The notes under the pieces are model-generated. The model searched no databases and was not told where the DNA came from. It saw only the letters and a list, made by a program, of their open reading frames with translations. Below, in pieces: positions 1-64,000 of a DNA stretch of 64,000 nt. The stretch is from Buxus sempervirens (taxonomy: Eukaryota; Streptophyta; Magnoliopsida; Buxales; Buxaceae), in the NCBI GenBank assembly GCA_947561395.2, contig OX387190.1, forward strand, positions 27,398,858 to 27,462,857, written 5' to 3'. The position numbers and the translations under genes are program-made. Numbering within the stretch: position 1 is the stretch's first letter; each line of letters starts with the position of its first letter.

Positions 1-1110
1 AGGACCTTCATCCGGACTCCGATTCCAGTGAACTTAGTTGCGTTGGACTTGTGTCGGGATGCTCTATCCAATGGGATAAAGCAGGGTACTTGGCACGGAA
101 ATCAAGGAAAAGTCAACTCTTGGCTTTTCCTTAAGTTTGACCCCCCGCAGAACCTTCATCCGGACTCCGATTCCTGCAAACCCAGTTGCGCTGGACTCGT
201 GTCGGGATTCTCTATCCATTGAGATAAAGCAAGGTGGCCAAATTTCATCTGATTAAAAGGTCAACTTTTCACCCCTCAGGGTTTGACTTTTTAGCCGGGT
301 TTTGCATTTCTAGCTTTCCTGGAGCGCAAAAATGAGGACCTTACAAAAGTTTTCTTGGAATATTCTAGGGCTTCCAAGTGTCCCACAAATGTTTTGATTT
401 GATTGGTAAAAATAACCAACCAAAGGTTTCTTGGAATATTCTAGGGCTTCCAAGGGTCCCACAAATGTTTTTATTTGATTGGTAAAAATAACCAACCAAA
501 GGTTTCTTGGAATATTCTAGGGCTTCCAAGTGTCCCACAAATGTTTTGATTTGATTGGTAAAAATAACCAACCAAAGGTTTCTTGGAATATTCTAGGGCT
601 TCCAAGGGTCCCACAAATGTTTTGATTTGATTGGTAAAAATAACCAACCAAAGGTTTCTTGGAATATTCTAGGGCTTCCAAGTGTCCCACAAATGTTTTG
701 ATTTGATTGGTAAAAATAACCAACCAAAGGTTTCTTGGAATATTCTAGGGCTTCCAAGCGTCCCACAAATGTTTTGATTTGATTGATTAAAAACCAACCA
801 AATGTTTCTTTTTTTTTTATTTTTTTTCAAATTTGCTGAATTTTCTCAGTTTTCAAGTTCAGAAGTTTGACTAACACGTGTTTGAATTGAGTTGATATAA
901 AAAATTATGACACCTTAGCTTGCTCTTTGAGTTTCAACCTTGTGTTTAATCTTACAAGAATATATTTTTTATTTATTTATTTATTTTTATATATATTTTT
1001 TGAAACATTTTTATATTTTCTTTGGGGTGCCTAAGGATTATCCACAGTGTTTAGGCATCTTAAGTTTGAAAATTCGAGCTGAAAAAGCCAATTTATGCAT
1101 TTTCTGCATG
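1..1110 (-). repeat. E0 leader: tandem-repeat region of a Tat retrotransposon
   Basis: Non-coding leader of a minus-strand Tat element whose body lies beyond the left edge. Two diverged copies of a unit of about 160 bp occur in 1-240 (shared ACCTTCATCCGGACTCCGA). From 354 a 76-bp unit repeats six times (starts 354, 430, 506, 582, 658, 734). Each unit contains the dyad CTTGGAA-N11-TTCCAAG. E1 and E3 have hairpin repeats at the same relative place, between gag and the PBS-proximal leader. Short open frames here are products of the repeat, not genes. Confidence 0.8.
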
Positions 1111-1249
1111 TATCCGGTATTAAATACCGGATAAGGATATGTCTTATTGTATCTGGTAACAATGACCGGATACCGCATAATCCTTTGTATCCGGTAATAT
1201 GTACCGGATATGAAGATAATTGTTTTTAACCGGCCTAAGTTACCGGTTA
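1111..1249. promoter_or_regulatory. Dyad array, E0 leader (4 sites)
   Basis: Four 23-bp dyads start at 1111, 1150, 1188 and 1227 (steps 39, 38, 39). The form is TATCCGG-N9-CCGGATA, which contains the core CCG-N11-CGG. The second site has one mismatch (CTGG) and the fourth has altered flanks (TAA/TTA). The same sites and 39-bp period occur in the E0 LTR. A role as protein-binding sites is inferred from the fixed geometry. Confidence 0.8.
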
Positions 1250-2585
1250 ATGCCGAAATGACCATTTTTGATTCATTTTTTCACCAGATTAGGTTTTTTT
1301 TCATTCCCACTTGATGTTCACCTTAATTTGACCTCCAAAACTTGCCCCAAATTGGGCTTGGACATCATACTTGCAGAATCCCCAAATTCATGAAAAGAAA
1401 ATGGCTTTACCTTGCCACCTTGTATTACCTTCAATATGGCATTCATAGTGTACCTTGGCCTGTAGAACATGCAAACGGCCTTCCTACATTTACACCCAAT
1501 TCCCCAAATGCAATTGTGTACTTTTAGCTGAAAACGTGTTCCTCCACCTTCAAGCGTATAGTTTTTGGGTTTTGGCTTAATTGGCAACTTAGAATTCAAG
1601 TCTAGTGATGCCCGGAATCGAATCACAGATCCCATTGTCATCACATCATTGACTCAAATTCTAAGGTAAATGTTTTCACTTTCGCTTTCCGAAGTCACGA
1701 CCTCGGTGCGCCAAGCTACACACATTCATGGTTCAACTTCCTATAGGTAAAAAGGTAGGTTGTGCAAAGTGTTTGTTGTGTTCAAGTGCAATTTAAAATT
1801 GTGGTAACATTCACAACGTCCCAGCCCCTTGCCACTCTTTTTCGTAGCCATGCATTCAATTTCAAGCCAAGGCACATATGACAATATAATGAAGCTAAAT
1901 ACAAGCAAGCAAGAGCCAAAGCAACCAAATATGCACAAAAATATTACATGCCCAAAAAGTGGTATAAAAACATGTTACTTGGTGCAAACAACAATTAAAC
2001 CATGGAAGCATGCTTGAAACCCAAAAGCATCTCCTAAAATTCCAGATTTTCATGCTCTTTTTTCATGCTCAAAGTGTAGGCCTATAAATTTAGCACTACT
2101 TGACATGATACCAAAAGTGTTTCAATGAGGTAAAACATACTTGAAAATGCCCAAAATATGCACTAAATTTTCAGATTTTTTTTCCTTGCTCTCATGCTCA
2201 AATCAAGTCCTCCTATACCCCCCCCAAATCAAAGGCATGGCATCATACAAACATTAATCACAAAAAAACTTTATTCATGGCAAACATGCTTGAATGCCCC
2301 AAAATACACACAAGATTTCCAGATTTCAAATATTGTATATTTTTTTTAGCTCATGGCCTTCAAACCCCAAAATAACACATGCTATCACATAATATAGCCA
2401 AGTCATATCACAATATGGGTTTTCTTTTCAACAAAAATCAAGCAACATGCTTATGCCTTTATCCATGTGAATTCTCTAGTCATACAAATCAAATTTGAGA
2501 TTCAAATATACACAAGCAGAGTAATCAAAATAGCAAGCATTCAAAAGAAAAAGCATGAATATACACAAAATGGCTTAAATCCACA
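1250..2585 (-). other. E0 leader, PBS-proximal part
   Basis: Non-coding leader. It shares blocks with the E2 leader (about 11.9-13.4 kb), the E1 leader (26.4-27.7 kb plus 49.1-49.3 kb) and the E3 leader (46.1-47.2 kb). Shared blocks include a start resembling TTGCCCCAAATTGGGC and a block around TTTCACTTTCGCTTTCCGAAG. No gene is seen. Confidence 0.75.
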
Positions 2586-2605
2586 AGTCCCCAGCAGAGT
2601 CGCCA
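2586..2605 (-). other. Primer-binding site of E0
   Basis: On the minus strand this reads TGGCGACTCTGCTGGGGACT, two bases downstream of the LTR end. The same PBS occurs next to the E2, E3 and (with one mismatch) E1 LTRs. Tat/Ogre-type elements are reported to prime with a tRNA-Arg; the tRNA identity was not checked here. Confidence 0.85.
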
Positions 2606-2607
2606 GT

Positions 2608-4895
2608 TGTGAGACATGGAAAAATCACCGGAATGATCATCCCTCCGTCAACACACGTGCTCAACGCAAAATTGGGAGAGTCGCCACCATTCATTATTTT
2701 GGGGTGTAAATGGGCACCAAAATCATAAAAAAAAGCAAAAAAGAGACAAAAGAAACATTCTCGGATAAAAATAACCCTACTTGAAAATCAAATCCAGAGA
2801 TGGGTAAGGGGATTAGATTATGAACGGGGGAAGGTATTAGGCACCCCCATTCATCCACACGAAGTGGTAGCCAAGTGTATGTTCATGCAAAAATAAGAAA
2901 GCTTGCTAAAATCATAGAAAACCTTGAAAAAGGACCAATGTATGATATTTTCACATGAAGATCTAAATGGATTCTAGATCCTCTCTTATGTCAACATCAT
3001 TTCTGGAATATCACAAAAAGATGTAAATCAAAGCACAAGTTATTCAAAAACCAAGTTGAATCAAATCCGAGAAATTTGGTAAAAAGTAATGCCATTTGTC
3101 TTGAAATCATTCAAATCCAATTTTAAATTGAACCAAACCAAATCCATTTGAAAGATCTTAGTAAATAAGGGACTCATGCAAAATTTCAAGTCAATCCGGT
3201 TGAAATCCTAGGAGTTACGCTCCTTTAAGGTTGCTGTTGCGGATAATCAAAAAGTGATAAGTGGGCAACTTTGGGAAATTGCATAGAAAAATCCACGAAA
3301 ATTGGTGTGATTGAAGTCTGAATGACCATCTTTCAAAAGAAACTAGCCTCATACAAAAATCCCTTCGGATGTGCCTTGGGTGGTCTCCCGAACAGGCCCC
3401 GAAGATCACAGATTTACCCAGAAAAATGCCATTGAGCAGTTCTGAGTAAATCGGCTACCAATAATTCAAATGGAGTCAAAAAATTATGAAACCAACTGGA
3501 TTTGAAAATAGACTCATAAAGGAGTGCCCAAAAACAAAAATCACTCGAATCGGACTTAAAACAAACACATGGCGCTCCGTCGAAGTGACAAGTTCTGTAT
3601 TTGAACCTGAACTGTCCAATAAACTTCGACAGAGAGGTGTCAAAAATCCGTTCGATAGAAATTTATGAAATTTGGTGGACGTAAACTAGACAGCCTCACC
3701 TTTCCCATGGTTCTAGAATTGCTCCAAAATTCATCCGGGCGATGAAGTTATGAGCGTCCGAAGTAAGGGTACAGGTGCTGTCCAGTCAGGCCTTTTTTGA
3801 GTAAAACCAATGCAAAAATGTGACAAAGTGTGTGCCATTCGTGCAAGATGAACACAAAACCTTTAAAAATCATCCAAAGACATTTCATAATTGATTGAGG
3901 CCATTTATTTAAGATTTATCACAATGAATGTAATGAATCCCCAAATGTGAGCCTATCCCGCCAAAATAGTGATATGTATGTGCAAGTGTGAAAAACCATA
4001 CAAGATCAATAGCATGCATACATATTCATCAAAATGAGGTTCTAAAATAGCCTAGGGTTCCGTTCCATTATCGTTTCCCTCTGTTCTCTCTCCCCGTTAA
4101 ACACGGTTCTTCAAGATAATCAAGGGTACTTTGAATATGAAACGGTTTACAATCAATCAAAAGGCTTTATGCTACATAGGTTCTAGTACTAGGATCAATC
4201 CCCGGTCTCGTTTCTCCTAGATCTCGCCTCCACGTTTTACGGCTAGGGGGAGTCTCGAGATACTTTGAGCCGGGGAAGGGTTTTCACACACAAAGAAGGC
4301 CTTATTCTACAGAAAGGTAGAAGAATAGATCTAGATCTAGGAATGTAAAGACAGAAAATAAAAGAAAAGTTTGAGGCTTACCTGGGTTCTGGATGCGATC
4401 CCGCAGCGGTTTTCTTCTTCTCTTGGAGTTCTTCTTGGCGAGAATTCAAAACAAGAGTTAATGGCCATTTGCTTGAGGAGGAGCCTCCTATTTATAGGCA
4501 AAGGCTAGGGTTAGGGTTGGTGATAATGGTAGACACAACATAATGTCTATAGCCCACCAACCTTAACCCTAAGGCTATTTCCGAGATTTCCCCTCATTTA
4601 ATGAAGGATACGATGGTAAAAGTGAAAAACTCTCGGAAAACCCTAATTTTGAGCAAAACTTGCGTATCCGGTCTGAGTTGCCGGATACACAAGGGCCTTA
4701 AGGTATCCGGTATATAATACCGGATACACTAAGCACTGCCTGTATCCGGTATTTGTCACCGGATACACAGAGGACCACTTGTATCCGGCCTGAGTTGCCG
4801 GATACAGGTAAAAATTCATTTTCTTCAATTTCTGTGCTGGCTTTCAAGGAGATAATGATTTTTGATGATTATTTGTGCAATTTGGGGTGTCTACA
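2608..4895 (-). mobile_element. E0 5' LTR (2288 bp)
   Basis: A complete LTR. On the minus strand it runs from TGTAGACACCCC to CATGTCTCACA and is followed by the PBS, so it is the 5' LTR of an element extending left of the window. A TATA box (TATAAATAGG on the minus strand) lies near 4490. The right neighbour is a PMD exon of E2, so E0 inserted into that gene. The flank is ACTTC; its partner is off the window. It belongs to the same LTR family as the plus-strand solo LTR at 55266-57571. Confidence 0.92.
4665..4804. promoter_or_regulatory. Dyad array in E0 LTR (4 sites, 39-bp period)
   Basis: Four 23-bp TATCCGG-N9-CCGGATA dyads start at 4665, 4704, 4743 and 4782, exactly 39 bp apart. The N9 spacers differ, so the arms and spacing are conserved while the spacer is free. 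The array is 91-230 bp inside the LTR start and roughly 170 bp upstream of the TATA box, an enhancer-like place. Confidence 0.85.
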
Positions 4896-6877
4896 ACTTC
4901 CCGGTGGCCTTCCGCTTCCTTTTCCTTTTGATGATGGGGTCATGCTTCTGTTTGGGGGATACCACCTCAGTCAGCCCTCATTTCCTGAGTCTTCTCAGGG
5001 ATCTGCCTCGAGCAAGGGATTATGCCTAGGGCCAGCTTGTCTACGATGCCCTATTGGTAGGCCTGCGGTGAGTGGTCTCTGGCCTGTCCTTTCCCAGAGG
5101 GGCTGGGGTTGGTTGGAGGTTTTTTTGGCCTTTTCTGTAGGTATGAATTCATTTTTCTTTTCTTTTTCTTTTTCTTCTCTTTTTTTTTTCTTTTCTTCTT
5201 TCTTCTTCTTTTTTTCTTTTTGCTTATCTCCTTTTTTTTTTCTTCTTCTTTTTTTTTTTTCAGTTCTTTGCTCGGGTCTATGTGGCCCACTTTCGCCCGA
5301 CCTCCACATTGCCTGAGGGGACATTCCCTGTGGCCTGTAGATGGAGTCAGATTAGGCGCAACTCAGAGAAGAGTCGCCCTAGGTCGGCCAGGGCTCACCT
5401 GGACAGGACCTTTAGGAGAGAGGTAAACATTTTCCTCTTATTCTTATTTTCTCTTTTCCCCTTTTTTGAGAATCTGACATTCATCTTTGTTTATTTATAG
5501 CTATCTGTTCCTCGTCTAGATGGCCTTCATGATGAGTTGGCTTTCCAGCCATTTGTGGACGAGGCATTCGCTCTAGATCAGCGACGTCAGAGGTACCCGT
5601 TCTTTATCGGCCAGCTGGGTAGTATATGATACCTCGGCGAGCGCTTCTTCTTCCAGCACACCGGCGAGCTCCGGATCCCTGTGGCTACTCCAGATACAGC
5701 ACCTTTCACCCCTCCTGGTCCATTTGACCTAGCTCATTTTGGCGATTGGGAGGCTGGAGATACCCTTTTAGCCGAGGGTGACTATGACGCCTGGTTTGGG
5801 CAGGTCTCAGTGGGTTGTCTTATGCTGCCCATGCCTGTTCGAGGTGGAGTTACCGAGATCAGAGGGGTGGTGATCCGCTTATATGATACCACGGTATAAA
5901 TCTCCTCCTGCTCCACTCTTTTTAGCTTCTTCCTTGTTTGAAATTATTGACACTCGTTTCTTCTCATTTTAGGAGGCACAGTTAGGGGAGGTCCGAGCTA
6001 GGTATGCGGATCTAGAGCTCCAGCTGGTTGAGAGAGATGCTGCTATAGCTGAGAATGACGTCATCATCATTGGATAGGCCGCTCTTATTGCTGATTTGCG
6101 GGCTCAGTTGGCCAGTGCTCAGGGCCAGGCAGGGCCTTCAGGAGTTCAGGTCATTCTTCTATTCTTTTCAACTTCTGCTTTTTATCTTTTATATTCTCTG
6201 TTTCTGATTAAGCTTTTTTTTGTTTTCAAGAGGATGTGGCAGCTTCACCATCCAGCTCCCGTACCTTGTCTCTTTCCGTAGAGGCTGCAGAGATCCCCGA
6301 GAGAGATATAGAGATAGCGGCCGAGGCTACTTCTGCTGTCGTTCTTGAGCCAGCTGAGCTTCCAAAGGTTGCCTCTATGCCTGAGAGTGCTCCTGAGCCT
6401 GAGATTGCTTCTGAGGAGGATCCTATGATTGCCACGGAGCCAGAGGAGGGTGGCTTTAAGGTTTCTGCGATCCCTGAGGCAGCTGAGCATGTGATGGAGG
6501 AGGACGTGCATGATGCATCTGAGCCTGAGGTGGCAGAGGTTCGTGAGGTAGCGGACCCCGTAGACATTGATTCATCTCCTGCTGCTGAGGATTCTCGGAT
6601 TCTGGATCTGGTCCCCTTGTCGACAGACACTTCAGTTTCTTGCTATATGGATCTTACTCGTGACGGTCCAGACGATTCAGTTCCAGCCCCTTCAGTTGAG
6701 CGGCGCCTCCAGTCGAGCCAGTGGCTTCAGTCGATTTGCCTCCTACTGGTGGTCCTTCCATTCTTGCTGACCCGTCTTCTCCTGCTAGCCCGCGTTTCTC
6801 AAATCATTATTTTATCCGATGGCAACGGCGAGGCGGAGGCGGTGGGGATTGACCTGCAGGAGATAGATTTAGATTAG
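4896..6877 (+). pseudogene. Plant mobile domain (PMD) gene carried by E2, 5'-truncated and decayed
   Basis: Homologous exon by exon to the PMD gene of E3 and read opposite to its host retroelement. The E0 LTR removed the 5' part. Remaining exons: tail of exon 2 (4896-5067), exon 3 (5264-5422, 159 bp), exon 4 (5501-5893, 393 bp), exon 5 (5973-6149) and an acidic Glu/Pro/Ala-rich last exon (about 6224-6877). Exons 3 and 4 have the same lengths as in E3, and splice sites are mostly kept. Stops: TAG at 5027, TGA at 5627 (Trp in E3) and TAG at 6075. The last acceptor looks altered. Exon 5 encodes a charged, coiled-coil-like stretch. Intron 2 has a long T/C tract. PMD proteins (MAIN/MAIL type) act in gene and TE silencing in plants; that is family knowledge only. 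Confidence 0.75.
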
Positions 6878-7091
6878 GATTATTTTCTTTCTATATCTGA
6901 TATCTGTATATATAAACTGGTGTATGAACTTGCATTTGTATAAAAGAGAAAATTATTCCTTTTTTGCTTCTTTTCTTTTATTTTTTTGCCTTTTATTTAT
7001 TTTCATCATGTTATGATTGTTATACAGGTAACAGGTATCCTTGGAAAACATGACTTATTAAAAGAAAGAGGAAAAAACTGTTTTTGTGCAA
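6878..7091. other. Spacer between the two antisense genes of E2
   Basis: AT-rich spacer after the PMD stop. It corresponds to 34.1-34.35 kb of E3. No gene is seen. Confidence 0.6.
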
Positions 7092-7211
7092 AAACCGCAC
7101 ATACAGGGCGGTTGTGCAAGAACCGCACTTGTCCCGTTGTTTTTAAACTCCGCGGAAATGCAACCGCGCATTGGGTGCGGTTCAGGCACAACCATTCTGA
7201 GTATGCGGTTT
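7092..7211. promoter_or_regulatory. Dyad array upstream of E2 DUF7745-like gene (4 sites)
   Basis: Sites of 23 bp, form AAACCGC-N9-GCGGTTG, start at 7092, 7120, 7161 and 7189 (steps 28, 41, 28). The second has a degenerate right arm and the fourth a degenerate left arm. The core CCG-N11-CGG is shared with the other arrays, and the AA/TT flanks match the E1 and E2 LTRs. The array ends 130 bp before the start codon, the same relative place as in E3. Confidence 0.8.
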
Positions 7212-7340
7212 TTGCTCTTTTGTAATTTTAAAGCCGCGAATCGCGGGCAGAACGTCACTTTGACGTATTGCTTAGGTCAGAAACCCCATTTTCGGAGATT
7301 TTCTCTCTCCTAGCTGCATTTAATCCACTTTTGACCATTA

Positions 7341-8965
7341 ATGGCCTCTGATTCAGCTTCTGCACCTTCTTCATCCTTTGTACCTGAAACATCAGCACCT
7401 AGACCAACCATTAGATCCAAAGCTCCAAATCTGACAAGGTATGCCATTGTAGATGCCTCGTATGAGAAATGGGTTGACTCAATGACCCATCAAGATAAAA
7501 TAGATTGGGACTTTACCAATCTAGGCCATATCCTCTCACTCCCAAAAGTTTCCCTAAAATGGGAAATCATAGAGGCATTGATCGGGCATTGGGAACCCCA
7601 ATTAAACCTTTTCAGGTTTGGGGAGAAGGAGATGACCCCTACAGTCGAGGAGGTTGAAACCATCCTCAATACTAGGTTCTCAAAAAAAATAGTCAACCCA
7701 CCTCTCAAACCAAGCTTTAAAAAGGAAGCCTCTACTTTTTTAGGAATTGGCAAGAAAGAGCTAGGGGAAGCTGACGCATTATTGACCCTATCAAAGTCAT
7801 TTTTGACTGAAAAGTTATTGAATAGCTCGAACCAGTCAGCCCGGTTCAATGCTTTGACCTTGATAGTGGTCAATCAACTTTTATTCCCCCGAGATGATAG
7901 CGAGGTTGATTTAGGGAGCGCGAAAGGCTTGCCCCTATGATCCTGGCTGAAATATACCAGGCCTTGACTGACTGTTATCATCGGAAGAAGAAAAGTTTCC
8001 TCGCCTGCGCCCCTATCCTCCAGGTAAAATCTGAACCTCTTTCTTGAATTACTGTTTTCATTGTAAAATTGAAATTTTCTAACTTGAAAATGCTTCCTTT
8101 TTCTTTGCAGCTCTGGCTTTTGGATCATCTGTCCCAGATGGAGGAGATAGACAGGCACTTTGCCTGGAACATGGATGTTCTCACTTTGATGAACAACCGG
8201 GGGTGTCCTTCTATCCCAGGAGGCAAGAGGGGGTGGTTTGTCTTCTTGGGGATGCTTCAGGATGACCAGGTGAGATGGCCTGGTACTTATCAGCCTTCTA
8301 TCGAGACGGTGATCAGCTTCCCCGATCGGAATTTAGCCGTGCTTATAGGCTTGAGGTCTGCCTTGCTCTATTTGCCTTTGAGAGTCATCCGGCAGTTCAG
8401 AGAGGAGGCTCAAGGGATTCTGGTACCTCAGGGCTACGAGGAGTTCATTGGTCCTCTCACACCGGCCACCATGGGGCTGTGCTATCGCCTGGTGAAGGAA
8501 TGGTCTCATGCCTGCTTCTTGAGTGGTCCTGTCTTCTCCAAATCGCATGAGAAGGACTACCTCTTCTGGATTAGGGAGCAGGCGCAGAGTTGTGCTTCTA
8601 TACCAGTGGATCCTCCTGTTGTCCCATGTCCTACCTACGAGGATCTCCTGGAGACTGAGAGGGCTTCTCATAGGCGGCTCCAGCATATATGGATAGAGGA
8701 AGCCCGGGCTATGAGACTGGAGAAGGAAGACTTGGAGAGACGGCTCGCAGAGCAGATACGGGCCCGTCGCTTCGAGGTTAGAGCCGCATGGCATAGGCAT
8801 GATGAGACCATGGCTAGGCTCAGAGATATGAGGACCAGACAGACCCTCTCAGATGATGTCATTTCTTTCCTCAGCGACCCGGATGCAGAGGGGGCTGAGA
8901 GGCTAGTCGCGGTTCAGGCAGCTCGGATCAGAGAGCTCAAGGAGAGGCTAGGGGATAGAGATTAG
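7341..8965 (+). pseudogene. DUF7745-like gene carried by E2 (frameshifted)
   Basis: Two exons. Exon 1 (7341-8023) opens with ATG and a Ser/Pro-rich N-terminus, then the block around GHILSLPK, EALIGHW and TPTVEEVETIL. Exon 2 (8111-8965) begins LWLLDHLSQ and ends in a coiled coil of about 100 residues. Exon 2 is fully open and close to E3. Compared with E3, 28 bp are missing near 7911, which shifts the frame in exon 1; the correct frame resumes as ERERLAPMILAEIYQ. The family assignment rests on motif resemblance to plant DUF7745 proteins, often found with retroelements; function unknown. The introns survive because the gene is antisense to the genomic RNA. Confidence 0.75.
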
Positions 8966-10038
8966 CCCCTTTATTGTATATTTTTTTTCTTTTTTTTTTT
9001 TTACACTCTTGTACAAAGAGAAACTCCATTAGCGGAAGGATAAAGAATACAAAATAGATTTTTATACTATTGGCCTCAGAACTTTCATGTGCTTGTAAAA
9101 ACTGACAGTTTAATGAAAAGTCATTGATTTCTCATCATCGGCCAAAATATAATTTTCTTTTTTTTGTGTGTGTTTTTGTTGTAAATTGGTCCATGATGCT
9201 TTAATCACATATAGTTTGATGAATTAAAGTAAGTTGGGCAAAAAGGGTATTTTAAATAATAAGGAAGAATCCATTCCGTCAACCTTTGAACCTTTAGACT
9301 CATCCCCAAATTTCATTCCCATCTCCAGGGATCATGCCAGTGCTTACTGGTTTAGACCTATGCTGAAAATATGCTCAACTCAAATTTGCTGCTCAAAATC
9401 GTGCATTCAGACCGGTTTAGCCAAAATCGCCTTTGATATGCGGTTGCTTGACCCCTCTGCCAAAACCGTATGAACAATGCGGTTTGGGCCAATCTGTACC
9501 CATAGTGTGGTTTTTGACCTTTTTTTTCTGTTTCTTTTTTCTTTTGTTCTTCTTCTTCTTGTGCCTTTTCCTGGCCAATATTGCCCCTAGTGCCTGTTAC
9601 GGTTTTCACTAGGGCCGGCTCATTTGCTCCGTCATTGCCAATCCAACACCGTGAGTTGAAGGAATATACCGAGATCACCAAGGGCTTGATCCATAGGACG
9701 AAATGAAGGCTAGGTTAAGTTTATGAAAGAAAGTTATTATAGGCTCAAAATTTTGATATTTTGAAATAGGACAACTGGGCTTACAGTCATGATGGATATG
9801 ACCCCAATTCCCAACATTTGCCCTCTTTTCCTCCTTTTGTATTTGGCTTTCATTTGCCACCTTATTTTTCTTCTTTATTTTTGCCCCTATTGACCTTGCC
9901 CCAGTTGCAACTGTAAGCCCTAGTTTGGGTTCTAAAAAAAAAAAAAAACGAACAGGCTCAACTTGGTTAGGCTAGGGATTTTAAAATTTTTAAAGGATAA
10001 AGAAAAATGGCCTCGGATCATTTCTTAGTGGTATTCCT
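8966..10038. other. E2 spacer between convergent DUF7745-like gene and pol
   Basis: About 1 kb between convergent 3' ends. It is homologous to 36.44-37.42 kb (E3) and partly to 17.1-17.75 kb. It holds several T/C tracts (polypurine in the retroelement RNA) and one dyad array listed separately. No gene is seen. Confidence 0.65.
9424..9513. promoter_or_regulatory. Extra dyad array in E2, between the antisense gene and pol (3 sites)
   Basis: Three 23-bp sites start at 9424, 9463 and 9491 (steps 39 and 28); only the middle one has perfect CCG/CGG arms, the others being TCG and CTG variants. E3 has no visible array at the corresponding place, so this is an additional or decayed site cluster. Confidence 0.65.
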
Positions 10039-11893
10039 TCAAGGGAAATATCGCTTGACCACGTCAGAGTTGATTCGCTCAGGAAAGTCCTTCCCATCCA
10101 TTTTTGATAAGATGAGAGCGCCTCCTGATAGGACCTTCTTCACCATATAAGGTCCTTCTCAATTTGGCTTAAACTTTCCACGAGGGTCCTCCAGAAATGG
10201 TAATATTTTCTTTAAAACCAAGTTACCCACTTGGAAAGCTCTGGGCTTCACCTTCTTATTGTAGGCCTTGGCCATTCTCTTCTGGTACAATTGGCCGTGA
10301 CAAAGCGCGTTCAGACGCTTTTCCTCTATTAAGTTGAGTTGCTTATATCTAGACTGAACCCATTCAGCTTCTTCAAGTTCTGTTTCCATAAGCACTCTCA
10401 GTGATGGGATTTTTACTTCAACAGGTAAGACTGCCTCCGTTCCATAAACCAAGGAATACGTTGTTGCCCCAGTAGAAGTTCGGATTGAGGTTCTGTAAGC
10501 ATGGAGAGCAAATGGTAGCATTTCGTGCCAATCTCTATAACTCACCACCATTTTCTGAATTATTTTCTTTATGTTCTTGTTCGCTGCCTCTACTGCCCCA
10601 TTCATCTTTGGCCTGTATGGAGCTGACTTGTGATGAGTTATTTGAAACTGGTCACACATCTTCTTCATATCCTTGTTCTTAATATTTTAAGCATTGTCTG
10701 AAACTATGGCCTTCGGCAATCCATAGTGACAAATTATGTTGTGCTTCAGAAACTTAAGAACATGGTTTCCTGTGATATTTGCATATGAAGCAGCTTCAAC
10801 CCACTTTGTGAAATAATCGATTGCCACGAGGATGAACCGGTGTCCATTTGACGCTTTTGGAGAAATCATCCCAATGACATTAATACCCCACATAGAGAAA
10901 GGCCATGGCGAGGTCATGCTGTGTAGCTCACTTGGCGGTGCATGCTTATTATCAGCATATATTTGGCACAAATGGTACCTCTTAACATGTACGCAACAAT
11001 CGTGCTCCATTGTAGACCAATAATATCCCAATCACAGTATTTTCCTTGTGAGCATGTGTCCATTCATATGCGGCCCACAAACTCCTCCATGCACTGTTTC
11101 TATCAATCTTTCTGCTTCAACCTTGGTGACGCATCTAAGTAGAACATTATTGTAAGATCTTTTGTACAACTGCCCACCACTTAGGAGGAACTGCCCCGCT
11201 AACCTTTGTATCGTTCTTTTTTCAGTGGATGTAGCACCCTCTGGAAAACCCCGATTATTCAAGAAATTCTTGATATCTTGAAACCATGGTATTTCTGCTT
11301 CTTGCGCTCCTTCTAGAACAAGACAGTAAGCTGGCTTGTCTCTGACTTCAATTTCGAGTGATTGGATGTCTACCCCTTCTGGAATTCTAACCATCGAAGC
11401 CAATGTTGCCAAGGCATCCGCAAATTGATTCTTAGACCTTGGCATATAGCTAAAAGAAATTCGAATAAATTTGGTACTTATTTCTTCCAAATACTGGTGA
11501 TATGGGATCAACTTGTGATCTTTGGTTTTCCATTCACCAGTTGTTTGGAAGATAATAAGGCTCAAATCCCCATATACGTCAAGTTCTTGAACATCATGAT
11601 CTAGAGCAGCTTGTAATCCAATTATACACGCTTCATACTTTGCGATGTTGTTTGTACACTGAAACCTCAACTTTACTACAATTGGGATATGTGAACCATT
11701 TGGCTTCACTAGTACTGTGCCGATTCCATTTCCATTCATATTTGCAGCCCCATCAAAGAACATCTGCCAGAAGTCTTCATTTTCCTCTTCTTCAGCAAAT
11801 AAGATAGCCTCGTCAGGGAAATTTGTCTTAAGAGGCTGATAATCTGGTAACGGATGCTCAACTAGATGGTCAGCGATTGCCTGACCTTTGATT
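10039..11893 (-). pseudogene. E2 pol 3' half: archaeal-type RNase H and integrase, broken
   Basis: Aligns with the C-terminal half of the E3 pol. It starts at AIKGQAIADHL, then the second RNase H (FFDGAAN, EACIIGLQ, YGDLSL, FADAL), then integrase. Stops interrupt it at the join near 11031 (CGA to TGA), at 10687-10689 just after the SDNA motif, and after KFKPN near 10159 (TGG to TGA). The natural end after RYFP is at 10039. The first integrase catalytic Asp is Asn (WGINVIG), as in E3. gag, protease, RT and the first RNase H are missing, because the leader is fused directly to this segment. Confidence 0.85.
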
Positions 11894-13380
11894 GCCCCAA
11901 ATTGGGCATTTGACACATCAAATGGTACTAAAAACCCACTTATACCATGAATTTCATGAGATTGCATGAGGGGACCACACATATGCACAAAAAGATCCCT
12001 TACAATAAAGGAAATGAATTACAATACAACTTGGCCTTCAAGGGGCATAAATCAAAATAAAATTACAATTTAGCCTCCTTGGGCTTGAAAATAGGAAGAA
12101 AAATCCTAAACTAAAATTAGAGGATGCCCTCTACATCAGTAGCTCCTGGGTGTCATTCCCATGCAACTTTCCTGCAAAGAAGAGGATTAGTAATATTTAA
12201 ACAAAGGAGGGCCTAGGCTCCCACCAAAATGGACACCCAATGCATGGATCTTGGACTTTGGGTTGCCTCCTATGGGCATTTGGGTAGAATGACCTCTAAG
12301 AAGAGTTAAAACTCTTCCTATGGGCTACACCAATCCTAGGATACAGCAATTCTTTGGGAAAAACAAGATCCCAACAAAATGGACACCATGAACTTGGCTT
12401 TGCATGATACGAAGGCAATCATAAAAATGAAATTAACATTACCTTGGTACCTCATGTTTACCTTCAAAATGGTATCTATATCATACCTTGGGTCACCTGA
12501 GCCATGCAAAACGGCCTTCCCTCGTTACAAACCCTTTTCCCATCGTATTTGGTTTACTTTGGCCAAAAACGTGTTTCTCCACCTTCAAGCGTGGGGGTTT
12601 TGGGTTTTGGCTTATTGGCAACTTAGAGCTCAAGCCTAGTGTATGACCAGAATTCTAGATCCACCATGTCATCACATCATTGGCTCAAAGCTTCTAAGGT
12701 GAATGTTTTCACTTTCGCTTTCCGAAGTAACGACCTCGGTGCGCCAAGCTACACACATTCTTGTTCAACTTCCTATAGGTGATAGGTAGGCTGTGTAAAA
12801 AAATAAAAAAGGTGCTCAAGTGCATTTAAAATGTGGGTCACATTCATCACAACGTCCCACCGTTGCCACTCTCTTTTCGTAGCCATGCAAGCACAATCCA
12901 AAAACCACCAAGGCATGATATAGAAATCATATATGAGAAAAGTAAGCACAAGTATATTAAGGAAATTTTAAAACACCTAGCATGCTCAATCTACACATCT
13001 ATTCACACAAGACATCATACAAGCATAGGAGCATGGTATTATGTTATAAAAAAAAGCAATCAACCATGGTGAGCATACTTGACATATTCAAAACATCTCT
13101 CAAAAAATTCAGATCTCATGCTCATGACATTTAATCACAAATCCAAGCATGCTATCATGGAAACCTAGTGATCTAGCATAGTAAAACTAATTATGCCTTC
13201 CTAAGCATGGTTCTAAACACAACCAAGCATACATCACATACCCTATTCTCATGGGTCTCATATGCTCTAAAACAGAAGCATACAAATCAAATATGCTTAT
13301 TACAAACAAACAAAAAGCAAACAATCAATAAAATCAATCAAAGCATGATCAAGCAATCAAAACATGGCTCAATTCCACTA
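11894..13380 (-). other. E2 leader, fused to pol by an internal deletion
   Basis: Non-coding leader closely similar to E1 (26449-27700 plus 49058-49300). It is contiguous with the PBS on its right. On its left the block TTGCCCCAAATTGGGC follows pol sequence directly; in E3 the matching positions are about 6.9 kb apart. No gene is seen. Confidence 0.75.
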
Positions 13381-13399
13381 GTCCCCAGCAGAGTCGCCA
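13381..13399 (-). other. Primer-binding site of E2
   Basis: Minus strand TGGCGACTCTGCTGGGGAC, two bases from the LTR end; identical to those of E0 and E3. Confidence 0.85.
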
Positions 13400-15428
13400 G
13401 TTGTGAGACATGGATTTGTCATCTCGGATGACCTCCGATATCGTCACGCGGGGATCAATAAATGTAAAGAGTCGCCACCATCCATTTTAGGGTGTGAATG
13501 GACACCAAAGGGTCATTTATGCCAAATAGAGCCCAAGTAGCTCTAATATAAGGAAAAATCCAGAGATCAAGTAAGGGGAATTATTTATGAGTAGGGGAAG
13601 GTGTTAGGCACCCTCACTCATCCATCTAAGACGGTTGCCACATGCTTGCTCATGTCAAGGATTGTTTGCTAATCAAAATAGACAAAGGATGCTTAAAAGT
13701 AAGCAAAATGTAAGTGATTATTCCACATGAGTAGTCCAATAAATATGAACCCTCTCCATGGATATATCACCTCTTAGAACTTCATGAGTGAATAAAAATG
13801 AAGGTAAAAATTGAAGCAAAACCAATTCAAGGCAAATCTGGAAAAATCAGATTATGAGAACTTGAAAGCTTAGATTAACCATAACTCACTCAATTTAGAT
13901 CCAAATCCAATGAAACCAAAGCCATTTGAAAACTGGTATATAGTAGAGTATACAGTAAAAAATTCAGCTCAATCCGATTTAAAACGAGAGAGAAATCCAC
14001 ATTTGAAATCTGCTGTTATAACTCGAAAAAAGTGGTGAGTAGGCATTTTCAAAATCCTATTCGTGGAATTTGGCTCAATAAAAATCCATAACAATTGGTA
14101 TGGAGGAAGTATGTGGTGCCATCTTTCCAAAGAGATAAGCCTCACCCCAAACTCTATCCGGATGTGGCTTGTGTGCTTTCTTGAACAGGCCTAGAAGACT
14201 ACAGATTAGCTCTGGACTATGCCAGCGAGCATCTCTGAGTCAACTGAGCACCCAAGGCACAAAACAGATCAAAATCTGTTGAAACCAGTTGGAAATGAAA
14301 ATAGACTTCTTAAGGAAAACTCAGAAACTGGAATCACTCAAAACGGATTACAATTGAGCAAATGGTGCACCATCAAAGCGGCAAGTTCAGCAATCTGGGC
14401 TGAACTGACTTACAGACTTTGAACAGATGGTGTCAAAAATTGGCTTCATAAAAGCAAACGAAATTTTCCAGATATAAACTAGACATGCTCATCTATCACA
14501 TGTCTTTGGAATCACTCAAAAATTCATCCGGAGGATGAAGTTACAAGCATTCTAAGACAGGCCACAGATGCTGCCCTGTTTTGAAGTTTTTGAAGAGAAA
14601 AGCCAAACTAGTGTATGTGTGCAAGTGAATTCGACAAAAACTCTTAAAAATCAACAAAAACCATCTCATGAAGTTCTAAAATTCATTCTGAGGCCTGGGA
14701 TCTCAGATTTTCCATATTGAGCATGGAAAGTCCAAGATCTAGCCTATTTGATGTAAAAAGTGAAAAGTGTGTGAAGAGGTGTGGAAAATCACATTTCTAG
14801 GAGAAGATTGGGATCCATTGCTATTGAGAGAATGGATCCTTGCATCCTCTCCATATGCAAATCAAAATCACATCAAGCACAAAATTATCATAAGATCAAC
14901 ATGCCATTCAAAGTAGGTTCTAAGCCTAGAGGGTCCATTCCAACATCTTTTTCCCCAGGCTCTCTCTTCACGTTTTACGGCTAGAGAGGATTCCCAGGTA
15001 CTTTGGATGTGGTTTGGGGCTACAAGCAATCACCAAGGCCTTACACTACAGAAAGGTAGAAGGAGAGATTGCTGGAAAAGTAAAGAGGAAGCTAGAAAAC
15101 CAAATGGAGCTTTACCTTTGGTAGCTTGAACAGTTGAGGCAGCAATCCAGCAGAGTTTTCCCTCTTCTTCCAGAGCCTCCAAGCTTCAAAATCTCAGCCA
15201 TTTGCAAGAGGAGGACCCCCTATTTATAGGCCAAGCCAAGGGTAGAAGAGTCCCAAGGGTAGGCCTAAAAAGCCTTCTAGATTATTCCAATTCTCCTCCA
15301 AGGCTTGAATTGGAGTAATTCAGCAAGTTTCGGAGGGTGAAATAGGGAGTTCAAGTCCCCAAGAGAGAGGTAATATGCGTAAATAAGGCTCAGAAATCGA
15401 GCCATTTCGCAAATCCCCGAAACAGCAA

Positions 15429-15696
15429 AAACCGTATACTCAGTGCGGTTTCTACAGAACCGTCTTATATGTGCGGTTTCTATGCAAATTCATCTCAACC
15501 GCACATACAGGGCGGTTCAATTCAGTTACGCTCGTCATGATTGCTGTCGACGTGTCCCAACGGCCGAAGCTTCTGGAAGCCACGTGGCAACCCGCGCGAT
15601 AAGCATGAATATCAACCGTGCTGTGTATAGGGTTGCAACCGTACATACAGGGCGGTTGAGACCAAATTCTCAAAAACCGCACATATACTACGGTCA
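15429..15696. promoter_or_regulatory. Dyad arrays in E2 LTR (6 sites)
   Basis: Dyads of 23 bp start at 15429, 15457, 15496, then 15613, 15636 and 15674. Core CCG-N11-CGG, flanks AA/TT. Steps in the first group are 28 and 39. The 15613 site has a degenerate right arm and the last lacks the TT flank. The E1 LTR has the same six sites at matching positions. Confidence 0.8.
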
Positions 15697-15738
15697 GCAC
15701 ATTTTTGGTTGGTTTTAAGCCTTAACTGCACAGGCCAG

Positions 15739-15822
15739 GCTTATTTACATGTAATATCGTTTAAGTAAATGTCCTCGTATTTTTTAATATCCATTTACTT
15801 CAGATATTACATGTAAATAAGC
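15739..15822. repeat. Perfect hairpin, MITE-like
   Basis: Left arm 15739-15758 pairs exactly with 15803-15822 (20 bp), and an inner 9-bp arm 15763-15771 pairs with 15792-15800. The loop is 20 nt. It sits at the boundary between E2-type LTR sequence and the 448-bp repeat. No TSD is clear. Confidence 0.75.
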
Positions 15823-15824
15823 AA

Positions 15825-16271
15825 ACACCCCCCCATTTGAATCCATTAAAAATATTTCCAAACCCAAATTCCAAGTGAATAAAAAGTCAACTTTCCAGTT
15901 CTAGGCTAAATTCCGATTTTTCGGGTCCGGTAAAAAGATTCAACCTGTTGATACAAAGGTATTTGTCAAGATTTAAAATCTCAAAAAATTCATTTATGCA
16001 ATAACATTGCTAAAAACCTAATTACCGGGAAAAATAATCTTCAAATCTTGCTTTAAAAAATATTTCATTTTCTGGGGTCAAAAGTCAACAAAATTCAACC
16101 CGAAAAAGTTTGACTTTGCATAAAATATTGAATTCGGGCCTTTTCCTTTGCGGCCTTGGATTCAAATGGGTTAAGGATCTCAAACCCAATGCTAAGAATT
16201 CAAAATTCCAATAAAATATTTCTCTCCTTCAAGACTTATCAAAAATCGTGCAATTTTGGGGTGTCTACAAC
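15825..16271 (-). repeat. 448-bp direct repeat, left copy
   Basis: Starts ACACCCCCCCATTTG and ends GGGGTGTCTACAAC; by eye identical to 18949-19395. It is the outer end of a Tat LTR. The perfect identity indicates recent duplication or conversion. Confidence 0.85.
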
Positions 16272-17790
16272 TGCCCCTCTTTGCTGGAGTTGTAAAACAA
16301 TGAACAGCAAAGAGTAGACACAACTCAAAATTGCACGTTTGAAAGAAATCTCATCAGTTGAACTTGCTTTGGTCAAACAAATGAGTGATAAAAAACATGG
16401 ATTTGAAGATAGCCAATGAAACCCCTGCTTGTAGTCTGATGGGGTGGCATCTCTTCCTTATCTCAGATTTCTTGGAGCTCTCGTGGCTATGAAAAGAAAT
16501 CTGAGACAAGAAAATTTTAAAAAGAAGGTGGATTTAAAATTGACCTCTGCAAACTCAATTGTTTTTGATGTTTTTCACTTTACAACACAACAAAAAGGAA
16601 GGAAATATTTCATTGAATTTTCCATGATTTGACTTTTATTGACTTACCTGGGTGCCATGTGCTGCCCAAACCTGTGCTTCAATTTGCTTTTGCTTTTTCA
16701 TCTTTTTGCTCTCTCAATAATGATGTATGTGCCCTTTCTGCCCATACCCTGCCTTGATGCTTTTTAACTGCCCAAGTGTATGCTCTTTTCTTGATTGCTG
16801 GATTTGAGAATCATGATCTGTTGATCTAACCTCATACCTTTACTGCCCATGTTCTCTATTTCATGCCTTCTTACTACCAAACTGAATGCCGTCTTCATTG
16901 TTGAAAGATAAGGGCTCTTGTTTGGAGGCATTGCCCAATCTTTAGGATGATACGATTCCTTTCATTGAGGATTCAGAAGCAAAGGAAATTGAGCATGCCC
17001 CAGCCTTGATGCTTTGGAAATGCAGTTACCTCACAGCAGAGATGAATTTTTTCTCTTTTTGGTTGTCTTTTTTCTTCTTTTCTTTTTTTTCTTTTTGCCT
17101 TTATAAAAGAAATCCCTATAAAAGAATGCAAAAGTGCATATATATACAAAAATAGGTTTTATACTAGTGGCCTCAGAATTCTCTAATGCTTGTAAAACCA
17201 ATGTTTTATGAAAAGACATAGATGCTCATCATAGGCCAAAATATAATTTTTGCCTTTTTTTGTTTTTTCTTTTGTTTTTGAAAAAATGATCTAATCACTT
17301 ATTAGCATATAGTCCAAAAGAATTAAAATCAAGTTGAATAATGAGAAGATTATTTCAGAAAATGAAGAAAGACCAAAATAAGCCTTCGGGACCTTTAGAA
17401 TCATTCCCATAACCATTGGCTTGTCAATTGATACTCCAGATATGACAGCTCTTTCAATCTGACCATTTTGCCCTAGTTTGGAAAGACCTTCAACTTGAAA
17501 AAGTTGTTTCTTGCATCCATGATATGAAAACTCCCTCATATTTCATGATAATCAGGGACTTCTCTTCTCATATGACACCATTGGTTTTTTCCTTGCAGAT
17601 GGTTGTTTATTTACCATGTAGTGCCCTTCCGGGTTTTCACTACATTTTCTCCATTTTTTTCTTTTTTTTTCTTTTTAATCCTTCATTACCAGAAGCATAT
17701 GTAGTCATACTTGCCTTAATTCAAAATTTCTTAATCAAAGAGGACTTATGAATGGGACGAAATGTAGGCTTGGTTTTTGTTCAGGAGGTG
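16270..17790 (-). other. 3' internal region of a Tat element right of the E2 LTR
   Basis: Begins with a purine-tract-like sequence. The part near 17140-17220 and 17750 matches the spacer between the antisense gene and pol in E3 (36.54-36.64 kb) and E2 (9.05-9.15 kb). No antisense gene remains; only short spurious frames and T/C tracts are present. Confidence 0.6.
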
Positions 17791-18948
17791 AGCGCCAGGT
17801 CCAAAACAGGCCGAAATGTTATTTTTTTTTTGAAAATTCCAAAAATACCCCTTACCATACCGCAGGGGGCGAAGCCCCCGGCACCCCCCACCCCTTGGTT
17901 CGCTGCGCATCCAACTCGTACCTTGCTTGTGTCTTTTTGTGTGATTATTGCTAGATGTGAATGATATTTCTGAACCGAACCGAATAAACCAATAGGGTTT
18001 CTGGGTCACCTGGAAACCCGACATGGGACTTGGACCCCCGGTCCAACTTGACTTCCAGTGGGCCTTCCAACGGGGCCCACCCAGCCCAATAAACACCAAA
18101 GCATGCCATTAAATAACTTAAGTAAAATGAACAAGTTGAACCGGGCGGGCCAAACCCAATGCGGCCCACCCGAGCCTTGTTATGTGAAATTGATGCATGA
18201 ATTGCGTGGTTTGGCCGAGACCAAGGGCAAGGGCCTACCGGGCCCGCCAAAGCCCACCAACCGAACCAAGGAAGGGTGCAAACCCTAATTTCTGGTAACT
18301 TGGGCTTACAAGCCCAGATTTGGACTACGGGCCCCAAGCCCAGTGTCCAGCTCACTTTGGCAGATTAAAAAGATAAATCTAATAAAAATACTTGGCCACC
18401 ATGTGGGCCCACCTTAGGGGCCCACAAACCAGTCCGGCCCACTTGTGCATGAAAAACACTTAATCTTCAAAGCTTAACTTAAAGTAAAATCTGTTGAACT
18501 AACCAAAGCCCAAAGGACCTCTCAGGCTAGACTGAGGTCCACAAGGGTACACGGGCTTCACTAAGCCCACCAAGGATACCGTGGGCCTTCCAACAGGGCC
18601 CACCCAACCAGACCCAGATCACCTAATTAAACAAGATAAAAGCAATTAAAGGGACCCACACCACTTAGGTGGTCCCGCCAGACTTAACCAAACTACATAT
18701 CGGATTAGGAATCGGGTGAGACCAATAGAAGTTGACTCAAACCAGGGAACCCACGGGACCCGTCATCCGACGGGGTGGACCGGGGTGTCTACGGACTTCC
18801 CCGGACCACAACCGAGAACAGACTTAGAATCTCAAGCCGCAGACCAAAAAGCCCTAATAGGCAAGATTAGGCACCCAGGTGTCCGCCTGCACCCCATCAG
18901 GCGGTGGTGACTCCGAATTACCCCGTGCCGCGTTTCCCACGCGCGCAC
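17791..18948. other. GC-richer foreign block, probable LTR fragment of another family
   Basis: Composition changes to GC-rich with many GGCCCAC/GTGGGCC motifs. A GGTGTCTACGG and GGCACCC...GGTGACTCC segment (18.78-18.92 kb) recalls Tat LTR ends and the PBS-like U5 motif but does not align with the other LTRs here. No coding sequence is recognised. Confidence 0.45.
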
Positions 18949-19395
18949 ACACCCCCCCATTTGAATCCATTAAAAATATTTCCAAACCCAAATTCCAAGT
19001 GAATAAAAAGTCAACTTTCCAGTTCTAGGCTAAATTCCGATTTTTCGGGTCCGGTAAAAAGATTCAACCTGTTGATACAAAGGTATTTGTCAAGATTTAA
19101 AATCTCAAAAAATTCATTTATGCAATAACATTGCTAAAAACCTAATTACCGGGAAAAATAATCTTCAAATCTTGCTTTAAAAAATATTTCATTTTCTGGG
19201 GTCAAAAGTCAACAAAATTCAACCCGAAAAAGTTTGACTTTGCATAAAATATTGAATTCGGGCCTTTTCCTTTGCGGCCTTGGATTCAAATGGGTTAAGG
19301 ATCTCAAACCCAATGCTAAGAATTCAAAATTCCAATAAAATATTTCTCTCCTTCAAGACTTATCAAAAATCGTGCAATTTTGGGGTGTCTACAAC
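18949..19395 (-). repeat. 448-bp direct repeat, right copy
   Basis: By eye identical to 15825-16271. It ends TCTACA at 19393 and abuts E1 pol sequence (ACAGGTGG), so it is the right border of the insertion that cut E1. Confidence 0.85.
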
Positions 19396-19396
19396 A

Positions 19397-22300
19397 GGTG
19401 GATTTAACAGATAATCCTTTATTTTGTCAAATGCTTGCTTGCAATCCTCATTCCATATAGTTGGGTTGTTCTTCCTTAGAAGCTTAAAGATTGGTTCGAA
19501 AATAGTAGTGAGTTGTGCTATGAACCGGCTAATGTACTGAATTATTCCCAGAAAACCCCTAACCTCCTTTTTTGTTTTAGGAGGTGGCATCTCAATTATT
19601 GCCTTTGCTTTAGATGGGTCTATCTCAATCCCTCTTCTGCTTACAATGAGTCCCAATAATTTCCTTGATGTGGCTCCAAAAACACATTTTGTTGTATTAA
19701 GCCTTAAACTGTATTTCCTTAAACGGTCGAATACCTTCTTTAGATTGATTAAGTGGTCATCTTCTTCACAAGACTTGGCGATCATGTCATCCACATAGAC
19801 CTCAATTTCTTTGTGGATCATGTCATGAAAAAAGGCCGTCATGGCTTGCTGATATGTTGCCCCGGCATTCTTCAGTCCAAAGGGCATGACTGTGTAGTGA
19901 AAAGTTCCCCAAGGCGTGATAAAAGCGGTTTTCTCTTGATCTTCCTTTGCCATCTTGATTTGGTTTTATCCAGAGAAGCCGTCCATAAATGAGAACAAGC
20001 TGTGCACTGCTGTGTTATCAACTAAGATGTCGATGTGTGGCAAGGGAAAATCGTTCTTCGGGCTCGCCTTGTTCAAGTCTCTGTAATCTACACACATCTT
20101 GACTTTTCATCCTTCTTTGGAACCAGCACTATATTATCTAACCAATTAGGGTATGTGGAAACCGCCAAAAATCCAGCTTGAAACTGCTTCACCACTTCAT
20201 CCTTGACTTTTAAAGTCCACTCAGGCTTCAACCTTCTCAATTTTTGCTTAATGGGCTTTACTCCTGGCAGGATTGGCAGCCTGTGTACAACCATGTCTGT
20301 ATCCAATCCCGGCATATCCCGATAAGACCATGCAAACACGTCCTTGTAATCGGCCAAGAATTGGGACATTTCCTTCTGCTGCATATCAGACAAGCATGCA
20401 CCAATCTTTACAATTTTTGGGTCATCTTCGGTTCCCAGGTTTATGGAAATGGTTTCTTCAATATTAGGTTGAATACCCTTTTCGTGACATTCCAATTGAT
20501 ATGATATTTCTCTTGGAAGGTCATCTTCTTCGGCCTTGGTCTCCTTTTCGATCCCCATTAGGTCGAAGTCGAGCTCGAGGTCGAAGTCGTATTCAACTTG
20601 CTCTAATTCAGTCTGCAGATGTGGTTCATAAGCAGTTTGGACCATTTTGGAAGCTTTAGATTTTCTAAAAAAAGTTGAAAAATCTTTTTGGGTTTTTTGA
20701 GAACCTTCTAAAGAGGCTTTTCCTGAAGATGAAGGTTCATTAAAACCTTCAGGAAAAGGGCAATCCACTAATGGAGTTTTTTTTAAGGCCGCAGTTGATT
20801 GCCAACCATATGCGGCCTCAAATGACAAAGGGATTTCCTCCCAATTTTTTTAAAATAAAGCCTTCTGGAGCAGGTGATATAGTGCAAACTTGCTCCTCCT
20901 CAAGCTCTGGATTCGATACCATCATTACCGGATTTGAAAAACTGCCCTTTTCTGCTTCGGGGCTGATTTCAGATGTGACTCCATTTGGGATCTTGATCGA
21001 TGCCTAGTCAATAAAAGGAACCTCATTTTCTACTTTTTCTTTTCCTTCATCCTTTGCCATTGCAAAGAATGCCCCAGCCTCTTTTGTGAAGTCTTGTTGC
21101 TCTCGTGGCAGTGGCTCAGGCTCACCCATGGTTTTAGGTGCAGAAGTGGGTGAAAGTGGGATGAAAGGTTGAAGGGTTGAGTTAAAAGGTTTTTTGAAGG
21201 GATTATCATTAATGTATGGATGTTTGGAGGAATCCGTAGGAGGAGATGATTGAATGGTATGAGAAGGCTTCGGAAAAGTTTCCCTTAAATGAGGGAATTT
21301 TTCTTGATTCTTTTCTTTTTCATTGCCATTCTCTTTCTGTTGCCCCCTTTTCCATCACCTTGTCTTCATTCCTAGTCCTGCTCGTGGGACCAGTTTCTGT
21401 GCGTTTATAGGCTCCACCCTTCCTTGCAGATTGATTCCCAACCCCTTTCTTGGGTGGAAATCCCAATCTTTTAAAACCTTCTCCACCATCTTTTCGGCGC
21501 ATGTCAACTTCTCTTTCTTTTTTAGACACCCCCAGGTATGAAGTTGTCTGTTTCAAATTGAAAAGAATGAAACGCAATTTTGTCGGCTGTTAATTCTACA
21601 TTAATGAATGGCACATGAGGTGGTATGACTGAAGGGACTAAACTCTCGGCTAGGACTGTTACCACCCTCTGACCCCTTATATATTTCATTCTTTGGTGAA
21701 AGGTAGATGGTATCGCCCTAGCTGAGTGGATCCATGGCCTTCCTAGGAGAAGATTGAAGGCAGCAGGAATATCTATCACTTCGAATGTGATATTGAAGAT
21801 ATTCGGTTCGACAGTAATCGACAATTCAATCTCCCCTAGGGAGTGTGTTTTGGAGCTATCAAAAGCTCTCACTATCCTTCCGTTTTGTTTAATTCTGGAT
21901 TGATCTAGACCAAGCCTAACAAATGTGACCAAGGGACAGACGTTTAAGGCTGACCCATTGTCTATTAGGACTCGTGCTATCATGCTACCCTTACAAAGCA
22001 CTGTGATGTGCAAAGGGTCTACATGATAACATCCGCCAGGGCTTATCTTGCTTTCAGAAAAGCTTATTACATTATGAGATAATATCTGGCCGATCATCAT
22101 CCCAAGCTGGTCTGGATCGATCGTTTTTGGCACATGAGCACTTTGAAGTACCTTCATTAATGAGTCCCTATGCTTTTCTGAATTAAGCAACAATCCCAGT
22201 TTTGATATCTGGGCAGGGACTTTAATTAGTTGGTCGACAATATTGAATTCACTCTTCTTCAATATTTTTAAGAGGTCTGCTGCCTCATCAGTGACAACCT

Positions 22301-24561
22301 GGGGGGGGGGGTGTCTTCCCCTATCTTGGCCTTCCCCTTCTGATTCTTTTCTGCCTCTTTCTTTTCCTTTTCTGACTCTTGCTATTTTCCCTCAACACAC
22401 CTTCCTAATCTTGTCATGAGATTTACCTCTTTTTGGCTCCGATCCCTGGCCACTGGGATAGTGGTTGTAAAACCCTCACTGTAGTTCCAAGGTACAGCGG
22501 TTCTGAGTAAGAGGGTTTAGGAACATTGAATACCAGAGGCTGGAGATGAGATCTTGGTGCAGGAGTTGATGTGGGAGTAGGGTTGGAAGGAAGCACTTCA
22601 ATGACCAGAGGTGGAAATTGCCTGGGTTCCTTTGGTTGAGAGGATTTTAAGATCGAAGAAGAAATAGAGGTGATTGATGCTGTGGTGGGGTCATAATTAA
22701 TGACCAAAGGTAGTTTACATGATGGAGTGGGTGGAGAAGCAACAACTTGGTTGCAGTTAATGATGAGAGGGGGTTTGGATACATTAAGCTGGGCCATGAG
22801 AGAAGCGGCCCGATTTAAAGAGACATTAATGTCCTCTGCAGTCTTGCCATTTCTTTTATTTCCTGAAATGACATTGATTTGTTCCTCTATCTCTTCTTGG
22901 TCAAAATAGACCTTAATGGACGTCCCTATAGGCGCAATCAACTGCGAGGGATCAAATGTCCTAGGTTTTGAAGAGACGGCCCCTACAAAATTGGAGGGGC
23001 CTGCCCCATTATGCTGGGGCAGAGGATTTTGACCAATGTCAGTCCTGGAGGTAGAGGGCGCAGCTGTGTTAAACAATAGGGTCTTTTGATTGATCAAATC
23101 CTGAATGGCATGCTTTAATGGCCAGCACTTGTCTGTATGGTGTCCTGGCGCACCCATATGGTATTCACAGGTGGTGGAGGGATCGATGTTCTTTCTCTTT
23201 GAAGCATTCAGATTTGGTTCTTTCAGAGTGACATACCCTGCATTTAACAAGGTTGGCAAAAGCTGGGATGGAGTCACGGGAAGAGGGGAAAAGACCCTAT
23301 TCCTCCTAGACGCCATCCAAGCGTCCCTTTCCTCTTTTGAGAATACCCTTTTTTGGTTGGGCATTGCTGTTTGAGGAACATTAATGTTGAGAGGGTTTTG
23401 ATAGGTCGATTGTGGTTGAACTTGCATGGATAGGGGTGCAGATATGTTGATTTGGAGAGGTTTCTTGGAGGGTTGGGGTTGCACCATATTTACTTCCCCT
23501 TCCTTCTTCCCTCCATTCCTTCTTGCCCCATTTCTTTGCTTCTGGGCAGAAGAATCAAAAGTGGGCTCCTGCTGACGAGCGGTGGCAGAGTGGTCATAGA
23601 TTCTCTAGGATCTTATTCCATCTTCGATTCAGTTCGCGACTTGCACTAAGGCAGCAAAACTTGTGGTAATCTGACCCACCAAGTGATTGTAAAATGGCTG
23701 CCCCAGTGTGCCAATAAAGGTGGTGACCATCTCGGGCTCCATCATGGGTGGCCTGGCTTGGGAGGCGGCCTCTCTCCACCTTTTGGCATATTGCCTTACT
23801 GTCTCTTCTCTTCCCTTGCTCATTTTCGTCATATCGTACCTGTCTGGCACGATGTCAGCATTGAATCTATATTGAGCTAGGAAAGCATCAGCCAGATCTT
23901 TCCACCTTCTAATTCTGCCATGGTCCACTGTTGCGAACCACCTCAAGGCTGCCCCAATCAGGCTTCTCTAGAATAGTTGGATCAAAATGCCGTCATCTCG
24001 GCCAAATTGGCACAATGCCCCACAATAGAGCTTCAGATGGCTCATTGGGCATCTTGTGCCGTCGTACTTCTCGAAGTCCGGGCACTTAAACTTGGCCAGT
24101 AGGCATACGTCGGGGTACATACACAGATCATTGAAGTTGGTACCGCCTAACGTGTTGATCGCTTTCACTTCTTTCAGCTCTTCTTGGATCGATTCTAGCT
24201 TGTCCAAGAATTTTTTCTCCATTTCTACTCTTAGTTTTTCCTTCTCCTTCTCCTTCTCCCTTTCATATTCAGATTCCTCCTCCCGTATCAAGATAGGTTC
24301 GGGGTTTGGTTGGTAGAGCTCAAGTTGAGGTGGGATAGGTTGGACTGGTGGTGGAAGGTAAGCCTGGGGTTGAGCTGGTGGTGCATTGTGGGATGATGAA
24401 GCCTGGTGAACCCGAGCTTGCGCCTGTTGCACCTGCATCTGGGCTTGAGCCGCTTGGTTGGCCAGCAGATTCTCCAGTAGTTTGGTCATCCCAGCCACTT
24501 GCTCCTGCAGTTGAGCAAAGGCTTTAGCAGACACGGTGGATTGTTCTTCAGCAGGATTCAT
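19397..24561 (-). pseudogene. E1 gag-protease-RT, decayed and truncated
   Basis: Aligns with the E3 gag and pol. Gag N-terminus at 24561-23968, gag core to 23629, zinc-knuckle region (CEYHMGAPGH) and Pro-rich linker at 23487-22423, protease-like LIDNGSALN at 22262-21522, pol N-terminus at 20828-20088 and RT with YVDD at 19953-19397. At least five stops or shifts separate these pieces, and 21.5-20.8 kb is poorly conserved. It stops just after RT where the 18949-19395 repeat begins. Its gag/pol junction has A8 rather than A9 on the minus strand, so the gag tail and pol are in one frame here. Confidence 0.85.
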
Positions 24562-26257
24562 AGTTGCTGTTCGGAGTCTCTGAGAACGTCGGGGAGCAAT
24601 GGTTGCAGTGGGGACCGAAGACCTTTGTAAGAGAAAAAGACAAAGAAAACTATTAGTATCCCATTAAATCATGTTTACACACTTATGAATGCATGCATGC
24701 AGGCTTGGTGAACATGAGTTTGGAATTTTCCTTGTATTCATGTTTTTTTTTGCTTTTTGGCTTTATGGTTAAAATAACTTTATTAAAAGGAGGTGATTGA
24801 TACGAAAAAGATCAATCAACAGAATTTGTTGGAGTATTCTAGGGCCTCTAACATGTCCCACAAAAAGGTGATGTGCCTATAGTCAAATCAAGACTTGGAA
24901 TTACGAAAGCTTCCAAGGGCTTATGCTTTGGTTGGCACGAAAAAGACTTACCAATGTTGGAATATTCTAGGGCTTCCAACATGTCTCCCAAAAAGGATGA
25001 GATGCCTAAAATAAAGCTTTTGGGCAAATCAAGGCTTGGAATCACGCAAGCTTCCAAGGGCTTATGCTTTGGAATTAAGGCTTTCACAACCTCTTGAAAT
25101 TACGCAGGCTTTCAAGGGCCTATGAACTTCTAAATTAAGGCTTTAGAAGGCCTATGAGATTTTAGAAAAATCTGGAATTTCAGGCTTCCAGGGTCCTATG
25201 AGTTTCTAAATTAAGGCTTTAGAAGGCCTATGAGATTTTTGATAAAAATCTGGAATCTCAGGCTTCCAGGGTCCTATGAGTTTCTAAATCAAGGCTTTAG
25301 AAGGCCTATGAAGATTTTAGAAAAATCTGGAATTTTAGGCTTCCAGGGTCCTATGAGTTTCTAAATTAAGGCTTTAGAAGGCCTATGAAGATTTTTGATA
25401 AAAATCTGGAATTTCAGGCTTCCAGGGTCCTATGAGTTTCTAAATCAAGGCTTTAGAAGGCCTATAAGGATTTTAGAAAAATCTGGAATTTCAGGCTTTC
25501 AGGGTCCTATGATTTGACCTTCTGAAATTCCAAGGCTTTCAGGTGCCTAAAAATATTTTGAACCTCCTTTAGGTGTTTTGAGTTAAAAAGATACTCAAAT
25601 TGCTTTCAAGGAGATGGTTTAATTTAAAATTTTCTTTTCACTTGATTTTTAAATGATTATTTGCTTGGAATTAAAGGTTTCCAAGTGACCCAATTGCTCC
25701 TTGGAAGCAATCTTAAAAGTTTGAATACTTTATGATTAAAGATTCCTTATTAGAGACTGATTTTATTTTTTTTTTTGATGGGAATTTGCCCCATTTTAAA
25801 AGAGTTAAGCTTCCTTTCATGAATTGTATTACACTTTAAGCTTAACATGTTTTGGAAGTTTATTGTGATTTCCAAGTTCAATTCTTGAGATTGAAGTATG
25901 ATTAGGTTGGTTATTTGAACCAATTCTCTTTTAATCACCTACTTCCATTAAGGTGGGTTAAGTGTTCGAATTAGGTGAAAAGAGCCCAATACGAGCTTAA
26001 CCCTGGCATCTAGGTGCTTGACCTGATTTTTGGTTTGAACAAGCTTTTATTTTGTTATTTTCACCTTTGAGTCGAGTTAATTTGTTCAATTTAGGTGAAT
26101 ATGTCCAAAATGGTCTTGATTCCTTGGTTTAGATGAATTTTGGGAGATTTAAGTGTCTTTTATCTTGTTTGGAACCCCTGACCATTTACTTATATTATTT
26201 AGGGATGGAAGTACCCAGAAAAGTTTGATAAGCAAGGCTGAAACAGGATTTTGGCTT
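24562..26257 (-). repeat. E1 leader with hairpin tandem repeats
   Basis: From about 24830 to 25560 a unit of roughly 75-80 bp with CTGGAA-N8-TTCCAG or TTGGAA-N10-TTCCAA dyads and a GGCTTTAGAAGGCCTATGA part is repeated. The rest is AT-rich leader. No gene is seen. Confidence 0.75.
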
Positions 26258-26347
26258 AAAACCGTGCACTCAGAACGGTTTGGCTCAAACCGCATATATC
26301 CTGCGGTTGCAGCCAAAATGCAGGAACCCGCATACTCAGGACGGTTT
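26258..26347. promoter_or_regulatory. Dyad array, E1 leader (3 sites)
   Basis: Dyads of 23 bp with AA/TT flanks start at 26258, 26287 and 26325 (steps 29 and 38); core CCG-N11-CGG in all three. Same flank type as the E1 LTR. Confidence 0.8.
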
Positions 26348-27713
26348 TAAGCCAGAAATCAGATTTTTGAATTGTTTCTTTTCCCAATTGACTTTATTAG
26401 CTTGATTACTTGTCCAAACTCATTATTCACCATTGGGTGGCTTCTAGATTGCCCCAAATTGGGCATTTGACACATTAAATGCTTGCAAACTCATGTATAT
26501 TAATGAATCCCATGCAATTGATGATGAACACACCAACATATATACGAGTGGCTTCTCATACATTCCATATGAATGTAAATCAAATAAAGGAGAGAAGTAA
26601 AATACAAATTGGCCTTCTTGGGCAAAAATAAGATTATAACTTTGCCTTTTTGGGCTTTTCAAGGAAAAGAAAATTCCTAAACTAAAGTGAAAAGAAAATG
26701 CCTTCTGTACCAGCTGCTCCTGGGTGTCATTTTCCTTCCATATTCCTGCAAAAATAGGATTAGTAGCATTCATACAGAGGAGGGCATATGTTCCCACCAA
26801 AATTGGACACCCAATGCATGTAATTTGGAATTTGGGTTGCCTCCTATGGGCATTTGGGTAGAATGACATCTAAGAAGAGTTAAAACCCTTCCTATGGGCT
26901 ACACCAATCCTAGGATAAAACAATTCTTTGGGAAAAACAAAATCCCAACAAAATGGACACCATGAACTTGGCTTTGAATGGTACGAAGGCAATCATAAAA
27001 ATGAAATTAACATTACCTTGGTACCTCATGTTTACCTTCAAAATGGTATATATATCATACCTTGGGTCACCTAAGCCATGCAAAACGGCCTTCCCTCGTT
27101 ACAAACCATTTTCCCATCGTATTTAGTTTACTTTGGCCAAAAACGTGTTTCTCCTCCTTCAAGCGTGGGGGTTTTGGGTTTTGGCTTATTGGCAACTTAG
27201 AGCTCAAGCCTAGTGTATGACCAGAATTATAGATCCACCATGTCATCACATCATTGACTCAAAGCTTCTAAGGTGAATGTTTTCACTTTCGCTTTCCGAA
27301 GTAACGACCTCGGTGCGCCAAGCTACACACATTCTTGTTCAACTTCCTATAGGTGATAGGTAGGCTGTGTAAAAAATAAAAAAAGGTGCTCAAGGGCATT
27401 TAAAACGTGGGTCACATTCATCACAACGTCCCACCCTTGCCACTCTTTTGCCATAGTCATGCATACACAAACACATTCACCAAGGCATGATATAGAAATC
27501 ACATATGAGATAAGTAAGCACAAGTATATTAAGGCAATTTTAAAACACCTAGCATGCTCAATCTAGACATGCATTCACGCAAGACATCATACAAGCATGG
27601 GAGCATGGTATCATGTTATACAAAAAAACAATCAATCATGGTGAGCATACTTGACATATTCAAAACATCTCTCAAAAAATTCAGATCTCATGCTCATGAT
27701 ATTAAGTCCCAAA
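26348..27713 (-). other. E1 leader, left part up to the E3 insertion
   Basis: Non-coding, close to the E2 leader. It breaks at 27713 in CCCAAA and resumes at 49053 with CCAAATCAAAGC; E2 has the uninterrupted version near 13.13 kb. This shows that E3 inserted here. Confidence 0.85.
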
Positions 27714-29527
27714 TGTGAGACATGGGAAAAAAATCAATTTAATGATTTCCTCAATCATCACACGGGATTAAATAAAATAAAGAGTCGCCACCATTCAATT
27801 TAGGTGTGAATGGACACCAAAATATTAAATAAGCACAAAAGGCAATTTTAGGGTAAAAATAACCCTCCTAAAAAAACCAACCAGAGATGGGTAAGGGGAT
27901 TAAGTTATGAATAGGGGAAGGTGTTAGGCACCCTATTCATCCACACAAGGTGGTTGCCAGGTATTTGTTCATGTTAAAATTAAGGAAAAAGCTTGCTATA
28001 AAAATCAGGAAAATCACAAAAAAGGCAAAAATATATGGTTTTTTTCATATGAATATTCTGATTGATCCAGAACTATCAAACATGATCATACCATTCCTAG
28101 GGTTTCATGATCAAAATAAAATTGAGATAAAATCAAATAAAATCAATTTAAAGTGAAAAATCCAAAAATCTGCCTTCAAGCTAAATTCTAGAAATCTAGA
28201 AAAATATGATTTTTATAAAATATTTCAAAATTGAACTTGAACAGTCCAAGATATAGATAAAGCCCAAATTTCATATTAAATCAGAAAATAAAAACAAAAA
28301 ATACCCACGTTGATGAAAAACACCAAAAAGGGAGAATTTAGACCGTAGGGTCTTATCTCAATAATGAAAAACAATTTAAAAACCATCTCATGAAACCCTA
28401 GAATTTACTTTCAGGCTGCTGGATCCAGATCTATCATATTGATCATGATAAATCCAAGATCTTAGCCTAAGATCACAAAAATCACGAAAACAGTGCTGTA
28501 GGTGCAAATATTTGGAAAATTCAAATTTTGGCAAAAATAGGGATCTCATGCTATAAACATCATAGATTCATGTTATTCATTCAGATATATCATAAAAAGC
28601 ATTAAAACATGATCAGGATATTCAAAACAGCCACATCTCACAAATTAGAGCACATGGGGGTCTACCCTATGGATCCACCTGTTCCCCTTTCCCCTAGTTC
28701 TTTCTTCACGTTTTACGGCTAGAGAGACTCTTGAGGTACTTAGAGATAGGTTTGGGTACACAAACACAATCAAATGCCTTATTCTAGAAATAAAAAAAAG
28801 AAAAAAACAGATATGAGGTTCTATTCTAGGGATCCACCTGTTCCCCTTTCCCCTAGTTCTCTCTTCACGTTTTACGGCTAGAGAGACCCTTGAGGTACTT
28901 AGAGACAAGTTTAGGAATACGAAAACAGATATGGCCTTATTCTACAGCAATAGAGATGATCCTATTACTTCTAGAATTGAAGACAGAAAATAAAAAAAGG
29001 ATAGGGGACTTACCTGGATTGAGCAGGCAGAGCAGCAGGGATTCCTTTCCTTCTCTTGGAGCTTTTGATTCTTCAAAATTTCGTGGCCTTTAGCTAGAGG
29101 AAAGAGCCTCTATTTATAGACACACCCAGGGGCATGGTTGGTCCAGAAGGATATAGCCTGGTCTTTAAGATAGAGTAAAATACAGAGATAATGCCCATCC
29201 ATAGCCAACCAAGGTAGCTTCAGCGAATAAAATACTTAATTCGCTCGTTTAAAGATATATTGGACTTCAAATAAAGCTCGGAAATCGAGAGAAGGACAAA
29301 ACTCGCATGTGTCTTTAATGCCAGTAAATGATTTACGGTTCAACGGAGACCGTATTGTTACTACGGGCGCGCCTGTCCGTAGATAATTTTCGGGCGCGAT
29401 GGGCCCGTGAAGGAAATACGGGCAAAGCCTCTTTATTCAAATTTTATGCTTTTTTGACCTGTTTTAAGCTCTAATTGCATGTTTTTATTACTTTCTCATT
29501 TTGTGGTGCAATTTGGGGGTGTCTACA
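27714..29527 (-). repeat. E3 3' LTR
   Basis: TGTAGACACCCC to CATGTCTCACA on the minus strand. The TATA box (TATAAATAGAGG on minus) is near 29110. It contains two copies of a segment with TCTTCACGTTTTACGGCTAGAGAGA (split here as TCTTCACGTTTTACGG and CTAGAGAGA) near 28690 and 28860. Left neighbour is the TSD and right neighbour the PPT. Confidence 0.93.
29322..29424. promoter_or_regulatory. Dyad array in E3 3' LTR
   Basis: CCG-N11-CGG cores with CCG at 29350, 29377 and 29405, plus a half site (CGG at 29336). Flanks are GC/GC type (GCCCGT...ACGGGC). Steps are 27-28 bp. It lies about 230 bp upstream of the LTR TATA box. Confidence 0.8.
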
Positions 29528-29546
29528 GCTGCCCCCTATTTTCTGG
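29528..29546 (-). other. Polypurine tract of E3
   Basis: Minus strand AGAAAATAGGGGGCAGC ends directly at the 3' LTR start, the expected site for plus-strand priming. Confidence 0.75.
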
Positions 29547-29879
29547 TAATTGGAACCAATTACAAGCAGAGAGCAAAAAGACCCACCAATTGCACTTTCT
29601 GAGATTTTTGTATAATCAATTGCACTTTGCAAGGATTAAAGGGATGATTTTTGAAAAAAAGAATTGATTGCGGAAGATTTGCTAAGAAATCCCTCAGCTT
29701 AAGGGCCAAATCCTCCTCTCTCTTTTCACTGAGCACTTGTGGGCTATGAAGTGAGATTTGAGACAAAATTTTTTAAACAAAAGTGGTTAAGGTGGCAATC
29801 CTTGCAACTTACAACTAATATGTACATTAATCTCTTAAAAATGTGGAGAAAATGATAAAATGCGCAATTTTGGCTTCGC

Positions 29880-29979
29880 CCGTATTTTGCTTACGGACAG
29901 ATCCTACCCGTAGAGGATTCACGGGCGACCGGGACCGTAGTGCTTTCACGGGCTTCTGATGCCCGGACTGATTTTACGG
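29880..29979. promoter_or_regulatory. Dyad array upstream of the E3 PMD gene (4 sites)
   Basis: CCG-N11-CGG cores with CCG at 29880, 29908, 29935 and 29963 (steps 28, 27, 28), all with perfect CCG and CGG. Flanks match those in the E3 LTR. It precedes the likely 5' UTR of the PMD gene. Confidence 0.85.
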
Positions 29980-31248
29980 ATTTTACTCTCCTTCTTAAGA
30001 CCGCGAACGCGAATTTTTTCCTCTTCTGCTCGCATTTGGCCCTAATTTTCTTGCGACCGTGCTTTTCTCTGCGGTCTTCTCTTCTTCTCCAACAGTCCGA
30101 CCTCATCTTCGACGAGCTCCTCATTTTCCAGTGACTACTATTCTTCTCCGGCGATTCTCACTGTACTCCGGTGATTTCTGCTCTTCATTAATTCCGGCGG
30201 CTTCACTCTCTTCGGCGACCTTGACCGTTCGTTGGACTTCCCCATTGGTATTGCAGTCGTCCTCTTTCTCCACTCAGGCTTCTGTTCGGCCCATAGATCC
30301 TCTTTGGATTTCTTTTGTGAAAGCTCCGGTGAAGCAAGGTGTGACCTTGGTTTTCAATTTTTCCAATTTCGACTAATACAAGTGGCCGAAAATCAATTCC
30401 TTTTTCTTGAACCATATTCTGTAACACATCTCGAGCAATTTCTCTAGATTATATGCTTGGCAAATTCTGCTTCTTAAACGAGCATTAACCATGCTGTGAC
30501 TGTTATGTACTTTCTCTGGAATTGTTGTGCAATCGGCCATAATACATACTTTCTGTTATGCAATTTTTCTGTCTTGCATGTGTTAACCTCTGCTGTGCAA
30601 TTTCTGCTCCCATGTTTACTATTGTTAAACATGTATATCTATTTCCCAAAATTTTGAATTGTGGCTTGGATAAAATCCTGCTTTGATTGCTGATTTCTGT
30701 ATTTTCCAGCTTTTGACCGAACACATTAGATTGTTAATGATCAGCAACACCAATCAGTATGTTGATTTTTCTTGCTAATACCATATGTGAACTGTTGCCA
30801 TCAATTTTTCCAACTTCTCTACTGATTTTCCTGCATATCTTCTGAATGAGAAGTTGGCATCTTTGCCTTGGAACGGCTTAGTATCAGCACAAGTAGACTT
30901 GATCTTTTATCCTGAAACCAGAAATTAGAAAGTAAAATTAGAATAAGTCCTTAGCACACATTTTTCTTTTTTTTTTTTATTTCTTATATCATCATACAAG
31001 AAGCCTGTACTTCTTATATAATTTTTCTGCTTATAATTTCTTGGTTAAAGCTAAGATCAATAAAACATCTTAAGACAAGAATAAACTCCTTCAGTTTAAT
31101 CCTTGATTTGATCGGGAGCTTCTAAAGCACTTTTTCCATTCTCCATTTTTCTTTTTTCCTGTCAATCAATTAGACCCGGTTAGAATGATTAATCAAGCAA
31201 CTAAAAATTTAAATAAATAATTAATCATCTCCCTGATTTGAACCGTAG
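29980..31248 (+). other. Probable promoter and 5' UTR of the E3 PMD gene
   Basis: A C/T-rich stretch (30000-30370) looks like a plant 5' UTR. A possible donor (CAAG/GTGTGACC) lies near 30340, and an acceptor (CCGTAG) ends exactly one base before the ATG, suggesting a leader intron. The rest is AT-rich with no recognisable coding region. Confidence 0.45.
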
Positions 31249-33935
31249 ATGGCCCGACTTAGGTCAGCTTCCAGAGATCCTGCAGATGAGCCTTCCTCCT
31301 CGAGGGTTAGGCGAGATCCTGCGGATGTGGCCTCATCTTCGAGGGCCGAGAGGGATTCAGATTCTGATGTCCCGGATCTTCCTTCTGGGGATTCGCGTAA
31401 GGCGACCCCAGAGGTACTCCTTTGAATTTAATATTCCTTTTCAAAACACATCATCTTGAGTCTTTCCTCCCTTTAATTATTTTCTTTTAGCCGGCTATTG
31501 AGGCTTCGGGCAGAGATAGGAGCCGTAGCAGGCGTCGAGCTGGAGGCCATGATGAGGTCCGTAGAGGAGGCCGCAGAGGGGGCCGTGGCAGAGATGAGGC
31601 TAGGACCAGGGTTGAGATCCCTGAGGAGGTGGCTGCCCAGATTAGGGATACCGATCTTTTGCATGGCTTGAGGACTCATCCCTCAGCATGCGTTAGGGCG
31701 GATATCCCTTTGGAGTATCCGATGTCCCATTATAGAGGGAGCTGGGCCAGCTTTACTAGATTCTTGGGAGCTTGCAGTTCGGCCTACCGTCGGGAGCTAG
31801 GCTTATATGGTTTTGGTATGTTTATCACCATCCCGGACGTACGCTTAGATCGGGCCCTCATTGCCGCATTGTTGGAGAGGTTTTTTCCAGAGACATTGAG
31901 CTTCCACTTCCCAGATATTGAGATTGGGATCCGGCCTTCTGATTTCACGCTCATCACCGGGATTAGGATGATCGGTGATGTTATTCCTGAGATGGCGATG
32001 CCAGAGGCTGATGAGATTGCTGGTTATCTTGGATATATTGTGCTGCCTCCTGAGGCATGGGATCGAGGGAGAGCGAGATTGTCTCTGACATGGTTGAGAG
32101 AGACTTTCGGGAGGAGGCAGTTTGGCCAGCTTGCTGCCGGTGATCATGTTTTCCCATTTGCCTTCCGGTTTCTTTTTCTATATAAGATGGGATCCTGCTT
32201 CTTCCCCGAGGACACGACTTCAGTTAGTCCTTATTTTCTGAGTCTTCTGGGAGATCTGCAGCGGGCGAGGAGGTATGCCTGGGGCCCGCTTATATGTGGT
32301 ACCATTTTGGCTGGCCTTCGCCGATCAGTGAGTGGCCTCTCTACATCCAGAGGGGCTGGAGTTGGGTGCAGGTTCTTCTGGCCCTTCTTGCAGGTGAACC
32401 TCATTTCCTTTCTTTTTTACTCTCTCTCTCTCTTTCTCTTTTCTCTTTTTCTATTCCTCTGACTCTTTTCTTATTTTTGCAGTTTTTTGCTAGGGTTTAT
32501 ATACCCTATTTTCGCCCTACCTCTACGATGCCTGAGGAGACGTATCCCATGGCACGTAGATGGTGCCATGTAGAGCACGACTCTGAAAAGAGTCGTCCCA
32601 GGTCCGCCCGAGCCCACTTGGACAGGCTATACCGGTCTGAGGTAATCTTCTATAATTTCTCTACTTTCTTCTTTTCTTTTCTTCTGAATCACATATCTGA
32701 TGTCTTGTTCTGTTTTTCAGCTATTTGTCCCCAGGATGGAGGAAATTCATGAGGTGCTGGCCCTGCAGGCAGCCAGAGATGATGCATTTGTCCCTGACCA
32801 GAGACGACAGAGATACCAGTTCTTTATTGGTCAGCTGGGCAGCATCTGGTACTGCGGCGAGTGCTTCTTTTTTCAGCATATAGGAGAGCCGCGGATTCCT
32901 TCCATCCCGCCAGATACTACTCCTTCCTATCCTCCTATGCCTGTTGATCCTGCCTAGTTCTTAGATTGGACTGAGGCAGAGACATTATTAGAGGAGGGTG
33001 ACTATGATGCCTGGTTCAGGCGAGCTTCTGTTGGGTGCCTCATGTCACCCATGCCTGTCCGTGGCGGAGTCACGGAGATAGGAGGGGTAGTGATTAGGGC
33101 CTATGACACGACGGTATGCCTTCTTCTTTTGTGATCTTCTATTTCTATTTCATTAGCATTTTTCTGACTTCTTTTTTTGCTATTTCAGGAGGCTCAGTTG
33201 GCAGAGATCAGGTCTCGCTATGCTGATTTAGAGCGCCAGCGTGATGCCGCGATCGCTGAGCGGGACGCCCTCTATATCACCATTTCAGATCTCCGGGGGC
33301 AGCTATCCAGAGCCCAGGGCCAGGAGGGTCCATCTGATGCACAGGACCAGGCGGGTCCATCTTATACTCAGGTTAATTTCTTCTTTTATTTCCATTCCTG
33401 CTTTTGCATTAGTTTGTCTTGTTCTGACTGAAATTTTTCTTAGTTTCAAGAGGACACAGCCGGCCCTTCTTCACCTGCTTCACCCGTGCCTATGCATTTC
33501 CGGGATGAGGTATTTTCTGTGGTGCGGGTGGAGTTCGTGACTTCTCCCAGTCCAGTAGAGGTTCCTGTAGCAGATCCCGAGGTCGAGGCTGATATTGTAC
33601 CTGCTGCTGAGGATGTGCCAGAGTCTGCCCCAGTAGCTGAGACTGCTCCTGATGCGTCTGCTGATGTAGATATGGATTCGGCTATGGACGCCGCTGTGGT
33701 AGAGCCTACTTTGGAGACTGCGGTGATGGAGGAGGCTACAGCTGATCCTGTAGAGCCCGAGGTGGAGACGACTGCTACTGAGCCTGTGGAGCCTGAGGTT
33801 GATGTACTTGGGACAGCTGCTCCTGCTGGTCCTGCTATGGAGGCTGTAGAGGAGACGCCTGTTGCTGTTGATCCTTCTGCAGATTCTTCCCGTACAGATT
33901 CTGATCCCGATTCTACGGGATATGTAGATACTTAA
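31249..33935 (+). pseudogene. Plant mobile domain (PMD, MAIN-like) gene carried antisense by E3
   Basis: Six phase-0 exons: 31249-31413, 31491-32327, 32483-32641, 32721-33113, 33189-33371 and 33444-33935. The N-terminus is Ser/Arg-rich with RGG-like GGRRGGRGR. Exon 2 carries the PMD core (LDRALIAALLERFFPETLSF, then IGIRPSDFTLITGIRM). Exon 5 is coiled-coil-like and exon 6 acidic. Exon 4 has an in-frame TAG at 32955-32957; the reading continues well after it and the E2 copy is open at that codon. After the TAA at 33933 the same frame stays open to about 34.13 kb and ends in an SGRGRGRGRSRGRRGG-type tail, so that stop may also be secondary. It could still make a truncated protein with the PMD core. 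Donor GTGAGTGG of intron 2 is shared with E2. Confidence 0.75.
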
Positions 33936-34348
33936 GGGTACGTCCCTCCTTATCATCCCACTGCTGGCCTTGTGCCTTTATATATGTGGCATGATATTCA
34001 GTCTGTTTTGAGCAGGATGACGCGTAGCACAGCCCGTAATATTGTGCGGCATGTCTTTGAGCGCAGGCAATCTTCAGGCCGTGGTCGGGGCAGAGGACGA
34101 AGCCGTGGCCGTAGGGGCGGACCTGCATAGCTAGTAGATTAGGATTTTTCATATACACTTGTATTTTTGAGAAAAGTGATGTAAACATTCATGTATATAT
34201 AAAAGAAGTTTGATTTATTTCCATTTGTGTTCTTTTCTTCTTTATTTTCAGTATTTATTACCTGATGAATGTTAAAACAGGGACAGGTGAAGCTTAGGGA
34301 AACCAAGGAAATTAAAAATTCCCATTTTTTTGCATTTTTTCGAGGGAA
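33936..34348 (+). other. Former C-terminus of the PMD gene and spacer
   Basis: From 33936 to about 34130 the frame of the PMD last exon continues, ending in an Arg/Gly-rich tail and TAG. The rest is AT-rich with a probable 3' UTR. Confidence 0.5.
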
Positions 34349-34476
34349 CCGTATTTACTCTACGAGCAAGCTGTGCCCGTAAAGGTACTACGGGCGCACT
34401 CTGCCCGTGAAGTTTTCACGGTTAAGGGTGTCCGTAGTTTCTATACGGGCGAGCTTTGCCCGTAGTATAATTACGG
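34349..34476. promoter_or_regulatory. Dyad array upstream of the E3 DUF7745-like gene (5 sites)
   Basis: CCG-N11-CGG cores with CCG at 34349, 34377, 34405, 34432 and 34460 (steps 28, 28, 27, 28). Only the first CGG is imperfect (CGA). Flanks are GC/GC as in the other E3 arrays. The array ends about 24 bp before a TATATAAA box. Confidence 0.87.
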
Positions 34477-34500
34477 AATTTACTGCCTTACGATTTTTTC

Positions 34501-34508
34501 TATATAAA
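34501..34508 (+). promoter_or_regulatory. TATA box of the E3 DUF7745-like gene
   Basis: TATATAAA lies about 92 bp before the first ATG (34600) and directly after the dyad array, a normal plant core-promoter arrangement. Confidence 0.65.
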
Positions 34509-34599
34509 CTCATAGGGAACGTCCTTGTGACACTTTTATTAATTGAAAAACTCCCTGAGCATGTCTTTTCTCGCTTTCCTTGGCTTCTTTGGCGCTTCC

Positions 34600-36443
34600 A
34601 TGGCTTCCCCTACGCCGCTTTCTCTTGCCGTTGAATCTCCTCCTGCAAGACAACCTGTTAGATCAAAACCTCCTAATCTTACCAGGTAAAATATTGTGGA
34701 TTCCTTTTATGATAGATGGGTTAACTCCATGACCCTTGATGAGAAGATTCGTTGGGATTCCATCCACTTAGGGCACATCCTACACCTCCCTAAAATTCCC
34801 TTTAAGTGGGAAATCATTGAAGCTTTGATTGGCCACTGGGTACCTGAGCTGAATCTCTTCCGTTTTGATGACAAAGAGATGACTCCCACCATAGAAGAAA
34901 TTGAAACCATCCTTGGCCTAAGATTTTCTGAAAAAGTTGTGAACCCACCCCTAAAGTTTAGTTATAAAAAAGAGGCTTCCACTTTCTTGGGTATAGGGAA
35001 GAAGGACTTAGGAAATTCTGATGCACTATTGACCTTGTCCAAGACCTTTTTGACTGAAAAACTTCTGAGGAGTAATGACAAGGACGCTAGGTTTAATGCA
35101 TTGACCCTGGTAGTGGTCAATCAGCTGCTTTTTCCACGGGGTGATGACCAGGTTGACTTGGCTCTCATCTCAGTTATCTGTCAGGTTAGGGAACGCGAGA
35201 GGTTGGCCCCTATGATCCTAGCAGAGATATATCAGGCCCTTACTGATTGTTATTTCAGGAAGAAGAAACGCTTCCTTGCCTGCGCCCCTATCCTACAGGT
35301 AAAAATATGCATATATTTTTTTCTTTTCTTTTTTTTTTCTTTTTATTCTTTCTTTCCTTTCTTCTTCTTTTTCTTCTCTCTGCTTCTTCTTCTTCTCTTT
35401 TTTTTTTCTTCTTTTTTTTTTCTTTTTCTTTCTCTCTTTTTTTTTTCCTTCTTTTTCTTTCTCTCTTTTTTCTTCTTTTTTTTTTCTTTTTCTTCTTTTT
35501 CTTTTTTTTTCTTTTTGGAGATAAATTGAAATACTCCCTTTTTCCGCAGCTTTGGTTGCTTGACCATCTTAGCCAGGTTGAAGAAATAACTCGCCGCTTT
35601 TTTCCAAGATTGAAAGTTCCTGTTTTGATGAGCAATAGGGGATGTCCTAACATCCAAGGTGGCAAGCAAGGCTGGTTCACTTTCTTGGGTACTCTCCAGG
35701 ATGATCAAGTGAGATGGCCTGGCACTTATCAGCCCACTCCAGAGACAGTGATTAGCTTTAGGGATAAAAACTTTCTGGCCCTAGCAGGCTTGAAATCTGC
35801 TGTTCTCTATCTTCCTTTGAGGGTTCTTCGGCAATTTGGAGCGACCCAGGGAATTATGATCCCCACAGGTTATGAGAGCTTTGTAGGGCCACTTACATCA
35901 GCCACTATGGGACTAAATGCTCAATTAATGAAAGAGTGGTCCTATGTTTGCTTTCTGCGGGGTCCAGTCTTTTCTGAGTCCCATGTGAAGGACTATCATT
36001 TCTGGATCAAAGAACAGGTGCAGAGTCATGCCCCAGTACCAGAGGATCCTCCTGCAGTTCTTCCTCCTACCTATGAAGATATTCTGGAGTCAGAAAGGGC
36101 AACCCATAAACGGCTTCAACAAATATGGGTACGGGAGGCTCAAGAACTTAGGATAAAAGTCCTTGTTCTTGAGAGGAAGCTTGAAGAGCAGAAGTCTGGC
36201 CGCATTGCCATGGAGAAGAAACTTGAAGAACAAAGGCAGGCTCGTCGCTTTGAAGTCCGAGTGATGCGGAAGAAGTATCAGGATTCCTTGGCCGACCTTA
36301 GGGCGTTGAAGATCAAGCTTTCCTTTTCAGATGAGGTCATCTCCTTTTTGAGTGATCCTGATGCAGAGGGTGCTTCTGGAATCATTGCAACTCAGGCAGC
36401 TAGGATTAGGGAGCTTGAGGAGCAGTTAGGGAGTAGGGATTAG
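34600..36443 (+). CDS. DUF7745-like protein gene carried antisense by E3
   Basis: Exon 1 34600-35298 and exon 2 35550-36443, phase-0 junction (PILQ then LWLLDHL). It matches the E2 copy throughout: GHILHLPK, EALIGHWVPELNLF, TPTIEEIETIL, ERERLAPMILAEIYQ, WPGTYQPTPETVISF, and a C-terminal coiled coil of about 120 residues. Codon 30 is TAA (34687-34689) where E2 has TAT, so the ATG at 34600 gives only 29 residues; translation could restart at ATG 34729, losing a poorly conserved N-terminus, or the allele is broken. The intron contains about 200 nt of pure T/C. Resemblance to plant DUF7745 proteins is from motif memory; function unknown. The gene is convergent with pol. Confidence 0.7.
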
Positions 36444-37420
36444 ATTCTTTTATCTCTTTTTTTTTCTTTTTCCATTCATCATTTTTTTCATACTTTTATA
36501 CAAAAGCAAACTCCATTAGTGGAAGGATATTAGATTTAATTCAAAAATAGGTTTTATATTATTGGCCTCAGAATTCTCAGATGCTTATAAAAACAGAAGT
36601 TTTATGAAAAAGTATTTGATTTCTCATCACTGGCCAAAGTATAGTTTTTTTTTTTGAAAGCTGATCCAAAATACTTAATCACATATAATTAAAGGAATTA
36701 AAATCAGGTTGAATAATGAAATGGGTAGTCCAAGCAATAGGGAGAGACCAAATCTGTCTACCCCGTGACCTTTAGAATCATCCCCTAATGATTTTACCTT
36801 CATGATTGGCCTTGCTAATCTGCTCAGTTTCCAGTGCTCATGCTGATTTGAAACTTAGACCACATGATCAACTCAACCTTTGATTCTTCTTTTTTCCTTT
36901 TTTTCTTTTCTTCTATTTTTTCCCTTTTTTTTTTCTTTTTTGCCAATATTGCCCCTAGCGCCAATTACGGTTTTCACTGGCCGGCTTCTGCATTCCGTCA
37001 TCACCAATCTTACTCTGAAAGTTGAATGAATATACTAAAATCACCGAGGGCTTAATAATATGACGTAACAAAGGCTAGGCTCGGTTAATGAAAGAAAAGG
37101 TATTAAAGGCTCAAAATTTTCTAAGTGTAAAAAAATGGGTCAACTGGACTTACAGTCATGGTGAACTCGATCCCATTCTTCTTCTTTTGTATTTGGCTTT
37201 TATTTGCCCCTATTTTTTCTTTTCTCTCTTTTTTCTCAAAAATTTTTTTTCTTTTTGCCCCTATTGGCCTTGCCCTTATTGGCTTTGCCCCAGTATAAGG
37301 CTGTAAGTCCAGTTTAGGTTTAACAAAAAAAGACGAACAGGCTCAAATTGGTTTGACTAGGGATTCAAATTTTGGGATATAAGGAACAATGGCCTCAGAT
37401 CATTTCCTAGTAATATTCAT
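36444..37420. other. E3 spacer between convergent DUF7745-like gene and pol
   Basis: About 1 kb, homologous to the E2 spacer, with T/C tracts near 36450 and 36890-36945. No dyad array and no gene are seen. Confidence 0.7.
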
Positions 37421-40400
37421 TCATGGAAAATATCTCTTTACTGCATCAGAGTTAATTGGCTCAGGAAAATCCTTCTCATCCATTTCTGTTAAGATGAGAG
37501 CACCCCCTGATAGGACCTTCTTGACTATATAAGGCCCTTCCCAATTTGGTTTGAACTTTCCACGAGGATCTTCCAAAAAGGGTAAAATCTTCTTTAATAC
37601 CAAATTTCCTTCTTGGAAAGTTCTGGGCTTTACCTTCTTATTGTAAGCCTTGGCCATCCTCTTCCGATATAATTGGCCATGACTAAGTGCCTTCAAACGC
37701 TTTTCTTCTATTAAATTGAGTTGATCATGCCTAGACTGTATCCATTCAGCTTCTTCTAATTCAGCTTCCATTAGCACTCTTAATGAAGGTATTTCCACTT
37801 CCACTGGTAAAACTGCTTCCATTCCATAGACTAAGGAGTATGGGGTTGCCCCTGTAGAAGTCCGGATTGAGGTTCTGTAAGCATGTAGAGCAAGTGGCAG
37901 CATTTTATGCCAATCTTTAAAACTCACCACCATCTTTTGAATAATCTTCTTTATATTCTTATTCGCTGCTTCCACTGCCCCATTCATCTTTGGTCTATAA
38001 GGCGCTGACTTGTGGTGGGTAATCTGAAATTGTTCACACATCTTCCTCATGTCTTTGTTCTTAAGGTTTGAAGCATTGTCTGTCACTATGGCACTTGGCA
38101 AACCATAGCGACAAATGATGTTGTGCTTCAAAAACTTAAGAACATGGCTACTCGTAATGTTTGCATATGAAGCTGCCTCTACCCACTTGGTGAAGTAATC
38201 AATTGCTACGAGTATAAATCTATGTCCATTTGATGCCTTTGGAGAGATCATTCCAATGACATTTATACCCCACATAGAAAAAGGCCACGGAGATGTCATA
38301 CTGTGTAATTCACTTGGGGGCGCATTCTTGTTATCCGCGTACACTTGGCATAAATGACACCTTTTAACGTGCATATAGCAATCATGCTCCATAGTTGACC
38401 AGTAATATCCCAATCGCAGAATCTTCTTGGCAAGCATATGCCCATTCATATGGGGTCCACACACTCCTCCATGTACCGTTTCAACTATCCTTTCTGACTC
38501 AGTCTTTGCAACACATCTAAGTAGTATATCATTGTGTGATCTTTTGTACAACTGACCGCCACTTAGTAAGAACTGTCCTGCCAGTCTCTGTATTGTTCTT
38601 TTCTCTGTAGAAGTGACATTTTCTGGTAAACTTCGATCATTTAGGAAATTCTTAATGTCTTGAAACCATGGTACTTCTTCTTCTGGGGTTTCTTCTAGAA
38701 CAAGGCAGTAAGCTGGTTCATCTCTGACTTCAATTTCCAATGGTCTAATATCAACACCTTCTGGCATACTGACCATTGAAGCCAATGTTGCTAGAGCATC
38801 CGCAAACTGATTTTTGGCCCTTGGCATATAATTGAAGGAAATTCGAGTAAATTTATTGCTTATTTCTTCCAAATACTGGTGATAGGGGATCAATTTGTGA
38901 TCCTTGGTTTTCCATTCACCAGTTGTTTGGAAGATGATAAGACTCGAATCCCCATATACGTCAAGTTCCTCTACTTCATGGTCTAAGGCAGCTTGCAACC
39001 CAATTATGCATGCTTCATACTCTGCTATATTGTTCGTGCATTGGAACCTTAACTTTACTGTGATCGGGATATGTGCCCCATCTGGCTTGATCAACACATC
39101 CCCTATTCCATTTCCATTCATATTGGCGGCCCCATCAAAAAACATTTGCCATGAGCTTTCACCTTCTTCCTCTTCAGCAAACAGGATTGCCTCATCAGGG
39201 AAGTTGGTCTTTAAGGGTTGGTATTCTGGTAAAGGGTGTGCAGCCAAGTGATCTGCAATGGCTTGACCCTTAATGGCCTTCTTTGTGATATAGGTGAGGT
39301 CAAATTCAGAGAGTAACAACTGCCACTTTGCTGTTCTGCCAGTTAAAGCTGGTTTCTCAAATAGATACTTCAAAGGGTCCATTCGGGATATCAATAATGT
39401 AGCGTGACTAAGGAAATAGTGCCTCAGCCTCTGAGTTGCCCATACTAGTGCACAACAAGTCTTTTCCAAGGGGGAATACTTTGCTTCATATTCTGTAAAC
39501 TTCTTGCTTAGGTAGTAAATCGCCCTCTCCTTTCTGCCTGTATCGTCATGCTGTCCCAAGACACACCCCATTGATGTCTCCAAAACAGACAAGTATAGAA
39601 TTAATGGCCTTCCTGGAGTTGGTGGTACTAGCACAGGTGGATTCAATAAATACTCCTTTATTGTGTCAAAGGCTTCTTGGAAATCATTATTCCAGACTGT
39701 CGGGTTATTCTTTCTTAGAAGTTTGAAAATTGGTTCACAGATAGCGGTGAGCTGTGCTATGAACCGGCTTATATACTGAATCCTTCCAAGAAAACCACGA
39801 ACCTCCCTCTCCGTTCTAGGTGATGGCATTTCGATGATTGCTTTAGCTTTAGCTGGGTCAATCTCAATTCCCCTTCTGCTTACTATAAAGCCCAACAATT
39901 TTCCTGATGTAGCCCCAAAGACACACTTCGCAGGGTTAAGCCTTAGACTGTATTTCCTAAGCCGGTCAAATACCTTCTTCAAGTTGATCAAGTGGTCTTC
40001 TTCTTCACATGATTTGGCTATCATATCATCCACATAGACCTCCATCTCCTTGTGGATCATATCATGGAATAAGGCTGTCATGGCCCTCTGGTAGGTTGCC
40101 CCAGCGTTCTTAAGTCCAAATGGCATGACAGTGTAGTGGAAGGTACCCCAAGGGGTGATAAAGGCTGTCTTCTCTTGGTCTTCCTTAGCCATCTTGATCT
40201 GATTATAACCAGAAAAGCCGTCCATGAATGAGAATAGACTATGTACAGCGGTGTTATCCACTAAAATGTCTATGTGTGGAAGTGGAAAATCATCCTTTGG
40301 ACTTGCCTTATTCAAGTCTCTGTAATCTACGCACATTCTGACCTTTCCATCCTTCTTTGGTATTGGCACTATATTTGCAAGCCATTCGGGGTATATGGAA

Positions 40401-41047
40401 ACTGCTAAGAATCCGGCTTGGAATTGTTTAACCACTTCATCTTTGACCTTTAGCGTCCATTCAGGTTTTAACCTTCTCAGTTTCTGTTTAACTGGCTTAG
40501 CGTCTGGTAGAATAGGTAGCCTGTGTACCACCATATCTGTGTCTAACCCCGGCATATCCCGATACGACCATGCAAACACATCTTCATAATCAGCCAAAAA
40601 TCGTATCATTTCATCCCGCTGTACCTCAGATAGACATACCCCAATCTTCACTATTTTTGGGTCATCTTCGGTCCCTAGGTTTATTGATATGGTCTCTTCG
40701 ATATTGGGTTGGACCCCCTTTTCATGACGCTCTAATTGATATGTGATTTCCTTTGGAACGTCGTCCTCTTCGTCCTCGGTCTCTTCTTCAACACCCATTA
40801 GGTCAAAGTCGAGCTCAAGGTCGAAGTCATACTCATCCTGATCCAATTCCGTTTGCTTATATGGTTCATAAATGGTTTGGACCTTTTTGAAAAATTTATC
40901 TTTTCTAGAAAAAATTGAAAAATCTTTTTGTGTTTTTTGAGAGCCTTCTACAAAATCTTTCCCTGAAGACGAAGGCTCATTAAAACCTTCAGGAAAAGGG
41001 CATTCCACTAATGGAGTTTTTTTTTGGAAGCCATGTCTGTTTGCCAA
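37421..41047 (-). CDS. E3 pol: RT, RNase H, archaeal-type RNase H, integrase
   Basis: Open frame of 1208 codons, with no ATG at its 5' end. RT has LFSFMDGFSGYNQI and YVDD (about residues 338-341). The first RNase H (about 480-600) lacks the usual first catalytic Asp (YLSVLETSMG). The second, archaeal-type RNase H (about 632-755) keeps FFDGAAN, the Glu of EYEA, YGDSS and FADAL. Integrase has the HHCC finger (HGGVCGPH...CHLC), but its first catalytic Asp is Asn (WGINVIG, about 928); TDNAS and the Glu of NGAVEAANK are kept. No chromodomain is seen. It overlaps gag by 40 bp in the -1 frame, with an A9 run in the overlap. Dual RNase H is typical of the Tat lineage. Confidence 0.93.
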   Translation of the reverse strand: MANRHGFQKKTPLVECPFPEGFNEPSSSGKDFVEGSQKTQKDFSIFSRKDKFFKKVQTIYEPYKQTELDQDEYDFDLELDFDLMGVEEETEDEEDDVPKEITYQLERHEKGVQPNIEETISINLGTEDDPKIVKIGVCLSEVQRDEMIRFLADYEDVFAWSYRDMPGLDTDMVVHRLPILPDAKPVKQKLRRLKPEWTLKVKDEVVKQFQAGFLAVSIYPEWLANIVPIPKKDGKVRMCVDYRDLNKASPKDDFPLPHIDILVDNTAVHSLFSFMDGFSGYNQIKMAKEDQEKTAFITPWGTFHYTVMPFGLKNAGATYQRAMTALFHDMIHKEMEVYVDDMIAKSCEEEDHLINLKKVFDRLRKYSLRLNPAKCVFGATSGKLLGFIVSRRGIEIDPAKAKAIIEMPSPRTEREVRGFLGRIQYISRFIAQLTAICEPIFKLLRKNNPTVWNNDFQEAFDTIKEYLLNPPVLVPPTPGRPLILYLSVLETSMGCVLGQHDDTGRKERAIYYLSKKFTEYEAKYSPLEKTCCALVWATQRLRHYFLSHATLLISRMDPLKYLFEKPALTGRTAKWQLLLSEFDLTYITKKAIKGQAIADHLAAHPLPEYQPLKTNFPDEAILFAEEEEGESSWQMFFDGAANMNGNGIGDVLIKPDGAHIPITVKLRFQCTNNIAEYEACIIGLQAALDHEVEELDVYGDSSLIIFQTTGEWKTKDHKLIPYHQYLEEISNKFTRISFNYMPRAKNQFADALATLASMVSMPEGVDIRPLEIEVRDEPAYCLVLEETPEEEVPWFQDIKNFLNDRSLPENVTSTEKRTIQRLAGQFLLSGGQLYKRSHNDILLRCVAKTESERIVETVHGGVCGPHMNGHMLAKKILRLGYYWSTMEHDCYMHVKRCHLCQVYADNKNAPPSELHSMTSPWPFSMWGINVIGMISPKASNGHRFILVAIDYFTKWVEAASYANITSSHVLKFLKHNIICRYGLPSAIVTDNASNLKNKDMRKMCEQFQITHHKSAPYRPKMNGAVEAANKNIKKIIQKMVVSFKDWHKMLPLALHAYRTSIRTSTGATPYSLVYGMEAVLPVEVEIPSLRVLMEAELEEAEWIQSRHDQLNLIEEKRLKALSHGQLYRKRMAKAYNKKVKPRTFQEGNLVLKKILPFLEDPRGKFKPNWEGPYIVKKVLSGGALILTEMDEKDFPEPINSDAVKRYFP

Positions 41048-44000
41048 ACAAACGCGGCTTCAAAAGTAAGGGGAGTTTCCTCCCAATTATTCAGAATGAA
41101 AGAATCTGGGGCAGGGATACAAGCCTGCTCCTCAAGCTCATGGTTTGCATCAGAGATCACCAGTACTGGGTGAGTTGCATCGCCTGTTTCTTTTGTAGGG
41201 CCAGTTCCAGATGGAACTTCTACTGCAGCCCAATCAATAAAAGGTAGCTCCTCTGCTACTTTTTCTTGGTTGCCTTCTGTCATGGCAAAGAATGCCCCTA
41301 CGTCCACAGAAAAGTCCTGCTCCTGTTCTGCCTGTGGCCCAGGCCCACCAGATGCTTGTGGAAGTGGAGGTGGAACATATGATTGTACTGTTGAGGGTTT
41401 GGGTTTCTGGAATGGGTTGATATTGTAGTATGGAGGTTTGGACTGATCCTCTGGAGGAGACAGTTGAATCATGTGAGAAAGCTTTGGAAAAGTTTCCCTG
41501 ATATGAGGGAATTTCATAGTTTCTATCTGCCCCTGTTTTCTCCATTTCCTTGGCTTGGACCCCAACCCTGCCCTGTGAACCATCTTCTTAACCTGTACTG
41601 GTTCTATCCTTCCTTGTAGGTTAACCCCCAGACCTTTTCCAGGGTGAAAATGGTACTTTTCTAGCACATTTTTGACCATTTTTTCAGCACAGGTCAATTT
41701 TCCTTCTTTTTCCTGATACCCCCCAGGTATATAATTCACAGCTTCAAATTGGAAAGAGTGAAATGTCATCTTATCAGCAGTCATTTCCATGTTAATACAG
41801 GGTACATCAGGGGACCACATGGGGGGAACCAAATTTTCGGCCAGGACGGTAATCACCTTTTGCCCTTTAATATATTTGACTCTTTGATGGAGGGTAGATG
41901 GTATAGCCCTAGCCGTATGAATCCACGGCCTTCCTAGGAGTAGGTTGAAGGCTGCAGGTATATCCATCACTTCAAATGTGATGTTGAAAATATACGGTCC
42001 AATTGTGACCGGCAGTTCATCCTCCCCTAGGGAGTGTGTTTTAGAGCTGTCAAATGCTCTTATGATTCTTCCATTTTGCTTTATTTTGTTTCGCTCCAGA
42101 TTGAGCTTAACAAAGGTTACTAACGGGCAGACATTGAGGGCCAACCCATTGTCAATCAAGACCCGGGCTATCATGCAACCATTACTGAGTACAGCTATGT
42201 GTAATGGGTCAACATGATGGTACCCTGCTGGACTAATTTCAGTTTCAGAAAAGGTTATGACATTATGGGATAAAATTTGACCAACCATCCGGCCTAGTTG
42301 GTCTGGTTCAATATTTTTGGGCACATGGGCCCCCTGGAGTATCCTTAACAAGGAGTCCCTATGTTTTTCATAATTTAACAATAGTCCCAGAATTGAGATC
42401 TGGGCAGGGACTTTGTTCAACTGCTCGATGACATTGAACTCACTCTTTTTTATTATCTTCATGAGGTCAGCAGCCTCACTGTTAGTTACCTGAGGGGCCT
42501 CTTCCCCTACCTTGGCCTTGCCTTTATTTTTTTCTTCTTCTTTCTCCTTCTCTGTTTCTTTTTGTTTTTCTTCCACCCCTAGACATTTTCCTGACCTCAT
42601 CATGAGGTTTACTTCTTCCTTGCTTTCAGCTGCAGGGCATGTAGTGGTAAATGCTTCACTGTAGTTCCATGGTACAGCCGATTCAGAGTAGGAAGGCTTG
42701 GGGACATTCACCACCAATGGGGGAAGTTTGGACTTGGCGATGGAAGTCTGAGTAATAGGAACATTAGCAACCAATGGAGGAAGTTGTTTTGGTTGGGGGT
42801 TTGCAGAAGTGACTGATGCACTAAAGGGGTCACAATTTATGACCAATGGTGGCTTAGACTGAATGGGCAGAGTAAAAGTGGATGGATTGTAATTAATGAC
42901 CAAAGGTGGCTTGGCGATGTTCATCTGGGCCATGAGGGATGAGACCCGGTCCAAAGATGAGCTAATGTTCTTTGCAGCACTATCATTCCCCTTTGAAATC
43001 ATATTTATTTCTTTGCCTTCACTTCTCCTGTCAAAATATACTTTGACCGTTGTCCCTATGGGAGCAATTAATTGAGATGGGTCAAAGGTTATTTTGTCAG
43101 AAGAGATGACTCCTATGACATTAGATGGGCCTGCCCCGTGATGCTGAGGCAGTGGGTTTTGTCCAATATCGGTTCTTGGAGGATTGGGAGCCCCTGTATT
43201 GAAAGACAGGGTATTCTGGTCCAGTAAATCCTGAATGGCATGTTTCAAAGGCCAGCACTTGTCGGTAGGGTGCCCAGGTGCACCCATATGGTAATCACAA
43301 GTGGTGGAGGGGTCAAAATTTCTCCCCTTAGATGCATTCGGATTAGATTCTCTTAAGGTGATATACCCTCCTTGCAATAAAGTGGGCAGCAATTGAGAGG
43401 GAGTCATTGGAATAGGGGTGAAAACCCTATTTCTCCTTGCTGCAAAATAGGCATCCTTTTCCTCTTTGGTAAAAACCCTTTTTTGGTCTGAAGGTGCTGC
43501 TGGAACATTAACCCTCATGGGGGCCTGGGATGATGAAGCCGGTGGGGTAGGAAAATGGGCAGGTATGTTGATTTGTATGGGCTTGTTAGGGCCAGATGGT
43601 GGCTGCACCATGTTCACCTCACCCTCCTTCTTGTTCCCATTCTTTTTTATCCCGCCTCCTTTCTTTAGGTTGGGGTCCTGCTGGCTAACCATGGCAGAGT
43701 GGTCAATTATTTTACCTGATATTATTCCGTCCTCAATTCGGTCGGCCACTTGAACCAAAGCTGAAAAATTAGTGGTGGTCTGACCCACCAAGTGGCTGTA
43801 GAATGGTTGACCCAAAGTGCTTATGAAAGTAGAAATCATTTCCTGTTCTAGCATGGGTGGCCTGACCTGGGAGGCTGTCTCCCTCCACCTCTTGGCATAT
43901 TGTCTTACAGTCTCTTCCCTTCCTTTGCTCATTCTCATGACGTCGTACCTATCTGGCATGATCTCTGAATTGAACCGGTATTGAGCCAGGAAGGCATCGG

Positions 44001-44643
44001 CTAGGTCCTTCCATCTTTTGATCTTTCCATGGTCCAGAGTGGCGAACCATCTTAATGCGGTTCCAGTCAGGCTCCTTTGGAAAAGTTGGATCAAGATACC
44101 CTCATCCTGCCCGAACTGGCATAGGGCACCGCAATACAACTTTAGGTGGCTCATGGGGCAACCAGTGCCATCATATTTGTCCAAGTCTGGGCACTTAAAC
44201 TTAGCCGGCAGGTTAACATTGGGGTATAGGCACAGGTCTTCAAAATTGGTCCCTCCAAAGCTGTTTACCCCTTTGACTTCCCTTAGTTCATCTTGGATCA
44301 TTTCTAGCTTATGCATGAACTTTCTTTCAACCTCTTCCCTTATCCTTTCCTTTTCCTTAGCCTTGTTTGACTCAGCTGTCTCATCCCTGGTCAGTATAGG
44401 TTCAGGGGTGTGTTCATAGACGGGTTCAGGAGTTGGTTGCACTGGAGGTGGAATGTTGACTGGGGGTGGAGGTGCAGGGTTGGATGTGGATGCCTGGTTC
44501 TGGGCTTGCATTTGTTGGGCCTGCACTTGTTGGGCCTGTACTGACAGTATGTTCTCTAGCATTCGGGCTAGTCCTGCCACTTGTTCTTTGAGTAGAACAA
44601 CATCTGGATGAGGAGCATCAACTTCATCTTCAATGGGATTCAT
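41008..44643 (-). CDS. E3 gag-protease polyprotein
   Basis: 1211 codons from ATG at 44643. The N-terminus is Gln/Pro-rich, the gag core lies at about residues 150-300 (LTGTALRWFATLDHG, GREETVRQYAKRWRE), a CX2H...C knuckle-like motif (CDYHMGAPGHPTDKC) near 449-463, and a long Pro-rich linker to about 690. The aspartic-protease-like LIDNGLALN is near 830; E1 has DNGSALN, so the Ser-to-Leu change is specific to E3. A G-patch-like segment (HPGKGLG...AGLGSKP) lies near 1000-1036. The frame ends TAG at 41008, just past the A9 run where pol continues in -1. Confidence 0.92.
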   Translation of the reverse strand: MNPIEDEVDAPHPDVVLLKEQVAGLARMLENILSVQAQQVQAQQMQAQNQASTSNPAPPPPVNIPPPVQPTPEPVYEHTPEPILTRDETAESNKAKEKERIREEVERKFMHKLEMIQDELREVKGVNSFGGTNFEDLCLYPNVNLPAKFKCPDLDKYDGTGCPMSHLKLYCGALCQFGQDEGILIQLFQRSLTGTALRWFATLDHGKIKRWKDLADAFLAQYRFNSEIMPDRYDVMRMSKGREETVRQYAKRWRETASQVRPPMLEQEMISTFISTLGQPFYSHLVGQTTTNFSALVQVADRIEDGIISGKIIDHSAMVSQQDPNLKKGGGIKKNGNKKEGEVNMVQPPSGPNKPIQINIPAHFPTPPASSSQAPMRVNVPAAPSDQKRVFTKEEKDAYFAARRNRVFTPIPMTPSQLLPTLLQGGYITLRESNPNASKGRNFDPSTTCDYHMGAPGHPTDKCWPLKHAIQDLLDQNTLSFNTGAPNPPRTDIGQNPLPQHHGAGPSNVIGVISSDKITFDPSQLIAPIGTTVKVYFDRRSEGKEINMISKGNDSAAKNISSSLDRVSSLMAQMNIAKPPLVINYNPSTFTLPIQSKPPLVINCDPFSASVTSANPQPKQLPPLVANVPITQTSIAKSKLPPLVVNVPKPSYSESAVPWNYSEAFTTTCPAAESKEEVNLMMRSGKCLGVEEKQKETEKEKEEEKNKGKAKVGEEAPQVTNSEAADLMKIIKKSEFNVIEQLNKVPAQISILGLLLNYEKHRDSLLRILQGAHVPKNIEPDQLGRMVGQILSHNVITFSETEISPAGYHHVDPLHIAVLSNGCMIARVLIDNGLALNVCPLVTFVKLNLERNKIKQNGRIIRAFDSSKTHSLGEDELPVTIGPYIFNITFEVMDIPAAFNLLLGRPWIHTARAIPSTLHQRVKYIKGQKVITVLAENLVPPMWSPDVPCINMEMTADKMTFHSFQFEAVNYIPGGYQEKEGKLTCAEKMVKNVLEKYHFHPGKGLGVNLQGRIEPVQVKKMVHRAGLGSKPRKWRKQGQIETMKFPHIRETFPKLSHMIQLSPPEDQSKPPYYNINPFQKPKPSTVQSYVPPPLPQASGGPGPQAEQEQDFSVDVGAFFAMTEGNQEKVAEELPFIDWAAVEVPSGTGPTKETGDATHPVLVISDANHELEEQACIPAPDSFILNNWEETPLTFEAAFVWQTDMASKKKLH
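41017..41025 (-). promoter_or_regulatory. A9 run at the gag/pol frame change
   Basis: On the minus strand the gag frame reads TCC AAA AAA AAA CTC CAT TAG; pol reads the -1 frame through CAA AAA AAA ACT. This may be a slippery site or a one-base insertion. E1 has A8 here and needs no frame change. Confidence 0.6.
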
Positions 44644-45909
44644 GGCTCGAGCTCTTGATCTGGTTACAGGAGCTATGATTGCAAGTGTATTAGTACCTGG
44701 CGAAATAAAAAGAAAATATCAGTGCCAATTTAATCTCATTCACATGCGTAGGGATGCCTATGTGCAAGCTGGGTGAACACGAGTTTGGATTTTTTTTTTT
44801 GAATTGTTGGAATATTCTAGGGCTTCCAACAGATCCCACAAAAGAGAGAAAGATCTGAAATTCAAAGGCTTTCAGAGGCCCGGGGGTTTTTGAAAAAGGT
44901 CTGAAATTCAAAGGCTTTCAGAGGCCCAGGGATATTTTGGGAAAAGGTTTGAAATTCAGAGGCTTTCAGAGGCCCGGGATTTTTGATGAAAGTCTGAAAT
45001 TCAAAGGCTTTCAGAGGCCCAGGGATGTTTTGATGAAAGTCTGAAATTCAAAGGCTTTCAGAGGCCTAGGGATATTTTGAAAAAAGTCTGAAATTCAAAG
45101 GCTTTCAGAGGCCCAAAAGTTCTGAAATTCAAAGGCTTTCAGAGGCCCAGAAGTTCTGAAATTCAAAGGCTTTCAGAGGCCCAAAAGATAAAGGTCTGAA
45201 ATTCAAAGGCTTTCAGAGGCCCAAAAGGAAAAGGTCTGAAATTCAAGGGCTTTCAGAGGCCCAGAAGTTCTGAAATTCAAAGGCTTTCAGAGGCCCAAAA
45301 GTTCTGAAATTCAAAGGCTTTCAGAGGCCCAAAAGAAAATGGTCTGAAATTCAAAGGCTTTCAGAGGCCCAAAAGGAAAAGGACTGAAATTCAAAGGCTT
45401 TCAGAGGCCCAAAAGTTCTGAAATTCAAAGGCTTTCAGAGGCCCAAAAGAAAAAGGTCTAAAATTCAAAGGCTTTCAGAGGCCCAAAAGTTCTGAAATTC
45501 AAAGGCTTTCAGAGGCCCAGGATTTTTGAAAAAATCTGAAATTCAAAGGCTTTCAGAGGCCCAGGAAATTTTTGAGAAAAATTCTGAAATTCAAAGGCTT
45601 TCAGAGGCCCGAGGATTTTTTGAAAAATCTGAAATTCAAAGGCTTTCAGAGGCCCAAGAGTTTTTTGGAGAAAGAAAGTCTGAAATTCAAAGGCTTTCAG
45701 AGGCCCGAGGATTTTTTGAAAATTCTGAAATTCAAAGGCTTTCAGAAGCCCAAGGAACCTTTCTCTCACATTTGTTTTTGTTTTATTTTGTTTATTTTGT
45801 TTTTTTTTTTGGAGCATTTTATTGAAACTTGTTTCCCTTTATCATTATTTAAAGGTTAAAGGAAGATTTTAGTGGGAAAAACTGATTAAAGTTGAATATT
45901 CCGAGAAAA
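44644..45909 (-). repeat. E3 leader hairpin repeats (about 22 units)
   Basis: From about 44857 to 45755 a unit of 34-50 bp is repeated about 22 times. Each unit has TCTGAAA-N9-TTTCAGA followed by GGCCC and a variable A-rich or T-rich linker. A single TTGGAATATTCTAGGGC-TTCCAA unit of the E0/E1 type precedes it at 44808. Open frames with LKAFEFQ repeats are products of the repeat, not genes. Confidence 0.85.
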
Positions 45910-46038
45910 CCGTATACTTACCACGGTCCGGTCTTGCCCGTGTTCATATTACGAGCAAGCCGTGACCGTATGCAAAACACGGGCGAGCCTAGCCCGTATA
46001 ACCAATACGGGCAAGCCCAGCCCGTGTACTAAATACGG
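45910..46038. promoter_or_regulatory. Dyad array, E3 leader (5 sites, exact 28-bp period)
   Basis: CCG-N11-CGG cores with CCG at 45910, 45938, 45966, 45994 and 46022, exactly 28 bp apart; only the second CGG is imperfect (CGA). Because 14 bp separates CCG and CGG starts, half sites alternate in orientation every 14 bp. Flanks are GC/GC as in the E3 LTR. Confidence 0.88.
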
Positions 46039-47217
46039 TTTTACGGAACCCTGTTATATTTTTCCAGTTTTTACATGGTTTGATCACATTAATTGCTCAT
46101 CCAAACATACGGTTCACCCAGTACAGAGCTTCTAAACTGTCCCAATGTGGACCTTGGCCTTTTTGCTAAAACACATGTTTAGGAAGGTACATGTACCCTC
46201 CAAATTGACACCATACTCAAGAATTTGGTACTCTTTTGTTGCCTCTTGTATGAACATAGGGTAGGATTGATTCTAAACAGAGTTAGAAACTCTTCCTATG
46301 GGCTGCACCAATTTTAAAAACATGTAAATTTTTGGTACCATGACACCCCTATGACATGAAAATAATGCAAAACAATAGGATTACCTTGTTACCTTGTTTA
46401 CCTTCAATATGGCATCCGCATTATGCCCTGGTTTGTAAGCCATGCACACGGCCTTCCCACAATCATACAAACCCATATCCCCACGTAATTGTATACTTTA
46501 GCCAAAAACGTGTAACTCCACCTTCAAGCGTAGGGGTTTTGGGTTTTGGCTTAATGGCAACTTAGCACTCAAGCCTAGTGATGACCAGAATCCCAGATCC
46601 ACGTTATCATCACATCATTAGCTCAAAGTTCTAAGGTGAATGTTTTCACTTTCGCTTTCCGAAGTATCGACCTCGTTGCGCTAAGCTACACACATTCGGG
46701 TTCAACTTCCTATAGGTTAAGGGTAGGCTGTGTAAAAGTAAAAGGTGCACAGTGCATTGTAAAAATAGGGTGCATTCACAACGTCCCAAACCCTTGCCAC
46801 TCTTTTCGCAGCCATGCATAAACAAACCAAGGCATAATAGGAAAGCATATTTAAAATAAACAAGTAAATAAAGCAATCCTATAGCACCCAAAACAACATG
46901 CTCATAAAAAATTCATCTATCATGTAAACATATGATCATGTTATACACCCAAAATCATCATGGAGATCATGCTAAAAATTAAAACATGCTATTATAAAAA
47001 TATAGCAAAAAATAAGCATGGTTCAGCAAAACGGACCTCCCCTACGCATGTTTATAGAAACGATCCTATAAATCAAAATTAAGCATGTTTCTACCCCCAT
47101 GAATTCTTAAGTAATAATTCAGATTTAAAATATACTCAACATGCTTAAGAACACAAAATAGCAAGCAAATCGAAAAATCAAAAACATGAACAAACACCAA
47201 AAGGCTCAAATCCACAA
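46039..47217 (-). other. E3 leader, PBS-proximal part
   Basis: Non-coding; shares blocks with the other Tat leaders (for example TTTCACTTTCGCTTTCCGAAG near 46645, given here as a 21-base block cut at CTTTCGCTTTCCGAAG). No gene is seen. Confidence 0.75.
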
Positions 47218-47236
47218 GTCCCCAGCAGAGTCGCCA
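47218..47236 (-). other. Primer-binding site of E3
   Basis: Minus strand TGGCGACTCTGCTGGGGAC, two bases from the 5' LTR. Confidence 0.87.
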
Positions 47237-47238
47237 GT

Positions 47239-49052
47239 TGTGACACATGGGAAAAAAATCAATTTAATGATTTCCTCAATCATCACACGGGATTAAATAA
47301 AATAAAGAGTCGCCACCATTCAATTTAGGTGTGAATGGACACCAAAATATTAAATAAGCACAAAAGGCAATTTTAGGGTAAAAATAACCCTCCTAAAAAA
47401 ACCAACCACAGATGGGTAAGGGGATTAAGTTATGAACAGGGGAAGGTGTTAGGCACCCCTATGCATCCACACAAGGTGGTTGCCAGGTATTGGTTCATGT
47501 TAAAATTAAGGAAAAAGCTTGCTATAAAAATCAGGAAAATCACAAAAAAGGCAAAAATATATGGTTTTTTTCATATGAATATTCTGATTGATCCAGAACT
47601 ATCAAACATGATCATACCATTCCTAGGGTTTCATGATCAAAATAAAATTGAGATAAAATCAAATAAAATCAATTTAAAGTGAAAAATCCAAAAATCTGGC
47701 TTCAAGCTAAATTCTAGAAATCTAGAAAAATATGATTTTTATAAAATATTTCAAAATTGAACTTGAATAGTCCAGGATATAGATAAAGCCCAAATTTCAC
47801 ATTAAATCAGAAAATAAAAACCAAAAATACCCACGTTGATGAAAAACACCAAAAAGGGAGAACTTAGACCGTAGGGTCTTATCTCAATAATGAAAAACAA
47901 TTTAAAAACCATCTCATGAAACCCTAGAATTTACTTTCAGGCTGCTGGATCCAGATCTATCATATTGATCATGATAAGTCCAAGATCTTAGCCTAAGATC
48001 ACAAAAATCACGAAAACAGTGCTGTAGGTGCAAATATGTGGAAAATCCAAATTTTGGCAAAAATAGGGATCTCATGCTATAAACATCATAGATTCATGTT
48101 ATTCATTCAGATATATCATAAAAAGCATTAAAACATGATCAGGATATTCAAAACAGCCACATCTCACAAATTAGAGCACATGGGGGTCTACCCTATGGAT
48201 CCACCTGTTCCCCTTTCCCCTAGTTCTCTCTTCACGTTTTACGGCTAGAGAGACTCTTGAGGTACTTAGAGATAGGTTTGGGTACACAAACACAATCAAA
48301 GGCCTTATTCTAGAAATAAAAAAAAGAAAAAAACAGATATGGGGTTCTATTCTAGGGATCCACCTGTTCCCCTTTCCCCTAGTTCTCTCTTCACGTTTTA
48401 CGGCTAGAGAGACCCTTGAGGTACTTAGAGACAAGTTTAGGAATACGAAAAAAGATATGGCCTTATTCTACAGCAATAGAGATGATCCTATTACTTCTAG
48501 AATTGAAGACAGAAAATAAAAAAAGGATAGGGGACTTACCTGGATTGAGCAGGCAGAGCAGCAGGGATTCCTTTCCTTCTCTTGGAGCTTTTGATTCTTC
48601 AAAATTTCGTGGCCTTTAGCTAGAGGAAAGAGCCTCTATTTATAGACACACCCAGGGGCATGGTTGGTCCAGAAGGATATAGCCTGGTCTTTAAGATAGA
48701 GTAAAATACAGAGATAATGCCCATCCATAGCCAACCAAGGTAGCTTTAGCGAATAAAATACTTAATTCGCTCGTTTAAAGATATATTGGACTTCAAATAA
48801 AGCTCGGAAATCGAGAGAAGGACAAAACTCGCACGTGTCTTTAATGCCCATAAATGATTTACGGTCCAACGGAGACCGTATTGTTACTACGGGCGCGCCT
48901 GTCCGTAGATAATTTTCGGGTGCGATGGGCCCGTGAAGGAAATACGGGCAAAGCCTGTTTATTCAATTTTTATGCTTTTTTGACCTGTTTTAAGCTCTAA
49001 TTGCATGTTTTTATTACTTTCTCATTTTGTGGTGCAATTTGGGGTGTCTACA
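47239..49052 (-). repeat. E3 5' LTR
   Basis: Same length as the 3' LTR with about 1.5% mismatches by eye. It carries a dyad array at 48848-48947 (CCG at 48876, 48903 and 48931, plus a CCA-type site at 48848). It ends TGTGACACATGG rather than TGTGAGACATGG. The TSD follows at 49053. Confidence 0.93.
48848..48947. promoter_or_regulatory. Dyad array in E3 5' LTR
   Basis: Three full CCG-N11-CGG sites and one degenerate site, steps 28, 27 and 28. It equals the 3' LTR array and lies about 230 bp upstream of the TATA box in the direction of gag-pol transcription. Confidence 0.82.
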
Positions 49053-49300
49053 CCAAATCAAAGCATGCTATCATGGAAACATGGTAACCTAGCATGGTAA
49101 GACTATGTAGGCCTTCCTAAGCATGGTTCTAAACACAACCAAAGCATATATATCACATATACCCTATTCTCATAGGTCTCATAATTTCTAAAACAGAGGC
49201 ACACAAACCAAGCATGCTTAATACAATCAACAAATAGCAAACAATTAATAAAATCAATCAAAGCATGATCAAGCAATCAAGACATGGCTCAATTCCCTAA
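49053..49300 (-). other. E1 leader, right part after E3
   Basis: Continues the E1 leader from 27713; matches E2 13.14-13.38 kb. No gene is seen. Confidence 0.85.
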
Positions 49301-49319
49301 GTCCCCAGCAGAGTCACCA
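49301..49319 (-). other. Primer-binding site of E1 (one mismatch)
   Basis: Minus strand TGGTGACTCTGCTGGGGAC; the other three PBS read TGGCGACTC. The change is C to T on the minus strand, compatible with deamination of a methylated site. Confidence 0.8.
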
Positions 49320-49321
49320 GT

Positions 49322-51730
49322 TGTGAGACATGGAAATGTCACCTAAGATGACCTCTAGTATCTTCACGCGGGGATCATTAAAAGTAAAGAGTCGCCACCA
49401 TTCAAGTTAAGGTGTGAATGGACACCAAAGGGTTCATAAAAGCCAAATAGAGCCAAGGCAGCTCTAATACAAAGAAAACTCCAAAGATTAGGTAAGGGGA
49501 ACTATTTATGAGCGGGGGAAGGTGTTAGGCACCCCCACTCATCCGTCTAAGACGGTTGCCATATGTTTGCTCATGCTAAGGGTTGTTTGCTAACTAAAAT
49601 CAAGAAAGGAGTGCTTGAAATTAAGCACAATGTGTGTGATTCCTCCATATGAATAATCCAATAGATTTTGGACTCTCTTTATGGACATATCACTTCTAGA
49701 ACTTCATGAGTGAATGAAAATCAAAGTAGAAATGAAGAAAAATCCAGCTAAGGTAAATCTGGAAAAATCAGGTTATGAGAACTTGAAGACTTCGATCAAC
49801 CATAAATCACTCAATTTAAATTCAAATCAAATGAAACCAAAGCCATTTGAAATCTGGTACAGTATAGAATATACAGTAAAAAACTCAGCTCAATCCGATT
49901 TAAAATAAGAGAAAAACACTATGGAAATCCGCTGCTGTAACTCAAAAAAAGCGGCGAGTAAGCATTTTCAAAACCCTATTCGTGGAGTTTGGCTCCATAT
50001 AAATTCATGAAAATTTGCATGGATGAAGTATGTGGTGCCATCTTTTAAATGAAATAAGCCTCACACAAAACTCCATCCAGGTGTGACTTGTGTGTGCGCC
50101 TGAATAGGCCTAGAAGACCACAGATTAGCTCAGGACTATGCCATTGAGCAGCTCTGAGTCAATCGAGCACACAGGCCACAAATCAAATCAAAATCTGTGA
50201 AACTAGTTGGAGATGAAAATAGATTCCTCAAGAAAAACACAGAAACTGAAATCACCCAAAACGGATTAAAATTGAGCGAATGGTGCACCATCAAAGCGGC
50301 AAGTTCAGCAATCTGGGCTGAACTGACTTATAGAATTTGAACTGATGGTGTCAAAAATTGGCTCCATAAAAATGAACGAAAATTTCCAGATACAAAGTAG
50401 GCCATTTCATCTATCACATGTCTTTGGAATCGCTCAAAAATTCATTCGGAGGATGAAGTTATAAGCATTTCAAGACAGGCCACAGATGCTGCCATGTTTT
50501 GAAGATTTTTGAATAAAAGGTGAAAACCAGTGCATGTGGATTCGACCAAAACAATCTTGAAATCAAGAAAATAACTCATGAAGTTCTAAAAATTCATTCT
50601 AGGCCTGGAATCTCAGATTTTCCATATTGAGCATGGAAAATCCAAGATCTAACCTATTCTTGCAAAAACAGTGAAAAGTGTGTGTGAGATGTTGAAAACC
50701 ACATATCTAGGAGAAGATTGGAATCCACTGCTGTTGAAAGCATGGATTCCTGCATCTTATCCAAATACAAATACAAAATAGATCAGATAAGCAACTATGG
50801 GCACAAAAATAACCAACATGCTCTTCATCATATATAGGTTCTAAGCTTAGAGGATCCATCCCATCTTCCTTTTCCCCAGGCTCTCTCTTCACGTTTTACA
50901 GATAGAAAGGATTCCCAGGTACTTTGGAAGAGGTTTGGGGCTACAAAATTCCACCCAAGGCCTTACACTACAGAAAGGTAGAAGTTGGGAGTTGGAAATG
51001 TAAAGAAGAAGCTGGAAATGAAATAGAACTTTACCTTTGATGACTTGAGCACTTGAGGCAGCAATCCAGCAGAGTTTTCCCTCTTCTTGCAAAGCTTCCA
51101 AGCTTTAAATTATCAGCCATTTGCAAGAGGAGGACCCCTCTATTTATAGGCACAACCAAGGGCATAAGAGTCCCAAGGGTATGCAAAAAAACTCTTCTAG
51201 ATTATTCCAATTCTCATTAAAGGCTTGAATTGGAGTAATTTCGCAAGTTTCGGAGGGTGAAATAGGGAGTTCAAGTCCCTGAGAGAGAGGTAATATGTGT
51301 AAATAAGGCTCAGAGATCGAGCCATTTCGCAAATCGCCAAAACAACCAAAATCGCATACACAGTGCGGTTTCCACAGAACCGTCACTTTATGTGCGGTTT
51401 CCATGCAAATTCACCTCAACCGCACATACAAGGTGGTTCCAATTCAGTTACGCTCGTCATGATTGCTGGCGACGTGGCTCAACAGCCAAAGCTTCTAGAA
51501 GCCACGTGGCAGCTCACGCGAGAAGCATGAACATCAATTGTGTTGTGTATGCGGTTGCAACCGTACATATAGGGCGGTTGAGACCAAATTCTCAAAAACT
51601 GTATATTTAGTGCGGTTAGCATCATTCTTGAGTATTTTTGAGTGTTTGACACATGTCAAGGCTCAAATAAAACATTTAAAGTTCTTTTTGACTGTTCTCT
51701 TATATTGAAGTGCAATTTGGGGTGTCTACA
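49322..51730 (-). mobile_element. E1 5' LTR (2409 bp)
   Basis: Bounded by TGTAGACACCCC at the right and CATGTCTCACA at the left. Closely related to the E2 LTR but without the hairpin and 448-bp block. A TATA box lies near 51140. The right flank ACATGGTATCAGAGCC belongs to a short-LTR element, so E1 inserted into that element. Confidence 0.9.
51349..51618. promoter_or_regulatory. Dyad arrays in E1 LTR (6 sites)
   Basis: Sites start at 51349, 51377, 51417, 51535, 51558 and 51596, matching the E2 LTR one for one. Flanks AA/TT. Several have C-to-T or G-to-A changes in the core; the second is 1 bp longer. Confidence 0.78.
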
Positions 51731-52260
51731 ACATGGTATCAGAGCCTTACGCAAATGCCAGGTCCTGGGTTCAAACCTCCACTCCACCCGTTGAAAAAAA
51801 ATATTCCACGTGTAGGGTCTACCTAAAATGGGTTTGAGTCCGGCCCACACGTAGGGGGAAACATATAAAGTTTGCCCCTACTATCAACTTGAGCTTTTGT
51901 TAGGAACGGTCTACATGGTATCAGAGCCTTAGGCAAATGCTAGGTCCTGGGTTCAAACCTCCACTCTACCTGTTGAGAAATAATATTCCACGTGTAGGGT
52001 CTACCTAAAATGAGTTTGAGTCTAGCCCACACGTAAGGAGAGTGTTAAGGAATATATTAAACATATAAAGTTCGTTCCTACTATTAGCTTGAGATTTTAG
52101 TAGGAACGGTGTTCTACATATACAAAGAGTAAAAGTGAGAGCCAAAAAGGAGGAAATTAAGTATATAAAGTTCGCCCCTAGTATCAGCTTGAGTTTTTAG
52201 TAGGAACGGTGTTCTACATATACAAAGAGTAAAAGTGAGAGCCAAAAAGGAGGAAATTAA
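51731..52260 (+). mobile_element. TRIM-like short-LTR retrotransposon cluster
   Basis: Two internal units start at 51734 and 51916 with TGGTATCAGAGC, the usual initiator-Met PBS of plant copia/TRIM elements. A short LTR of about 76 bp (TGTTAAGGAATA...GTTCTACA) spans 52043-52118, preceded by a purine-rich AAGGAGAG. A unit of about 100 bp (LTR end plus TATACAAAGAGTAAAAGTGA) is duplicated at 52061-52160 and 52161-52260. No coding capacity. Confidence 0.7.
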
Positions 52261-53267
52261 TAAAACTAAAACCATGCATGGCTGGCCAGATCGATTTATT
52301 ACTATTCGAGGCCAAAAACATTAGCAAAATTTCTAAGCTATCACAGTTATTTTGATTCAAAGCTCCATTTGACACAGCCCTTCGTATCAAAGCCTTCCAA
52401 TTTTTAAGAATCTATACCAAACGATCCCCAAAATAACCTTTAATTATGGAAGGTCATTAACTCACAAAACCACCATTAGCATAACTTAATTTACGAACAG
52501 CCCATTGCCAAACATATACTTCTTTTTTTTTTCCCCAAAAATAACCTTTTAACGTCATGTCATTTTTCAAAAATAACTTTGTCTTCACATGTCCTAACCT
52601 TTTTATCTACATATAATGTGCATGTGCTGCTCGTGCACCTCGCTGGTTAGAAATTATCTAAAGGCGGCCTCTCTTTGTGCTTGAAGTTCCTCGATCTTAT
52701 TCCTCTTAGCTAAAAATTATCAAAATTAAGAAGAAGATCACCTCATTGTGGGTGTGATCTTCTTCTCAATATATATATAATATTCAAAGAGATTTTTGTT
52801 GGAGATTGAGGATGTCTAAAGGATGTTTGGGGTGGGGGGAGATGACCTGATTAAGACAGAGTTAGCTGCCCTATATATTTGTTAATGACAAAATTATCTT
52901 AGAACGATTCATATATCCTATAAATGGTTAATTATGAACTGAACTGAATAGGTTGTTTTAATATAAAATCAAAACTGAATTGAAAACGATTAATACAAAC
53001 CCAAAACTGATCTTAATAGGTTCGATTGGTTCAGTTTGTCAATTTTAACTAATAAACCAAACCATCCCTAGTTGGTCGTCTGACTTAAACAGGTCTATAC
53101 ATGTAATCATTTGGGTTTGGTTCAACCGAAGCGTTGCCATTCCTAATTATCCGAGCCATTAAAAAACATATTCATGATGTTCTATGAACACTGAATTTCA
53201 TACCATTAATTTTAAACATGAAATAAGCTGTTGACAAACACGAGAGCCTCCTTGTCTAGGTGTGTGG
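52261..53267. other. Intergenic, nothing recognised
   Basis: AT-rich sequence without convincing coding frames or known repeat ends. It ends in GTGTGTGG, the left TSD of the hAT element. Confidence 0.6.
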
Positions 53268-54413
53268 CAGGGGCGGCTCAAAGGGGTAGGCCACTAAGGC
53301 CACCGCCTAAGGCCCCCCAACTATGAAGGCCCCATTTTTTAAACTCTTTTTTAAATATTTTTTCTTTATTATGTTATTAGGTTTTGTTTTTTTAAACCTT
53401 AAAGCCCCCAACTATTAGGTTTTATTTTTTAACGTTTTTTTGTTTTTTAATATTTTTTTTAAGCGTTAAGGGCCTCACTATTATTAACGTTAAGAGAGAT
53501 TTAGCGCAGCTTGTGTCCCAAAAAAAAAAAGAGCAACTCGTGGAATACTCTCTCTCTCTTTCGTTTTTTAAAAAGGGAAAAGGGGATGAATCTTTGGTAT
53601 GATATATTGTTTGTTGTAAATTCAGTTAATAAGAGTTTACAACTTGAAAATATGCTACTAGATCTTGCTATGGATAAATTAAAGGGATTTATTTCTTATT
53701 TCAAAAATTTTAGAGAAAGTGGTTTTAATTCTGCTTTAGATTTTTCAAAACAAGTTGCACTGGAAATGGAAATAGAACCAACATTCTCTAAAAAGCGTAC
53801 CATTCATAGGAAAAAGCAATTTGATGAAAATGTCGACGAGATTATGAAATTTGTAGAGGAATCTTTCAAAAAGCAATGATATATTTGGGTTTTTATTTGG
53901 TCTTGATAGATTACGTTCTTTTATTGATTGTGATTTAGAAAAAAAATGTCTTGATCTTGAAAATTTTCTTAAGCATGACATGCATTCTAATATTGATGGT
54001 TTGGATTTGTTTTTGGAATTAAAGGTTTTAAAAGTTGTAAAAAACAGAAATTAATACTCCAATTGAAATACTTAATCTAATAAAAGAACTCGATTGTTTT
54101 CCCAATTGTTTAATTGTATATAGAATATTACTTACCATACTTGTTACAGTTGCATCTGAAGAAAGAAGTTTTTCAAAACTAAAGATTATAAAAAATTATT
54201 TACGAACAACTATGTTTCAAGATAGATTAAATAGTTTAGCAATTTTATTTATTGAAAATGATTTATTGGCTAAACTTGAATACAAAAATTTAATTAGTAA
54301 TTTTGCATCTAAAAAGGCAAGAAATAAATTTATGGTTTAATATTAATTTTTTAATTAAAAGGCCTTATTTTATGACCTTGCCTAAGGCCCCCAAAAAGTT
54401 TGAGCCGCCCCTG
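53268..54413 (+). mobile_element. hAT element, copy A (1146 bp, internally deleted)
   Basis: 15-bp terminal inverted repeats CAGGGGCGGCTCAAA / TTTGAGCCGCCCCTG and a perfect 8-bp TSD GTGTGTGG (53260-53267 and 54414-54421). Both are hallmarks of the hAT superfamily. It is too short for a full transposase. Confidence 0.93.
53586..54340 (+). pseudogene. hAT transposase remnant, copy A
   Basis: A 97-codon frame (53586-53879) resembles the middle of plant ZMYM1-like hAT transposases (YDILFVVNSVNKSLQ, EMEIEPTFSKKR, RKKQFDEN). Further on, past stops, a hAT dimerisation-like stretch is readable near 54140-54340 (TVASEERSFSKLK, LNSLAILFIENDL). The DDE catalytic part is missing. Confidence 0.75.
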
Positions 54414-54421
54414 GTGTGTGG

Positions 54422-55265
54422 CTGGCAGTTCCTATAACAGGGGAATCCCTCTTGAAGTGAGACGCGATTGTGATGAATGTGCTAACAGGTTTCAAAATTT
54501 TCCACGAATACGTTTTGATAGAAAATTTTGCCAGACCAGAACTGTCCATGCCCATATTGATGGCTCCTTTTTTGGAAAATTTCCCCATCATGTCACATAT
54601 TGATGGCTCATTCGTCGTTTTCCTGGGACAGGTACCAGACGTTATCTCACCGCGTAAGTTTTGGACCACTTGCAAAATATAAATGATACAAAAACTTCTC
54701 CAAAAAGTCGTTTTGTGTGCCGTCAGTTGTACGAGTGTCCTACCAATACGAGGAAGTTATTCCGAACCTTGTACGCCATTAGTTAAGCAACCTTTTAGCG
54801 TTTTTGTTCACTTCATAAGTAGCCGGACGTTGAGAACAGTGGTTCAAACTCTACGGTAGAGAATATTTTTGGGATTTAAAAAATTACTGGGTTTAGGGTT
54901 GGTATATATACATTTGTGTAACTCTAATTGAATTTTTCTTAGTGGAAATTTTGCCGTACACAATTGACGTAGACATATTGCTGAACCACTTAAACTTTGC
55001 GTGTTCTTGTTCTTGTTCTTTATTTTTTTTTTACTGTTCACGTTGCATGAGACTCAACATTGGATCAAAATCTAAGAGAGGACCGAGTATTAGCTGGAGT
55101 ATTGGCCGTTTGATCTCCTCTAACCAACTATGATGGACATATATGTACACGTTTGCATGCGAAGCTGATGACGTAAACAGATACACGTGCTTTATTGAAT
55201 CAACAGATCTTATATGGAGTGAAACTGATATGCTTACCCTATAGGGTTTGAAATCATCTTCTACT
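54422..55265. other. Intergenic between hAT copy A and the solo LTR
   Basis: No gene or repeat recognised apart from the TSD CTACT at its right end (55261-55265). Confidence 0.6.
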
Positions 55266-57571
55266 TGTAGACACCCCAAATTGCACAAACAATCATAAAA
55301 AATCATTATCTCCTTGAAAGCCAGCACAGAAACTGAAGAAAATGAATTTTTACCTGTATCCGGTAACTCAGGCCGGATACAAGCAGGCCTTTTCTTATCC
55401 GGTAACAAGTACCGGATACAAGCAGTGCTTAGTGTATCCGGTACCATGTACCGGGTACCTTAAGGCCCATGTGTATCCGGTCTGATATACCGGATACATT
55501 AAGTTTGCTCAAAATTAGGGTTTTCCGAGAGCTTTTCACTTTTACCATCATATCCCTCATTAAATGAGTGGAAATCGCGGAAATAGCCTTAGGGTTAAGG
55601 TTGGTGGGCTATAGACCTTATGTTGTGTCTACCATTCTCACCAACCCTAACCCTAGCCTTTGCCTATAAATAGGAGACTCCTCCTCAAGCAAATGGCACT
55701 GAACTCTTGTTTTGAATTCTCGCAAAGAAGAACTCCAAGAGAAGAAGAAAACCGCTGTGGAATCGCCTCCAGAACTCAGGTAAGCCTCAACTTTTCTTTT
55801 TATTTTCTGTCTTTACATTCCTAGATCTAGATCTCTTCTTCTACCTTTCTGTAGTGTAAAGCCTTGTTTGTATGTGTGGAAATCCTTCCCCGGCTCAAAG
55901 TATCTCAAGACTCCCCTAGCCGTAAAACGTGAAGGCGGATCTAGGAGAAACGAGACTGGGGATTGACCCTAGTGCTAGAACCCATGTAGCATAAGGCCTT
56001 TTTGATTGACTGTAAACCGTTCCATATTCAAAGTACCCTTGATTATCTTGAAGAACCGTGTTTAACGGGGAGAGAGAACAGAGGGAAACGATAATGGAAC
56101 GGAACCCTAGGCTGTCTTAGAACCCTATTTGGATGAATATGTATGCATGCTATTGATCTTGTTTGGTTTTTTTTTACACTTGCACATACATATCATTATT
56201 TTGGCGGGATAGGCTCATATTTGGGGTTTATTGCATTTATTGTGATAAATCTCAAATAAATGGCCTCAATCAATTCTGGAATGTCTTTTGGATGATTTTT
56301 AAAGTATTTGTGTTCATCTTACACGAATCTCACACACTTTATAAATTTTCGGATTTGATTTTCTTCAAAAGTGGCCTAACTGGACAGCACCTGTACCCTT
56401 ACTTCGGATGCTCATAACTTCATCGTCCGGATGAATTTTGGAGCGATTCCAGAACCAGGGGAAAGGTGAGGCTGTCTAGTTTATGTCCACCAAATTTCAC
56501 AAATTTCTATTTAGCGGATTTTTGACACCTCTCTGTCGAAGTTGAGTGGACGGTTCAGGTTCAAATACAGAACTTGTCACTTCGACGGAGCGCCATGTGT
56601 TCGATTTAAGTCCGATTCAAATGATTTTTGTTTCTATGCACTCCTTTATGAGTCTATTTTCAAATCCAGTTGGTTTTATAATTTTTGGATTCCATTTGAA
56701 TTATTGGTAGCCGATTTACTCAGAACTGTTCATTTGTACTTTTCTGGGTAAATCTGTGATCTTCGGGGCCTGTTCGGGAGACCACCCAAGGCACATCCGA
56801 AGGGATTTTTGTATGAGGCTAGTTTCTGTTGAAAGATGGCCATACAAACTTCAATCACACCAAATTTCGTGGACTTTTATGTAGTGGATGTTTCTAGACA
56901 ATTTTCCAAAGTTGCCCACTTACCACTTTTAAAACTCCCCAGCAGCAACTTCAAAGGAGCATAACTCCTAGATTTTTCATCGGAATGAAGTGAAATTTTG
57001 CATGAGACTCTTATTTACCCTAATCTTTCAAATGGATTTGGTTTGGTTCAATTTAAAATTGGATTTGAATGATTTCAAGGCAAATGGCATACTTTTTACC
57101 GAATTTTCCGGATTTGATTTAACTTGGTTTTGAGCAACTTGAGCTTTGATTTCCATCTTTTGAGATATTCCAGAAATGATATTGACATGAGAGAGGATCT
57201 AGAATCCATTTAGATCTTCATGTGGAAATATCATACATTGGTCTTTTTTTCAAGGTTTTCTATGATTTTAGCAAGCTTTCTTATTTTTGCATGAACGTAC
57301 ACTTGGCTACCATTTCGTGTGGATGAATGGGGGTGCCTAACACCTTCCCCCGTTCATAATCTAATCCCCTTACCCATCTCTGGATTTAATTTTTAAGTAG
57401 GGTTATTTTTACCCTAGAATTGGCATTTTTGCACTTTTTGATGATTTTTAAATATTTTGGTGTCCATTCTCACCCCAAAATCATGAATGGTGGCGACTCT
57501 CCCATTTTTATTTCGAGTCCCGTGTGTTGACGGAGGGATGATCACACCGGTGATTTTTCCCATGTCTCACA
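55266..57571 (+). mobile_element. Solo Tat LTR (2306 bp)
   Basis: Runs from TGTAGACACCCC to CATGTCTCACA on the plus strand, flanked by the 5-bp TSD CTACT (55261-55265 and 57572-57576). It is the same family as the E0 LTR, read in the opposite orientation. A TATA box (CCTATAAATAGG) lies near 55665. No PBS or PPT adjoins it, as expected after recombination between two LTRs. Confidence 0.93.
55357..55496. promoter_or_regulatory. Dyad array in the solo LTR (4 sites, 39-bp period)
   Basis: TATCCGG-N9-CCGGATA dyads start at 55357, 55396, 55435 and 55474, exactly 39 bp apart; the third has CCGGGTA. The spacers differ from those in E0, but arms, spacing and period are the same. Confidence 0.87.
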
Positions 57572-57576
57572 CTACT

Positions 57577-59230
57577 AGCAGACTATGCGGTATGAGTGAG
57601 ATGCTTTCACGTGCAACATCAATCCCATGGCTAGGAATTTTAAATATGAAAAAACGTGAAAAGGGTTTTAGTGAAAGAAAAGACTATCCTCGAAAGATGC
57701 TCAATGTGGTAACATCTCACTAGTGGCGTAGCCAAGATTTTAAGTTAGGGTGGGCAGAATATATTTTTAAGCTAAATTGATCATGATAAAAAAAACATGT
57801 ACTTTTCCTTTGACTCGTCAAAATAAAAATCTGATATAACCAAAAGCATTGAAAAAAACTACAAGTGCACTCGACGATTCTTCATACGCTGAAATCTCTG
57901 AATGATTTTCTCATTATCAACGGTCTTAAATATTTCCCTCTCAATATAATCTCTTATTTACGTCAATTGGATTTAGAAACCAAATCTGATTTAGAAGCAA
58001 AATCTCATAGTTGAGTTTAATTTCAATCGTGACTCTCTCTCTCCCAATTTCATTTAAATATATTATAATATCTTTAATTTAGAAACCAAATCTGATTTAG
58101 AAACAAAATCTCATAGTTGAGTTTAATTTCAATCGCGACTCTCTCTCCCAATTTGATTTAGATATATTATAATCTCTTATTTATGTCAATCTCCACTTTC
58201 TCTTCCCTTCGATTTGGAAATATCTTTTTTGTTTAAGCATTTGCCATGGAATGTTGCCATTTGGAATTGATAGAAAATCAACACCATTCAATCAGTTGCT
58301 TGAATGACTCATGTTGCCGAATAAGATGGTAGACCATGATTTGTGAGCAAAGATAAGATTTGAGAGTGGGCATAAGTGCCGAATAACATCGTCAACACTG
58401 GTTAGGTATAGTTTGGACCACTGGTTAGGTATAGTTTGGACCACTGGTTAGGTAGACTATCTTCGAAAGATGTAGTAGCCAAAAAACGTGAAGTGTATAG
58501 TCTTTTAGTGAAAGAAAATACTATACACTTCTCACAGTGTATAGTTTTGGACCACTGGTTAGGTAGATGATAGAAACATTTCTCCAAAAAAAATGGTGTT
58601 GTGCAACGTCTAAGCGCGTTCTAACAGTAGAAGTAAGTTTTTTTTTTTTTTTGTTGGAATCAGTAGAAGTAAGTTATTCTGAAATTCTATATGACATTGC
58701 TAGTTAATTGATTAGCAACCTACGTGTTAAGCGTGGTGTAAAGGAGGAATAGAACCTAAGTCTCTTGAGTGGAATATTGAGAATTTAACCATGTAATTAT
58801 GAGCACGCGCGGTTCGTGTTTTTTCCTTCTTGTAAGTGTTTTATGTGGGGTAAAAAAAAATAGTAGATAATTTCGTCCTTGTGCCCAAATATGTAGGGCT
58901 GTCAACGACCCAAACTTGAGCCTCAAAAATATCTCGTTAACCTTATGAACTTGAGCTAGAGCTGGCACCAGTACGTAGGGCATATGTCTTTTTTTGGCAA
59001 AAACGTAGGGCATATGTCGAAGACGCTCGAGTGAGGTCATGCTATTAACGTCGGAAGAAAATAAAGAAAAAAACAAAGGATTCCGTGCCTCACGATATCC
59101 TACCTGTCTAATCCAAACCGGCCATGCAATGTCAGTGAACGTGAACAGTTCCGACTTAAATATCGCCGAGACGTGTTTCATTTGAACACTCTGAACTCAC
59201 ATAAAATCTTCTGTCCTGCCTTCCTGCCAG
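57577..59230. other. Intergenic with small local repeats
   Basis: A segment of about 106 bp is tandemly duplicated (AAACCAAATCTGATTTAGAA starts near 57977 and 58083). A unit of about 25 bp with ACTGGTTAGGTATAG is repeated near 58398-58450. The TAGTGGCGTAGCCAAGATTTT near 57721, cut here at TAGTGGCGTAGCCAAG, resembles ends of dispersed plant repeats. No gene is seen. Confidence 0.55.
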
Positions 59231-60395
59231 CAGGGGCGGCTCAAAGGGGTAGGCCACTAAGGCCACCGCCTAAGGCCCCCCAACTATGAAGGCCCCATTT
59301 TTTAAACTCTTTTTTAAATATTTTTTCTTTATTATGTTATTAGGTTTTGTTTTTTTAAACCTTAAAGCCCCCAACTATTAGGTTTTATTTTTTAACGTTT
59401 TTTTGTTTTTTAATATTTTTTTTAAGCGTTAAGGGCCTCACTATTATTAACGTTAAGAGAGATTTAGCGCAGCTAGTGTCCCAAAAAAAAAAAGAGCAAC
59501 TCGTGGAATACTCTCTCTCTTTCGTTTTTTAAAAAGGGAAAAGGGGATGAATCTTTGGTATGATATATTGTTTGTTGTAAATTCAGTTAATAAGAGTTTA
59601 CAACTTGAAAATATGCTACTAGATCTTGCTATGGATAAATTAAAGGGATTTATTTCTTATTTCAAAAATTTTAGAGAAAGTGGTTTTAATTCTGCTTTAG
59701 ATTTTTCAAAACAAGTTGCACTGGAAATGGAAATAGAACCAACATTCTCTAAAAAGCGTACCATTCATAGGAAAAAGCAATTTGATGAAAATGTCGACGA
59801 GATTATGAAATTTGTAGAGGAATCTTTCAAAAAGCAATGATATATTTGGGTTTTTATTTGGTCTTGATAGATTACGTTCTTTTATTGATTGTGATTTAGA
59901 AAAAAAATGTCTTGATCTTGAAAAAAAATGTCTTGATCTTGAAAATTTTCTTAAGCATGACATGCATTCTAATATTGATGGTTTGGATTTGTTTTTGGAA
60001 TTAAAGGTTTTAAAAGTTGTAAAAAACAGAAATTAATACTCCAATTGAAATACTTAATCTAATAAAAGAACTCGATTGTTTTCCCAATTGTTTAGTTGTA
60101 TATAGAATATTACTTACCATACTTGTTACAGTTGCATCTGAAGAAAGAAGTTTTTCAAAACTAAAGATTATAAAAAATTATTTACGAACAACTATGTTTC
60201 AAGATAGATTAAATAGTTTAGCAATTTTATTTATTGAAAATGATTTATTGGCTAAACTTGAATACAAAAATTTAATTAGTAATTTTGCATCTAAAAAGGC
60301 AAGAAATAAATTTATGGTTTAATATTAATTTTTTAATTAAAAGGCCTTATTTTATGACCTTGCCTAAGGCCCCCAAAAAGTTTGAGCCGCCCCTG
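59231..60395 (+). mobile_element. hAT element, copy B (1165 bp)
   Basis: Same terminal inverted repeats and almost the same sequence as copy A. It differs by a tandem duplication of about 20 bp (AAAAAAATGTCTTGATCTTG near 59900-59940), a shorter CT run and single-base changes. Flanks are CCTGCCAG and ACGCGTGT, so no TSD is visible. Its right end is about 77 bp upstream of the terpene-synthase TATA box. Confidence 0.9.
59547..60321 (+). pseudogene. hAT transposase remnant, copy B
   Basis: The 97-codon frame at 59547-59840 is identical in protein to that of copy A, followed by the same broken dimerisation-like segment. Non-functional. Confidence 0.75.
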
Positions 60396-60472
60396 ACGCG
60401 TGTTTCAGTTGGAATTCAACATCCTTGTATTTGCTCGAATTACTGTAGAGACTATGGACCATACCACAGACC

Positions 60473-60480
60473 TATAAAAG
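60473..60480 (+). promoter_or_regulatory. TATA box of the terpene synthase gene
   Basis: TATAAAAG lies 70 bp before the ATG, a typical plant spacing for a short 5' UTR. Confidence 0.65.
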
Positions 60481-60542
60481 GGCCACTCCGCCTGAGTTCG
60501 AAAACACAAAATAACGCAACATTAATCGAAACGGTTGCATCA

Positions 60543-62943
<2,401 letters not shown>

Positions 62944-63180
62944 AAAAAGTCCATTCTATTTTGCTGTGCTGCGTGTGGGGTTTATGTTGGAGTTAACCAT
63001 GTAAAGCATATGCTGTCAGGATTTATAAATCATGTTAATTTGGTAGATTCTAATTCATGCGAATGTTGATCATGTGAATGTGTAATAATCTATAATTTTC
63101 ATAAGGATAGTTTCGTCCTTTTTTTTAATTATTTTGAGTTACCAAATTATTAATGGATTATTAATGGAATCTAATTTGGA
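62944..63180. other. 3' flank of the terpene synthase gene
   Basis: AT-rich presumed 3' UTR and spacer; no second gene. Confidence 0.6.
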
Positions 63181-63840
63181 TTTGAAGCAGCCGAATCATC
63201 ATGCTAGTAAAGGAAAGAATTATAATGCATCGGTAATATGTGATTTTCATATGGGAACTCCAGGCCATACTACAGATCGTTGTTTGGTTTTAAAGCATGC
63301 AATTTAGGGTTTGTTGGATAATAATTCTTTATCTTTTAATTCAGTCACACCCCCTCCTCATTCCAATGGCAATAATGAGGCAAGCACATCAAATGCACTA
63401 TGATTTTGCTGAAAAGAGAAGGTTTGATCCTTCTCAACTCATTGCTCCTATTGGATCAATAGTCAAGGTTCATTTTGAAAGAGAAGATGAATCTCCGAAA
63501 ATTGATGGGAAGTATGGAAAAGAAAGAAGGGTATCAGAAAATGAAATGGGTGAAGAAAATGAAAAAGAGCTACAAATGTGGAAGGAAAAAGAAATTCTGG
63601 GTGAAGAAGCAAGAGAGGACCTGATAGCAATAACATAACAGAATGAAAATGGGGCAAAGTTGATTGAGAAAGAAGTATAGCAGAGAAAGAATGGGGGTGT
63701 TTTCTAAGAAAAGAATGAGGCAAATGTTGAAATCATTCTGCCACACATTGATTGGGCAGTCATTCAAGTTCCAGATCAAGTAACGTCAATTCTTCCAGGG
63801 GCTGAGCATGATGTCCTAAATATGATGATAATTATTGATA
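63181..63840 (+). pseudogene. Decayed Tat gag fragment, plus strand
   Basis: Readable pieces match E3 gag in order: HHASKGKNYN and CDFHMGTPGHTTDRC (zinc-knuckle region), RFDPSQLIAPIGSIVKVHF, and near 63740 LPHIDWAVIQVP. Several stops and deletions occur between them. It is the only Tat coding remnant on the plus strand and is much more diverged than E1-E3. Confidence 0.75.
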
Positions 63841-64000
63841 AAAAAAAAAAGGAATTCTTGCCTTAACCATTAAAAGATGAAAATTTCTGCAAAATCTGTG
63901 AAAAATCAAAATTTACCTTTGAGAACATGGGTAGTTTTAGAACTCTCATGTTCTCAGAAAAGAAATCCCTATAAAAAGTGTGTGCGGTGAAATTGCACGG
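63841..64000. other. Right edge, nothing recognised
   Basis: AT-rich, possibly more of the decayed element; nothing supported. Confidence 0.4.

Follow-up and report, generated by a model that had tools for sequence, protein, structure and literature searches.

The window, a 64,000-nt stretch of Buxus sempervirens DNA that was analysed as a whole, contains 13 arrays of a dyad composed of CCG and CGG arms separated by eleven bases (CCG-N11-CGG). Judging from sequence patterns, we regard it as an evenly balanced prospect that these arrays represent operator platforms of a dimeric regulator at the promoters of Ogre-type Tat elements, and that the regulator is encoded by the elements themselves. 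The dyad observation as a whole is confirmed. All 13 positions at which the first-pass annotation had placed an array hold such sites, no more than a few bases away from the proposed starts. The number of more than 50 copies holds when mismatched sites are counted (41 exact sites, plus 14 that carry a single mismatch irrespective of register) but not for exact sites alone; nine of the one-mismatch sites in the 13 arrays are in step with a neighbouring site. The whole window contains 46 exact dyads, five of them outside arrays, against a mean of 2.3 (sd 1.6, maximum 7) in 100 local dinucleotide shuffles.

The length of the spacer is strictly kept. Each spacer from N4 to N19 other than N11 yielded zero to eight dyads in the window (two to eight within N8 to N14), the runner-up over N0 to N30 was N24 with 11 dyads, and CCG-N11 showed the top ratio of all 64 trinucleotide dyads at N4 to N25. 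The reverse-order dyads CGG-N11-CCG (16) and CGG-N22-CCG (17) were also raised, which is in line with linkers of about 11 and about 22 bp joining neighbouring sites. A genome sample of 15 segments of 10 kb at preset places gave 46 dyads for N11 and 3 to 20 for each other spacer from N0 to N30. Genome-wide, 60,552 site pairs were counted with N11 versus 219 with N10, and 11,095 dyads directly 5' of TATAAA with N11 versus 606 with N10 and 431 with N12; the genome copies share descent, and these large counts do not represent independent events. A backward control with GGC/GCC arms (2,227 pairs for N11 and 5,287 for N10; 2,455, 3,987 and 2,325 TATA patterns for N11, N10 and N12, respectively) is a poor yardstick for CG-bearing arms, and the comparisons with N10 and N12 were relied on instead. 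Equal enrichment at other spacer lengths, which would have spoken against the dyad, was thus not observed, and enrichment was confined to N11 in the comparisons run. Outside plants, viral contigs yielded 57 loci with a three-dyad pattern; 53 of them had a GC content of at least 50%, none was similar to the element proteins at 1e-3, and they were therefore treated as chance.

Of 15 pattern-matched loci, eight were used in the tests of symmetry, half-sites, terminal motifs and covariation; these eight were selected for matching the pattern, and the loci L016 to L030 were not selected in this way. The overlapping copies L002, L004, L007, L008, L013 and L015 and the GC-rich chance match L009 were left out. 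Among 98 distinct sites, dyad symmetry covered positions -6 to -1 as well as +1 and +2 and was absent at +3 to +5. Three half-site types were distinguished, GTAT-CCGG, AA-CCG and GC-CCGTA, one of which predominates in each element, and only the geometry is common to all. Agreement within arrays versus between arrays was 0.69 versus 0.33 at base -1 and 0.79 versus 0.31 at base +1. For the central 7-mers of neighbouring sites, identity was 39% within arrays versus 33% between them; for linkers it was 45-52% in the same array versus 36-38% in different arrays. The spacers are not as free to vary as the first-pass annotation stated: CTGA/TCAG, directed towards the array interior, is often found in terminal sites at a constant offset (23 of 60, versus none of 46 inner sites, with both LTR arrays of element E counted). 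All 49 exact site-to-site distances between 17 and 60 bp, taken from the window and the 150-kb sample with both LTR copies of element E counted, measured 27, 28, 38, 39, 55 or 56 bp, the commonest step being 27-28 or 38-39 bp. Dyad pairs spaced by 23 bp occur before the TATA box in some copies (eight cases among the matches listed) and fall outside the 27/28/38/39 rule.

Element E is inserted into element F with the target duplication CCAAA and is bounded by a 5' LTR (47239..49052, reverse strand) and a 3' LTR (27714..29527, reverse strand) of 98.3% identity. The gag-pol region (37424..44718, reverse strand) has the order RH, additional RH, integrase; in the stretch 37424-41059 the pol domains RT (233-393), RT_RNaseH (482-586), RVT_3 (649-759) and rve (926-1023) were found. 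An additional RNase H between RH and integrase, as found here, characterizes the Ogre/Tat elements (PMC6317226). Two accessory genes are encoded on the strand opposite to pol, between pol and the 3' LTR, and PMD matches in this position were obtained with PF10536 (4.6e-16) and PF24924 (2.8e-21). ORF1 (31250..34127, forward strand), whose introns were deduced from frame breaks and GT..AG boundaries, specifies a protein with an Arg-rich N-terminus, a PMD (exon 31491-32357), a coiled coil (33168-33428), an acidic segment (33444-33932) and a basic tail (to 34127). ORF2 (34690..36440, forward strand) specifies a DUF7745/PMD protein with a C-terminal coiled coil, and its frame is broken near the start in this copy. 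The dN/dS values of ORF2 were 0.06-0.12 where dS could be estimated, indicating purifying selection, and dN between E and locus L021 was about four times higher for ORF1 (0.56) than for ORF2 (0.13). No solved structure was similar by sequence to the ORF1 and ORF2 pieces.

The arrays of element E consist mainly of GC-CCGTA sites. Four sites each, one of them mismatched, are present in U3 of the 3' LTR (29322..29421, spaced by 27-28 bp, 106 bp inside the terminus) and in U3 of the 5' LTR (48848..48947, 105 bp inside the terminus, with the TATA box 204 bp beyond), whereas the array in the 5'UTR comprises five sites spaced by 28 bp, one of them mismatched (45910..46038). A four-site array lies 5' of ORF1 (29880..29979), followed by a CT-rich region without TATAWA. 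The array 5' of ORF2 (34349..34476; five sites spaced by 27-28 bp, one mismatched) directly precedes a TATA box (34501..34508, forward strand), the TATAAA of which starts 27 bp past the array.

Element G carries four mainly GTAT-CCGG sites, 38-39 bp apart, in its 5'UTR (1114..1246) and four GTAT-CCGG sites at 39-bp spacing in U3 (4668..4801) of its 5' LTR region (2594..4895, reverse strand; the low end is only the limit of the alignment with H). The inverted LTR region of H (55266..57588, forward strand; the high end is the alignment extent) is 89.5% identical to that of G and likewise contains four GTAT-CCGG sites at 39-bp spacing in U3 (55360..55493). In both elements the U3 array is located 94 bp inside the LTR terminus, with the TATA box 172 bp further on. 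Elements D and F carry AA-CCG sites. Those of D lie 5' of the antisense DUF7745 gene (7095..7208), of which an ORF2 piece was detected (7335..7937, forward strand; PF24924, 5.2e-12), between ORF2 and the 3' end of pol (9399..9482), and in one or more arrays of the LTR (15432..15693); those of F lie on the 5'UTR side (26262..26344) and in one or more decayed LTR arrays with a single exact site (51352..51615).

The arrays are accordingly located in LTR U3 regions, in 5'UTRs and 5' of the two antisense PMD/DUF7745 genes. Among the 100 matches listed, the distance from the LTR start to the dyad was 93-95 bp in 57, 103-107 bp in 41 and elsewhere in two. The gap between dyad and TATAAA measured 13-17 bp in 80 of the 100 matches listed and 36-37 bp in eight; the latter group comes from a second dyad, placed 23 bp further upstream at the same TATA box, and was not taken as evidence for helical spacing. 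For 18 LTR-start matches in the loci, an array was present at 94-107 bp in ten cases and at 576-621 bp in three, and no array was found within 1.5 kb in the remaining five. Dyads occur 5' of ORF2 wherever its N-terminal part is present, which applies to the four places E, D, L021 and L019 (the last with one exact dyad at the edge of the stretch), and an array occurs 5' of ORF1 in E and L021. No TATAWA follows the ORF2 array in D and L019 or the ORF1 arrays. The loci L023 and L028, which contain the C-terminal half of ORF2 only, were excluded as promoter cases, the array of L023 lying within an LTR. An element with twin PMD frames (L031, L032) has a U3 array and no array between the two frames. 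The statement that arrays occur throughout all Tat elements went too far. The young element at 15821-19395, whose paired LTRs are 99.8% identical, has no array and only a single isolated dyad at 18767, indicating that arrays are not needed for every transposition.

These data support the interpretation of the dyad as a site for a symmetric dimer. Arms and spacing are fixed, the centre is free and does not pair inwards, the spacing of the sites is helical and the placement is promoter-proximal, with LTRs lacking arrays, missing TATAWA motifs and the 23-bp pairs as exceptions. The arrays, most often with four in-step sites, would thus be platforms for a symmetric DNA-binding regulator, either a homo- or a heterodimer. 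This regulator would serve the gag-pol promoter in LTR U3 as well as the regions in which the two antisense accessory genes start internally; one more array lies in the 5'UTR. The binder is predicted to be encoded by the element itself, with the antisense ORF1 PMD protein as the foremost candidate, perhaps together with the related ORF2 DUF7745/PMD coiled-coil protein. Bound to CCG half-sites 14 bp apart and in contact with its neighbour along one fixed face of the helix, such a protein would jointly activate the promoters of its own family, or release them from silencing, giving a self-activating regulon. The bases flanking CCG differ between families, which would let each protein serve its own kind.

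A doubtful yet serious alternative is that the dyads are bound by a dimeric transcription factor or chromatin protein of the host, which the elements would exploit for expression in some tissue, or by which the host would mark and repress them, in the manner of Su(Hw) at the site array of Drosophila gypsy. The geometry fits a host protein equally well, and arrays are found in families whose ORF1 proteins share only 47% identity across most of the PMD exon and also in the twin-PMD family. However, the half-site letters depend on the element family and show better agreement inside an array than among arrays; a single factor of fixed specificity would not need family-specific letters, although paralogous host factors could explain them. 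A plant factor for CCG-N11-CGG was not found in the available parts of the open-licence PMC literature. A role in DNA steps such as the integration complex or nuclear cDNA handling, rather than in transcription, would suit the finding that, in most cases listed, about 94 or about 105 bp separate one array from the LTR terminus; it is very improbable, as the 5'UTR also carries an array and, in many copies, arrays precede TATAAA by 13-17 bp.

The symmetry of the arrays could also operate in RNA, as hairpins of the genomic transcript involved in packaging, dimerisation or small-RNA production, and six arrays folded as RNA gave z-scores of -2.6 to -12.6. Despite this strong folding, hairpins are disfavoured and quite unlikely. 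Symmetry ends at +2, and positions +3 to +5 pair no more than expected. In a covariation test with 19 arrays of four or five sites, from which one of the two near-identical LTR arrays of E was dropped, complementarity within versus between arrays was 0.41 versus 0.43 for mirrored outer spacers (permutation p 0.66), 0.44 versus 0.45 for mirrored linkers, with short-period arrays contributing three bases each, and 0.37 versus 0.33 for the inner spacer pair (permutation p 0.18). Compensatory pairing through the stem was not detected, and hairpins would not be expected to keep a constant distance from a TATA box or an LTR start. The end of the symmetry at +2, along with the lack of covariation of mirrored spacers and linkers, renders plain duplication unlikely as well. 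That the arrays are mere tandem repeats, spread by duplication and copy number with the dyad as a relic of the founding unit, is highly unlikely, although tandem repeats are frequent in Retand elements of the Tat lineage (according to the available part of PMC11963269), the genome copies are related by descent, and adjacent centres (0.39 versus 0.33) and linkers (0.45-0.52 versus 0.36-0.38) are more alike within arrays than between them. These differences are slight; plain tandem duplication is largely refuted by this comparison, and the residual similarity leaves room for some duplication. Moreover, centres and linkers have drifted but the arms remain exact. One geometry is found again and again, with two different periods and no fewer than three sets of half-sites, in several separate positions of an element and at preset distances from LTR start and TATA box.

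The preferred reading, a dimeric regulator encoded by the elements, can be compared with known systems. Gal4, a fungal zinc cluster protein, is a coiled-coil dimer reading the rigid CGG-N11-CCG; the Buxus dyad is likewise a rigid CGG dyad, but in the opposite orientation, CCG-N11-CGG. Su(Hw) binds a clustered site array in the 5'UTR of Drosophila gypsy, and its sites are clustered in a retroelement as here but are not N11 dyads. In agreement with the first-pass annotation, no plant retroelement system of this form was found described in the available parts of the open-licence PMC literature. VANC, a transposon-encoded anti-silencing protein of Arabidopsis VANDAL elements that evolves together with its motif, recognizes a family-specific short motif in dense noncoding arrays, according to the available part of PMC5735166. 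Arrays of a family-specific motif in the noncoding regions of the same element were found here as well. In contrast, VANDALs are DNA transposons, and the copies of the VANC21 motif, YAGTATTAY, are described as sharing one orientation within their arrays and spreading as tandem repeats instead of forming a fixed N11 dyad (PMC5735166, in part). The accessory ORFs here match PMD/DUF7745 in Pfam. Retand and Grande elements carry the antisense accessory genes TRP28 and gene23, with TRP28 in place of PMD/DUF7745, and a dyad operator was not found in the available parts of these reports (PMC11963269, PMC7264820).

The Pfam domain of the candidate binders is shared with the PMD-A proteins of plant Gypsy elements and the host proteins MAIN and MAIL1. 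As far as the available parts of PMC5418596, PMC7156037 and PMC9899485 go, there are two Gypsy-only PMD clades, A1 and A2, host PMD members influence transposon silencing and promoter activity, and no DNA site is described for PMD-A. ORF1 and ORF2 may correspond to the clades A1 and A2. The 'DOWN' motif tied to MAIN/MAIL1, CATGCAGTTT, is not a CCG dyad, and the chromatin contact of the MAIN/MAIL1 complex is stated as unknown (PMC9899485, in part). According to PMC6317226, 57% of Ogre elements contain PMD accessory genes, and PMC5418596, in the part available, calls the function of the PMD domain undetermined.

The dyad arrays provide a rigid and countable candidate operator, with more than 60,000 site pairs in one genome, as a direct DNA target for testing PMD proteins. 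Binding by an element protein would mean that plant LTR retrotransposons possess a family-specific circuit of control in trans, similar to that of VANC in DNA transposons, and would give the long antisense region of Tat elements a role. We tentatively suggest, at somewhat less than even confidence, that the PMD proteins of Gypsy elements are dimeric regulators that bind DNA sequence-specifically and form a class not recognised before. Each Ogre/Tat family would then possess a private self-activating regulon in which one or more antisense-encoded PMD proteins assemble in step on capped four-dyad promoter platforms and the half-site letters co-diverge with the protein. If this is true, the host silencing proteins MAIN and MAIL1 would belong to a family with DNA-binding ancestry.

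The dyad CCG-N11-CGG, which is organized in short rows termed arrays, was found in 46 exact copies in the window, whereas 100 dinucleotide shuffles of the window in 500-base blocks contained a mean of 2.3 copies (sd 1.6, maximum 7). All other spacers from N4 to N19 yielded between zero and eight copies each, and 11 copies were counted for the N24 spacer. The enrichment at N11 against shuffles and other spacer lengths that was expected from the first-pass annotation was thus confirmed. The number of more than 50 copies in 13 arrays stated there does not hold for exact sites, of which 41 are present, but is recovered when one mismatch in any register is allowed, adding 14 sites. In 150 kb of sequence from preset places, the N11 dyad occurred 46 times and each other spacer from N0 to N30 3 to 20 times. 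The source assembly (676.5 Mb, 247 contigs) contains 60,552 pairs of N11 dyads 8-24 bp apart versus 219 for N10 (backward controls 2,227 and 5,287), and TATAAA preceded at 8-38 bp by a dyad was detected 5,600+5,495 times for N11, 313+293 for N10 and 210+221 for N12 (backward controls 1,201+1,254, 2,014+1,973 and 1,171+1,154, respectively); these genome-wide counts do not represent independent events, since copies share descent, and the backward control is a loose yardstick because its GGC/GCC arms are devoid of CG. No description of a plant CCG-N11-CGG system was found among the open-licence PMC papers that the searches listed.

The symmetry of the dyad was deduced from 98 distinct sites out of 35 arrays. 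Mirror pairing exceeded expectation at positions -6 to -1 (for instance 68 versus 34 expected at -1), +1 (76 versus 31) and +2 (66 versus 34), but was at or below expectation further towards the centre, at +3 (27 versus 26), +4 (33 versus 43) and +5 (22 versus 26). From this the half-site can be described as roughly R-N-CCG-N-N, with no symmetry over the seven central bases. Agreement within arrays versus between arrays amounted to 0.69 versus 0.33 for base -1 and 0.79 versus 0.31 for base +1 (32 arrays), with individual sites departing from the bases of their array. Three half-site types were recognized in the window, namely GTAT-CCGG, AA-CCG and GC-CCGTA. Neighbouring sites shared 39% identity in their central 7-mers within arrays, compared with 33% for sites from different arrays (66 neighbour pairs).

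Folding of six arrays as RNA gave z values of -2.6 to -12.6, but this strong fold is explained by the shared half-sites. Among 19 arrays with four or five sites each, complementarity within versus between arrays was 0.41 versus 0.43 for mirrored outer spacers (permutation p 0.66), 0.37 versus 0.33 for mirrored inner spacers (p 0.18) and 0.44 versus 0.45 for mirrored linkers. As mirrored spacers and linkers are without significant extra complementarity within these arrays, the RNA hairpin was rejected.

The dyads follow a restricted spacing. All 49 exact site-to-site distances of 17-60 bp in the window and the 150 kb are 27, 28, 38, 39, 55 or 56 bp. Of 30 arrays, 18 consist of four sites. The LTR start TGTAGACACCCC combined with a dyad gave 3,365+3,381 matches genome-wide versus none in the backward control; among the first 100 matches listed, the dyad starts 93-95 bp past TGTAGACACCCC in 57, 103-107 bp in 41 and elsewhere in two. 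For the first 100 dyad-TATAAA matches listed, 80 have a gap of 13-17 bp, four one near 26 bp and eight one of 36-37 bp. In these eight a second dyad lies 23 bp farther from a TATA box that already has one, so that some copies have a 23-bp step. Pairs of dyads separated by just 23 bp, with TATAAA 13-14 bp past the proximal dyad, were observed at C1:5893357-5893415 of the assembly and at seven other places among the matches listed; this step is absent from the window arrays. Between the alternatives 28 and 39 bp, and likewise 94 and 105 bp, the difference is 10-11 bp or roughly a single turn of DNA, which would match what proteins lined up along one face of the helix need. At a fixed offset, first sites carry TCAG in 10 and CTGA in one of 30 arrays and last sites CTGA in 11 and TCAG in one of 30, compared with none of 46 inner sites (terminal versus inner, Fisher 3e-7). 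These marks point into the array, and genome-wide the inward order prevails (15,334 versus 2,570). The ends of arrays thus tend to be defined, a pattern to which common descent of the arrays could contribute.

The Ogre/Tat element E (27714-49052, minus strand) is bounded by LTRs at 27714-29527 and 47239-49052 (98.3% identical) and the target duplication CCAAA. Its gag-pol region (44718 to 37424, minus strand) encodes RT, RNase H, additional RNase H and integrase in sequence, matching the Ogre/Retand order of PMC6317226. A G-patch domain (2.9e-6) was noted in the gag-side frame (41011-44718, minus strand), and family-specific tandem repeats separate the 5'UTR array from gag at 346-810 (G), 25105-25512 (F) and 44844-45757 (E). 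Beyond gag-pol lie two antisense accessory genes. In ORF1, the PMD exon (31491-32357; PF10536, 4.6e-16) is accompanied by a coiled-coil piece, a segment in which 40 of 163 residues are D/E and 3 are K/R, and a basic tail; introns are predicted from GT..AG boundaries and the places where the frame breaks. ORF2 (34690-36440) encodes PMD besides DUF7745 (2.8e-21), with a strong heptad pattern at the C-terminus, and is broken near its start in the window copy, at a place where the D homologue is open. E is inserted within element F, with D and G on the left and a G-type LTR (H) inverted from 55266. This LTR is flanked by a 1.15-kb direct repeat pair (53267-54413 and 59230-60395, 97.9% identical), probably the LTRs of a further element.

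E carries arrays in the U3 of both LTRs and in the 5'UTR (45910-46038). One more precedes each antisense gene, at 29880-29979 for ORF1 and at 34349-34476 for ORF2, the latter with TATAAA beginning 27 bp past the array. G and H carry U3 arrays, G additionally one in the 5'UTR, and D and F arrays are of type AA-CCG, assignments to D, F and G following our interpretation of the alignments. The U3 array lies 204, 172, 172 and 204 bp upstream of a TATA box in E, G, H and D, respectively. The layout is repeated at locus L021, a stretch of the same genome picked without regard to arrays and belonging to the GTAT-CCGG family, with an array, a TATA box 17 bp on and a DUF7745 gene; another array precedes its PMD gene, so that the ORF1-upstream array is present in E and L021. 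Dyads precede ORF2 at all four places with its N-terminal part (E, D, L021 and L019, the last by one exact dyad at the stretch edge), with a TATA box close behind in two; TATAWA was found neither after the ORF2 array in D and L019 nor after the ORF1 arrays of E and L021. For 18 LTR-start matches in the loci, the array lies at 94-107 bp in 10 and at 576-621 bp in three, and five have none within 1.5 kb. Among the matches listed, eight LTR-start and dyad matches in a row form a tandem ladder of LTR-internal units with steps of 15,318-15,327 bp (C1:8464587-8571951), probably from unequal recombination.

Some findings speak against the arrays as putative operators of these elements, namely the missing TATAWA described above, a young element devoid of arrays (see below) and a twin-PMD family in which U3 carries an array but the interval between the PMD frames does not. 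PMD frame pairs about 3.4 kb apart, many of 575-590 aa, occur at C14:24506346-24510840 and elsewhere; at locus L032 a U3 array adjoins one such pair, and at L031 none lies between the frames. A young LTR pair at 15821-19395 (LTRs of 451 bp, 99.8% identical, ends of TGTAGACA type) encloses no dyad array. The piece 17047-17408 inside it shows 69% similarity to E DNA between ORF2 and pol, and the element is likely a non-autonomous derivative.

The putative binder may be an element protein or, less probably, a host factor. With host PMD proteins, PMC9899485 associates the 'DOWN' motif CATGCAGTTT, which bears no resemblance to the element dyad. The element-encoded candidates are the two related proteins of ORF1 and ORF2. 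Of 124 scored ORF1 matches, the top scorers among 4,306 candidates, 108 are free of internal stops. The dN/dS ratio of ORF2 is 0.08 for E versus L021, 0.06 for E versus L019 and 0.12 for the C-terminal half versus L023, with dS saturated for E versus D and D versus L021; between families, ORF2 is under purifying selection where dS is estimable. Between E and L021, dN is about fourfold higher for ORF1 (0.56, dS saturated) than for ORF2 (0.13), which fits a specificity determinant but a weaker constraint as well.
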